49,883 nt of DNA from positions 1 to 49,883 of the forward strand of contig NCEV01000024.1 in the NCBI GenBank assembly GCA_002280875.1. The letters are read 5' to 3'. The first letter of the stretch is position 1. Each line of letters starts with the position of its first letter. Positions 1 through 49,883 of this stretch are shown piece after piece. The DNA is from Caulobacter sp. 32-67-35 (GTDB lineage Bacteria > Pseudomonadota > Alphaproteobacteria > Caulobacterales > Caulobacteraceae). Under the pieces are notes generated by a model, which was not told the origin of the DNA, ran no database searches, and worked only from the letters and a program-made list of their open reading frames with translations. The position numbers and the translations under genes are program-made.

Positions 1-1467
1 GATCTCGATCCGGCGCGCCAGGGCTTCGGCCGGAGCCGTGGGCCATGCGGAAAGATCGCCGCCAACCCGCGAGGCCATCATCGGTGCGGTGGCCAGGATC
101 GACGCCAGCAGCACCCCGCCTGCCGCCAGCCCCGCGCCCCATGACAGGGGCGCCCTGGCCTGGCGCGACGCGCCAGCGCCCGCGCTCATCGATCCCACTA
201 CGCCGAGAATGAGGACCGCCAGGGCCTGAATGGCCGGGGCCTGCAGGGCGAAGTCGGTCACGCCGTGCAACAGGAAGATCAGGGCCGCGCAGGCGGTCGC
301 CCGGGCCCAGGTCGCGGCAGTGCCTTCGCGCAGACCGCCGCGCAGGATGGGCCAGATCAAAACGATGAACAGCAGCGCCATGGCCACCGCTCCGACGATC
401 CCGCCCTCCTCCAGCCACTGCAGATAGAGGTTGTGGACGGCCCGCACGTCGAACAGGACCCGCAGGTTCTCCTGGGTGGCGACCAGCTGGTTGACCGTCG
501 GGAAAGACCCCAGGCCAAAGCCGAACCAGGGCGAGGACTGAAAGGCTTCCCAGTGCGGCGTGAAGATCGCCGTGCGGATCGCGATGTCCTGCCCGGTGTT
601 GTTGAGCCGCTCGGCGACCAACTCGGTGCTTCGAAGGCTGAGCGCCCCGATCACGAGGATCAACGCCGCGGCGCCCAGACCGGCGACGACGCGCAAGCGC
701 TGACGCTGGGCTATGGCCTCCCAGACCAGCATGAGCCCCAGACCCACCAGGGTGGCGGCGAGGCCGGCGCGGGAGGCGGTCAGCAGCAGGGCGGTCAGCA
801 GCACGCCAACAATGGCCAGGCAGGCGACAGCCTCGGGATCGCCGCGCCTCAGCATGGTCAGGCCGCGCTGGCGGCGAACCCGGTTGATGGTCGCCGCGAC
901 GGCCAGCAGAAGGCCGCCGCCAAACACGGTGGCGGCGCTGTTGGGGCTGAGCAGGGTCGCGACCAGCCGGCTCAACCGCCGCAGGCCGACATGGTCGACA
1001 AAAGCCAGGGCGGCATAGACGCCGATCGTCAGCACCGCGATGCGCAGGAACCAGCGGGCTCGGGCTTCAGAAACGCCGATCACGCGCGCTGCGACAAACA
1101 GGCAGGCCAGGCCGAGCAATTGCAGCACATTGAGCAGCAGGGCCGAGCGGTCCACCGTCAGGGCGCCCAGCTTGCCGGGCACATAGCTCCAGACCGGATG
1201 GGCTCCGCCGGGGCCCCAGGGCCCCAGGGCCCAAAGGACCGCCAGCAGCAGCATCAGAAAGAGCGGCGCCTCGATCGCCAGGCCGCGCAGGCGCGCCAGG
1301 TCGCGTCTGGCCCAGGGACAGGTCACCAGCAGACCGACCAGGAAGGCGGCGTAGACCCCGCTGAACAGGCAGGCCGTGGAGATCTCGCTGGCCCCAAAGG
1401 CGATGACCGCCATGAACACCAGCCCACGCCCGGCAATCGAAGCCAGCACGAAGGTGCCGAAGTTCAT
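1..1467 (-). CDS. O-antigen ligase/polymerase-like membrane protein (3' end outside window)
   Basis: This is a polytopic inner-membrane protein of the Wzy/WaaL (O-antigen ligase, PF04932) type, expected to polymerise or ligate polysaccharide repeat units on the periplasmic side. Reading leftward from ATG at 1467, the frame stays open to the window edge (about 489 residues seen). It shows many hydrophobic segments and a large loop with SPWFGFGLGSFP followed by VHNLYLQWLEEGG, the usual loop and histidine region of the family. It starts 9 bp after the stop of the tyrosine-kinase remnant and belongs to the same exopolysaccharide operon. The long open frame on the opposite strand is a shadow. Substrate cannot be told from sequence. 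Confidence 0.85.
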   Translation of the reverse strand, partial: MNFGTFVLASIAGRGLVFMAVIAFGASEISTACLFSGVYAAFLVGLLVTCPWARRDLARLRGLAIEAPLFLMLLLAVLWALGPWGPGGAHPVWSYVPGKLGALTVDRSALLLNVLQLLGLACLFVAARVIGVSEARARWFLRIAVLTIGVYAALAFVDHVGLRRLSRLVATLLSPNSAATVFGGGLLLAVAATINRVRRQRGLTMLRRGDPEAVACLAIVGVLLTALLLTASRAGLAATLVGLGLMLVWEAIAQRQRLRVVAGLGAAALILVIGALSLRSTELVAERLNNTGQDIAIRTAIFTPHWEAFQSSPWFGFGLGSFPTVNQLVATQENLRVLFDVRAVHNLYLQWLEEGGIVGAVAMALLFIVLIWPILRGGLREGTAATWARATACAALIFLLHGVTDFALQAPAIQALAVLILGVVGSMSAGAGASRQARAPLSWGAGLAAGGVLLASILATAPMMASRVGGDLSAWPTAPAEALARRIEI

Positions 1468-1475
1468 CGAGACGA

Positions 1476-3385
1476 TCAAGACCTATCTAGGGCCAGGCCA
1501 GCCACGAAGACGCCGCGGCCCTGCAGAAGGCTGATGGCGGCGGTAATCGCCTTGACCGGGGTCTTCTTCCAGCGCGCCAGCATCACGACCGCGTCGGCGT
1601 GCGGGGCCAGGATGCGGGTATCGGCGATGGCCAGCAGCGGCGCCGTGTCGAGCAGCACAACGTCGAAGCGGTTGCGCAGCTCCGCCAGCAACTTGAGCAT
1701 GGCCGGCGAACCCAGAACATCGCGCGGCGTATAAGCCGACTTGGTCAGGGCCAGGACCTTGGCGCCGCTCTGGTCGGTGATCAGCGCCTGGTCCAGCGAA
1801 CAGACGCCATTGAGCACTTCCAGCAGCCCCATGGCGGGAACCTCCGGCAGGAACCGGTTGATGGCGCTCTGACGCAGATCGCAGTCGACGATGATGACGT
1901 TCGCGCCGGAGGTGGCCACAGCTTGGCGTCCTCGATCGCGGAGCTGAGCAGCGGGATCGAGCCCAGATAAGGCAGGCCGATCCGGCGCTCGACCTCGTCC
2001 TCGGTAAAGATGCCGGCCATCAGGATCTCGGCCAGGACCACGGCCGCCGCGCCTGCGCCCAGGGCCAGAACCAGACCCAAGGCCAGGTTCAGCGAAGGCT
2101 TGGGATAGCTGGGCGCGGTCGGGATCTTGGCGCGCGACACCACGCGGGCGTCAGCCTGCTCGATACCCTGGCTGCTGGAGGTCTGCTTGAAGCGGGCCAG
2201 CAGGGATTCGTAGAGGGTACGGACCGACTCGGCCTTCCGCTCCAGTTCGTTCAGGCGGATGCTGGCGCGGTTGTTGCCCGCCAGGGCGCCCTTGGACGCC
2301 GAGACGCTCCCCGCCATCGAGCCCGTGCGCTGACGCGCGACCTGGGCCTGGGCTTCCAGATTGGAGATGATCCGGCGGATTTCAGCCTGGATCTGACCAT
2401 CGATATCGGCCAGCTCGCGCTTGGCCTTCAGCAGGTCGGGGTGACGGTCGCCATAGCGGCCGCTCATGTCGGCGACCTTGGCGCTCTGTTCCGCGCGCTG
2501 CTTGCGCAGCTGCTGAACGACGGGGGAATTCAGCGACTCGCCGACGTCTTCGCCCGTGCTGCCGCGGGCCAGCTGGTTGCGGGCGATGGCCAGGCGGGCG
2601 TCGGATTCGGCCTGCTGGGCGCGGGCCGAGGCCAGCTGCTGGTTCAGGCCCGAGATTTCCTGCTCGGTCAGGGTCGCGCCCTCGGCGCTCAGCAGGTTGT
2701 TGGCGATCTTGTACTGCTGCACGGCGGCGTCGGCCGCCTGGACCTGCTCCCGGAGCTCGCCCACACGAGTGTCCAGCCATTCGTTGGCCTTCTGTGTGGC
2801 GTCGAACTTCGCTTCGAGCTGTTCCGTGAGATAGAGATTGGCGAAGGCGTTGGAGATCAGATAGGTCAGGCCCGAACGGCGGACCTTGAGGCCGTTGAGC
2901 AGGTTGTCGACAACCTTTTCCTGCTGGCGCTGGGCTTCGACGGAGTCCACGGCCGCCGTCGGCGCAACCACCTTCTTCACCCAGGGAAGCCACGAGGCCA
3001 CACCCTTCGCGCCCGGCGCGTTGGGATTGAAATAGGGGTCCTCAGTCAGCTTCAGCTGCTTGACCACCCGCGCGGCCAGGGACCGCGACTTCAGAACCTC
3101 GACCTCGGTGTCGACCACCGAGGAGTCCGCCGGCAAGCCGGACAGGACGGCGCTCATGTCCGCAACCTGCTCCTTGCGAACGTCCAGCATAACCTGGGCG
3201 GTGGCGGTGTAGCGCGGCGTTTCCTGCAGCGTGTACAGCAGCACTGCCACGAAAACCGCCAGGGCCACAGCCGCGAACAGCCGAAGCCGACGACGGAAGG
3301 TGGCGATGGCGATGTTCAGGTCAAAAGACATCGCTCCGGCGCTAGGCGCCGGAGCGTGTTGGGTCTCGAAGGAAGAGCCGTCCAT
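1476..3385 (-). pseudogene. Wzc/BY-kinase polysaccharide co-polymerase, internal deletion plus frameshift
   Basis: A chain-length determinant fused to a bacterial tyrosine kinase, which normally controls exopolysaccharide polymerisation and export from the inner membrane. The N-terminal part (ATG 3385; an upstream TTG at 3397 is less likely) has a Wzz domain with a transmembrane segment near residues 30-50, a long coiled coil, and a second transmembrane segment near LGLVLALGAGAAAVVLAEIL. After SSAIEDAK the frame breaks at about 1916-1924. The following +1 frame continues as kinase (VIIVDCDLR is Walker A', VVLLDTAPLL is Walker B) to the stop at 1476. The segment that should hold the Walker A P-loop is absent, an estimated 60-80 residues. 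As written the gene cannot make an active kinase. The same kind of break in three other genes suggests an assembly fault. Confidence 0.85.
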
Positions 3386-3447
3386 GGGTACTCTCAATGG
3401 GGGCCCTGATCGGACCTAGACCGTCAGTCTACAACTACAAGGGTAAC

Positions 3448-4722
3448 TTAGAACTGAAGAGCGACCGAAGCGGCGATCTTGTTGTCCTTGAACGAGGCGC
3501 CGCTCGCCGCACCCGAGGACTCCTGCTTGAGATAGCCGTAGGTCAGGAAGAGACCAACGTTACGGTTCAGCAGGTAGGCCGCCGAGGCGTTGAAGCCCGT
3601 GCGCTTGTCGTCGCGATCGATCGATTCATAGCTGTCCTTGCCGTAGCTGGCGTTGGCCGCCAGCAGGACATTGCGCAGCAACTCGTGATCGATGCCGATC
3701 GAGGCGTTGTTCGAGACGTAGCCTTGCGAACCGAAGGCCACCGATTCCTGGATGGTCCGCGAACCCGCGACGTTCAGGGTGGTCAGCTCGGTGGGGAACC
3801 ACTCGACGCGGCCCTTGGCGCTGAAGCCATCAATGTCGTCATAGACCGCATTGTCGTACGACTGCGACATGTAACCAGCCTCGAGCTCGCCGCGCACCGA
3901 TTGCGAGAGGTCGAAATTGGCGCCGACCGTGGCGACATAGCCATCGGAGTCGCGGCCCGCTGCGGCCACATCGTATTCCTTGGTGTTGCCGGTGAACGAA
4001 GCAAACACGGCGGTGTCGGGGCTGACAGCGTATTCAGCCTTGCCGCCGTAGTAGAATTCGTCGCGGTCACGAACGTCCTGGTCGATCACGCCGATGACGC
4101 CGCCAATGCGGTTGGCCGCATCAGCATAGTCAAAGGTCTTGGTGTCCAGGCGGCCGGTCACGCGCAGGCGGTTGAATTCCTTGACGCCGGTCAGGTTGCC
4201 GGAGAGCAGGGTGTATTCCACCGGCGCCAGGGCCGCGGCGGGCGACTGCGGCGACGTGCGCGGCTCAACCAGTTCCTGGTACTGCAGCGAACCGGCGAGA
4301 TAGGAGCCGCGCTCGACGTCCAGCCGGCCATTGACGCCCAGCGTATATTCTTCGGAGTCTTCGGTGTCGAAGTCCGAATAGCGATTGATCGAGGCCGAGG
4401 CGAACGCGCCCAGAGCATGCCGCGACCAGTTCGAACGCACAGCCACTTCAGGCTTCACGCGCCAGATCACGTCCGATTGCTCGTTCACGGCTTCGGCATA
4501 GATGTTGTCGTCGTTCATCACCTCGACGGTCACCCGCGGATACAGGGTAAAGCCGCCCGTCTTGATGCCGATGGCTTCATAGTCGGGACGCGGGCGCTGA
4601 CGGACACTAGTGTTCTTGTCGCGCTTGAAGTTCGAACCGAGATCCTGAGCCACGCCTGCGGCGGGAACAGTCGCGATAAGAACGGCCGCTACAGCGGCTG
4701 TCGTTAGAATTTTCATCGTCAT
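3448..4722 (-). CDS. Outer-membrane beta-barrel protein of the exopolysaccharide cluster
   Basis: A 424-residue exported protein with signal peptide (MKILTTAAVAAVLIATVPA, cleavage probably after AGVAQ) followed by alternating aromatic/polar strands and a C-terminal phenylalanine (KIAASVALQF), as in outer-membrane barrels. It resembles the putative beta-barrel porin-2 family (PF10082) that often sits beside Wzc-type genes in alphaproteobacterial exopolysaccharide loci. I infer a role in polymer passage or anchoring at the outer membrane. Two ATGs (4722 and 4716) are both possible; GAGG lies 9 bp before the first. Its gene lies between the secreted-protein gene and the co-polymerase gene on the same strand. 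Confidence 0.75.
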   Translation of the reverse strand: MTMKILTTAAVAAVLIATVPAAGVAQDLGSNFKRDKNTSVRQRPRPDYEAIGIKTGGFTLYPRVTVEVMNDDNIYAEAVNEQSDVIWRVKPEVAVRSNWSRHALGAFASASINRYSDFDTEDSEEYTLGVNGRLDVERGSYLAGSLQYQELVEPRTSPQSPAAALAPVEYTLLSGNLTGVKEFNRLRVTGRLDTKTFDYADAANRIGGVIGVIDQDVRDRDEFYYGGKAEYAVSPDTAVFASFTGNTKEYDVAAAGRDSDGYVATVGANFDLSQSVRGELEAGYMSQSYDNAVYDDIDGFSAKGRVEWFPTELTTLNVAGSRTIQESVAFGSQGYVSNNASIGIDHELLRNVLLAANASYGKDSYESIDRDDKRTGFNASAAYLLNRNVGLFLTYGYLKQESSGAASGASFKDNKIAASVALQF

Positions 4723-4784
4723 AAATCCCCACCTCAGGGCGCCCAGGGCGTCCAGCAGACCCAAACACAAACACAAAACTGACC

Positions 4785-4807
4785 GGGGGCGGGATCAACC
4801 CGCCCCC
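4785..4807 (-). terminator. GC-rich hairpin between secreted protein and barrel gene
   Basis: A perfect 9-bp stem (GGGGGCGGG / CCCGCCCCC) with a 5-nt loop lies just after the stop at 4818. Read on the minus strand it is followed by a T/G-rich stretch (TTTTGTGTTTGTG). It could be a terminator or attenuator limiting read-through from the secreted-protein gene into the barrel gene. Confidence 0.55.
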
Positions 4808-4817
4808 TTTGTTATTC

Positions 4818-5396
4818 TTAGCTGCCGCAGTAGGCGGCTACGACCCCTGCGCAGGGGTCGTATGGAGCCGGCGTGGTCGTCGTACCGGTTCCGGTATCCG
4901 TAGCGCCGCCGCCCGGCGTCGAAGCGCCCTGCAGGCTGACCAGCACGCTGACCGGGGCGCCGCCCTCAGTCGAAGCCGTGGCGGAAACCGAGGCGGTTTG
5001 GCCAGTCTGGGCCAGCTGCTGCTGGACGGCCGGAGCCGCCGCAACTTCCTGGGCCATCTGGGGCGCAACCACGGACGCCACCTGGATGGCGACGCCGGCG
5101 CTGAGCGTGCCGGAAGACACAGCCTGGATCAGGGCGTTGGCGATGATGGTGGGCGAAGCGCCCGACTCTGCCAGAGCGGCGGACACTTCAGCCTGGATGG
5201 CGGCGAGCTTGGCCTGAGCCGAGAGCGCGGCGAAACCCGGCGTGCTGGCGGCCTTGCGCGCGGCGGCGGAGATCACCGGCTGCAGCGAAGCGGAGGTCGC
5301 GGCAGGCGGAGTTTGAGCCCAGGCCGAAGCCCCGGCCATCGGGCCGGCGACGATAGCCAAGCCCAGCACAATGGCGCTCGTGAGACGCGTTGACAT
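4818..5396 (-). CDS. Small Ala/Thr-rich secreted protein of unknown function
   Basis: A 192-residue protein with a clear Sec signal peptide (LTSAIVLGLAIVAGPMAGAS, cleavage near AWAQ). The mature part is Ala/Gln/Ser-rich and mostly helical in composition. It then has a Gly/Thr-rich linker (GGGATDTGTGTTTTPAP) and a short tail with two cysteines (YDPCAGVVAAYCGS), which could form a disulfide in the periplasm. No family is recognised. It is the first gene of the minus-strand exopolysaccharide block, so a role in that pathway is possible by context only. A perfect 24-bp palindrome lies inside its 3' coding end (4839-4862). Confidence 0.7.
   Translation of the reverse strand: MSTRLTSAIVLGLAIVAGPMAGASAWAQTPPAATSASLQPVISAAARKAASTPGFAALSAQAKLAAIQAEVSAALAESGASPTIIANALIQAVSSGTLSAGVAIQVASVVAPQMAQEVAAAPAVQQQLAQTGQTASVSATASTEGGAPVSVLVSLQGASTPGGGATDTGTGTTTTPAPYDPCAGVVAAYCGS
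4839..4862. repeat. 24-bp perfect palindrome inside a coding sequence
   Basis: The 24 bases reading TACGACCCCTGC and then its exact complement GCAGGGGTCGTA are self-complementary with no spacer. They encode the YDPCAGVV part of the secreted protein. Together with the GC hairpin at 4785-4807 they would fold the mRNA 3' end twice. Confidence 0.7.
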
Positions 5397-6030
5397 GGCG
5401 ACCTTCCAGAATTCGATTAAGAGTTGGGAAACCTATACTGCAAGAGCGAAGAGCGCTCCAGCGCCTTTTTGCAAGTCTAGGGCGAGACCGCGCAAGACGC
5501 GTGCGTTCGCAGCCAACAAGCCATTTTTTTGAGCGAAAATCAGCACTTCCGATCGCCAAGCCGGCGAATGACGAAGACTCTGGCCCTTCCAGACCTGCAG
5601 AAACGCGCTGCAACCCGCTGATTATTCACGCCTCAGGCGAAGCGGCGGTCCAGCGCGAATATTATCGCCGACAGGCGCGACATAATTATCACAGAATTGC
5701 TGATCTAACCGGTGCGCCGGTCGGAGTCACGGCCGCCGGCGCTTCAGTTGCCGAAGGGCGCGCAGCACGGGCCGCTCAATGCTCGGCCAGATCAGCAAGG
5801 CAACAAAGCCCAGGATGACAGTTCCGGCCAACACCACGAGCTCTACCCCTTATTGTGGTTCGGATAGCATTCGATCGTGACAATTAACCCCGCGCGCAAG
5901 TCGCGGCGGCCATAAGCAGCCAAGTCTCAACGCATCGCTCAGCGCGCATGCAGGCGAGGCGCCATCTCAGCGCGCCGTGGGCATTTCGCGAACAACTGGA
6001 AACCCGTCAGTCAGGGCGGGTATCAGGTGG
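5397..6030. other. Long non-coding stretch with one candidate micro-ORF
   Basis: Between the secreted-protein start and tRNA-Thr I see no standard gene. The part next to 5396 should hold the promoter of the exopolysaccharide block. The plus-strand open frame here has no start context or recognisable domain. The only possible coding element is the short minus-strand membrane peptide at 5727-5837. Confidence 0.5.
5727..5837 (-). CDS. Candidate 36-residue single-pass membrane peptide
   Basis: Reading leftward from GTG at 5837 (a second GTG follows at once), the frame encodes a hydrophobic segment (LAGTVILGFVALLIWP) followed by a strongly basic tail (LRALRQLKRRRP) and a TGA stop. AAGGGG lies about 8 bp before the first GTG. 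Composition fits a small inner-membrane peptide with a cytoplasmic basic end. There is no homolog I recognise, and a chance ORF in high-GC DNA is quite possible. Confidence 0.3.
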   Translation of the reverse strand: MVLAGTVILGFVALLIWPSIERPVLRALRQLKRRRP

Positions 6031-6106
6031 TGGTGCCGCTTAGGTGACTCGAACACCTGACCCCATCATTACGAATGATGTGCTCTACCAGCTGAGCTAA
6101 AGCGGC
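6031..6106 (-). tRNA. tRNA-Thr (CGT)
   Basis: A 76-nt cloverleaf on the minus strand: acceptor GCCGCTT pairs with AAGCGGC, the D arm is AGCTCAGCTGGTAGAGC, and the anticodon stem CATCA/TGATG encloses loop TTCGTAA, giving anticodon CGT (reads ACG, Thr). The T arm contains GTTCGAGTC and the 3' CCA is encoded. Confidence 0.95.
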
Positions 6107-6147
6107 CCACAGCGCGTTCGGGACAGAGCCCCGGCGCGAGGAGGCGC

Positions 6148-7683
6148 CTATTTAGCGGCGCGAGGGCCGCTTGCCAAGCGTCTACGTGCGCCCGTGTTGC
6201 GGCGCGGCGCCGGCCCCTCGTCCAAGGGCTCCGGAAGCGGCGGGCTGTCGATGACGCCGGGATCGTCCGGGATCGGCATCAGGGAGCCGCCAACCTCGGC
6301 GGCCCGGACGAAGGGCGTCGACTCCACATAGGCTGACGGCAGCTCAGGCAGGTCGTTCATGGTCCGCTCGCGCCGCTCATGGCGCGGATGGATCAGGTCG
6401 CCCGTCTCGGCGAAGCTGACCGCCAGGCGCGCCCAGTCTTCGCGGCCATAGGCGAAGGCCCGGCCTTCAGGATCGAGATCGGACCAGTCGGGCTCCTGCG
6501 GCGCGGCCGCCCCACGGGCGATCCAGGCGCGCGCCTCGTCGGCCTCGCCATTGGCGAAGGCGACGCGGGCCATCAGGCCTGCAAACCGCGCCGTGGGCGC
6601 CTCCTCGTCGAGGAGACGGGCCGCAGCGCGGGCCGCGACGGGATCGCCGCCGATCAGGCCGCTTTCGACGCGCAGGATACGGCTCTCACGCGCCTCGGGC
6701 TTCATCGCCGCCAGGGCGGCCAGGCGCGCGGCGCGGAGCTTGGGCGTCTCGTTGGTCTTCAGGTCGCGATAGGCCAGCCAAAGGGCCGGGTGCGGCGCGC
6801 TCTTCCAGGCGGTCTCGATCAGTTGCCCGGCCTTGGCGACCTTGCCGTCGGCGGCCAGCAGGCGGGCGGCCATGATCACGCCCGGCGCGAAGTCGGGCTT
6901 GAGCTTGACGGCCTGGGTCGCGAAATCGAGGGCCTGGCTGCGCTTGCGGGGGTCTTCGGAGCCTTCGAGGCTGGCGGCCGAGGCGGCCAGCAGGGCGGCG
7001 CGGGCGCGCTCGGCCACCACCGGCGGCACGATCTTGCGGTCCAGGGCGCCCTGGGCGAGATCCAGCGCCGAGGCCCAGTCGCCCGCTTCAAGCCGGGATT
7101 CCAGCAAGGCGCGCCAGGCCCAGCGCGCGGTGCGCGCCAGGCCAAAGGCGGTCTCGGCATGGCGCACGGCGGCCAGCCTGTCGCCTTCGGAAAGCGCCGT
7201 CTGCATCAGACCGCGCAGCCCCGCCAGACGCATCTCGGGAAAGCCCAGCATGGCGTTGTAGGCGGCCTTGGCCGCGACATGGTCGCCGGCCGTCTCGGCC
7301 GCCTGGGCGGCGAGCACGCGCACCAGGGCAGGCGCGTCCTCGGCCAGATCGGCGGCCTTCTGGGCCAGGCGACGCGCCTCGGAGCCATCGCCGGCCGCCA
7401 CGGCCAGGAAGCCTCGCGACAGCGCTTCGACGCCCTGCTGGCGCTTGCTCTCGGCGCGGGCCCGGGCCGCGCGGCGCGGGGCCTCGATCACCCAGATCAG
7501 GCCGCGCCAGAGCACCGTGGCCGCGAGGGCGGAAAACAGGGTCAGCAGAGCGGCGGCGGCGGCGGTCATCTCGACCCGCCAGCCCATCCAGTCCAGTTGC
7601 GCCCGGCCAGGCTCCCCCATCAAGGCCAGGGTCGCCACGGCGACCACCGCCACGAAGAACAGAATCAGAGACACGCGGATCAT
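6148..7683 (-). CDS. hemY: HemY-type TPR membrane protein of the heme operon
   Basis: A 511-residue protein beginning with two transmembrane segments (LILFFVAVVAVATLAL and AALLTLFSALAATVLW), the HemY N-terminal module, then a long alanine-rich region of TPR-like helical repeats. HemY-family proteins of this type accompany hemC/hemD in proteobacteria; their biochemical role is not settled and they are not protoporphyrinogen oxidase. ATG 7683 overlaps the upstream stop (ATGA), so translation is probably coupled; the longer upstream extension is rejected. The C-terminus is Pro/Arg-rich and probably disordered. Confidence 0.85.
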   Translation of the reverse strand: MIRVSLILFFVAVVAVATLALMGEPGRAQLDWMGWRVEMTAAAAALLTLFSALAATVLWRGLIWVIEAPRRAARARAESKRQQGVEALSRGFLAVAAGDGSEARRLAQKAADLAEDAPALVRVLAAQAAETAGDHVAAKAAYNAMLGFPEMRLAGLRGLMQTALSEGDRLAAVRHAETAFGLARTARWAWRALLESRLEAGDWASALDLAQGALDRKIVPPVVAERARAALLAASAASLEGSEDPRKRSQALDFATQAVKLKPDFAPGVIMAARLLAADGKVAKAGQLIETAWKSAPHPALWLAYRDLKTNETPKLRAARLAALAAMKPEARESRILRVESGLIGGDPVAARAAARLLDEEAPTARFAGLMARVAFANGEADEARAWIARGAAAPQEPDWSDLDPEGRAFAYGREDWARLAVSFAETGDLIHPRHERRERTMNDLPELPSAYVESTPFVRAAEVGGSLMPIPDDPGVIDSPPLPEPLDEGPAPRRNTGARRRLASGPRAAK

Positions 7684-8561
7684 GGCGCGGCCCGCGAAAC
7701 CTGGGCGAGCCCGGCCAGCGCATCGGCGCGGATGGCCGTGACATGGCGATCCACCTCGACGCGGCGCTCGGCCGAGGCCAGCCATGGGGCCAGAACGATC
7801 CGGGCCGGATCGGGCAGGGTGTCGAGCGCGCGGATCGCGCTCTCGACATCGCCTTCGTCGAGCAGGCGCTGGGCCCTGGCCAGCTTGGCGTCGGGCGTGG
7901 CGCCGCGGGTCGAGCTGACCTGGCGGATCGAGACGATGCTGGACAGGGCGTAGCGCACGCGGGCCAGCAGGTCGGCGTCTTCGCCCGGATTGCGGGCGGC
8001 CGTGGCCGCGCGCGCCGCCAGGGATTCAAACTCGGCCGCCAGGCCCGCCCGGGTCGGAGCGCCGGTCTGGGCCAGGCGCGACAGGGCGCGCAGGTCGGCC
8101 GACATCGGCAATACCCGCTCGAGACTGGCGAGTTCTTCTTCGAACGACCCCGAGGTCTGGGCGGCCTCGGCCAGGGCCGCCGCGGCGAGCGAAGCGGCGG
8201 CCGCGTCCAGAACGCCCTTCTGGCCCGCTTCCAGCAGGGCGAGGCGCGTTTCGAGGCGCTCGATCTCAGCGTCGGCGCCAACCACGGTCGGCGCCGCGCC
8301 TTCCAGCGGGATGGGCGAACCGACTGGCGCTCGCGCCGCCGGCGGCGTTACGCTGGGCGCGGCCTGAACCGGGCTGTCACCGGAAGGCTTCACCGGAAAC
8401 CAGGTCGGCCCGAACCGGGTGACCAGCGCGCCGAGCATCACACAGAACACGCAGAGGGCAATCATCGCCCAGAAGCTGGGCCCGAGAAGCGGGCGGCGAC
8501 GGGCGTACAGCGCAGGATCGCTGGGCATGACGGTTTCAGCGGCATCTGGAGCGACGTTCAT
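7680..8561 (-). CDS. Mitofilin-like membrane protein between hemD and hemY
   Basis: A 293-residue protein with a short cytoplasmic N-terminus, one transmembrane helix (FWAMIALCVFCVMLGALVTR), a Pro/Ala-rich linker and a long helical, coiled-coil-prone periplasmic part. This matches the COG4223/mitofilin-related proteins found next to hemD and hemY in alphaproteobacteria, which are relatives of the Mic60 membrane-shaping protein. Start ATG 8561 gives MNVAPDAAE; GTG 8579 is a weaker alternative. It is 42 bp after hemD and overlaps hemY by 4 bp. Confidence 0.75.
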   Translation of the reverse strand: MNVAPDAAETVMPSDPALYARRRPLLGPSFWAMIALCVFCVMLGALVTRFGPTWFPVKPSGDSPVQAAPSVTPPAARAPVGSPIPLEGAAPTVVGADAEIERLETRLALLEAGQKGVLDAAAASLAAAALAEAAQTSGSFEEELASLERVLPMSADLRALSRLAQTGAPTRAGLAAEFESLAARAATAARNPGEDADLLARVRYALSSIVSIRQVSSTRGATPDAKLARAQRLLDEGDVESAIRALDTLPDPARIVLAPWLASAERRVEVDRHVTAIRADALAGLAQVSRAAP

Positions 8562-8603
8562 GCGCCATTCGTGCCCCACGCCGCACCGCCGCGCAATGTG
8601 CAG

Positions 8604-9299
8604 CTATCGCGGAAGGAGATCGAGCAGGGCAGATTCGCGAGGACGCGACGCAAAGGCCACAGAGCCGACCCGCCCCTTGCCGAGCGCGGCGGCCAGCGGT
8701 TCGGCGACGGCTTGTGACAGGCACAGAACGCGAAGGGCCGGCGCAGGCGCGCTTTCCAGAACGGCCGCCAGACCGCGCGCCGCGCGGGGGGAGTGCAGCA
8801 GGGCGGCGTCGAAACCGGCGAGGGCGGCCAGGGTCTCTGACGTCGGCGAGCGGTCAAGCGCGGCATAGACGGGCAGGGCCCGCGCCGTGAGGCCTTCGGC
8901 CTGAAGACGGGCGGGAAGGTCGACGGCGGGCTCGCTGGCCCCGGCGCACAGAAGCGGTCCCGGCCGCGCCCGCGCAATCAGCGCCGCCAGGGCTTCGACA
9001 TCGCCGTCGGCGCTGGCCGGCTTAGCAAAACCCGCGGCGCGGGCGGCGCGGGTCGTGGTCTCGCCGACCGCGAAGACGGGCAGATCCCGCCCGGCGGTCA
9101 GACGCGCGAAGGCCTCGACACCGTTGGCGCTGGTGAAGGCCAGGGCCGCGATCCCGCTCAGGTCGACGACCGGATCAAGAAATACGATCTCCAGCAGGGG
9201 GTCGACACGCGCCTGAAAGCCCAGCGCCTCGACGCGGCGGGCGGTGGACTCGGCGCCGGGACGGGCGCGGGTGATCCAGATCGCCCCGCTGGCGGTCAT
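8604..9299 (-). CDS. hemD: Uroporphyrinogen-III synthase
   Basis: A 231-residue cytoplasmic enzyme that closes hydroxymethylbilane into uroporphyrinogen III, the step after HemC. Sequence conservation in HemD is low, but the two-lobed pattern is visible: ITRARPGAESTARRVEALG at the N-terminus, LAFTSANGVEAFARL near residues 52-66 and a C-terminal LCLSQAVAEPLAAALG segment. It starts 4 bp after the hemC stop, and co-transcription with hemC supports the call. Confidence 0.9.
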   Translation of the reverse strand: MTASGAIWITRARPGAESTARRVEALGFQARVDPLLEIVFLDPVVDLSGIAALAFTSANGVEAFARLTAGRDLPVFAVGETTTRAARAAGFAKPASADGDVEALAALIARARPGPLLCAGASEPAVDLPARLQAEGLTARALPVYAALDRSPTSETLAALAGFDAALLHSPRAARGLAAVLESAPAPALRVLCLSQAVAEPLAAALGKGRVGSVAFASRPRESALLDLLPR

Positions 9300-9302
9300 C
9301 GT

Positions 9303-10259
9303 CTAGTCCGGCAGGATCAGGGCGTCGCCGCCCTCGGCCTTGACGGCCAGGCCCAGCGACAGGCCCAGATCGCGGGCGGCGGTGACGTCGTCCGGTCCGT
9401 CCAGCGTCACCTGGCCCTCGCGGCGGAAGCGCTGAACGCCGTCGGGCGTCAGGGCCTCGACGATCAGCGACAGGCGCTGGCCGTCCAGGGTGGCGTAGGC
9501 GCCGATGGCCGTGCGGCACGAGCCCTCGAGCGCGTAGAGCGCCCCGCGCTCGGCGGCGACACAGACCGTGGTCGGGCGGCAGCGGACGGCCTCAAGCCAG
9601 TCGGCGTTCACATCTTCAAGGCGCGTCTCGATCACGAGGGCGCCCTGGCCCGGGGCCGGCGGGCAGGCGATGGGGTCCAGCCAGCTCTTGGGCAGATGGC
9701 CCAGACCCAGACGGTTCAGGCCCGACTGGGCCAGCAGGATGGCGTCGGCCTCGCCGCGTTCCAGCTTGGCCAGGCGGGTGTCGACATTGCCGCGCAGCAT
9801 GACGATCTGCAGATCGGGCCGCACATGCAGGGCCTGGGCCTGGCGACGCAGCGAAGCGGTGCCCAGGCGCGCGCCGTGGGGCAGGTCTTCCAGTCGATCG
9901 CAGAGGGTGCTGATGAAGGCGTCGCGGGGATCCTCGCGCTCGGGCGTGGCGGCCAGGATCAGGCCCGGCGGCAGCTCGGCCGGCATGTCCTTCAGCGAGT
10001 GGATGGCGCAGTCGATACGGCCGTCCAGCAGGGCTTCCTCAATCTCCTTGGTGAACAGGCCCTTGCCGCCGATCTCCATCAGGCGTCGGTCCTGGATGCG
10101 GTCGCCCGTGGTGACGATCGGGATCAGCGGCGCATAGGCCTGCTCCTCGCCGGGCGCAGCGCCGAGGGCGGCGGCGATCCGGGCCTGCATGAGGCCCGAT
10201 TGCGCCAGGGACAGCTTGGAGCCACGGGCGCCGATACGGATGGGAGGTTGCCGGGACAC
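9303..10259 (-). CDS. hemC: Porphobilinogen deaminase (hydroxymethylbilane synthase)
   Basis: A 318-residue cytosolic enzyme joining four porphobilinogens. Seen: the N-terminal RIGARGSKLSLAQ, the catalytic region SLKDMPAELPPGL, and the dipyrromethane cofactor cysteine in EGSCRTAIGAYA. I place the start at GTG 10259 (protein begins VSRQPPIRIGARGSK), because it gives the family's usual length; the open frame further upstream runs antisense into tsaD. It is divergent from tsaD across about 72 bp, which must hold both promoters. Confidence 0.92.
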   Translation of the reverse strand: MSRQPPIRIGARGSKLSLAQSGLMQARIAAALGAAPGEEQAYAPLIPIVTTGDRIQDRRLMEIGGKGLFTKEIEEALLDGRIDCAIHSLKDMPAELPPGLILAATPEREDPRDAFISTLCDRLEDLPHGARLGTASLRRQAQALHVRPDLQIVMLRGNVDTRLAKLERGEADAILLAQSGLNRLGLGHLPKSWLDPIACPPAPGQGALVIETRLEDVNADWLEAVRCRPTTVCVAAERGALYALEGSCRTAIGAYATLDGQRLSLIVEALTPDGVQRFRREGQVTLDGPDDVTAARDLGLSLGLAVKAEGGDALILPD

Positions 10260-10331
10260 GGTCTGAACGTTACCTGCGGGGACGAGATTTGAAGCCCTGC
10301 TGCTACAGGACCGGCGGAAAGCCCGCAACCG

Positions 10332-11429
10332 ATGCAAACCCTTAAGACCCTGACGATCCTTGGCCTGGAGACCAGCTGCGATGAGACCGCGGCCTCGGTC
10401 GTGCGCCGCGCGGGTGACGGAACGGTCACGGTGCTGTCCTCGGTCATCGGCACGCAGTTCGAGCAGCACGCGCCGTTTGGCGGGGTCGTGCCGGAAATCG
10501 CCGCCCGCGCCCATGTCGAAGCCATAGACGCCATCGCGGCCGAGGCCATGCGGGCAGCGGGGGTCGGGTTCGATGACATCAACGGCGTCGCCGCTACGGC
10601 CGGTCCCGGCTTGGTCGGCGGGGTAATGGTCGGCCTGGCGTTCGGCAAGGCTGTGGCCCTGGCGCGTGATGTGCCGCTGGTGGCGGTCAATCACCTGGAA
10701 GGTCATGCGGTCTCGGCCCGGCTGGGCGCCGACATTCCCTATCCCTTCCTGCTGCTGCTGGTCTCGGGCGGCCACTGCCAGCTGCTGGAGGTGGCCGGGG
10801 TCGGGGCCTGCACGCGCCTGGGCACCACCATCGACGATGCGGCCGGCGAGGCCTTCGACAAGATCGCCAAGTCCCTGGGCCTGCCCTATCCGGGCGGTCC
10901 GGCGCTGGAAAAGCTGGCGACCACGGGCGACGCCTCCAAGTTCGACCTGCCCCGCGCCCTGCTGGGCCGCAAGGACTGTGACTTCTCGTTCTCGGGCCTG
11001 AAGACCGCCGCCGCGCGCCAGGCCGAAAAGATCACTGACCAGCAGTCTCGCGCCGATCTGGCCGCCGCCGTCCAGGCCACCATCGCCCGTCAGCTGTCCG
11101 AACGCACCGACCGGGCGATGAAGCTGTACAAGGACAGTCATCCAGGCCAGCCGCTGCGCTTCGTTGTCGCCGGCGGTGTCGCCGCCAATGTCGCGGTCAA
11201 GGCGGCGCTGAAGAAGAACTGCGACGACAACGGCTTTTCGTTCGACGCCCCGCCCCTGGCCTATTGCACCGACAACGCCGCGATGATCGCCCTGGCCGGG
11301 GCCGAGCGGCTGGCTTTGGGCATCAGCGACGATCTCGACGCTGTCGCCCGTCCGCGTTGGCCTTTGGACGAGGCGGCGGCGTTATCCAATCCGAGCAACA
11401 GTTTCGGTCGCAAGGGAGCCAAGGCATGA
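10332..11429 (+). CDS. tsaD: tRNA N6-threonylcarbamoyladenosine transferase subunit TsaD
   Basis: A 365-residue ASKHA-fold protein that, with TsaB and TsaE, transfers the threonylcarbamoyl group to A37 of ANN-decoding tRNAs. Seen: [14 protein letters not shown] at the N-terminus, the metal-binding HLEGH, SGGHCQL, and [12 protein letters not shown] before the C-terminal [10 protein letters not shown]. Length fits the family. Its TGA overlaps the gpsA start (ATGA), so the two are translationally coupled. Confidence 0.97.
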
Positions 11430-12421
11430 CCTTCACGCACGCAGGCGTCATCGGCGCCGGAGCCTGGGGCACGGCCCTGGCCCAGGTCTGCGCCCGGGCG
11501 GGCCTGAAGGTCACGCTGCAGGCCCGCGAGGCCGAGGTGGTCGAAAGCATCGCCGCCCAGCGGGAAAACAGCCTGTTCCTGCCCGGCGTCGTGCTGGAGC
11601 CCGAGATCGCCGCCGTCGCCGACATGGCCGGCCTGGCGGACTGCGACCTGATCCTGGCCGTGGCTCCCGCTCAACACCTGCGCTCTGCCCTGAAGGCCCT
11701 GGCCCCGCACCTGCGCTCGGGCGTGCCAGTGGTGCTGTGCGCCAAGGGCGTCGAGCAGGGTACGCTGAAACTGATGACCGAGGTCGCCGCCGAGGCCCTG
11801 CCCGGCGCGCCGCTGGCCGTGCTGTCGGGTCCCAGCTTCGCCGGCGAGGTGGCCCGCAATCTGCCTACCGCCGTCACCCTGGCCTGCGAGGACGAGGCGC
11901 TGGGCCGCGCCATCGCCGAGGCCATCGCCACCCCCACCTTCCGCCCCTATATCGCCGCAGACATGATCGGGGCCGAGGCTGGCGGGGCGGTCAAGAACGT
12001 GCTGGCCATCGCCTGCGGCATCGTCGAGGGCAAGGGCCTGGGCCGCAGCGCCCACGCCGCCCTGATCACCCGGGGCTTCGCCGAGCTGACCCGCCTGGCC
12101 CTGGCCCTGGGCGCCAAGGCCGAAACCGTGGCCGGCCTGTGCGGCCTGGGCGATCTGGTGCTCACCTGCTCCAGCCCGCAATCGCGCAATATGAGCGTCG
12201 GCCTGGCCCTGGGCGGCGGCATGACCCTGCAGGAGGCCCTGGCCGGCAAGCTGTCGGTCGCCGAAGGCGTCGCTTCGGCCCCGGCGGTGCGCGACCTGGC
12301 CGCGCGCCTGGGTGTCGAGATGCCGATCTGCCAGGCCGTCGCCGCCATCCTGGCGGGTGAAGCCGAGGTCGACGCGGCCATCGCGGGCCTGCTGTCGCGT
12401 CCCTTGAAATCCGAAGCCTGA
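11426..12421 (+). CDS. gpsA: Glycerol-3-phosphate dehydrogenase [NAD(P)+]
   Basis: A 331-residue cytosolic enzyme that reduces dihydroxyacetone phosphate to sn-glycerol-3-phosphate for phospholipid synthesis. Seen: the Rossmann motif [14 protein letters not shown] at the N-terminus, [11 protein letters not shown], the catalytic-lysine region [13 protein letters not shown], and [15 protein letters not shown] followed by [17 protein letters not shown] 11426 overlaps the tsaD stop. Confidence 0.97.
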
Positions 12422-12446
12422 ACACTGTTATATATAAGGAGTGTCG

Positions 12447-12728
12447 ATGCCTCTCTTCGCCATCACCTGCAGGGACAAGCCCGGCGCCCTTGAGACGCGC
12501 CTGGCCACCCGCCCGGTTCACCTCGACTACCTCAAGGAATCGACCGGCCTGAAGCTGGCCGGCGCCCTGCTGGGCGAGGACGGCAATCCGGTCGGCTCGC
12601 TGCTGATCGTCGAGGCCGACGATCTGGCCGCCGCCCAGGCCCAGGCCGACAACGACCCCTTCACCACCGCCGGCGTGTTCGAGAGCGTCGAGGTCCGCCC
12701 CTGGCGTCTGGCAATCGGCGAGCTCTAG
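12447..12728 (+). CDS. YCII-family protein
   Basis: A 93-residue YciI-like (PF03795) ferredoxin-fold protein: FAITCRDKPGALETR, then RPVHLDYLKE, LAGALLGEDG, a GSLLIVEADDLAAAQA segment and DPFTTAGVFESVEVRPW. Biochemical function of most members is unknown. The start is ATG 12447 because AAGGA at 12436-12440 is 6 bp upstream; the GTG at 12441 would abut it. It follows gpsA by 25 bp and precedes the Rieske gene by 7 bp. Confidence 0.85.
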   Translation: MPLFAITCRDKPGALETRLATRPVHLDYLKESTGLKLAGALLGEDGNPVGSLLIVEADDLAAAQAQADNDPFTTAGVFESVEVRPWRLAIGEL

Positions 12729-12735
12729 CTCGTAC

Positions 12736-13101
12736 GTGCGATCCGACCCCGACAATCCTGCCCGCCCCGCTTCCGGAACCGTGCTCTGCGCGCTGGACGA
12801 GATCCCCTCGCCCGGCGCCAAGGGTTTCCGGTTCAGGCAGGGCGAGGCCCTGTTCGCCGGGTTCGTGGTGCGGCAGGGCGATGCTGTGTTCGGCTATGTC
12901 GACAGCTGTCCGCACGCCGGCTGGCCGATGGCGGGCTTTGCGGGGCGCTACCTCACCCGCGACAACGACCTGATCCTGTGCGGCGGCCACGCGGCCCTGT
13001 TCCGGATCGAGGACGGCGTCTGCGTGGCGGGCCCCTGCCCCGGCCAGATCCTGACCGCCTGGCCGGTGCGGCTGGATGGCCGGGATATCCTTACCGCCTG
13101 A
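12736..13101 (+). CDS. Small Rieske-type [2Fe-2S] ferredoxin
   Basis: A 121-residue stand-alone Rieske-fold protein. The cluster ligands are visible as C-P-H (DSCPHAGWP) and C-G-G-H (LCGGHAALF), giving CxH-x21-CxxH, slightly longer between pairs than the common x15-17. No membrane segment or oxygenase domain is present, so it is a soluble electron carrier; its partner is unknown. It starts at GTG 12736, 7 bp after the YCII gene, and ends the tsaD-gpsA transcription unit. Confidence 0.85.
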   Translation: MRSDPDNPARPASGTVLCALDEIPSPGAKGFRFRQGEALFAGFVVRQGDAVFGYVDSCPHAGWPMAGFAGRYLTRDNDLILCGGHAALFRIEDGVCVAGPCPGQILTAWPVRLDGRDILTA

Positions 13102-13117
13102 AAAGGCCGGTCGGGGG

Positions 13118-13776
13118 TTAGCCGGGAGCCCTCTCCGCCGAGAACGCCGCCAGGTCCTCAATCAGGGCCCGGGCCGCCATCGCCACCAGCTCACCGCCCT
13201 TTTCTTCGGTTCATAGGCCGCAGTCTTGATCGTATCGGGATAGGCCCACTGGGTCACGGCGATCTCGGACGGCGTCGCATGGCTACCGTGGCCGACGGGA
13301 AACTGCCGGTTGGCCAGGGCGTTGACGCCGGCCAGATCCCACCAGTTCTTCAGCTTCAGGGCGAATGGGGCCCGTGCCCCGCGGAAGCTGTAATCGGCAT
13401 AGATCTCCGAGAACGCCGCCTCGATGGAGGCGACATTGCCGCCGTGGCCGTTCAGAAAATAGATCCGCTCGAACCCGTGCGCGCCCAGCGAGCGCACCCA
13501 GTCGCCGATCGCAGCGATGAAGGTCGAGGGGCGCAGGAAGATCGTGCCCGGAAAGGCCAGATGGTGCTGGGCCATGCCGATATTGAAGGTCGGGGCTACC
13601 AGCACGGTGTCCGACAGCTTCTGGGCCTCGTGCGAAATGATCTCCGGACAAAGCCAGTCGGTGCCGAGCAAGCCTGTAGGGCCGTGCTGCTCGTTGGAGC
13701 CGATCGGCACGACCACCGTCCTGCTGGTTTTCAGGAAGGTCTCGATCTCGGACCAGGTTGAAAGGGCGAGCAGCAT
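13118..13776 (-). pseudogene. Creatininase-family amidohydrolase, internal deletion plus frameshift
   Basis: Creatininase-fold hydrolases use a two-metal site to open or deformylate small amides. From ATG 13776 (GGAGG 5 bp upstream) the frame shows VPIGSNEQHGP, GTDW, NGHGGNVAS and TPSEIAVTQ, which are the metal and catalytic motifs. After KTAAYEPK the frame breaks near 13200-13204. The neighbouring frame then continues with GGELVAMAARALIEDLAAF to TAA at 13118, a normal family C-terminus. The conserved stretch between, which normally carries the last Gly/Asp-rich loop, is missing. The gene is divergent from acsA. Confidence 0.8.
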
Positions 13777-13904
13777 GAGAACCTCCGAAGCCACAGGTCA
13801 TCGGCATAGCGCGCGATGATCTCGCAAGAAACCGCAATGGTATCCTTGCGCGCGCGCGCGGCCTTCGCATACTCCCGCCGCAACAAGACCAAGGGAGTGA
13901 TGGC

Positions 13905-15845
<1,941 letters not shown>

Positions 15846-15911
15846 ACAGAGGCCTCTCAAGAAAAAGGCGTTTGGACCTAACCGAACCTGCGCCGGCGCG
15901 TTAGCGTAAAC

Positions 15912-16487
15912 ATGATGCGCCGGTTCCTCGCCCTCGTCCTGACATTCGCCCTGGCGACGCCGGTTCTGGCGGAGGCCGAATGGACAGAAAAGCTGCGGGC
16001 CGGCGAGATCCCCATCGAGGCCCATGCCGACGCCAGAGGCCGCGGCGGCATGGTCAAGGCGGCGATCGACATTCCCGCCCCGGCGGCCGTGGTCTGGCGC
16101 ACGATCCTGGACTGCGACCGGGCAGCCCGCATGACCCCCGGCGTCAAGCATTGCAGGGTGATCACCCGCGCGCCGGATAGCCGGTCCGAGACGCGCGAGC
16201 ACCGGGTCAAGTGGGGCTTTTTCCTGCCGACCCTGCGCTCGGTCTCGCGCGTGGAGTTCGACCCCGGCCGCACGATCCGCTTTACCTGCGTGAGCGGTGA
16301 TATCCGCGCCTGCGAGGGCTCCTGGACGCTTGCGCCGATCAAGGGCGGAACCGCCACCCGCGTGACCTACGAGATGTGGGCCGCCGCGCCCTTCGCCGTG
16401 CCGGTCTCCGTCCTGAGCGGCCTGATGCGCCGTGATGTTCCGGACGCGTTGCGCGCCTTGCGTCGCGAATGCCTGGACGCCGGATGA
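15912..16487 (+). CDS. Exported SRPBCC (START-like) domain protein
   Basis: A 191-residue protein with a signal peptide (RFLALVLTFALATPVLAEA) followed by a lipid-binding SRPBCC/polyketide-cyclase-like fold: IDIPAPAAVVWRTILDCD near the N-terminus, HRVKWGFFLPTLRSV, IRACEGSWTLAPI and a final helix LMRRDVPDALRALRREC. Likely periplasmic; ligand unknown. Its TGA overlaps the start of the DCC-family gene. Confidence 0.8.
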   Translation: MMRRFLALVLTFALATPVLAEAEWTEKLRAGEIPIEAHADARGRGGMVKAAIDIPAPAAVVWRTILDCDRAARMTPGVKHCRVITRAPDSRSETREHRVKWGFFLPTLRSVSRVEFDPGRTIRFTCVSGDIRACEGSWTLAPIKGGTATRVTYEMWAAAPFAVPVSVLSGLMRRDVPDALRALRRECLDAG

Positions 16488-16918
16488 CGGGCGTCCCGGC
16501 TGAGGCGCCCGACGGCCTGTGGCTGTTCGACGGCGTCTGCAATCTCTGCTCGGGATCGGTCGCCATCGTTCTGAAGTTGGACCGCGAAGGCGTCATCCGC
16601 TTCACGCCGATCCAGTCGCCGTATGGCCGCCAGCTGGCCGCCGCCCACGGGATAGACCCCGACCAGCCCGCCAGCTTCCTGTTCCTGGACGGCGGGCGTG
16701 CGTTACAGAAGACCGCCGCCATCGGCGCCCTGCTGAGGCGACTGAAGCCGCCCTGGCGCTGGCTGGCCGTTGTCGACCGCCTGCCCCGGGGTCCCGCAGA
16801 CGCGGCCTATGACTGGCTCGCCGCCAACCGCTACCGGCTGATGGGCAAGAAGGACGCCTGCATGGTTCCTTCCCCCGCCGACCGCGCGCGGTTCATCCTC
16901 GACCCGCCCGACAGATGA
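16484..16918 (+). CDS. DCC-family thiol-disulfide oxidoreductase-like protein (DUF393)
   Basis: A 144-residue protein with the defining N-terminal motif FDGVCNLCSGSV (DxxCxxC), then FTPIQSPYGRQLAAAHG and a C-terminal YRLMGKKDACMVPS. The family is related to thioredoxin-like redox proteins, but its substrates are not known. ATG 16484 overlaps the upstream stop (ATGA) and is preferred to ATG 16469, which would add five residues inside the previous gene. Confidence 0.85.
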   Translation: MTGVPAEAPDGLWLFDGVCNLCSGSVAIVLKLDREGVIRFTPIQSPYGRQLAAAHGIDPDQPASFLFLDGGRALQKTAAIGALLRRLKPPWRWLAVVDRLPRGPADAAYDWLAANRYRLMGKKDACMVPSPADRARFILDPPDR

Positions 16919-17006
16919 ACGCCACCGCTTCATGACAGGACGGTAAGGTTTCGCTCTCGCGAGGCGATGCTAGGGTCGGGCAACCGCGTTTGCTGGAGCT
17001 CTCCGA

Positions 17007-19774
17007 ATGATCCGTCCTGTCGCCAAGGCCGCCCTTGTGGCGCTGGCTCTCTCGACCACCGCCCTCTCGCCCATGGCCTTCGCGGCCCAGAGCACGGCCA
17101 GCGCGCCGTCGATCAGCGTGCCGCCGATCGTCTACAAGGAGCGCGTGCTGGCCAACGGCCTGAAGGTGTTCACGGCTCGCGACACGACCACGCCCAACGT
17201 GACGGTGCAGGTCTGGTATGGCGTCGGCTCAAAGGACGACCCAGAGGGCCGCTCGGGCTTTGCCCACCTCTTTGAACACCTGATGTTCAAGGCCACGCGC
17301 AACATGCCCAACGAGACCCTCGACCGGCTGACCGAGGACGTGGGCGGCTTCAACAACGCCTCCACCTATGACGACTTCACCAACTACTACGAGGTGGTGC
17401 CCGCCAACCATCTGGAGCGCCTGCTGTGGGCCGAGGCCGACCGCCTGGGCTCGCTGGTGATCGACGAGGCGGTGTTCGCCTCCGAGCGCGACGTCGTGAA
17501 GGAAGAGCTGCGCCAGCGCGTGCTGGCCGACCCCTATGGCCGCCTGTTCGCCCTCTATGTGCCGCAGCAGTCGTTCACGAGCCACCCCTACAAGCGCCCC
17601 GGCATCGGTTCGATCGAGGAACTGGACGCGGCCACGGTCGATGACGTGCGCGCCTTCCACGCCACCTACTACCGCCCCGACAACGCCGCCCTGATCGTGG
17701 CCGGCAATTTCGACGAGGCCCAGCTGCAGGCCCTGGTCGACAAGTATTTCGCGCCGCTGAAGACCCCGGCTGCACCCCTGCCCAAGGTGACGGTGGTCGA
17801 GCCGCCCCGCACCGGCCCCAAGACCGTCAACACCTATGGGCCCAATGTGCCCCTGCCGGCGGTGGCGATCACCTGGCTGGCCCCGGCCTCGGCCGACAAG
17901 GACACGCCCGCCCTGGCCGTGCTGGACGCCATCCTCTCGGCCGGCAAGTCTTCGCGCCTGTACGACACCCTGGTCTATGACCAGCAGATCGCCCAGACGG
18001 TGTTCTCGTCGGGTCCGACCAACGCCCAGCCGGGCCTGTTCTATGTCGGCGCCGTCATGGCCGGCGGCAAGACGGCGCAGCAGGGTGAGGCCGCCCTGCT
18101 GGCCCAGGTCGCGCGGCTGCGCGACGCCCCGCCCACCGCCGCCGAACTGGCTGAGGCCAAGACCGGCCTGCTGGCCGACGCTGTCCGTCGTCGCGAGGAG
18201 ATCGATGGCCGCGCCTTCGCCATCGGCTACGCCCTGCTGACCGACGGCGACGCCGCCCGCGCCAACACCAATCTGGCCGATTTGCAGGCGGTGACCGCCG
18301 CCGACGTCCAGCGCGTTGCGAAAAAGTGGCTGGCCGACGACCGTCGCACGTCCATCCGCTATCTGCCGGAATCGGCCCGCCCGGCTGGCGAGACGGACAA
18401 TACCCCGGTCCCGCCCAAGGTGGCCTCGGTGAAGTTCGACGGCGCGATCACCACCCTGGCCCCCGAGGCCGAGCGCCAGAAGATCCCGGCCGTGGCCGCC
18501 CCGATCGCCGCCGTCCTGCCCTCGCCAGTGGAGAAGACTTTGGCGAATGGTCTTCGGGTCATTGTCGCCAAGTCGAGCGACCTGCCGCTGATCACCGCCG
18601 ACCTGACCGTGCGCGGCGGGGCCAGCGCCGATCCGGCTGGCCTGGCCGGCGCCTCCAGCCTGACCGCCGACCTGCTGACCGAGGGTACCAAGACCCGCGG
18701 CGCGGTCGACATCGCCCGTCAGACCGAAGCGCTTGGCGCCAATCTGGCCGCCGGCTCGGGCTGGGAAGCTTCCTCCCTGACCCTCAGCGTCATCGCCGAC
18801 AAGGCCGCCCCGGCCATGGCGATCATGGCCGACGTCGCCCAGAACCCGGTCTTCAAGGCCGAGGAACTGGACCGGGTTCGCGCCGAGACCCTGGACGGCC
18901 TGTCGGTGGCCTATCAGCGCCCGGGCAGCCTGGCCGCCTACGCCACCGCCCCCGTGCTGTATGCCGGTTCGGCCTACGGCCACGTGGCCGGCGGCACGCC
19001 GGGTTCGCTGCCGAAGATCAAGCGCGATGATCTGGTCAAACTGCATTCCGCCGCCTGGGCGGCTGGAAGAAGCCTGCGGCCGCGCCTCCGGCACTGCCCG
19101 CTGCGCCAACCGGTTACAAGCCGCGCAATGTGGTCATCGACCTGCCGGGCACGGGCCAGGCGGCCGTGACCCTGGCCAAGCCCACCATTACTCGCGCCGA
19201 TCCCAACTACTATTCGGGCCTGGTCACCAACGCCGTACTGGGGGTGGGCTATTCCTCGCGCCTGAACCAGGAAATCCGCATCAAGCGCGGCCTGTCCTAC
19301 GGCGCCGGCTCCAGCCTGACGCCGCAGGGCCAGTTCGGCGGCTTCTCGGCCCGGGTGCAGACCAAGAACGAGTCCGCCGGTCAGGTGGTCGGCCTGGTCC
19401 AGGCCGAGCTGACCCGGCTGGCCGCAGAGCCGGCCTCGGCCAGCGAACTGACGGCCCGCAAGTCGGTGCTGGTCGGCGGCTTTGGCCGTGACCTGGGCAC
19501 CTCCGAGGGCCTGGCCGACATCCTGGGCAACCTGGCCGTCTATGGCGTGCCGCTGAACGAGATCCAGAGCTATGCGGCCAAGGTCGAGGCGGTCAGCGCC
19601 AGCGACGTTCAGGCCTTCGCCAAGAGCATGATGGACCCCGCCCAGACCAGCATCATCGTCGCCGGCGATCTGAAGGCGATGGGCGACACCCTGCCCGCCG
19701 CCGTGCCGAACGCCACGGTGATCCCGGCCGCCAGGCTGGACCTGGACAGCCCGACCCTGACCAGCGGGAAGTAG
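17007..19774 (+). pseudogene. M16 zinc metallopeptidase (two-domain), internal deletion plus frameshift
   Basis: An exported pitrilysin/M16 peptidase, expected in the periplasm. It has a signal peptide (AALVALALSTTALSPMAFA) and the inverted zinc motif HLFEH at His87/Glu90/His91, with KEELRQR downstream as the third-ligand region. The second, inactive M16 half begins near residue 510. After HSAAW (residue 684) the frame breaks at 19058-19060. The next frame runs GGWKKPAAAP onward with a normal C-terminal half (RIKRGLSYGAGSSL) to TAG at 19774. Roughly 25-30 residues expected between SAAW and GGWKK are absent. Confidence 0.85.
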
Positions 19775-19786
19775 GCGCTTCAAGCC

Positions 19787-19827
19787 TCGTCATCCCGGAC
19801 GGCCGCAAGGCCGATCCGGGATGACGA
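19787..19827. terminator. Long hairpin between convergent M16 and mscL genes
   Basis: The arm TCGTCATCCCGGACGGCC pairs with its complement across a GCAA tetraloop, with a single bulged A. It lies between two convergent genes and so could end transcription from both sides, although no long T-run follows. The CATCCCGGA palindrome style is typical of dispersed intergenic repeats. Confidence 0.6.
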
Positions 19828-19829
19828 TC

Positions 19830-20336
19830 TTACTTGGCCTTCGGCTTGGGTTTCACCGCAGCCTTGGCAGGGGCCTTCGCCACAGCCGCCTTGGGCGCCG
19901 ATACGGCGACCTTGGGCGCCGCTCCCTTGGCCAGCAGGTCCCGGATCTCCATCAGCAGAGCCTCCTCGCCCGTCGGGGCCGCGGGCGTCTCGGGCCCAGG
20001 CTCGGCGGCGTCGGCGCGGCGGATGCCATTGACCACCTTGACCAGCAGGAAGACCACGGCCGCCACGATCACGAACTGGATCAGGGTGTTGATGAAGGCG
20101 CCGTACTGGACGGCGACCTTCTCGATGGCCTCGGTGGCCGGGTCCTCGGGCTTGAGCACCCATTCCAGCTTGGAGAAATCGAGGCCGCCCGTCAGCAGGC
20201 CGATGGGCGGCATGATCACCTGGTCGACCAGGCTCTTGACGATGCCGTTGAAGGCCGCGCCGATGATCACGCCTACGGCCAGATCGATGACATTGCCCCG
20301 CGAGATGAACTCGCGAAATTCCTTGATGACGCTCAT
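19830..20336 (-). CDS. mscL: Large-conductance mechanosensitive channel MscL
   Basis: A 168-residue inner-membrane channel that opens under hypo-osmotic stress. The N-terminus MSVIKEFREFISRGNVIDLA leads into TM1 (LAVGVIIGAAFNGIVKSLV), a periplasmic loop, and TM2 (LIQFVIVAAVVFLLVKVV). The protein is about 30 residues longer than the 136-residue E. coli protein. The extra C-terminus is a lysine/alanine/proline-rich repeat-like tail (APAKAAVKPKPKAK) after the usual helical bundle (EEALLMEIRDLL). Confidence 0.96.
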   Translation of the reverse strand: MSVIKEFREFISRGNVIDLAVGVIIGAAFNGIVKSLVDQVIMPPIGLLTGGLDFSKLEWVLKPEDPATEAIEKVAVQYGAFINTLIQFVIVAAVVFLLVKVVNGIRRADAAEPGPETPAAPTGEEALLMEIRDLLAKGAAPKVAVSAPKAAVAKAPAKAAVKPKPKAK

Positions 20337-20413
20337 GACCGGTCTCGCCGATTAGCCCTGCGGAAGTCGCGAAGCTGATGGCGTTCGGCCCCCAAGGTCA
20401 AGGGCGGGTCAGG

Positions 20414-20698
20414 TTACTCGTCGGCGTTGAGCCGGGCCCGCAGTTCCTTGCCGCTCTTGAAGAACGGCACGTGCTTGGCGCGAACATCGACGGTTTCGCC
20501 GGTGCGCGGATTGCGGCCCGAGCGCGCTGGGCGCGAGCGGACCGACAGGGCGCCAAAGCCCCGAAGCTCGACGCGACCGCCGCCTTCCAGAGCGCCAATC
20601 ATGCGCTCCAGGATTACGCTGACAACGCGCTCGACGTCTTTCTGCGTCAGGTGCGGATTTTCATTCGCGAGCCTGGCGATGAGTTCAGACTTGATCAT
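20414..20698 (-). CDS. ihfB: Integration host factor beta subunit
   Basis: A 94-residue HU/IHF-family nucleoid protein that pairs with IHF alpha to bend DNA sharply. Seen: [19 protein letters not shown], the beta-arm [13 protein letters not shown], the tip RNPRTGE with the intercalating proline, and [11 protein letters not shown]. The N-terminal IKSELI and the position downstream of rpsA, a common proteobacterial arrangement, favour IhfB over HU or IhfA. Confidence 0.94.
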
Positions 20699-21053
20699 CG
20701 ATATCCCCGGCGCCGGAGGGAGGAACTGGCGCGACCGGACCTTTGCCCAAGGGTGGTTGAGTCTTCAAGAGCCTGCGTGCGATTCTCATCCAGCTTGAGA
20801 GTTTACCTCGCATGGCCATGGCACATGAACGTCGCGCCTGAGGCCCTGTGAGAGGCGCCAGCGGGCGTCAGATGGCGCCCGGAGAGCATTTTTTTGGGCG
20901 ATAACCGTCGAGTGAGGTCGAAAGAACCACACGGCGCCGAGGTGCGCCGAGCGCGCCTATTTTGAGCGGGCGCGCCCCGCCATGGTGAGTGGCGTCTTCA
21001 CCAAATGCGTCCCCATCCAAAGACTTAGCGGGACCGCAAGCAAGGCGGACGCA
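20699..21053. other. Spacer between rpsA and ihfB
   Basis: No convincing gene is seen on either strand. It should hold the ihfB promoter, because the strong terminator at 21054-21086 separates ihfB from rpsA. I see no clear operator or RNA. Confidence 0.5.
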
Positions 21054-21086
21054 AAGAAAACGGCGGCCGGATCGCTCCGGCCGCCG
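21054..21086 (-). terminator. Rho-independent terminator of rpsA
   Basis: Read on the minus strand, an 11-bp perfect GC stem (CGGCGGCCGGA with its complement, 4-nt loop) is followed directly by TTTTCTTT. It begins about 30 bp after the rpsA stop. Confidence 0.85.
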
Positions 21087-21117
21087 CTGACTTCAGTCTC
21101 TCAGGTGAGAGCGAAGA

Positions 21118-22711
21118 CTATTCCTTCGGGGTGGCCCGTTCGCGGAGAGCCGCGCCCAGGATATCGCCCAGCGAAGCGCCGGAGTCCGACGAGCCGAACT
21201 GCTCGATGGCTTCCTTTTCTTCGGCCATTTCCAGCGACTTGATCGACATCGAAACGCGGCGGGCCGCCTTGTCGATATTGGTGATCTGAGCGTCGACGCG
21301 GTCACCCACGGCGAAGCGCTCGGGGCGCTGTTCCTGACGGTCGCGCGACAGGTCCGACTTGCGGATGAACGCGGTCATCAGGGCGTCGTCTTCGCCGAAG
21401 CGAACTTCGATGCCGCCGGTGGTCACTTCGGTCACGGTGACGGTCACGGTCTGGTTCTTGCGATAGGTGTCGCCCGACATCGGATCGCCACCCAGCTGCT
21501 TGATGCCCAGCGAGATGCGTTCCTTCTCGACGTCAACGTCGAGAACCTTCGCCTTGACCATGTCGCCCTTCTTGTAGCGGGCCATGGCTTCTTCGCCCGA
21601 GGCGCTCCAGTCGATGTCCGACAGGTGCACCATGCCGTCGATGTCGTTGTCGAGGCCGATGAACAGACCAAACTCGGTCGCGTTCTTGACTTCGCCTTCG
21701 ACGGTCGAGCCGACCGGGTGGGTTTCGAGGAACGAATCCCACGGGTTGGCCAGAGCCTGCTTCAGGCCCAGCGATACGCGACGCTTGGACGGATCGACGT
21801 CCAGCACGACCACGTCGACTTCCTGCGAGGTCGAGACGATCTTGCCGGGGTGGACGTTCTTCTTGGTCCAGGACATTTCCGAGACGTGGACCAGGCCTTC
21901 AACGCCGGCTTCCAGCTCAACAAACGCGCCGTAGTCGGTGATGTTGGTGATGCGGCCCGTGAACTTGGCGCCGACCGGGTACTTGGCTTCGACACCATCC
22001 CACGGATCCGACTGCAGCTGCTTCATGCCGAGGCTGATGCGCTGGGTGTCCGGGTTGATCTTGACGATCTGGACCTTGACGGTGTCGCCAACGGCCAGGA
22101 CCTGCGACGGGTGGTTGACGCGCTTCCAGCTCATGTCGGTGACGTGCAGCAGGCCGTCGATGCCGCCCAGGTCAACGAACGCACCGTAGTCGGTGATGTT
22201 CTTGACTCTTGAGGATGGCGAAGGGCTGTTCCTTGCCCATGAGCGGACCGACGTCGCGCACGGGGCGGATGTCGACCTGCGAACCGGGCAGGAACGCCGA
22301 GGCGCCGCCCAGGTCGACGGTGAAGCCGCCTTTGACGCGACCGACGATGGCGCCCATGACGGGCACGTTCTGGGCGTAGACGCCTTCCAGACGGGTCCAG
22401 GCTTCTTCGCGCTTGGCCTTTTCGCGGCTGATGACCGCTTCGCCGAGGGCGTTTTCCAGGCGTTCCAGGAAGACTTCGACGTGGTCGCCGACCTTGATGG
22501 TGGGCTTGCCGGCGTCATCAACGCCGAATTCCTTTTGCGGAACGCGACCTTCGGTCTTCAGACCGACGTCGATGATCGCGAAGTCCTTTTCAATCCCGAC
22601 AACGATGCCCTTGACGACAGTGCCTTCGGCAAAGTCGCGGCCGCCCATGGAATCGTTCAGCAGCGCTTCGAAATCGTCGCGCGTCGGGTTGAAGCTCATA
22701 TCGTCAGCCAT
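21118..22711 (-). pseudogene. rpsA: 30S ribosomal protein S1, internal deletion plus frameshift as sequenced
   Basis: S1 binds mRNA on the 30S subunit and is needed for translation of most messages. The N-terminal frame (ATG 22711, MADDMSFNPTRDD) encodes S1 repeat 1 and most of repeat 2 (GGFTVDLGGASAFLPGS) up to EQPFAILK. The frame then breaks at about 22206-22210. The neighbouring frame resumes at VKNITDYGAFVDLGG, the start of repeat 3, and continues through the remaining repeats (ITDYGAFVELEAGVEGLVH; NATEFGLFIGL) to TAG 21118. About 45 residues (end of repeat 2, linker, start of repeat 3) are missing. Loss of an essential gene is unlikely in a living cell, so an assembly deletion is favoured. 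Confidence 0.9.
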
Positions 22712-22839
22712 GCTGATGTTTAGTCTCGTGTTGAGGGACGCCCCGTCGCGAAGCCGCCGAATGACGGTTCTGGGGATTCCGGGTTATGGGATTTTTTGCG
22801 GTCCGCGGCTTCCTAAGCGGCGGCGAGGCGGGCGTTGGA

Positions 22840-23490
22840 TTAGCCCGGGAGGTTTCCCGACCGGGCGCGCGCCGTCTCGACAATGCGGCGGGCCGCATCG
22901 AAGGCCTGATCTATAGTCATTTCCGACGTATCAAGCAAGACGGCGTCCGGGGCCTGGGTCATGGGCGCGCTTTCACGCCCCCCGTCGCGGGCGTCGCGCC
23001 TGTGGATGTCCGCGAGAACGTCGGCATAGGCGACGGTCTCGCCCTGTCCCGACAGCTGCTTCCAGCGCCGCTCGGCCCGGATCTCGGGCGTGGCCGTCAC
23101 ATAGAGCTTGGCCGGCGCCTCGGGGGCGATGACCGTGCCGATATCGCGGCCGTCGATCACCGAGCCGGGCTCGCGGGTGGTGAACTGGCGCTGCAGATCG
23201 AACAGCGCGGCGCGAACCCCGGGATGCACGGCGACCCGGCTGGCCGCTTCGCCAGCGGCGCGGGTGCGAACCTCGGCCTTCTCCAGCTCGGAAAGGTCCA
23301 GGCCCTTGGCGGCGGCTTCCGCCACGATCGCGTCGTCGAGATCGCCGCCCGACGCCAGCAGACGCACCCCAACCGCGCGATAGAGCAGGCCGGTGTCCAG
23401 CATCTGATAGCCGTAAAGCGCCGCCAGCCGGCTGGCGACCGTGCCCTTGCCCGAGGCGGCGGGCCCGTCGACGGCGATCACAAAGGCCAT
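22840..23490 (-). CDS. cmk: Cytidylate kinase
   Basis: A 216-residue cytosolic kinase phosphorylating CMP and dCMP. Seen: the P-loop IAVDGPAASGKGTVA, the nucleotide-binding segment LDTGLLYRAVG, DGRDIGTVIAPEA, and the lid region IHRRDARDGGRESAPM. It lies 3 bp after aroA and about 130 bp before rpsA, the common aroA-cmk-rpsA order of proteobacteria. Confidence 0.96.
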   Translation of the reverse strand: MAFVIAVDGPAASGKGTVASRLAALYGYQMLDTGLLYRAVGVRLLASGGDLDDAIVAEAAAKGLDLSELEKAEVRTRAAGEAASRVAVHPGVRAALFDLQRQFTTREPGSVIDGRDIGTVIAPEAPAKLYVTATPEIRAERRWKQLSGQGETVAYADVLADIHRRDARDGGRESAPMTQAPDAVLLDTSEMTIDQAFDAARRIVETARARSGNLPG

Positions 23491-23493
23491 GAT

Positions 23494-24822
23494 CTATGCC
23501 TCCGACAGATCGCCGCCGAGGCCGCGCATCATGTCGGCGAAGCCCGGGAAGCTGGTGGCGATCATGCCCGGCTCGTCCACCGCCACGCCCTGCTGGGCGG
23601 CGAGGCCCAGGATCAGGTGGCTCATGGCGATGCGGTGATCGCCGTGGGTGTGGACCAGGCCGCCCCCGCGGACGGGATGGTTGCCCCCCCGCGTGCCGAC
23701 CACGGTCATGCCTTCGGGTTCCTCCTCGACGGTGACGCCGCAGGCCGTCAGGCCCGCCGCCGTCAGGGCGATGCGATCGCTTTCCTTGACCCGCATTTCA
23801 CCGATGCCGCGCATCACGGTGGGGCCATCGGCGAAAGCGGCCGCCACGGCCAGGATCGGATATTCGTCGATCATCGCCGGGGCGCGCTCGGGCGGCACGA
23901 CCACGCCCTTGAGCTGCGAATGGCGGGCCGTGATGTCGCCGACCTCTTCCCCGCTGGACATCCGGACGTTGGAGATCACCAGATCGGCGCCCATCTCCTG
24001 CAGCGTCGTGAACAGGCCGGTGCGCAATTCGTTGAGCATCACGCCCTCGACCGTCACCTCCGAGCCCGGAACGATCAGGCCGGCCACCAGCGGGAAGGCC
24101 GCCGAGGATGGATCACCCGGCACCGAGACGTGGGTCCCGGTCAGCTTCTGGCCTTCCGGCAGACGGATGTGGCGCACGCCGTCACGGTCCTCGACGATCA
24201 CCTCGGCCCCGAAGGCGCGGAACATGCGCTCGGTGTGGTCGCGGGTGGCTTCCGGCTCGATCACCTCGACGCCGCCCTCGGCATGCAGGCCGGCCAGCAG
24301 CACGGCCGACTTCACCTGGGCCGAGGCCATGGGCAGGGTATATTGCAGGCCGCGCAGATTGCCGCCCTTCAGGGTGAGGGGCAGGCGGCCCTTGTCGCGG
24401 CCCAGCCAGGTGGCGCCCATCCGGGCCAGGGGATCCAGCACCCGGCCCATGGGGCGGCCGCGCAGGGAGGCGTCGCCCGTGAAGGTGGAGCAGATGGCAA
24501 AGCCCGCCGCCGCGCCCATGATCAGGCGCACACCGGTCCCGGCATTGCCACAGTCGATCACGTCGGAAGGCTCGGTGAAGCCGCCGTGACCCTCAATGCG
24601 CCAGCGCCCCTCACCCTCCTGCTCGACCCGCGCGCCAAAGGCCCGCATGGCCCGCGCGGTGGCCAGAACATCGTCGCCCTCGAGCAGGCCCTCGACCGTG
24701 GTCGTGCCGCTGGCCAGGGCGCCGAGGATCATGGAACGGTGCGAAATCGACTTGTCGCCGGGAGCGCGAACGGTCCCGCGAAGGGCGCCGCCGGGCCCGC
24801 TTTTCAGTCCAGCCGCCGTCAT
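23494..24822 (-). CDS. aroA: 3-phosphoshikimate 1-carboxyvinyltransferase (class II EPSP synthase)
   Basis: A 442-residue enzyme joining shikimate-3-phosphate and PEP, the sixth step of the shikimate pathway. It resembles the class II (CP4-like) type: [53 protein letters not shown] and [14 protein letters not shown]. The PEP-site loop reads [11 protein letters not shown] with glycine at residue 95, where the glyphosate-insensitive CP4 enzyme has Ala100. Start ATG 24822 gives MTAAGLKSG and normal length; the longer upstream frame is rejected. It is divergent from the TIGR02300 gene. Confidence 0.95.
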
Positions 24823-24937
24823 GCCGTAACCGGCTCCCTGGTTATGGTGGGGTTCGCGAGGGGATTGCTTTTGACAGCGGGCCTTGGTCATGGCAAGTGA
24901 CCGGCCGCTTTTCCCATCTGGATCAAAGGTTCGCCTC

Positions 24938-25405
24938 TTGGCCAATCCCGAATTGGGCGCAAAACAAATTTGCCCCAACTGCCAATCGAAATTCTATGAC
25001 CTGGGCCGTCGCCCGGCTCTGTGCCCCAAGTGTGGCGAGTCGTTTGACCCGGAAGAGGCGCTGAAGTCGCGCCGCGTCCGCGCCCGCGCCGTCACGCCGG
25101 ACTATGACGCCGAGGACGAAAAGCCCGTCGTTGCTCCCAAGGAGGAGGACGGCTTCGAGGACGAGGTCGATGAGACCCCGGAAATCGACAAGGTCGAGCC
25201 CGATGTCATCGAAACCGACGACGAAGACGCTGATCCGGGCGCGCCCACCCCTGCGGGCGGCGATGACCTGGGCGTCGATTTCGCCGAGGACGAGGATCTG
25301 GCTGAAGACGAAGCCGACGACGTGCCCTTCCTCGAAGACGAGGACGAAGACGATCTCGACGACGAAATCGAAGGTCTGCCCGGCGCTGGCGACGACGACA
25401 TCTAG
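24938..25405 (+). CDS. TIGR02300-family protein with zinc-ribbon-like head and acidic tail
   Basis: A 155-residue protein of unknown function found in alphaproteobacteria. The head ([20 protein letters not shown], then [12 protein letters not shown]) has two CPxC pairs that should bind one zinc. The last 90 or so residues are very rich in Asp and Glu and probably disordered. I place the start at TTG 24938 with AAAGG about 8 bp upstream, since family members begin MANPELG. ATG 24890 would add 16 residues and is the alternative. The acidic tail suggests a binding partner that is basic or metal-rich, which is inference. Confidence 0.8.
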
Positions 25406-25445
25406 GGCCTGAAACAGCCTTCGAAAAATACTTCGAAAAAAGTTC

Positions 25446-25477
25446 GCCGGGAGGGTTGATCCAAAAATCCTCCCGGC
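25446..25477 (+). terminator. Inverted repeat after the TIGR02300 gene
   Basis: GCCGGGAGG and CCTCCCGGC form a 9-bp perfect stem around a 14-nt A-rich loop, 41 bp after the stop codon. There is only a weak T-rich tail (TAGTTTCC), so termination efficiency is uncertain. Confidence 0.5.
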
Positions 25478-25558
25478 ATAGTTTCCGCGCCTCGCCGGGG
25501 CCGACCTGATCGGAAGCGGCGAGAAACACCAGGGTTCTCTTGGGAAACCAAGGACCTC

Positions 25559-25634
<76 letters not shown>

Positions 25635-25668
25635 AAACGGCCGCTTCCCTAAAGGGAGCGGCCGTTTC
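25635..25668 (+). terminator. Terminator after tRNA-Ala
   Basis: AAACGGCCGCTTCCCT pairs with AGGGAGCGGCCGTTT across a 2-nt loop (one bulged T) immediately after the tRNA 3' CCA and ends in a short T-run. Confidence 0.75.
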
Positions 25669-25878
25669 CATGTCGGGCCCTCACCGATGGATCGCCACCT
25701 TTCGATGGCCCATGATGAGCCTGTTGTGGATGGCCAAATGCGGCTTTGTGGAGTGGCTCTGATCCGGGCCGGCCTTGAAACGCCGGGCGGCAACCTCCAC
25801 CTCCATAGGGTATCGCCGCGCCGCTGCTGACATCAGGGCGAGGTGGCGGACGAAGTCGCTTAAGCGAAGGACTTCGCG

Positions 25879-26304
25879 ATGACCCGAACGATCCTGTTCG
25901 ACAGCCCCTTCCTGCTGGGCTTCGAACATACGCGAGACCTGATAGAGCGCGCCGCCAAGGCTGCGTCCGAAAGCTATCCGCCTTATAATGTCGAACAGGA
26001 CGATGAGGGCGGGGTGCGCATCACCCTGGCCGTGGCCGGCTTCGCGCCCGAGCAGCTGCACGTGACCGTCGAGGGCGGACAGTTGGTGGTGGCCGGCAAA
26101 CGTGAGGCCGAAGCCAGGCCCGAAACCGACAGGGCCTTCCTGCACCGGGGCATTGCGGCGCGCGGTTTCGTCCGAACCTTCGTGCTGGCCGAGGGCATCG
26201 AGGTCACTGCGGCGACCCTGGAGCATGGCCTGCTGCATATCGACCTCGCCCGTCCACGGCCTGAACGTCTGGTCAAGCGCATTCCCATCCGCTCGATGGC
26301 TTAG
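25879..26304 (+). CDS. Hsp20/alpha-crystallin small heat-shock protein
   Basis: A 141-residue cytosolic holdase chaperone. The alpha-crystallin domain is visible from PPYNVEQDDEGGVRITLAV through GFAPEQLHVTVEGGQLVVAG to RGFVRTFVLAEGIEV and HGLLHIDL. The N-terminus (FDSPFLLGFEHTRDLIERA) is the IbpA-type leader of alphaproteobacteria. The DUF1150 gene follows after 95 bp on the same strand, a frequent pairing. No ROSE or FourU-type RNA thermometer could be confirmed by eye. Confidence 0.93.
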   Translation: MTRTILFDSPFLLGFEHTRDLIERAAKAASESYPPYNVEQDDEGGVRITLAVAGFAPEQLHVTVEGGQLVVAGKREAEARPETDRAFLHRGIAARGFVRTFVLAEGIEVTAATLEHGLLHIDLARPRPERLVKRIPIRSMA

Positions 26305-26399
26305 CGTAGCCCGACTTTCTACGACGCTGGTCCCCGGCATCACCAAAAGGCTGAACCGGGCCGGGCCCGGCGCGTTCCCTATTCAAGGAGGTGGTCAAT

Positions 26400-26669
26400 A
26401 TGACACCTGGTGCCCACACTATGATTTTCACCGCCGAGGCCTTCGCGGCCCTGGGCGCGCCCGACCTCGTCTATGTCCGTCCGATAAAGGCGGCCGAGAT
26501 TCTGGCCGACGCGCCGGTCGGCGCGGCTCAGGATTTTGACCTCCTGCCTGAGCAGACGCTCTATGCCGTGTGCCGCGCTGATGGCGCACGCCTGGCGGTG
26601 ATGGTTGACCGCGACACGGCCATCGCTGCAGCCCTGGCCCACGAACTGGCGCCCGTATCCGTCCACTGA
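26400..26669 (+). CDS. DUF1150-family protein
   Basis: An 89-residue protein of unknown function: FTAEAFAALGAPDLVYVRPI near the start, AQDFDLLPEQTLYAVCRADG and AVMVDRDTAIAAALAHEL. It is often found beside an hsp20 gene in alphaproteobacteria, as here, which suggests a link with protein homeostasis. ATG 26400 is preceded at 8 bp by a strong AAGGAGG (26385-26391); GTG 26391 lies inside that site and is rejected. Confidence 0.85.
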   Translation: MTPGAHTMIFTAEAFAALGAPDLVYVRPIKAAEILADAPVGAAQDFDLLPEQTLYAVCRADGARLAVMVDRDTAIAAALAHELAPVSVH

Positions 26670-26728
26670 TCGCTGGCGCGGCGGCGCCGTAGCCGCCACG
26701 TCCACGCGCGCTCCTCCAGCATCCGAGA

Positions 26729-27193
26729 TCAGGCGGCCGTGCTTGTGGCTTCCTGCGCCAGCAGCACATGCACGGCGTCTGCGGACCTGGCCTGGCGCAA
26801 CTGCTCGCGGAGCTCGGATTGACGCATCATTCGTGAGACCCGCGCCAGGGCCCGCAAATGCTGGGCGCTGGCGTCGCGCGGCGCGAACAGGGCCACCAGG
26901 AGATCCACGGGCTTGTCATCGACGGCGTCGAAGGCGACCGGCGTTTCCAGGCGCACGAAGACCGCGCGGACTCGATCCAGACCGTCGATGCGAGCGTGGG
27001 GAATAGCTACGCCCTGGCCGACGCCGGTCGAGCCCGCCGCCTCACGCTCGAGCAACCCCTCCAGGACGGCGCCGGCATCCACGCCGAGAACGCGCCCGGC
27101 CACGTCGGCGATGACGCCGAGAACCTGCCGCTTGCCCGGAGCGCTGACGCGTAGCGCCACCGCCCCCGGGTCCAAGAGATCGCCGATAGTCAT
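26729..27193 (-). CDS. ptsN: PTS IIA-like nitrogen-regulatory protein PtsN (EIIANtr)
   Basis: A 154-residue cytosolic phosphoprotein, the last acceptor of the nitrogen PTS (PtsP-NPr-PtsN), which influences potassium transport, carbon/nitrogen balance and (p)ppGpp. The phospho-acceptor is His66 in GVAIPHARID; LVALFAPRDASAQHLRALA is the usual EIIA core. ATG 27193 gives the standard family length; the GTG at 27223 would add 10 residues. It lies at the 3' end of the rpoN-hpf-ptsN gene group. Confidence 0.94.
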   Translation of the reverse strand: MTIGDLLDPGAVALRVSAPGKRQVLGVIADVAGRVLGVDAGAVLEGLLEREAAGSTGVGQGVAIPHARIDGLDRVRAVFVRLETPVAFDAVDDKPVDLLVALFAPRDASAQHLRALARVSRMMRQSELREQLRQARSADAVHVLLAQEATSTAA

Positions 27194-27278
27194 GGACTTA
27201 AACGCTCGCTCGCTGTCGGCCACCGCAACGCCATCGCTGGCGGTCCTCCGGAACGTTCAGGATCCTGACAGGATCCCG

Positions 27279-27911
27279 TTAGTTCGCGGTTGACCCGTTC
27301 CCGTTCAGCGACTTGGTGCGTTCGGGGTCGATCCAGCCGATGTTTCCGTCTGGCCGCCGATACACCACGGACAATCCGTCATGGGCGGCGTTTCTAAACA
27401 CGATTGCCTGCGACTCGGTCAAGTCCAGTTCCATGACAGCCATGGAAACAGTCATCACCTTCAGAGACGCCTGGGTCTCGGCGATGATCATGGCCGAGGG
27501 CGCGCCTGCGGGATGAGCCTCATCACCCTCCCAGTCATCATCCTCGTGCTCATCGATGTCGGGCGCTTTCAGCACGTACATCGCCGCGTTCTCGGCCTGT
27601 TTGGCCGAGGCGGCGATGGAGTGACTTTTCAGTCGTCGCTTATAGCGCCTGATACGCGTCTCGATCTTGGCCAGGGCGGCGTCAAAGGCCGCGTGGGCGT
27701 CACCGCCCGTACCGTGGCTGATCAGTTGCTGGCCCGAAGCCAGCTTTACCGAACAGTCGGCCCGGAAGGCATGGCCCTCCTTGCTGATGACCACGTCGGC
27801 GTTGCCGCCGCGATCAAAATACTTGCCGATGCTCAGGGTGATTTCGTCGGAGACTCGCGCTCGCAGAGCCTCGCCAACGTCGACATGCTTGCCGGAGATT
27901 TGGACTTGCAT
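27279..27911 (-). CDS. hpf: Long-form ribosome hibernation promoting factor
   Basis: A 210-residue protein that inactivates ribosomes in stationary phase. The N-terminal domain (VQISGKHVDVGEALRARV; KIETRIRRYKRRLKSH) binds the 30S decoding site. The C-terminal domain (KVMTVSMAVMELDLTESQA; VVYRRPDGNIGWIDP) marks the long form that dimerises 70S particles directly into 100S. An acidic linker (PDIDEHEDDDWEGDE) joins them. It lies between exoD and ptsN. Confidence 0.95.
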   Translation of the reverse strand: MQVQISGKHVDVGEALRARVSDEITLSIGKYFDRGGNADVVISKEGHAFRADCSVKLASGQQLISHGTGGDAHAAFDAALAKIETRIRRYKRRLKSHSIAASAKQAENAAMYVLKAPDIDEHEDDDWEGDEAHPAGAPSAMIIAETQASLKVMTVSMAVMELDLTESQAIVFRNAAHDGLSVVYRRPDGNIGWIDPERTKSLNGNGSTAN

Positions 27912-27961
27912 ACCGTAACAACGCGCCTGTCGCGGGTCGGTGTCAAGCGGCGCCGAAGGGT

Positions 27962-28573
27962 TCAGAAAAAGCCTGAAACCAGACCGATCATTTCACGAAC
28001 GGCGGCGGTCACCACCCCCGCGCTGACGAACAGCAGGCCCAGGCTGACAAAGGCCATCAGATAGCCCAGCAGGGCCAGAAGCCCGTCCCTTTGCAGCAAC
28101 GCCAGCGACAGGATGGCGACCGTTGCGCCCGGCGCCAGATTGCCCAGGGGAATGGGCAGGATCAGCACCAGGGCCAGCAGGGTGCAGACCACGCCGATCA
28201 TCCGTTCGCCCAGCGGCGTGAAGATCCAGGTCAGGCGGGGCCGGGTCACCAGTTCCATCCATTTGACGATCGGAGTCAGTTTGCGAAACAGGCCCCGCAG
28301 GTCATCGCGCTTCAGGGGCCGCTCGATCATCCTGCGGGGCAGCCATGGCGCATCGGCGCCGAGAGCGACCTGGGGCGCCAGCAGCAGAATCGGCAGGCTG
28401 AGGATCGTGGAGGATCCGGGCGGCAGCGGCAGGGTGTTGAGCGCGCCGAACACGAACAGCATCGCGCCAAAGGCGCGACTGTCGAAGGCGTCCAGCATTT
28501 CGCCCACGGTCAGGGATGGGCGGGCGTCCTCGCCAAACCCCTCGATCACGTCGGAAAGACTGCTGATCGTCAT
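27962..28573 (-). CDS. exoD: ExoD-family membrane protein
   Basis: A 203-residue inner-membrane protein of the ExoD family (PF06055): TVGEMLDAFDSRAFGAMLFV, NTLPLPPGSSTILSLPILLL, then RPRLTWIFTPLGERMIGVVC and several C-terminal hydrophobic segments. ExoD was first linked to exopolysaccharide production in Sinorhizobium, but its mechanism is unclear. Here it sits between rpoN and hpf, which are usually adjacent. Confidence 0.88.
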   Translation of the reverse strand: MTISSLSDVIEGFGEDARPSLTVGEMLDAFDSRAFGAMLFVFGALNTLPLPPGSSTILSLPILLLAPQVALGADAPWLPRRMIERPLKRDDLRGLFRKLTPIVKWMELVTRPRLTWIFTPLGERMIGVVCTLLALVLILPIPLGNLAPGATVAILSLALLQRDGLLALLGYLMAFVSLGLLFVSAGVVTAAVREMIGLVSGFF

Positions 28574-28649
28574 GCGGACTCCTCGCTGGTCCGACTGTAA
28601 CGCCGGATATCGCGGGGAGTGTCGCCTGACCGCGATGAACAGGACCCGA

Positions 28650-30182
28650 TCAGCAAGCTTCTTTCATCAGGCGGCGGCGCTCCACCGACGAGGGGATGCG
28701 CATGGCTTCGCGGTACTTGGCGACGGTCCGGCGGGCGATGTCCACGCCGGCGGCCTTGAGGATCTCGACGATGGCGTCGTCGGAGTGGACGTCGGTTTCG
28801 CGCTTTTCGGCCTCGACCAGGCCCTTGATCTTGTGACGCACGCTGGCGGCGGAGTGGGCTTCGCCGCCTTCCGATGACTGGATGGCCGAGGTGAAGAAGA
28901 ACTTCAGCTCGAAGACGCCGCGCGGGGTGGCGATGTACTTGTTGGAGGTGACCCGGCTGACCGTGCTCTCGTGCATGCCGATGGCGTCGGCGACGGTCTT
29001 CAGGTTCAGCGGCCGCAGGTGCTCGACGCCGAAGGCCAGAAAGCCGTCCTGCTGGCGCACGATCTCGCTGGAGACCTTCAGAATGGTCTTGGCGCGCTGG
29101 TCCAGGCTCTTCACCAGCCAGTTGGCGGTGGCCATGCAGTCGGAGACGAAGGTCTTTTCCTGGTCGGTGCGCGCACCCTTGGAAACCCGGGCATGATAGC
29201 GCTGGTCGACCAGCACCCGGGGCAGGGTGTCGGTATTGAGCTCCACGTGCCACATGCCGCCCAGACCCTCGCGGACATGGACGTCGGGCACCAGGGTCTC
29301 GGCGGTCTCGCTGGCATAGGCCGCGCCCGGGCGGGGGGTGAGCGAGCGAATCTCGGCGATCATCTCGCGCAGATCCTCGTCATCGACGCCGCACGCCTTG
29401 CGCAGGCCGGTCATGTCGCGGCGGGCCAGCATGTCCAGATTGTCGAGCAGGGCGGCCATGGCCGGATCGTAGCGGTTCTGGTCCTTCAGCTGCAGGGCCA
29501 GGCACTCGCGAACATCGCGCGCGCAGACGCCGGTCGGCTCGAAGCCCTGGAGCACGGTCAGGACCCGCTCGACCAGCGTCTCGGCGCAGCCCAGGCGCTC
29601 AGCGGTCTCGGCCAGGTCCAGGCGCAGGTAACCGCCCTCGTCGACACCGTCGATCAGGACATTGGCCACCAGCTGCTCGGTCGCCGACAGGCCCGACTGG
29701 GCCAGCTGGCCCTGCAGGTGCTCGGACAGGGTCGGGATCGCCGTCAGGGCGCCTTCATAGTCGCCGTCGTGTTCGAAGGAGCCGCCGCCGCCCGCGCGGG
29801 ACCAGTCGATCTGACCGCCGGCCTCCTGGGCCTGTTCGCCGTCGCCTGAAGCGCGCTCGCCGGGCGAGACGTCGTCGGGTGTGGCGTCCATTTCGGAATT
29901 GGCCGAGCCTTCGGCCACGATGTCGACGCCAAGATCGCTGGCGGCCGGCTCGCGCTCGACGTCGGATACGACTTCGCTCTCGCCCTCATCGCGTTGCAGG
30001 AGCGGATTGCGCTCAAGCTCGGCCTCGACGAAGGCGTCGAGTTCGATATTGGACAACTGCAGCAGCTTGATCGCCTGCTGTAGCTGCGGCGTGATGACGA
30101 GGCCTTGGCCTTGCCGGAGCTCAAGTCGATGGCCGAGAGCCAATGCGCCCTCCTGGGCAAATCGAAAATGTTCGATCCCCAT
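28650..30182 (-). CDS. rpoN: RNA polymerase sigma-54 factor
   Basis: A 510-residue alternative sigma factor used with enhancer-binding activators. Region I is seen as LVITPQLQQAIKLLQLSNIE near residues 30-50, followed by an acidic region II (residues about 55-130). The core-binding domain follows, then an HTH segment (GMHESTVSRVTSNKYI) and the C-terminal RpoN box ARRTVAKYREAMRIPSS. In Caulobacter sigma-54 drives late flagellar and stalk genes. A terminator lies between lptB and rpoN, so it probably has its own promoter in 30183-30258. Confidence 0.96.
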   Translation of the reverse strand: MGIEHFRFAQEGALALGHRLELRQGQGLVITPQLQQAIKLLQLSNIELDAFVEAELERNPLLQRDEGESEVVSDVEREPAASDLGVDIVAEGSANSEMDATPDDVSPGERASGDGEQAQEAGGQIDWSRAGGGGSFEHDGDYEGALTAIPTLSEHLQGQLAQSGLSATEQLVANVLIDGVDEGGYLRLDLAETAERLGCAETLVERVLTVLQGFEPTGVCARDVRECLALQLKDQNRYDPAMAALLDNLDMLARRDMTGLRKACGVDDEDLREMIAEIRSLTPRPGAAYASETAETLVPDVHVREGLGGMWHVELNTDTLPRVLVDQRYHARVSKGARTDQEKTFVSDCMATANWLVKSLDQRAKTILKVSSEIVRQQDGFLAFGVEHLRPLNLKTVADAIGMHESTVSRVTSNKYIATPRGVFELKFFFTSAIQSSEGGEAHSAASVRHKIKGLVEAEKRETDVHSDDAIVEILKAAGVDIARRTVAKYREAMRIPSSVERRRLMKEAC

Positions 30183-30258
30183 TGAAGGCCAACTAGGTTA
30201 ACGGCTCGCCAACGCCTGCAATATCCGGGCCGGTGCGACCTTCAGTCCCGTCGCCAAA

Positions 30259-30296
30259 CAACGAAAATCCCGCGAAGCCAGAGGGCTGCGCGGGAT
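30259..30296 (-). terminator. Rho-independent terminator between lptB and rpoN
   Basis: On the minus strand ATCCCGCG pairs with CGCGGGAT, with an inner AGCC/GGCT stem, followed by TTTTCGTTGTTT. It stands 27 bp after the lptB stop and before the rpoN start, so the lpt genes and rpoN are probably separate transcripts, at least in part. Confidence 0.8.
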
Positions 30297-30323
30297 AAGT
30301 CGTTCTGCAGAAACAGATTTTTC

Positions 30324-31091
30324 CTAGACGCGCTCGGCGAAATGATCGCCCAGATAGACGCGGCGCACTTCCGGATCCTCGATGATTTCCTTCGGCGAGC
30401 CCTCGAACAGCACTTCGCCCGCGTGAATGATTGACGCGCGATCGATGATATCCAGGGTCTCACGGACATTGTGGTCGGTGATCAGGATGCCGATGCCGCG
30501 CTTCTTCAGATAGCCGATGACCTCGCGGATATCGGCGATGGCCAGGGGATCGATACCGGCGAAGGGCTCGTCCAGCAGCATGAAGGACGGCTCACTGGCC
30601 AGGGCCCGGGCGATTTCCACCCGGCGGCGCTCGCCGCCCGACAGGGCCACAGCTGGCGACTTGCGGATATGGGTGATCCGCAGTTCCTCGAGGATATTGG
30701 TGACCGTCTCGGCGGCCGCGCGCTGGTTCTTCTCGCGCATCTCGACCACGGCCATGACATTCTGCTCGACGGTCATGCCCCGGAAGATCGAGGCTTCCTG
30801 CGGCAGATAGCCCACGCCCAGACGGGCGCGCTGGAACATCGGCTGGGCGGTGATGTCCTCGCCGTCCAGATAGATCGAGCCATAGTCGGCGGCGATCAGG
30901 CCAGTGATCATATAGAAACAGGTGGTCTTGCCGGCGCCGTTTGGCCCAAGCAGACCTGCGACCTCGCCGCGCTTCAGGCGCAGGGACACGCTCTTGACCA
31001 CAGGGCGGTCGCCGAACGACTTGCCAACGGCGTCGACAAAAAGACCGTCAGCATCGGGGCGATCAGAACCGCCAAGGGGCGTCATCTTCAT
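30324..31091 (-). CDS. lptB: LPS export ABC transporter ATPase
   Basis: A 255-residue ATPase that, with LptF/LptG, drives lipopolysaccharide from the inner membrane to the Lpt bridge. Seen: Walker A GPNGAGKTTCFYM, signature LSGGERRRVEIARAL, Walker B FMLLDEPFAGIDP and the H-loop ITDHNVRETL. It follows lptA by about 10 bp. Confidence 0.97.
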   Translation of the reverse strand: MKMTPLGGSDRPDADGLFVDAVGKSFGDRPVVKSVSLRLKRGEVAGLLGPNGAGKTTCFYMITGLIAADYGSIYLDGEDITAQPMFQRARLGVGYLPQEASIFRGMTVEQNVMAVVEMREKNQRAAAETVTNILEELRITHIRKSPAVALSGGERRRVEIARALASEPSFMLLDEPFAGIDPLAIADIREVIGYLKKRGIGILITDHNVRETLDIIDRASIIHAGEVLFEGSPKEIIEDPEVRRVYLGDHFAERV

Positions 31092-31101
31092 TCTGTCGAG
31101 C

Positions 31102-31650
31102 CTAGCGGGTGGCCGGAGCGGGCGTCTGGGACTTTTCAGGATAGATCACCGAGCGCACGCGCCCGGTCTTGCCCCGTCCCTTGGCGTTGGATTCCAGCTT
31201 CACGTCATTGGTCTTGGTGTTGACCGTCATGCGGTCGCCCCGCGCCACATCCAGACCGCGCACGACGATGACGTTGCCGCTGATCACGATCGTGTCGTTG
31301 GCATAGGTGAACACGGCGCGGTCGCCCCGGACCGTCTGGTCCTGGTTGACGAAATAGACGTCGCCTTCGGCTTCCACGCGATCGACATCACCGCAGGCGT
31401 TGGAACCCGCCTGGGCCCCTGGCTTCTTGGTCGAGTAGGCGTTGACCACGTTGGCCCGCAGCCGGCTCTTGTCCTGCAGCATCTCGACATTGCCGCGGAA
31501 GATCGTGCGGCACTGGCTGTTGATGTTCTCCTGCTCGTCCGCGGAAATATCCACGGGCGCGCTGGAATCGTTGATGCTCTGGGCGAAGGCCGAGCCGCTC
31601 GCCAGGATCAGTGCGGTCGTCGCCGCCGCTGCCATCCAACGCTGCATCAA
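31102..31650 (-). CDS. lptA: LPS transport periplasmic protein LptA (OstA-like)
   Basis: A 182-residue exported protein with signal peptide (AAAATTALILASGSAFAQ) and an OstA/LptA beta-jellyroll: PVDISADEQENINSQCRTI, GNVEMLQDKSRLRANVVN, GDRAVFTYANDTIVISGNV. It forms the periplasmic bridge for LPS. Two cysteines (QCRTI; NACGD) could form a disulfide. It lies between lptC and lptB. Confidence 0.92.
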   Translation of the reverse strand: MMQRWMAAAATTALILASGSAFAQSINDSSAPVDISADEQENINSQCRTIFRGNVEMLQDKSRLRANVVNAYSTKKPGAQAGSNACGDVDRVEAEGDVYFVNQDQTVRGDRAVFTYANDTIVISGNVIVVRGLDVARGDRMTVNTKTNDVKLESNAKGRGKTGRVRSVIYPEKSQTPAPATR

Positions 31651-31696
31651 GTCAGAGTCCTTATCTGCGAAGCGCGGCCATGCCGCGCGCTTCTAC

Positions 31697-32317
31697 TTAC
31701 TTCCGTTCGAGCCGGGTGCGAACCCCACCCCTGAAAACGACCCGATCACCCTTGTCATATACGGTGTAGGCGTTGGATTTCACCTGCCCCGTCGGACCTT
31801 CGCCCAGCATGGCGGTTTCGCCGCTGATATTTCCGGTCTTGGTGTCGACCACCGCCTCTTCCGAGGCGAAGCGATAGCCCGCGCCGTCGTCGATGCGAAC
31901 ATCCCCGCTCAGCGACAGCTTCATGGTGTCTTCGCGATAGATCCCCGACTTGGCCGTCACCCGGCTGGGCTGGGGTTCGTCGAAGCCCAGAGTCAGGGTC
32001 GGCGAGTCGAGACGCACGTTCATCAGATCGTTGTCGTCCCTCAAAGCTGAACGCGCGGTGATCATGAAACTGCGACCATCGCCCGACTGACCGTAAAAGC
32101 GCGGAGCGATCATGCGAATCTGGGTCTTGGCTTCGGCGGGGGGGCGAGCGGCCGCGCGCATCGAGCGCCAGCCGACCTGGCCCGCGACGCCGATCAGGAT
32201 CACGGCGATCAGGGCCGGCAGCACCACGCGCATCAGGCGGACGATGCGCGAGCGCCGGCGCCACCGTCCCAGATCCCGGGCGATCGATCGTCCAGCCATG
32301 GTCGCGGCCGCCGTCAT
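31697..32317 (-). CDS. lptC: LPS export system protein LptC
   Basis: A 206-residue bitopic inner-membrane protein that hands LPS from LptBFG to LptA. It has a basic N-terminus, a TM helix (LMRVVLPALIAVILIGVAGQ) and an OstA-like periplasmic fold (MIAPRFYGQSGDGRSFMIT; TAMLGEGPTGQVKSNAYTV). Start ATG 32317 is 2 bp after the rnd stop; the longer upstream start would overlap rnd. Confidence 0.9.
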   Translation of the reverse strand: MTAAATMAGRSIARDLGRWRRRSRIVRLMRVVLPALIAVILIGVAGQVGWRSMRAAARPPAEAKTQIRMIAPRFYGQSGDGRSFMITARSALRDDNDLMNVRLDSPTLTLGFDEPQPSRVTAKSGIYREDTMKLSLSGDVRIDDGAGYRFASEEAVVDTKTGNISGETAMLGEGPTGQVKSNAYTVYDKGDRVVFRGGVRTRLERK

Positions 32318-32319
32318 CC

Positions 32320-32991
32320 CTAGGTGTGCGCGAAGATATCGACGTCTTCCCAACCCGCCAGGTCGAGCGCGGCGCGATGGGGCAGGAAGTCGAAGCAGGC
32401 CTGGGCAAGGTCCATGCGGCCCTCGCGAACCAGCATGGCGTTCAACCTGTCGCGCAGACCATGCAGATGCAGCACGTCCGAGGCGGCATAGGCGATCTGA
32501 TCGGGGCTGAGCGTCGCCGCGCCCCAGTCCGAGCTCTGCTGGGCCTTGGACAGCTCCACCGCCATCAGTTCGCGCGTCACGTCCTTGAGGCCATGGCGGT
32601 CGGTATAGGTGCGAGCCAGCTTGGAGGCGATCTTGGTGCAGTAGACGGGCGCGGTCATCACGCCCAGATGCAGCAGGAACATGGCGATATCGAAGCGGCC
32701 GAAGTGGAAAAGCTTCAGGATCTTGGGATCGGTCAGCAGGCGCTTCAGGTTCGGGGCGTCATAGGTCGCGCGGTCCAGCTGAACCAGATGCGCATCGCCG
32801 TCGCCGCTCGACAGCTGCACGACGCACAGGGGATCGCGGCCCAGCCGAAGGCCCATGGTTTCCGAATCGATGGCGATCGCCGTCGCGCCAGCAAAGGCGC
32901 CGTCGGGCAGGTCGCCCACATGAACAAAATTGGCCAAGGTCTCAGGGTTCTCCGGCGACACGCCTGAACGACAGTCGTCGCCGAGGCTCAC
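32320..32991 (-). CDS. rnd: Ribonuclease D-like 3'-5' exonuclease
   Basis: A 223-residue DEDDy exonuclease: DSETMG (D, E), HFGRFDIAMF (D) and the YxxxD motif in LSPDQIAYAASDVLHLHG. It lacks the HRDC domains of E. coli RNase D, as is common for the short alphaproteobacterial form used in tRNA or structured-RNA trimming. The true start may be a TTG about 18 codons later (ANFVHVGDLP), since the first residues have no family match. It is the first gene of the rnd-lptC-lptA-lptB run. Confidence 0.88.
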   Translation of the reverse strand: MSLGDDCRSGVSPENPETLANFVHVGDLPDGAFAGATAIAIDSETMGLRLGRDPLCVVQLSSGDGDAHLVQLDRATYDAPNLKRLLTDPKILKLFHFGRFDIAMFLLHLGVMTAPVYCTKIASKLARTYTDRHGLKDVTRELMAVELSKAQQSSDWGAATLSPDQIAYAASDVLHLHGLRDRLNAMLVREGRMDLAQACFDFLPHRAALDLAGWEDVDIFAHT

Positions 32992-33096
32992 GCGCCCGAA
33001 CAGGTGCGCGCGACACTATAATCACGATGACCGAGATATCTATTCGGAAGGATCTATCGGCGCCACCCCGACCTTCTTGCGAAGGTTGGTAGGGGG

Positions 33097-33183
<87 letters not shown>

Positions 33184-33328
33184 CCGCAAGGCAATCCGTT
33201 GGATCGCCGCGAGGCCGGGACGTTTAGGGAAAGGTTTTGGCCCCGTCAATCGGCAAATCGCGCATTTCGTTGCGAACGTCCGCGTGGTCGTCTATCCCCC
33301 GCTGCATCGCAGGCGACGAGGAATGACA

Positions 33329-34294
33329 ATGCAAGGTCTGGTCACGGTGTTCGGCGGCTCCGGCTTCGTCGGCAGCCAGGTCGTGCGGCAGCTCGCCAGG
33401 GCGGGCCATCGCGTACGTGTCGCGGTTCGCCAGCCCCATCTGGCTTACAAGATGCGCATGCTGGGCGATGTCGGCCAGATCGAGGTGGTTCAGGCCAATA
33501 TCCGCAATGTCGCCTCGGTGACGCGGGCGCTTGAGGGGGCCGAGGCCTGCGTCAATCTGGTGGGGCTGCTCCACGAATCGGGCCGCCAGAAATTCCAGGC
33601 TGTCCACGTCATGGGCGCCCGGACGATCGCCGAACGCGCCAAGGTGGCCGGCGTCACCCGCTTTGTGCAGATCAGCGCCATCGGCGCCGACGCGAATTCC
33701 GAAGCCAAATATGCCCGCACCAAGGCCGAGGGCGAGGCGGCCGTGCGGGCCGTGTTCCCCGGCGCGGTCATCGTCCGCCCCTCAGTGGTGTTTGGGCCAG
33801 AAGATGATTTCTTCAACCGGTTCGCCCAAATGGCCACCATCAGCCCGGCCCTGCCGCTGGTTGGCGGCGAGACCAGCTTCCAGCCCGTGTTCGTCGGTGA
33901 TGTCGCGGCGGTGGTCGCGAGCGCGGTCAGCAGCCCCGCGGCCGAGGGCGTCACCTATGAGCTGGGCGGCCCCACCGTCTATACGATGCGTCAGATCCTG
34001 CAGTTGATCCTGACCGAGACCGGCCGCGACAGGGCCCTTCTGCCCCTGCCCTGGCCCGTGGCCGGCCTGCTGGGCAAGGTCGGCGACCTGATGGCCAGCG
34101 TGCTACCCATCGCCCCGCCGATCACCAGCGACCAGGTCGAGATGCTGAAGTCCGACAATGTCGCCGAGGCCGGCCTGCCGGGCCTGGCCGAAGCGGGCGT
34201 GACCCCGACCAGCGTCGAGGCCATCGTGCCGGCCTATCTCTATCGCTACCGCAAGGGCGGCCAATACGCGCCCACGCCCGAAGGGGCGTTCTAG
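33329..34294 (+). CDS. NAD(P)-binding complex I NDUFA9-like protein
   Basis: A 321-residue atypical short-chain dehydrogenase. The Rossmann motif VFGGSGFVGSQVVRQLARAG is at the N-terminus, followed by NLVGLLHESGRQKFQAVHV, a YARTK segment and IVRPSVVFGPEDDFFNRFA. This matches the NDUFA9-type proteins of alphaproteobacteria, an accessory subunit of complex I in mitochondria. Of two close ATGs, 33329 is preferred because GAGGA (33318-33322) is 6 bp upstream; ATG 33323 abuts that site. Confidence 0.88.
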   Translation: MQGLVTVFGGSGFVGSQVVRQLARAGHRVRVAVRQPHLAYKMRMLGDVGQIEVVQANIRNVASVTRALEGAEACVNLVGLLHESGRQKFQAVHVMGARTIAERAKVAGVTRFVQISAIGADANSEAKYARTKAEGEAAVRAVFPGAVIVRPSVVFGPEDDFFNRFAQMATISPALPLVGGETSFQPVFVGDVAAVVASAVSSPAAEGVTYELGGPTVYTMRQILQLILTETGRDRALLPLPWPVAGLLGKVGDLMASVLPIAPPITSDQVEMLKSDNVAEAGLPGLAEAGVTPTSVEAIVPAYLYRYRKGGQYAPTPEGAF

Positions 34295-34320
34295 AGCGCG
34301 ACAGACGGAACCCGACCGGC

Positions 34321-35232
34321 CTACGGACTGACCTGGGAGGCCCTATCGCCCTGGCGCGCCAGATCGACCAGTTCGCGCAGGGCCTCGGTCACCGCGGCGG
34401 GCCGGTCGTCCATGATGTCGTGGCTGGCGCCGTCCACCAGCTGGACCCGCCCCCTGGCCTGGGCCGCGGCCTCCGCGCGCTGCATCTCGACCCAGAGGGC
34501 GTGATGCCGGGCGTCCGCCGCCGGAACGGGCTTGGTGGCGACCAGCCGGATCACGGGAATGTCGCCCAAGACCCCGGGCGTCGGGGTCATGGCGTCGGTG
34601 GCGACCAGGCCGTCGATCTCGGCCTGGATGTGCTCGGGCGAGAGGGCCCGCAGCAGGTCGGGGACCTTGCAGGGCGAAAGTCCCCGCGCCTCGCAGACGG
34701 TGCTGAAACCCTTGGGGCGAGAGTCCACCAGTAGAACCCCAGCCACCTTCCGAGGATAGCGGGCGGCATAGATCAGCACGTACTGGCCCCCCAGGGAGTG
34801 GCCGACCAGCACGTAAGGCGGGGCCAGTCCGCTTTTGGTGAGAACACGATCAAGCCGATCTGCCGCTTCTGCGCCGTTGATCGCGGGGCGATCCGGTTCC
34901 AGCAGGGCGGCGAGCGCCACCAGTTCCGACCCTGGCAGCACGTCCAGCACGTCGCCCAGCTGCTGCCGGGTCGTTCGGCTACCGCCATAGCCCGGCCGAT
35001 CATAGGCGAAGGCTTTGCTGATCGTCGCTGCGGCAGGAAAGACCTCGGCCCAGCTGTCCATGCCCTCGCCGAGTCCTGCCTCAAAGACGATGGCGGGGCG
35101 GCCCTCGCCGGCCACGGCATGGCTGATCGCCTCGCCGTCCACGCTGACCCGGCCGGTCGGCGTCACCGTCGCGCAGCCCTGGGTCAGAACGAGCAGCGCG
35201 GTCAGCAACAGCGCCTGGGTCAACGTCCTCAT
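34321..35232 (-). CDS. Exported alpha/beta hydrolase, possible lipoprotein
   Basis: A 303-residue alpha/beta-hydrolase with an N-terminal hydrophobic signal ending in LVLTQGCATV, a weak lipobox that could lipidate Cys19. Catalytic parts: oxyanion region FEAGLGEGMDSW, nucleophile elbow VGHSLGGQY, and the late histidine in DGASHDIMDDRP. Substrate is unknown. It starts 27 bp after the autotransporter esterase stop, so the two secreted hydrolases probably share a transcript. Confidence 0.82.
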   Translation of the reverse strand: MRTLTQALLLTALLVLTQGCATVTPTGRVSVDGEAISHAVAGEGRPAIVFEAGLGEGMDSWAEVFPAAATISKAFAYDRPGYGGSRTTRQQLGDVLDVLPGSELVALAALLEPDRPAINGAEAADRLDRVLTKSGLAPPYVLVGHSLGGQYVLIYAARYPRKVAGVLLVDSRPKGFSTVCEARGLSPCKVPDLLRALSPEHIQAEIDGLVATDAMTPTPGVLGDIPVIRLVATKPVPAADARHHALWVEMQRAEAAAQARGRVQLVDGASHDIMDDRPAAVTEALRELVDLARQGDRASQVSP

Positions 35233-35259
35233 GGTGGGGTCCTTCCTAGGATCGGCGGA

Positions 35260-37137
35260 TCAGAACGTCAGGGTCAGAGCCAGTTGGGCGTGGGGCTGGA
35301 TCTTCTGATCGACGCCCTTGCCCAAAGCGCGGTCGGCGCCGACGCTGACGCCCAGCCGGGCTTCCGGCGACAGCGCGACGTCCAGTCCGGCTGCGGCATG
35401 GGCCCAGGTTCGGGCTGGGCGCTCCGACCTGAAGCGCGCCAACTGTTCCGCCGTCGGTCCGACCCGCACCGTCACGTCGTCGCCGTCAACCACGTGCTCC
35501 ACCCCGGCCGTCAGAAGGGGTCGCCAGGCGTGGTCTGGATGCGTGTCGGCGAGGGTCACCGCGCCGCCGGCCCGTAGCTCGTTCACCATGGCCTTGCCAT
35601 AGTGCAGGGCGATCGGGCCGCTTGCCTCCTGATAGCCATCGGTGCGAACCCGGGTCCCGGTCACTGCCACCGCGGGCGTTAGGGTCCAGCCATCGCCGGC
35701 CTCCAGGCTATAGGCGGCGCCCAGGCGCACGGAGCCATAGCGGGCCTGGGTTTCACCCCGCGCCTTCGCCATCGCGCGGCCGCCCAGTTGCGTGCGTCGC
35801 TCGATCTCGTCGTGGTCAGCCTGACCGCCCGTCAGGGCGAGGCTGAGGGTCAGTCCGCTCAGCGGTTGCGCGAGGCCGTAGACCGTCGCCGACAGGTCGC
35901 GCGTCTGACGTCCGCCCCGGTCACCCGCCGCCGAAGCCTCTATCCTGGCCCAGTCGGCCTGCACGCCGAGAACCACAGACGGGCCCGCCCGCCAGTGGGC
36001 CCCCAGTCCGGCGCCGACGACGTCACGACGCTGTCCCGGAGCAAGATCGCGCGTGCGCGTGTCGCGCCGAGAAACATCGGCTGAGGCGGTCAGGCTGACC
36101 GAACCGATCGGCGTCATCCAGGCCTGCGGGCCCTCAAGCCGCGGCGCCAGGGCGGCGTCAGCCAGGCGTCGGCGCTCCAGGGGTGCGGCCGCCAGCGTCG
36201 CAAACCGGTTCCGGGCTTCCATCTGGGCCAGAGCGAAATCGGCGATCACCGCCTGCATGGCGACCGAGTAGTGATTGTCCGCGAAGACGTTGCCGTCATC
36301 CGGCAAATCACGGGGATCGCCCAGGGTCATGTAGCTGTCGGTTGTCGCCTTGAAGCCGTAATGGTCGGGTCGGGACAGCACGTCCCGGGTCAGGCGATCC
36401 AGATCCAGGACATACACGCCCTCCTGGGCCAGTCGCGGGCGTAGCGCCTGGTTGTCGGCGGCGATCCTGGTGGCATGGACCTCCATCAAGGCCTCAATAT
36501 CTTCCGGCTCCAGCCCCAGGATATCCTGGTAGTAGCGCACGGGAAGCAGAGCGGCCGGCTCATTGAAGGCGATGATGTCACGCGCGCCCGCTTGGCGCAG
36601 GGCGCTGATCTGGGCCATGTAGGCTTGAGCGTAGCGTCCGCTGTCATGGGCGACCCCCGACAGCAGGGCGTTGGCGGCGTCATTGCCGCCCATCCACACC
36701 ATCACCACATCGTTTCTGGCGAAGCCTGCGGGGTGATCCTGGCGGAAAAAGCCGACCTGGTCGGCGAAGCTCACGCTGGGCCCGATGATGTCCGTGCCAG
36801 TCCAGGCCGCGGCGGTAGCCCCGCCGACAGCATAGTTGTCGCCAGACAACCGGCTGACAGGGGCTGCGCGATCATAGCCGCCGATGGCGTCCAGCGGGAT
36901 GGCGCGCGCCGGTTTGGAGGTGCGGCCCAGCCGACGGGCCAGGGTCTCGGCCCACATCTCGCCGCGGTTGGTGTAGCGGGCGCCGTCGGAGCCGACATCG
37001 GCGCTGCTGTCGCCGAAAATGAACAGCCGTCCCAGATCCTGGGCCCGAGCCGGCGTTGCGGCGACCAGGCCAGCCAGGGTCAGAAGACCAATGGCGGTTC
37101 CGGCCGCCAGGCGGGAGGGGAGAGAGCGCGCGGCCAT
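35260..37137 (-). CDS. GDSL-type autotransporter esterase/lipase
   Basis: A 625-residue EstA-like protein: signal peptide (GTAIGLLTLAGLVAATPARA), SGNH/GDSL hydrolase passenger, and a C-terminal autotransporter beta-barrel (PF03797) ending in LTLTF. Block I reads FIFGDSSADVG (Ser44 nucleophile), block II DNYAVGGAT, block III MVWMGGNDAAN. Block V, which normally carries Asp and His as DxxHP, is only loosely matched by FADNHYS. ATG 37137 has GGAGG 7 bp upstream; the longer upstream frame runs antisense into the response regulator gene. It is divergent from a two-component system across about 200 bp. Confidence 0.87.
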   Translation of the reverse strand: MAARSLPSRLAAGTAIGLLTLAGLVAATPARAQDLGRLFIFGDSSADVGSDGARYTNRGEMWAETLARRLGRTSKPARAIPLDAIGGYDRAAPVSRLSGDNYAVGGATAAAWTGTDIIGPSVSFADQVGFFRQDHPAGFARNDVVMVWMGGNDAANALLSGVAHDSGRYAQAYMAQISALRQAGARDIIAFNEPAALLPVRYYQDILGLEPEDIEALMEVHATRIAADNQALRPRLAQEGVYVLDLDRLTRDVLSRPDHYGFKATTDSYMTLGDPRDLPDDGNVFADNHYSVAMQAVIADFALAQMEARNRFATLAAAPLERRRLADAALAPRLEGPQAWMTPIGSVSLTASADVSRRDTRTRDLAPGQRRDVVGAGLGAHWRAGPSVVLGVQADWARIEASAAGDRGGRQTRDLSATVYGLAQPLSGLTLSLALTGGQADHDEIERRTQLGGRAMAKARGETQARYGSVRLGAAYSLEAGDGWTLTPAVAVTGTRVRTDGYQEASGPIALHYGKAMVNELRAGGAVTLADTHPDHAWRPLLTAGVEHVVDGDDVTVRVGPTAEQLARFRSERPARTWAHAAAGLDVALSPEARLGVSVGADRALGKGVDQKIQPHAQLALTLTF

Positions 37138-37341
37138 GATGGGGCCTCCAGACGTTGAAAACATGGAAGGCAGCTTTGCCGGGTCGCATGGAGGCGGCAT
37201 GGAGACCCGATGGACGCAGGCGGGAGATGTTGGGGTTCGGCGCGGTTCCCGCATCTTCACGAGACCGCCATTGACCCTCCATCCGACCTCCACAAAGGTG
37301 CGGTTTCCCAAGGGCGGGCTGGACCGGGAGGCAGGGTAGAC
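37138..37341. promoter_or_regulatory. Divergent promoter region between esterase and response-regulator genes
   Basis: This 204-bp gap must hold promoters for both the autotransporter operon and the two-component system. No clear repeat pair of an OmpR-family operator could be singled out by eye. Confidence 0.4.
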
Positions 37342-38055
37342 ATGAACAACGCCCTGATCCTGATCGTGGAGGATGAGCCCCAGATCGCGGAGATCCTGGA
37401 GGCGTATCTGGCCCGGGATGGCTTTCGAACGGTCACGGCCCGGGATGGTGAAACGGCGCTGCAGCATCATGCCCGCCTGTCGCCGGACCTGTTGCTGCTG
37501 GACGTCAAGCTGCCGCGGCTCGACGGATTTGCGGTGCTGGCGCGCCTTCGCGCTCACAGCGACACACCGGTCATCATGGTTACGGCGCTCGGCGAGGATC
37601 TGGACAGGCTGGCCAGTCTGCGGATCGGCGCCGATGACCACGTGGTCAAGCCGTTCAACCCGCTGGAGGTGGTGGCCCGAGTCCGGGCGGTGTTGCGGCG
37701 AACCCTGACCAGCGCCGCCCAGGTCGACAGCGCCGGACGCTGCCTGCGGGTCGACGGCCTGGAGGTGGACCTTGTCTCCCACACAGCCCGACTGATGGTG
37801 GCCGACGGCGCTCGGCCGGCGCCGCTGGACCTGACCCTGACGGAATTCCGGCTCCTGGCGCATATGGCGCGCCATGCCAGCCGGGTCTTTACACGCGGGG
37901 AGTTACAGGACGCCTGCCTGCCCGAGGACGGGGACGCGCTGGAGCGCACGGTCGACAGCCATCTGAGCAAGCTGCGCCGCAAGCTGGAAACCGCGGGGGC
38001 CACAGGGTTTCTGGAAAGCGTACGCGGCGTCGGCTACCGGCTGAGGCTGCCGTGA
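37342..38055 (+). CDS. OmpR-family response regulator (BaeR-like)
   Basis: A 237-residue DNA-binding regulator. Receiver: ILIVEDEP with Glu/Asp pocket residues, phospho-acceptor Asp54 in LLLDVKLPRLDG, Thr81 in IMVTA, Lys103 in VVKPFNP. Winged helix: LTEFRLLAHMARHASRVFTR, then RTVDSHLSKLRRKLE and VRGVGYRLRLP. The DRL...RIGADDHVVKPFNPLEVVARV segment resembles BaeR. ATG 37342 is chosen from domain alignment. The stop overlaps the kinase start (GTGA). Confidence 0.9.
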   Translation: MNNALILIVEDEPQIAEILEAYLARDGFRTVTARDGETALQHHARLSPDLLLLDVKLPRLDGFAVLARLRAHSDTPVIMVTALGEDLDRLASLRIGADDHVVKPFNPLEVVARVRAVLRRTLTSAAQVDSAGRCLRVDGLEVDLVSHTARLMVADGARPAPLDLTLTEFRLLAHMARHASRVFTRGELQDACLPEDGDALERTVDSHLSKLRRKLETAGATGFLESVRGVGYRLRLP

Positions 38056-39239
38056 GCCCGCCTTCCAACGCCACCTCGCCCTCCCTGAAAGGATCTGGCC
38101 TGCGCACCCGACTGGTCCGCACCCTCGTGGTGATGGTCGGGCTCACCGTGATTCTGGGCTTCGTACTGGTGCAGGGCGCGGTTGTACTGGCCAGCTACCA
38201 CCATCTGCCCAATATCCCGCCCGATCTGCTGGCCGCCGAGAAGGCTTTGCGGGCGGGCGCCGTGCCTGATCGCGACACCATCCTGCGCATGATCGAGGCA
38301 GGCGAAGAGACGAGCCTGATCGAGGACCGCGCCATACTGCTGTCGCTGGGCGTGTTGCTTGTGCTGTCAGCGTTGTCCGGGGCGGCCATAGCCCTGCACC
38401 TGTCGCGTCTGATCGGCACGCCGGTGGAGCGGGTGGCGGTGGCGGCGCGTCGGCTGGCCGGCGGTGATTTCACCGCGCGGGCCGAGCCGTCCCCCGGATC
38501 GGCCCAGGAAACGGCGCAGCTGGTGGCTGACTTCAATCATATGGCCCAGGCCCTGGAGACCCTGGATCGTGAGCTGAACGAGAACGCCGCCGCCATCGCC
38601 CATGAGCTGCGAACGCCCCTGACCATACTGCGCGGCCGACTACAGGGCCTGCGCGACGCGGTGTTTCCCCCCACGCCGCGCGAGTTTGACGGCCTGATCG
38701 GGCAGGTGGAAGCGCTGACGCGACTGGTCGAGGATCTGCGCACCGTCAGTCTGGCCACCACGGGCCGTCTGGAGCTGCGCAGAGGCGCGGTCGATCTTGC
38801 GGTGGAGCTGGACCTGCTGCTGGACGGCATGGAGCCGATCCTGGCGGCGTCGGGTCTTACCCTGGAGCGCGACCTGCGCCCTGCCCCCCTGGAGGCCGAC
38901 GGGGAAAGACTGCGTCAGGCGACCCTGGCCCTGCTGGAGAACGCTCGCCAGCATGCCGGCGGCTGCGTCCGGGTCGAGACCCAGTGGCTTCAGCCGATCG
39001 GGGCGCAGGCGACGGTGGTTCTGCGGGTGCTCGATCGCGGTCCCGGTATCGCCGCCGATCCGCCTGATCTGGTGTTTGGCCGATTTTGGCGGGCCGAGCC
39101 GTCGCGGTCGCGGGAGTCAGGCGGCAGCGGCCTGGGTCTCGCGGTGGTCAAGGCCATAGCGGAGGCCCACGGCGGGACAGTCTCGGCAGCCAACCGGCCC
39201 GATGGCGGCGCGGTGCTTGAGCTGCGCCTGCCAGCCTGA
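38052..39239 (+). CDS. Sensor histidine kinase (BaeS-like)
   Basis: A 395-residue kinase with TM1 (LVVMVGLTVILGFVLVQGAV), a short periplasmic loop of about 45 residues, TM2 (AILLSLGVLLVLSALSGAAI), a HAMP domain, and the H-box AIAHELRTPLTIL with His184. ATP-binding boxes: LLENARQHAG (N), VLDRGPGI (G1) and SGGSGLGLAVVKAI (G2). The small sensor loop fits kinases that read envelope stress. It starts at GTG 38052, overlapping the regulator gene. Confidence 0.9.
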   Translation: MSPPSNATSPSLKGSGLRTRLVRTLVVMVGLTVILGFVLVQGAVVLASYHHLPNIPPDLLAAEKALRAGAVPDRDTILRMIEAGEETSLIEDRAILLSLGVLLVLSALSGAAIALHLSRLIGTPVERVAVAARRLAGGDFTARAEPSPGSAQETAQLVADFNHMAQALETLDRELNENAAAIAHELRTPLTILRGRLQGLRDAVFPPTPREFDGLIGQVEALTRLVEDLRTVSLATTGRLELRRGAVDLAVELDLLLDGMEPILAASGLTLERDLRPAPLEADGERLRQATLALLENARQHAGGCVRVETQWLQPIGAQATVVLRVLDRGPGIAADPPDLVFGRFWRAEPSRSRESGGSGLGLAVVKAIAEAHGGTVSAANRPDGGAVLELRLPA

Positions 39240-39250
39240 GCGGCCCTTCG

Positions 39251-40051
39251 TCAGTGCGGTATGTAGAGCAGACCCAGCCCCACAACGCCTACCGCGATGC
39301 GCCACCAGGCGAACGGCGCAAAGCCGTGCTTGCTGACAAAGTCCAGCACGGTCTTGACGACGAAGACGCCCGAAATCAGCGCCGCTACGAAGCCCAGGCC
39401 GATCAGGCCCAGGTCGTTGGTGCTGAGCTTGTCGATGTTCTTGTAGAGGTCATAGGCGAAGGCGCCGGCCATGGTTGGCATGGCCAGGAAGAAGCTGAAC
39501 TCGGCCGCCGAGCGCTTGTCGCACTTCAGCAGCAGGGCGCCGGCGATCGTGGCGCCCGAGCGCGAGACGCCCGGCACCAGGGCCAGGCACTGGAACAGGC
39601 CGATGATAAAGGCGGTCTTTAGCGGATAGTCGGCCACATCGGTGTGCTCGGGCTCTATCTTCATCCGGTCGAGAGCCAGCAGGGCGAAGCCGCCGGTGAT
39701 CAGGGTGATGCAGACCAGCAGCGGCGACTCGTAGAGCACCGTCTTGATGAAGTCGTGCGCCAGCACCCCGACAAAGACCGCCGGCAGAAAGGCCAGGAAG
39801 ACACCCAGGATGAAGCGGCGCGCGCCAGGATCGGTCGGCGCCGTGGTCAGCAGTCCCCAGAGACGGCCAAAATAGACCCCGGTAATGGCCAGGATCGCGC
39901 CCAGCTGGATCAATACCTGGAAGGTGTTTCCGGGACTGTTGAAGCCCAGGAAATGCCCGACCAGCAGGAGGTGTCCGGTCGAGGAAACGGGAATGAACTC
40001 GGTCAGCCCCTCGATCAGGCCCAACACGATCGCGATCAGCCAATCTGGCAT
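39251..40051 (-). CDS. uppP: Undecaprenyl-diphosphatase
   Basis: A 266-residue polytopic membrane enzyme that recycles the undecaprenyl carrier used in peptidoglycan and polysaccharide synthesis; known also as BacA for bacitracin resistance. Signature motifs: [20 protein letters not shown] near the N-terminus and [18 protein letters not shown] in the middle. ATG 40051 is preferred to GTG 40057, with GGGGGAG a few bases upstream. It is convergent with the sensor kinase gene. Confidence 0.96.
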
Positions 40052-40283
40052 CGGCACTCCCCCAAGACGCAGGCCCTCGGCGTGCGCCTGACACGGTAAA
40101 CAAGGCGTTCATCCACAAAGTGGACCAATATGGCTATGGGCTGCGAAATGTTCGCAAGGGCCCCGCGACGCGCAGGGATATAATCGTCAATTATTTTTAC
40201 CACCGCATTCTTCTTGCCCCAAAGAGTCCGTATGAGGCCGCCATACGCAATTTTTCTCCCAGAGCTGGGACGAGGGAAGTCGC

Positions 40284-41732
40284 ATGGCCGAGCGCATGCT
40301 GAAATTCACCACGGTGGCCCGCAAGACGCCCGAAAAGCGTGCGGCCGAAGCCCGTAATGGCGACTTCCACGAGATCTACGCCGACTTCATCGACGCCAAG
40401 GCGACCGAGCAGGCCTCGCGTTGCTCGCAATGCGGCGTGCCGTTCTGTCAAACTCACTGCCCGCTGCACAACAACATCCCCGACTGGCTGCGGATGACCG
40501 CCGAGGGCCGGATCCAGGAAGCCTATGAGCTGTCGCAGGCCACCAGCTCGATGCCCGAGGTCTGCGGTAGAATCTGCCCCCAGGACCGTCTGTGCGAAGG
40601 CAACTGCGTTATAGAGCAGTCGGGTCATGGCACCGTGACAATCGGCTCGGTCGAGCGCTACCTCTCCGACAAGGCCTGGGAGATGGGCTGGGTCAAGCCG
40701 CTGGTCGCCGGTCCGGCGCGCGGCCAGTCTGTCGGGATCATCGGCGCGGGCCCCGCGGGCCTGTCGGCGGCCGAGGTGCTGCGCGAGCAGGGCTATGACG
40801 TCACCATCTATGATCGCCACGACCGGGCCGGCGGCCTGCTGATCTACGGCATCCCCGGCTTCAAGCTGGAAAAGGACGTCGTCGAGCGCCGCACCCGGCG
40901 CCTGGCCGACGGCGGCATCGTCTTCAGGATGAACTTCGAGGTCGGCAAGGACGCCACCCTCGAAGACCTGCGTGTCCAGCACGACGCCGTGCTGATCGCC
41001 GTCGGCGTCTATGCGGCCCGCGACCTGGTGGCCCCCGGCGCCGGCAGCCAGGGCGTGGTGCCAGCCCTCGACTATCTGATCGCCTCGAACCGCACGGGCC
41101 TGGGCGACGTCGTTCCCGACTATGAGAACGGCACGCTGAACGCCTCGGGCAAGGACGTGGTGGTGGTTGGCGGCGGCGACACCGCCATGGACTGCGTGCG
41201 CACCGCCATCCGCCAGGGCGCGACCTCGGTCACCTGCCTCTATCGCCGCGACAAGGCCAACATGCCGGGCTCCCTGCGCGAAGTGGCCAATGCCGAGGAA
41301 GAAGGCGTCACCTTCGAATGGCTGGCCGCCCCCCGCGCCCTGTCAGGCGACGCTGATGCGGTGACCGGCGTCCGGGCCATCCGGATGCGCCTGGGCGCGC
41401 CCGACGCCTCGGGCCGTCAATCGCCGGAAGAAATCGAAGGCGGCGACTTCGATCGCCCCGCCCAGCTGGTGGTCAAGGCCCTGGGCTTCGAGCCCGAGAA
41501 CCTGCCAGAAGCCTGGTCGGCGCCCGACCTGAAGACCACCCGCTGGGGCACGGTGAAGGCCGATGTCCGCAACCAGATGACCAATCTGGACGGCGTGTTC
41601 GCCGCCGGCGACATCGTGCGCGGCGCCTCGCTGGTCGTCTGGGCGATCAAGGACGGCCGCGACGCCGCCGACGCCATGCACCGCTATCTGAAGTCCAAGG
41701 TCGGCGCCCCGGCGCTGATCGCGGCGGAGTGA
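40284..41732 (+). CDS. gltD: Glutamate synthase (NADPH) small subunit
   Basis: A 482-residue flavoprotein that passes electrons from NADPH to the large subunit. Cysteines for [4Fe-4S] clusters are in RCSQCGVPFCQTHCP and VCGRICPQDRLCEGNC. The FAD-binding motif is GIIGAGPAGLSAAEVL, the NADPH motif VVVGGGDTAMDCV, and the C-terminal ATG motif GVFAAGDIVRGASLVVWAI. It is upstream of gltB and its TGA is 5 bp before the gltB ATG, so the two are co-translated. Confidence 0.96.
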   Translation: MAERMLKFTTVARKTPEKRAAEARNGDFHEIYADFIDAKATEQASRCSQCGVPFCQTHCPLHNNIPDWLRMTAEGRIQEAYELSQATSSMPEVCGRICPQDRLCEGNCVIEQSGHGTVTIGSVERYLSDKAWEMGWVKPLVAGPARGQSVGIIGAGPAGLSAAEVLREQGYDVTIYDRHDRAGGLLIYGIPGFKLEKDVVERRTRRLADGGIVFRMNFEVGKDATLEDLRVQHDAVLIAVGVYAARDLVAPGAGSQGVVPALDYLIASNRTGLGDVVPDYENGTLNASGKDVVVVGGGDTAMDCVRTAIRQGATSVTCLYRRDKANMPGSLREVANAEEEGVTFEWLAAPRALSGDADAVTGVRAIRMRLGAPDASGRQSPEEIEGGDFDRPAQLVVKALGFEPENLPEAWSAPDLKTTRWGTVKADVRNQMTNLDGVFAAGDIVRGASLVVWAIKDGRDAADAMHRYLKSKVGAPALIAAE

Positions 41733-41737
41733 AGATC

Positions 41738-44700
41738 ATGAGCCAAGACATCCAGCACTATCTGGCCAACCGCCAGGCCCTGATCGACGGTCACGCCTAT
41801 GACCCGACCACCGAGCGCGACGCCTGCGGCGTCGGCCTGGTCTGCGCCATCGACGGCCAGCCGCGCCGCGAAGTGGTCGAACTGGCCATCAAGGCCCTGA
41901 AGGCCCTCTGGCACCGGGGCGCGGTCGACGCCGACGGCAAGACCGGCGACGGCGCGGGCATCCTGCTGTCGGTGCCGCAGGACTTCTTCACCGACCAGGT
42001 GCGCCGTACGGGCCACGCCCTGCGCGCCGGCGCCATCGCCGTGGGCCAGATCTTCCTGCCGCGCACCGACCTGGGCGCCCAGGAGGCTTGCCGCACCATC
42101 GTCGAGGCCGAGGCCCTGCGCTTTGGCTTCTACATCTATGGCTGGCGCCAGGTGCCGGTGAACACCGCCGTGATCGGCGAGAAGGCCAACGCCACCCGTC
42201 CGGAAATCGAGCAGATCATGCTGGCCGCGCCCAGCGATATGGACGCCGAAGCTCTGGAGCGCGCCCTGTTCCTGTGTCGCAAGCGGATCGAAAAGCAGGT
42301 CCAGGCCCAGAATCTGTCGGGTTTCTACATCTGCTCCCTGTCAGCCAAGTCGCTGATCTACAAGGGCATGTTCCTGGCCGAGGCGATCGACGAGTTCTAC
42401 CCCGACCTGAAGGACGAGCGCTTCGCCGCCAATGTGGCGATCTTCCACCAGCGCTATTCGACCAACACCTTCCCCGAATGGCGCCTGGCCCAGCCTTTCC
42501 GGATGCTGGCCCACAATGGTGAGATCAACACCATCAAGGGCAACATCAACTGGATGAAGTCTCACGAGATAAAGATGGCGGCCGACGCGTTCGGCGCTTT
42601 CGGGGACGATGTTAAGCCGGTGATCCAGCCGGGCGGTTCGGATTCCGCCAGCCTGGACAATACCTTCGAGGTGCTGGTCCGGGCCGGCCGCGACGCGCCC
42701 ATGGCCAAGACCCTGCTGATGCCCGAGGCCGCCAGCCCCAACCTCAAGCCCAGCCACACCGCGCTCTATTCCTACTGCAATGCCGTGATGGAGCCGTGGG
42801 ACGGCCCGGCCGCCCTGTGCGCCACCGACGGCCGCTGGGTCGTGGCCGGCAAGGACCGCTCGGGCCTGCGGCCGCTGCGCGTGGCCTATACCGACGATGG
42901 CCTGGTGATCATGGGCTCGGAAGCGGGCATGTGCGGCGTCGCCGAGAGCCGCATCACCCGCAAGCTGGCCATCGCGCCGGGCCGGATGATCGCCATCGAT
43001 CTTGCCGAAGGCCGCCTCTATGGCGAGGACGAGATCATCGACGAACTGGCCGGCCGCCACCCCTATACCGAGTGGCTGGGCAACATGGTCGATCTCGAAA
43101 AGGAGATCGCCCCCGGTCCCGAGCCCCGCAGCTATGGCCGCGAGGAACTGACCCGCCGCCAGGCCGCCGCCGGCTTCAGCCTTGAAGACCTGGAAATGAT
43201 CCTGGCCCCCATGGTCGAGGACGGCAAGGAAGCCGTCGGCTCGATGGGCGACGACAGCCCCCTGGCCGTGCTGTCGGAAAAGTACCGTCCGCTCAGCCAC
43301 TTCTTCCGCCAGAACTTCAGCCAGGTGACCAACCCGCCGATCGATCCGCTGCGGGAAACCAACGTCATGAGCCTGAAGACCCGGTTCAAGAACCTGGGCA
43401 ACATCCTGGCCCAGGACGCCGCCCAGGCCGATGTCTATGTGCTGCAGAGCCCGGTGCTGACCACCGGCATGTATGTGCGCATCCACGAACTGCTGGGCGA
43501 AAAGAACGTCGCGGTCATCGACTGCACCATGCCGCTGCCTGCGCCCGAGGCTCGCCCCGGCGACGCCCTGCGCGCCAATCTCGACCGTATTCGGGCCGAG
43601 GCCGAGGACGCCGTGCTGCGCGGCTGCGGCGCCATCGTGCTGACCGACGAGGCCAGCCAGCAGGACCGCGTCGCCCTGCCCATGATCCTGGCCACAGGCG
43701 GCGTCCACAGCCACCTCGTCAACAAGGGCCTGCGCTCCTACGTCTCGCTTATCGTTCGCTCGGCCGAGTGCCTGGACACCCACTATTTCGCGGTGCTGGT
43801 TGGCGTGGGCGCCACGGCGGTCAATGCCTATCTGGCCCAGGAAACCTTCCAGGATCGCCTGGAGCGCGGCTTGATCGGCGACAAGACGCTGCGCGACGTG
43901 TGCCTGAACTTCAAGGGCGCCATCGAGGCGGGCCTGCTGAAGATCATCTCCAAGATGGGCATCAGCGTCATCTCGTCCTATCGCGGCGGCTACAACTTCG
44001 AAGCCGTCGGCCTGTCGCGGGCCCTGGCCGCCGAGTTCTTCCCCGGCATGCCCTCGCGCATCTCGGGCATCGGCCTGGCGGGCATCGAGAGCAAGGCCGT
44101 CGAGCTGCACCGCAAGGCCTGGGACAGCGCCGCCGTCACCCTGCCGGTCGGCGGTCTCTACAAGCTGCGCAAGTCGGGCGAGGCCCACGCCTTCGAGGCG
44201 CGGCTGATCCACACCCTGCAGAGCGCCTGCGACACCGGCGACTACGAGCTCTATCGCCGCTGGTCCAACGGCCTGCGCACCCAAAAGCCGATCCAGCTGC
44301 GCGACCTGCTGGACTGGCGCTCGGACCGCAACCCGATCTCGACCGACGATGTCGAGAGCGTCAACGAGATCCGCAAGCGCTTCGTGACCCCCGGCATGAG
44401 CCTGGGCGCCCTGGGCCCTGAAGCCCACGGCATGCTGAACATCGCCATGAACCGCATTGGGGCCAAGTCGGTCTCGGGCGAGGGCGGCGAGGACTCGGCG
44501 CGCTACAAGCCCCTGCCCAACGGCGACAACCCCAACAGCGCCATCAAGCAGGTGGCTTCGGGCCGCTTCGGCGTCACCGCCGAATATCTGAACCAGTGCG
44601 TCGAACTTGAGATCAAGGTCGCCCAAGGGGCGAAGCCGGGAGAAGGCGGCCAGCTGCCCGGCTTCAAGGTCACCGAGATGATCGCCCGGCTGCGCCACGC

Positions 44701-46255
44701 GACCCCTGGCGTCATGCTGATCAGCCCGCCACCGCACCACGACATCTATTCGATCGAGGACCTGGCCCAGCTCATCTACGACCTCAAGCAGATCAACCCG
44801 GTCGCCCGGGTGACGGTGAAGCTGGTCGCCATGACCGGCATCGGCGCCATCGCGGCCGGCGTCGCGAAAGCAAAAGCCGACGTGATCCTGGTCGCCGGCG
44901 GCGTCGGCGGCACCGGCGCCTCGCCCCAGACCTCGGTGAAATATGCCGGCGGTCCGTGGGAGATGGGCCTGTCGGAAGCCAACCAGGTGCTGACCCTGAA
45001 CAACCTGCGCCACTCGGTGGTGCTGCGGGCCGACGGCGGCATGCGCACGGGTCGCGACATCGTCATCGCCGCCATGCTGGGGGCCGAGGAGTTCGGCATC
45101 GGCACCGCCTCGCTGGTGGCCATGGGCTGCATCATGGTGCGCCAGTGCCATTCCAACACCTGCCCGGTGGGGGTGTGCACCCAGGACGAGGCCCTGCGCG
45201 CCAAGTTCACGGGCACGCCGGAAAAGGTCATCAACCTCTTCAGCTTCATCGCAGAGGAAGTGCGCGAGATCCTGGCCGGACTGGGCTTCAGGAGCCTGCA
45301 GGAAATCGTCGGCCGCACCGACCTCTTGGCCCAGGTCAGCCGCGGCGGCGAGCACCTGGACGACCTTGACCTGAACCCGCTGCTGGTTCGCGCCGATCCT
45401 GGCCAGAACAAGCCCTACAACACCGTGGTCGGTCGCAACGAAGTGCCCGACACCCTGGACGCCCAGATCGTTCGCGACGCCGCCCCCCTGCTGGAGCGCG
45501 GCGAGAAGATGCAGCTGACCTATACGGTTCGCAGCACGGCGCGCACGATCGGCACGCGGACCTCAAGCCACATCGTGCGCAAGTTTGGCATGAAGGGCCT
45601 GCCCGCCGGCCATCTGACCGTCCAGCTCAAGGGTTCGGCCGGCCAGAGCCTGGGCGCCTTCGCGGTCCAGGGCCTGCGGATCGAACTGACCGGCGAGGCC
45701 AACGACTATGTTGGCAAGGGCCTGTCGGGCGCGACGATCGTCATCAAGCCCTCGCGCCATCTGTCGTCGCCGGAAAGCAACGCCCTGCTGGGCAACACCG
45801 TGCTGTTTGGCGCCACTTCCGGCCGGCTGTTCGCGGCGGGACAGGCGGGCGAGCGCTTTGCGGTCCGCAACTCGGGCGCCACTACGGTGGTCGAGGGCTG
45901 CGGCGCCAATGGCTGCGAATATATGACGGGCGGCCAGGTGGTGATCCTGGGTCCGACGGGCGGCAATTTCGGGGCCGGCATGACCGGCGGCATGGCCTTT
46001 GTTCTCGACCAGCACGGCCGGTTCGAGAAGGCCTTCAATCCGGAAAGCATCGTCGTCCAGCGCCTGGCCTCGCCCTATTGGGAGGGCGTGCTGCGGTCGC
46101 TGGTGGCCGAACACGCCCGCGAAACCGACTCGGCCTTCGCAGGCAGCCTGCTACGGGACTGGGACCGGGTGCGCGACCTGTTCTGGCAGGTGTGTCCCAA
46201 GGAGATGGTGTCGCGGTTGCCGCAGCCGCTGGCGGCGGAAGAGGTCGCAGCCTAG
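41738..46255 (+). CDS. gltB: Glutamate synthase large subunit
   Basis: A 1505-residue enzyme forming two glutamates from glutamine and 2-oxoglutarate. The class II glutaminase domain matures at Cys30 (RDACGVGL). The synthase barrel with FMN follows (GEGGEDSARY, LVAGGVGGTGASPQTS), with [3Fe-4S] cysteines in MGCIMVRQCHSNTCPVGVC (Cx5Cx4C). The C-terminal beta-helix is seen at GANGCEYMTGGQVVILG. ATG 41738 has GGAG 8 bp upstream; GTG 41729, overlapping the gltD stop, is an alternative. Confidence 0.97.
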   Translation: MSQDIQHYLANRQALIDGHAYDPTTERDACGVGLVCAIDGQPRREVVELAIKALKALWHRGAVDADGKTGDGAGILLSVPQDFFTDQVRRTGHALRAGAIAVGQIFLPRTDLGAQEACRTIVEAEALRFGFYIYGWRQVPVNTAVIGEKANATRPEIEQIMLAAPSDMDAEALERALFLCRKRIEKQVQAQNLSGFYICSLSAKSLIYKGMFLAEAIDEFYPDLKDERFAANVAIFHQRYSTNTFPEWRLAQPFRMLAHNGEINTIKGNINWMKSHEIKMAADAFGAFGDDVKPVIQPGGSDSASLDNTFEVLVRAGRDAPMAKTLLMPEAASPNLKPSHTALYSYCNAVMEPWDGPAALCATDGRWVVAGKDRSGLRPLRVAYTDDGLVIMGSEAGMCGVAESRITRKLAIAPGRMIAIDLAEGRLYGEDEIIDELAGRHPYTEWLGNMVDLEKEIAPGPEPRSYGREELTRRQAAAGFSLEDLEMILAPMVEDGKEAVGSMGDDSPLAVLSEKYRPLSHFFRQNFSQVTNPPIDPLRETNVMSLKTRFKNLGNILAQDAAQADVYVLQSPVLTTGMYVRIHELLGEKNVAVIDCTMPLPAPEARPGDALRANLDRIRAEAEDAVLRGCGAIVLTDEASQQDRVALPMILATGGVHSHLVNKGLRSYVSLIVRSAECLDTHYFAVLVGVGATAVNAYLAQETFQDRLERGLIGDKTLRDVCLNFKGAIEAGLLKIISKMGISVISSYRGGYNFEAVGLSRALAAEFFPGMPSRISGIGLAGIESKAVELHRKAWDSAAVTLPVGGLYKLRKSGEAHAFEARLIHTLQSACDTGDYELYRRWSNGLRTQKPIQLRDLLDWRSDRNPISTDDVESVNEIRKRFVTPGMSLGALGPEAHGMLNIAMNRIGAKSVSGEGGEDSARYKPLPNGDNPNSAIKQVASGRFGVTAEYLNQCVELEIKVAQGAKPGEGGQLPGFKVTEMIARLRHATPGVMLISPPPHHDIYSIEDLAQLIYDLKQINPVARVTVKLVAMTGIGAIAAGVAKAKADVILVAGGVGGTGASPQTSVKYAGGPWEMGLSEANQVLTLNNLRHSVVLRADGGMRTGRDIVIAAMLGAEEFGIGTASLVAMGCIMVRQCHSNTCPVGVCTQDEALRAKFTGTPEKVINLFSFIAEEVREILAGLGFRSLQEIVGRTDLLAQVSRGGEHLDDLDLNPLLVRADPGQNKPYNTVVGRNEVPDTLDAQIVRDAAPLLERGEKMQLTYTVRSTARTIGTRTSSHIVRKFGMKGLPAGHLTVQLKGSAGQSLGAFAVQGLRIELTGEANDYVGKGLSGATIVIKPSRHLSSPESNALLGNTVLFGATSGRLFAAGQAGERFAVRNSGATTVVEGCGANGCEYMTGGQVVILGPTGGNFGAGMTGGMAFVLDQHGRFEKAFNPESIVVQRLASPYWEGVLRSLVAEHARETDSAFAGSLLRDWDRVRDLFWQVCPKEMVSRLPQPLAAEEVAA

Positions 46256-46281
46256 ACGTTCCCGGGCGCGGAGGACCGGCG

Positions 46282-46340
46282 CCCTCCGCGCACGTCATCT
46301 TCCCCCTACGGGGGAGGAGCGCCGTAGGCGCGGAGGGGGC
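46282..46340. repeat. Nested hairpin element downstream of gltB
   Basis: CCCTCCGCGC (46282-46291) pairs with GCGCGGAGGG (46328-46337). Inside are TCCCCC-TAC-GGGGGA (46301-46315) and GCGCC-GTA-GGCGC. It is probably a dispersed intergenic repeat that may also end the gltDB transcript. Confidence 0.6.
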
Positions 46341-46770
46341 AAGTCTGGCGGACACGGTTTCACAGCCTCGCGCGGAAACCGCCGAGTTGGTGGGAAGGGC
46401 TGCGGAGCGTCCGGGCCTCGCCCGGATGAGGGATTAGTTGAATACCGTTTCGACGAAGACAGACGCTCCGCGTGATCGTTATCCGGAAGCATCGCCGGGC
46501 TGGCGGGGTTTTAACCCGCTCCGGTAGCTAGGCCCCCGACGGGCGGAGCACTGGCATGCTCCGGACCGCATGGGCGATTTCAGCCCTATGCAGGCGGTTT
46601 GAGCGCGGAGGATTGGCGCGATGAAGATTTTTACAAGCGGTTGATTTTACTAACGTTCAATTCAAGAAGAACGGGGATGCAGCACCGCCCATCCCCATAA
46701 CCTCCCGTCATTCCCGCCCCTCTTCGCGCCGAAGGGAGCCATCCTTAAATCTCACGGCGAGACGATCGCG

Positions 46771-46855
46771 GGTCTGGAAAGGTCACTCAAGGACGACGCT
46801 CCGCGTCGCCGCGACGCGGTCGCCGGAGGCGGTCCTTGACTGACCTTTCCAGACC
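46771..46855. repeat. Long inverted repeat (24-bp arms, one mismatch)
   Basis: The left arm (46771-46794, starting GGTCTGGAAAGGTCA) and right arm (46832-46855) are complementary except at one base. The 37-bp spacer itself folds (CGCGTCG/CGACGCG). It could form a large cruciform or RNA hairpin. No transposase or target duplication is seen. Confidence 0.8.
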
Positions 46856-46969
46856 AGCACGCTGCAGCCTCCAAGAGATTTAAGGCTGAGCGGGACACGC
46901 GGGGCGTCCGCTTTTGCCTTACAGGTCTAGGTCACTATTGCAGCGGCCGTTCAGGCTCCTCGAGGAATT

Positions 46970-47422
46970 ATGGCTAAAGTTCCTACAGCGCCGTGCTTTG
47001 TCCACACGCCAGGCAAGGACGATCTCTGGCTCAGAGACGAGCCGGCGGAAGTGCAGAAGGTCAGTTCCTATTCGCTCTCAACAGGCCGACTTGATGACTG
47101 CCTTTTCTTCGACGCCGATGGAAAAGTCTGGCGGGTCATCGTGCCGATTCAATCGCGCTATAAAAAATGGTACTGGCGTGTATTTTCCCTTTTTTACAGT
47201 CCTGTTTTTTATACTCCAGTGAATTGGCAATTCGTTAGAAATTATGACTTAGCTGAGCTTTTATCCGTGTTAAGAGAACAGGTTTCATCGGATGATGATG
47301 TTCTGACTCAGTTTTATGATCCTGGTGAGGTCTATCCGTTACTTGATGGAGCACGAGATTTCGCTGATGTCCTGGCGATATGGTCCAAGCTTGAGCGAGG
47401 CCCTAACGAGGAACAGCCTTAG
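46970..47422 (+). CDS. AT-rich orphan protein of unknown function
   Basis: A 150-residue protein with no family I recognise. It starts at ATG 46970 with GAGGA 4 bp upstream and ends at TAG 47422. The middle is strongly aromatic (YKKWYWRVFSLFYSPVFYTP) without a clear transmembrane helix; the C-terminal part is acidic and helical (NYDLAELLSVLREQ, DVLAIWSKLE). From about 47150 on, base and codon use is much richer in A/T than every neighbour (many TTT, TTA, AAA codons), a sign of recent transfer. The repeat-rich spacer lies upstream. Size and isolation would suit an immunity- or antitoxin-like protein, but nothing in the sequence proves that. Confidence 0.65.
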   Translation: MAKVPTAPCFVHTPGKDDLWLRDEPAEVQKVSSYSLSTGRLDDCLFFDADGKVWRVIVPIQSRYKKWYWRVFSLFYSPVFYTPVNWQFVRNYDLAELLSVLREQVSSDDDVLTQFYDPGEVYPLLDGARDFADVLAIWSKLERGPNEEQP

Positions 47423-47446
47423 TCGTCCGCCCGCATCGGGAGATCC

Positions 47447-48607
47447 TCAGCCAGCCCCCGCCACCAGCGCCTCGCCCACATACCGCGCCCGGGGCCGGAT
47501 CAGCCGTCCGGTCTGCCCCTGCTCGATCGCATGGGCCAGCCATCCCGCCGTGCGCGCCACCGCGAACAGGATGAACGGCGCATCGGCCGGCAGGGCCAGC
47601 GCCCGGGCCAGGCCCGCCAGGGCGAAATCGATATTGGGCGGCTGCCCCGTCGCGGCCTCCGTCTCCCGCCGCAGGTCCGCCAGCAGGGCCGGCGGTTCGA
47701 ACGCCGCCAGCAAGGCCCGCGCCCGAGGATCCCCGTCCGGATATAGCGGATGTCCAAAGCCCGGCGTCGATGATCCCTGCGCCAGACGCGCCGACACGGC
47801 CCTGGCGGGGCCCGTCCGGTCGGCCTCAGCGACAAAGGCCTCGACCCGCGCGGCCATGCCGCCGTGCAGCGGCCCCGACAGGGCGCAGAGCCCGGCCAAG
47901 GCGGCGGCCGACAGCGACGCCCCGGTCGAGGCCGCGACCCGGGCCGCGAAGGTTGAGGCGTTCAGTTCGTGGTCGGCCAGCAGCACAAGCGCCCTCCGCA
48001 GCAAGTCGGCCCCCGCCGCATCGACACCCCAGGCCCGCGCCAGGCGCTGGTGCGCCGGACCTTCGGTGACCTCGCCCGCCGCCGCGTCGACCACGGCGTC
48101 GAGCAGGCTGGCCGCTTCCATGGCCAGGGCCAGCGGCGCCCGCCCGCGCGCCGGGGCCTCCGCCCCCGCTCGCAGCGCCAGAGCGTTGAACAGTCGAGCC
48201 CGCGCGGTTTCGCCCGCCACGACATCCCGCCCCCGCGCCGCCTTCAGCGCCGCGCCATGTCCGCCCCGCAGCAGGCGGGCGGTCTGTTCCAGGGTGTGAT
48301 CGACAGCCAGCACCGCAGCGTCGCGCCCCCGGTACCAGAGCCTGCCGCCCGCCACCGTGGTGATCGCCGAAGCCAGCACCGGCTCGCCCCAGGCGATGGC
48401 TTCGGCCGCCACATCGGCGGCGCGACGCCCCCGGGCCTTGCGGGCGTGCAGGGCCGCGACGTCGGAGGCGCGATACAGGCTGCGTCGGGGATCATCGGGA
48501 TGGGCGGCGGCCTCGATCCGGCCCCGGCTGACATAGGCGTAGAGGGTCTGGGGGCGGATCCCCAGCCGCTCCAGCACCTGTTCCGCGTCCAGCCAGTCGC
48601 TCGCCAT
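47447..48607 (-). CDS. Citrate-synthase-fold protein fused to an N-terminal HTH domain
   Basis: A 386-residue protein. Residues 4-58 are a MerR/excisionase-like helix-turn-helix (DAEQVLERLGIRPQTLYAYV; SLYRASDVAALHARK). The rest is a small citrate synthase fold that keeps the catalytic residues by alignment: His248 (SGPLHGGM), His286 (GFGHPLYP) and Asp327 (PNIDFAL). The residue after His286 is Pro instead of the usual Arg. C-terminal LFAVARTAGWLAHAIEQ is normal. ATG 48607 faces the paralog at 48683. HTH-citrate synthase proteins are known in genomes, but DNA binding, enzyme activity and effector are not established. Autoregulation through the 75-bp gap is inference. Confidence 0.85.
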   Translation of the reverse strand: MASDWLDAEQVLERLGIRPQTLYAYVSRGRIEAAAHPDDPRRSLYRASDVAALHARKARGRRAADVAAEAIAWGEPVLASAITTVAGGRLWYRGRDAAVLAVDHTLEQTARLLRGGHGAALKAARGRDVVAGETARARLFNALALRAGAEAPARGRAPLALAMEAASLLDAVVDAAAGEVTEGPAHQRLARAWGVDAAGADLLRRALVLLADHELNASTFAARVAASTGASLSAAALAGLCALSGPLHGGMAARVEAFVAEADRTGPARAVSARLAQGSSTPGFGHPLYPDGDPRARALLAAFEPPALLADLRRETEAATGQPPNIDFALAGLARALALPADAPFILFAVARTAGWLAHAIEQGQTGRLIRPRARYVGEALVAGAG

Positions 48608-48611
48608 ATAG

Positions 48612-48642
48612 ATTGATTATATTGATCAAGATTGACGATCAA
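48612..48642. promoter_or_regulatory. Candidate operator between divergent citrate synthase paralogs
   Basis: Three hexamers ATTGAT (48612), ATTGAT (48621-48626) and ATTGAC (48631-48636) recur every 9-10 bp. The middle one is part of the palindrome TTGATCAA (48622-48629), and GATCAA follows at 48637. This AT-rich stretch sits in an otherwise GC-rich 75-bp gap containing both promoters, a natural place for the HTH-fusion protein to bind. Confidence 0.5.
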
Positions 48643-48682
48643 GCGCGCCGAGCGTGAATTGCCGCCCGAAAGGAGACCTCAA

Positions 48683-49783
48683 ATGTCGCAAGGTCTTGCC
48701 CACGGGCTTGAAGGCGTGATCGCCGCCCACACCGTTCTGTCCGACGTCGATGGCGCCCACGGCCGTCTGGTCATTCGCGGCTACGCCGTCGAGGATCTGG
48801 CCGGCCACACCCCGTTCGAGCAGGCGGCGCACCTGCTGTTCGACGGTTTTTTCGACGACATGCCGGCTGATCTGGCGCCCGCCCTGGGCGCGGCCCGGGT
48901 CAAGGTGTTCGCCGAGGTCGCGGCGCTGGACGAGGCCCTCGCCAAGCGCGATCCTGTCGAAGCCATGCGCGCCCTGCTGGCCCGCCTGCCCGACGGCGAT
49001 GATCTCTCCACCGCCCTGCTGCTGCTGGCCGCCCCGGCCGTCTTCACCCCCGCCGTGCTGCGTGTCGCGGCCGGCCAGACCCCCGTCGCGCCGGACCCCG
49101 CCCTGTCGCACGCCGCCGACATTCTGCAGATGACACGCGGCCAGCCGGCCAGCGACGCCGAGACCCGGGCGCTGGACGCCTATCTGGTCACGGTCTGCGA
49201 CCATGGCCTGAACGCCTCGACCTTCGCGGCGGCCCGGGTGATCGCCTCGACCCGCGCGGGCCTGACCTCGGCGGTGCTGGGCGGACTGTCGGCCCTGAAA
49301 GGCCCCTTGCACGGCGGCGCGCCCGGCCCAGTGATCGACATGCTCGACGCCATCGGCGCGCCGGAGAACGCCCGCCCGTGGCTGGAAAAGGCCCTGGCGC
49401 GCGGCGACCGGCTGATGGGCTTTGGCCACCGCATCTATCGCGTCCGCGACCCGCGCGCCGACGCCCTGAAAGCCGCCGTGCGCGCGCTGTCGGGCGCGTC
49501 GAAGGCCCTGCCCGGCCGCGTGGCCTTCGCCGAGGCGGTCGAGCAGGCGGCGCTGCAGATCCTGCGCGAGCGCAAGCCCGACCGACCGCTGGACACCAAT
49601 GTCGAGTTCTACACCGCCCTGCTGCTGGAGGCCCTGGGCCTGCCCCCGGCCAGCTTCACCGGCGTGTTCGCCATGGGCCGCACCGCCGGCTGGATCGCCC
49701 ACGCGCGCGAACAGCTGGCGGGCGGCAAGCTGATCCGGCCGCAGTCAGTCTATGTGGGGCCCGGCGTGCGACAGGCCGCCTGA
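48683..49783 (+). CDS. Citrate synthase / 2-methylcitrate synthase family protein
   Basis: A 366-residue citrate synthase paralog. Aligned active-site residues are His210 (KGPLHGGA), His249 (MGFGHRIYRVRDPRA) and, where Asp is usual (Asp362 in E. coli), Glu308 (TNVEFYTALLLEALG). FAMGRTAGWIAHAREQL at the C-terminus is typical. ATG 48683 has GGAG 7 bp upstream; an upstream in-frame start at 48632 would lie inside the repeat region. It is divergent from the HTH-fused paralog. Caulobacter crescentus is reported to have three citrate synthase paralogs (citA, citB, citC); whether this pair matches citB/citC is inference. Confidence 0.9.
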   Translation: MSQGLAHGLEGVIAAHTVLSDVDGAHGRLVIRGYAVEDLAGHTPFEQAAHLLFDGFFDDMPADLAPALGAARVKVFAEVAALDEALAKRDPVEAMRALLARLPDGDDLSTALLLLAAPAVFTPAVLRVAAGQTPVAPDPALSHAADILQMTRGQPASDAETRALDAYLVTVCDHGLNASTFAAARVIASTRAGLTSAVLGGLSALKGPLHGGAPGPVIDMLDAIGAPENARPWLEKALARGDRLMGFGHRIYRVRDPRADALKAAVRALSGASKALPGRVAFAEAVEQAALQILRERKPDRPLDTNVEFYTALLLEALGLPPASFTGVFAMGRTAGWIAHAREQLAGGKLIRPQSVYVGPGVRQAA

Positions 49784-49784
49784 C

Positions 49785-49814
49785 GCGAGAACGACTCGCG
49801 CGAGTCGTTCTCGC
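49785..49814. repeat. 30-bp perfect palindrome with two GANTC sites
   Basis: GCGAGAACGACTCG-CG-CGAGTCGTTCTCGC is fully self-complementary and starts 2 bp after the citrate synthase stop. It contains GACTC and GAGTC, both GANTC, the CcrM methylation site in Caulobacterales. It lacks a T-run, so it is a doubtful intrinsic terminator. Confidence 0.75.
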
Positions 49815-49849
49815 TGGGGTGAGACCGCGCCGCTTGTTAAGGAAGCGGC

Positions 49850-49883
49850 ATGACCCTATCCGCCCTTTCGCCCGAAACCCAGG
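49850..49883 (+). CDS. Start of an unknown gene cut by the window edge
   Basis: ATG 49850 is preceded by AAGGA (49839-49843) at 6 bp and opens MTLSALSPETQ before the window ends. Only 11 residues are visible, so no function can be given. Confidence 0.5.
   Translation, partial: MTLSALSPETQ

What the first reader, a model, noticed from the sequence alone, without database searches (positions are those of the whole stretch)
1476..22711. Four conserved genes share the same kind of internal deletion with frameshift
The Wzc kinase (break ~1920), creatininase-family gene (~13202), M16 peptidase (~19059) and rpsA (~22208) each read correctly on both sides of one sharp join where an internal coding segment is missing and the frame shifts. 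No remnant, repeat or mobile element lies at any join. Independent decay of four genes including rpsA is improbable; a systematic assembly or sequencing deletion, or an edited sequence, is more likely.
Basis: partly seen in the sequence, partly recalled or inferred. Interest (0 to 1): 0.75.

Follow-up and report, generated by a model that had tools for sequence, protein, structure and literature searches.

The report
Assembly joins mimic broken genes
Four genes in this Caulobacter draft genome look broken most likely because stretches of about 80 to 190 bases were lost where the assembly was joined together; it is an ordinary data error, not biology.

Summary
Against relatives, the Wzc-like, creatininase, M16 and rpsA genes each lack one internal block of 187, 94, 79 and 119 bp, near window 1918-1921, 13202-13204, 19057-19058 and 22206/22207. 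None is a multiple of three. For rpsA, 36 of 36 genomes with both flanks on one contig carry the same 119 bp. The missing blocks were not found elsewhere in the assembly.

The cause is not local. In 125 kb of this draft comparable with at least two relatives, ten deletions of 79-231 bp have exactly the same length in two or more relatives; in 214 kb of relatives tested the same way there is none above 21 bp. Two more joins rest on other calls. The pieces after the break are still constrained, most clearly in rpsA (pN/pS 0.05-0.09), weakly in M16. The window ends at a 12-N scaffold gap where the closest relative has 218 bp.

Best reading: contigs were abutted across unassembled gaps whose length was underestimated. 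That it is an artefact is well supported; the exact assembly step is inferred. Not a biological feature.

The parts
1476..1918 (-). Downstream (C-terminal) piece of the Wzc-like chain-length/tyrosine kinase gene
   Evidence: clean frame; AAA_31 E 9.9e-5, below Pfam's own cut-off
1918..1921 (.). Join 1: 187 bp present in relatives is missing; exact junction uncertain by a few bases
   Evidence: 3 of 3 relatives; missing block not found elsewhere in the genome
1920..3397 (-). Upstream piece of the Wzc-like gene (Wzz and GNVR domains)
13118..13204 (-). C-terminal tail piece of the creatininase-family gene
   Evidence: clean frame to stop; no Pfam match for 28 residues; aligns with relatives
13202..13204 (.). 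Join 2: 94 bp missing
   Evidence: 5 of 5 relatives; missing block not found elsewhere
13204..13794 (-). N-terminal piece of the creatininase-family gene
   Evidence: PF02633 E 5.9e-52
17007..19057 (+). N-terminal piece of the M16 peptidase gene
   Evidence: PF00675 and PF05193
19057..19058 (.). Join 3: 79 bp missing; a related draft (G006) has a contig break spanning the same place
   Evidence: 4 of 4 relatives; G006 contigs match up to window 18992 and again from 19115; missing block not found elsewhere
19058..19774 (+). C-terminal piece of the M16 peptidase gene
   Evidence: PF05193 E 1.4e-20, profile entered at position 43
21118..22206 (-). C-terminal piece of rpsA (four S1 domain stretches)
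   Evidence: PF00575, 4 stretches; pN/pS 0.05-0.09
22206..22207 (.). Join 4: 119 bp missing
   Evidence: 36 of 36 genomes with both flanks on one contig; 40/40 junction bases fit two relatives with 0 bp ambiguity; missing block not found elsewhere
22207..22711 (-). N-terminal piece of rpsA (two S1 stretches)
   Evidence: PF00575

Best explanation
The four breaks are assembly joins, not mutations. Shown: a block of 79-187 bp present in relatives is absent at each, the junctions are abrupt, and the same happens on other contigs of this draft. Inferred: the assembler could not cover these short stretches, a paired-read scaffolder or gap closer ordered the flanking contigs correctly but judged the gap to be zero or negative, and it abutted them without Ns. 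Where the true gap was larger, a short run of Ns was left, such as the 12-N run directly after the window. The genes themselves are most likely intact in the organism.
For: Missing lengths agree among relatives at every window join. Recurrence on contigs C50 and C121: 92, 111, 231, 115, 123 and 99 bp with equal lengths in two or more relatives, plus 131 bp at C50:95465 in G001, G007 and G021, 128 in G002, and 89 or 93 bp at C50:106373. Control: 10 equal-length deletions of 79 bp or more in 124,638 bases of this draft covered by at least two relatives, against none above 21 bp in 213,710 bases of five blocks from G001, G002 and G007. Missing blocks not found elsewhere (40 candidates scored in each). 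One rpsA locus found, the broken one. Constraint after the break. Junction ambiguity 0-2 bp in most comparisons. The 12-N run at window 49884 stands where G006 has 218 bp and four other relatives about 183-411 (my arithmetic). The rpsA join sequence was in no record of genome contigs, a collection that may leave out the window's own genome.
Against: No read data, so coverage at the joins was not seen. Only one N gap could be calibrated; the flanks of the second (20 N on C50) are poorly conserved. The agreed frame-breaking sizes start at 79 bp, whereas random coverage gaps should include small ones; this needs small gaps to have been bridged by single reads, or another mechanism. Some junctions have more ambiguity with one relative: 4 bp at creatininase, 5 bp at C121:73737 (and a 14-bp overlap of the two matches there), 8 bp at C50:103550. 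G+C and folding stand out clearly in only one and partly in a second of eight joins tested. M16 shows loose constraint after the break (0.40-0.62). The assembly's method and origin are unknown here.
Confidence: 0.8

Rival explanations
1. The loss arose inside the assembly graph: k-mers covering variant or low-depth positions (for example from co-occurring strains) were removed and the flanking unitigs were joined with the block dropped. Still an artefact, but not a scaffolding one.
For: The smallest agreed frame-breaking block is 79 bp, which resembles a k-mer-length floor. G016 has two contigs overlapping by about 121-127 bp whose edge falls within about 6 bases of the rpsA join.
Against: Graph joins should keep an overlap; most junctions have 0-2 bp ambiguity. 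Sizes vary widely, 79-231 bp. N runs show that scaffolding was used.
Confidence: 0.15
2. Real deletions in the organism: four here, and if extrapolated hundreds genome-wide, of recent internal deletions inactivating genes including rpsA.
For: The sequence as deposited reads so; nothing in the letters alone forbids it. M16 is only loosely constrained after the break.
Against: Only one rpsA locus was found and it is broken; that ribosomal protein S1 is needed for life in such bacteria is recalled, not from a call. Constraint persists past the breaks in rpsA and the Wzc-like gene. No such deletions in the relatives tested. Little or no repeat at junctions.
Confidence: 0.01
3. The sequence was edited deliberately or damaged after assembly.
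For: Clean joins at arbitrary places.
Against: Same joins on other contigs of the held genome; scaffold N gaps give a simpler cause.
Confidence: 0.02

Closest known systems
Spurious pseudogenes from assembly error in bacterial genomes (PMC11017572; abstract and passages seen)
   Same: Conserved genes appear frame-shifted because of assembly, platform or coverage, not evolution.
   Different: That paper says it did not assess metagenome-assembled genomes and counts frame shifts and internal stops in general; here each case is the loss of a whole block of about 80-230 bp at a join.
Collapsed or underestimated scaffold gaps in draft assemblies (general knowledge, recalled)
   Same: Correct order and orientation of flanks, wrong gap length, short N runs elsewhere.
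   Different: In the parts sampled, joins without any N outnumber N runs, which hides them.

Membership tests
Assembly or scaffold gap-join artefact | Block present in relatives is absent, flanks in order and orientation | tested here: met
Assembly or scaffold gap-join artefact | Recurs across unrelated genes and contigs of one assembly, not in related assemblies | tested here: met
   10 equal-length deletions of 79-231 bp on three contigs in 124,638 comparable bases, none above 21 bp in 213,710 bases of five control blocks
Assembly or scaffold gap-join artefact | Scaffold gaps with underestimated length elsewhere | tested here: inconclusive
   met at the one gap that could be measured: 12 N against 218 bp in G006; the second could not be measured
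Assembly or scaffold gap-join artefact | Read depth collapses at joins; reads or pairs carry the missing block | not testable with these tools
   no reads held
True pseudogene by deletion | Relaxed selection after the lesion | tested here: not met
   not met for rpsA (0.05-0.09 after the break) and Wzc-like (0.22-0.28); M16 is inconclusive (0.40-0.62 after, 0.12-0.43 before); the creatininase tail was not tested
True pseudogene by deletion | Intact second copy for an essential gene | tested here: not met
   one rpsA locus found in the genome
True pseudogene by deletion | Repeat- or element-mediated junction | tested here: not met
   window joins: 0-2 bp ambiguity in seven of eight comparisons, 4 bp in one

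The most novel reading that the evidence does not exclude
A living lineage whose genome really carries hundreds of fresh 80-230 bp internal deletions, including in its only rpsA gene, from some unknown deletion-generating process.
Probability: 0.01. Interest if true: 0.9.

Novelty: not a real feature. Interest (0 to 1): 0.08.

Why it matters
Only as a warning. A draft with good quality figures (96.31% complete, 1.79% contamination) can hide many N-free joins that turn intact genes into apparent pseudogenes. Gene-loss or pseudogene counts made from this assembly would be wrong, and a simple comparison with relatives exposes the problem.

Tried and rejected
Hard-to-sequence DNA as the cause: the missing blocks (as seen in relatives) were compared with 150 random segments of the same length for G+C and DNA folding. 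Of eight joins tested, creatininase stood out clearly and C121:82283 in part, so this is not a general cause. A hotspot shared by other drafts: for the M16 join, 32 of the 34 other genus genomes with a match have matches on both sides, and only G006 has them on two contigs. Missing block sitting elsewhere in the assembly: not found; 40 of 732 and 40 of 207 candidates were scored, and contigs C10, C60 and C110 read wholly as N and could not be seen. Short repeats causing recombination: little ambiguity at most junctions. The second N gap (20 N, C50:99710) gave no firm length because its flanks are weakly conserved. A 20-kb stretch of C90 (L107) showed no clear join on inspection. Not counted: breaks seen with one relative only (several) and sites where relatives disagree in length, which occur both in this draft (8 such sites: C122 7685, 41730, 48697; C121 43631, 50282, 59716; C50 76895, 104190) and in the controls (7 such sites, insertions included); also the in-frame 45-bp difference at window 2850. 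The control has one equal-length deletion, 21 bp. C50:106373 (89 and 93 bp) also has unequal lengths; I count it only as one of the two extra joins, because the junction is at the same base in both. My first version of the scan left out lengths up to 60 divisible by three; one search repeats it without that filter and is the one cited. A plasmid search with rpsA and paper searches (listings only) added nothing further except PMC11017572. A paper on the Caulobacter essential genome was not held.

Full report
Identity of the sequence. The window is positions 1-49,883 of contig C122 (78,883 bases) of a 4,100,120-base, 163-contig draft, listed as 96.31% complete with 1.79% contamination. The window stops where it does because a run of 12 Ns begins at 49,884.

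The four joins. Comparison with five same-genus genomes over the whole window and alignment at each place show one missing block at each reported gene. Wzc-like: 187 bp, 3 of 3 relatives aligned. Creatininase: 94 bp, 5 of 5. M16 peptidase: 79 bp, 4 of 4. rpsA: 119 bp, 5 of 5. For rpsA the wider search of 40 other genomes found both flanks on one contig in 36, and in all 36 the distance between them is 119 bp longer than in the window (my arithmetic on the table); 3 had only pieces that do not reach across the join and 1 had no match. None of the four lengths is a multiple of three, so each shifts the frame. Both sides read cleanly in their own frames, and Pfam finds the expected domains in seven of eight pieces, the short creatininase tail being the exception and the Wzc AAA_31 match lying below Pfam's own cut-off. 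The stretches 34,293-39,249 and about 46,244-47,456 have no collinear match in the five relatives and are untested.

Nature of the junctions. A scan of every possible junction point shows 0-2 bp ambiguity in seven of eight comparisons at the window joins and 4 bp in one (creatininase against G021). At rpsA the 40 bases around the junction fit two relatives perfectly with no ambiguity; at the Wzc-like gene the fit is poorer (25 and 29 of 40), so that junction is uncertain by a few bases. The blocks missing from creatininase, M16 and rpsA, and separately from the Wzc-like gene, were searched for in the whole genome with a relative's sequence and were not found elsewhere (40 candidates scored each time). 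Three contigs that read wholly as N (C10, C60, C110) could not be seen. The rpsA join sequence occurs in no record of genome contigs, a search that may leave out the window's own genome.

Are the genes dead? Synonymous and non-synonymous differences were counted against relatives on each side of the breaks. rpsA after the break has pN/pS 0.05-0.09 over about 360 codons; before it, 0.11-0.19. The Wzc-like gene has 0.19-0.22 before and 0.22-0.28 after; creatininase 0.08-0.20 before, its short tail not being tested. M16 is looser, 0.12-0.43 before and 0.40-0.62 after. So rpsA and the Wzc-like gene show constraint past the break, and M16 is only weakly informative. One rpsA locus was found in the genome and it is the broken one. 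That S1 is needed for life in such bacteria is recalled knowledge; the essential-genome paper I tried was not held.

Recurrence in the genome. Other parts of the same draft were compared with two to five relatives. Contig C121 has three joins: near 16656 (92 bp; 5 of 5 relatives), 73737 (111 bp in 3 of 3, 112) and 82283 (231 bp, 3 of 3). Contig C50 has five: near 95465 (131 bp in G001, G007 and G021, 128 in G002), 103550 (115 bp, 2 of 2), 105205 (123 bp, 2 of 2), 106373 (89 and 93 bp) and 109128 (99 bp, 2 of 2), four of them within 5.6 kb. With the window's four this makes twelve, of which ten meet the strict rule of equal length in at least two relatives. Of the twelve, 231, 123 and 99 are multiples of three, as are the 111 reading of C121:73737 and the 93 reading of C50:106373. 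A further 20 kb of contig C90 showed none on inspection.

Control. In one search the scan was run on 124,638 bases of this draft covered by at least two relatives and on 213,710 bases of five blocks from G001, G002 and G007. Equal-length deletions of 17 bp or more: in this draft ten of 79-231 bp and one in-frame of 45 bp (window 2850); in the controls one, in-frame, of 21 bp. Sites where relatives disagree in length, typical of natural variation, occur in both sets. Ten in 125 kb is about eight per 100 kb; if that held everywhere the draft would contain some 300 such joins. This is an extrapolation from a non-random sample with a cluster in it.

Mechanism. In about 0.85 Mb of the draft sampled for N runs, two were found apart from wholly masked contigs: 12 and 20 bases long. 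At the 12-N run directly after the window, the closest relative G006 has 218 bp, and four others about 183-411 (in these four the match stops 64-122 bp before the run, so their figures include diverged flank). The assembly was therefore scaffolded, and at this place the gap length is too small by roughly 200 bp. If the same shortfall applied to the joins, true gaps of 79-231 bp would be judged to be about zero and the contigs abutted without Ns. This last step is inferred from one calibrated gap. G+C content or folding does not explain in general why these stretches were not assembled. At the M16 join the related draft G006 also broke its contigs, but it is the only one of 32 genomes with matches on both sides to do so. 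A graph-level cause, with k-mer-sized losses, remains possible and would explain why no small frame-breaking sizes are seen; it is listed as a rival.

Comparison with what is known. Spurious pseudogenes from assembly are documented in bacterial genomes (PMC11017572; abstract and passages seen), with assembler, sequencing platform and read coverage named as likely causes; that study says it did not assess metagenome-assembled genomes. The present case differs in that whole blocks are lost at N-free joins. Nothing here is a new biological feature.

Verdict. Observation confirmed; interpretation as a systematic assembly deletion supported; editing not needed; real gene decay very unlikely. Raw reads across the joins would settle it.

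Noticed in passing
window 49,883 end; G000:C122:49884-49895: A 12-N scaffold gap directly follows the window; relatives have far more sequence there (218 bp in G006).
   Followed up: yes
G000:C50:103549-109128 (L217): Four of the joins lie within 5.6 kb, a dense cluster a few kilobases after a 20-N run at C50:99710.
   Followed up: partly
window 46,285-46,916: Intergenic DNA made of short pieces that match many dispersed places among the five relatives searched: looks like a family of dispersed repeats; no Rfam match there.
   Followed up: no
window 34,293-39,249: About 5 kb without collinear match in the five relatives searched, inside otherwise conserved order: probable insertion or island.
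   Followed up: no
   Followed up: partly
   Followed up: no
window 2850: In-frame 45-bp difference in the Wzc-like gene shared by three relatives, probably natural length variation.
   Followed up: no
window 6034-6106, 25559-25631, 33100-33183: Three tRNA genes (Rfam).
   Followed up: no
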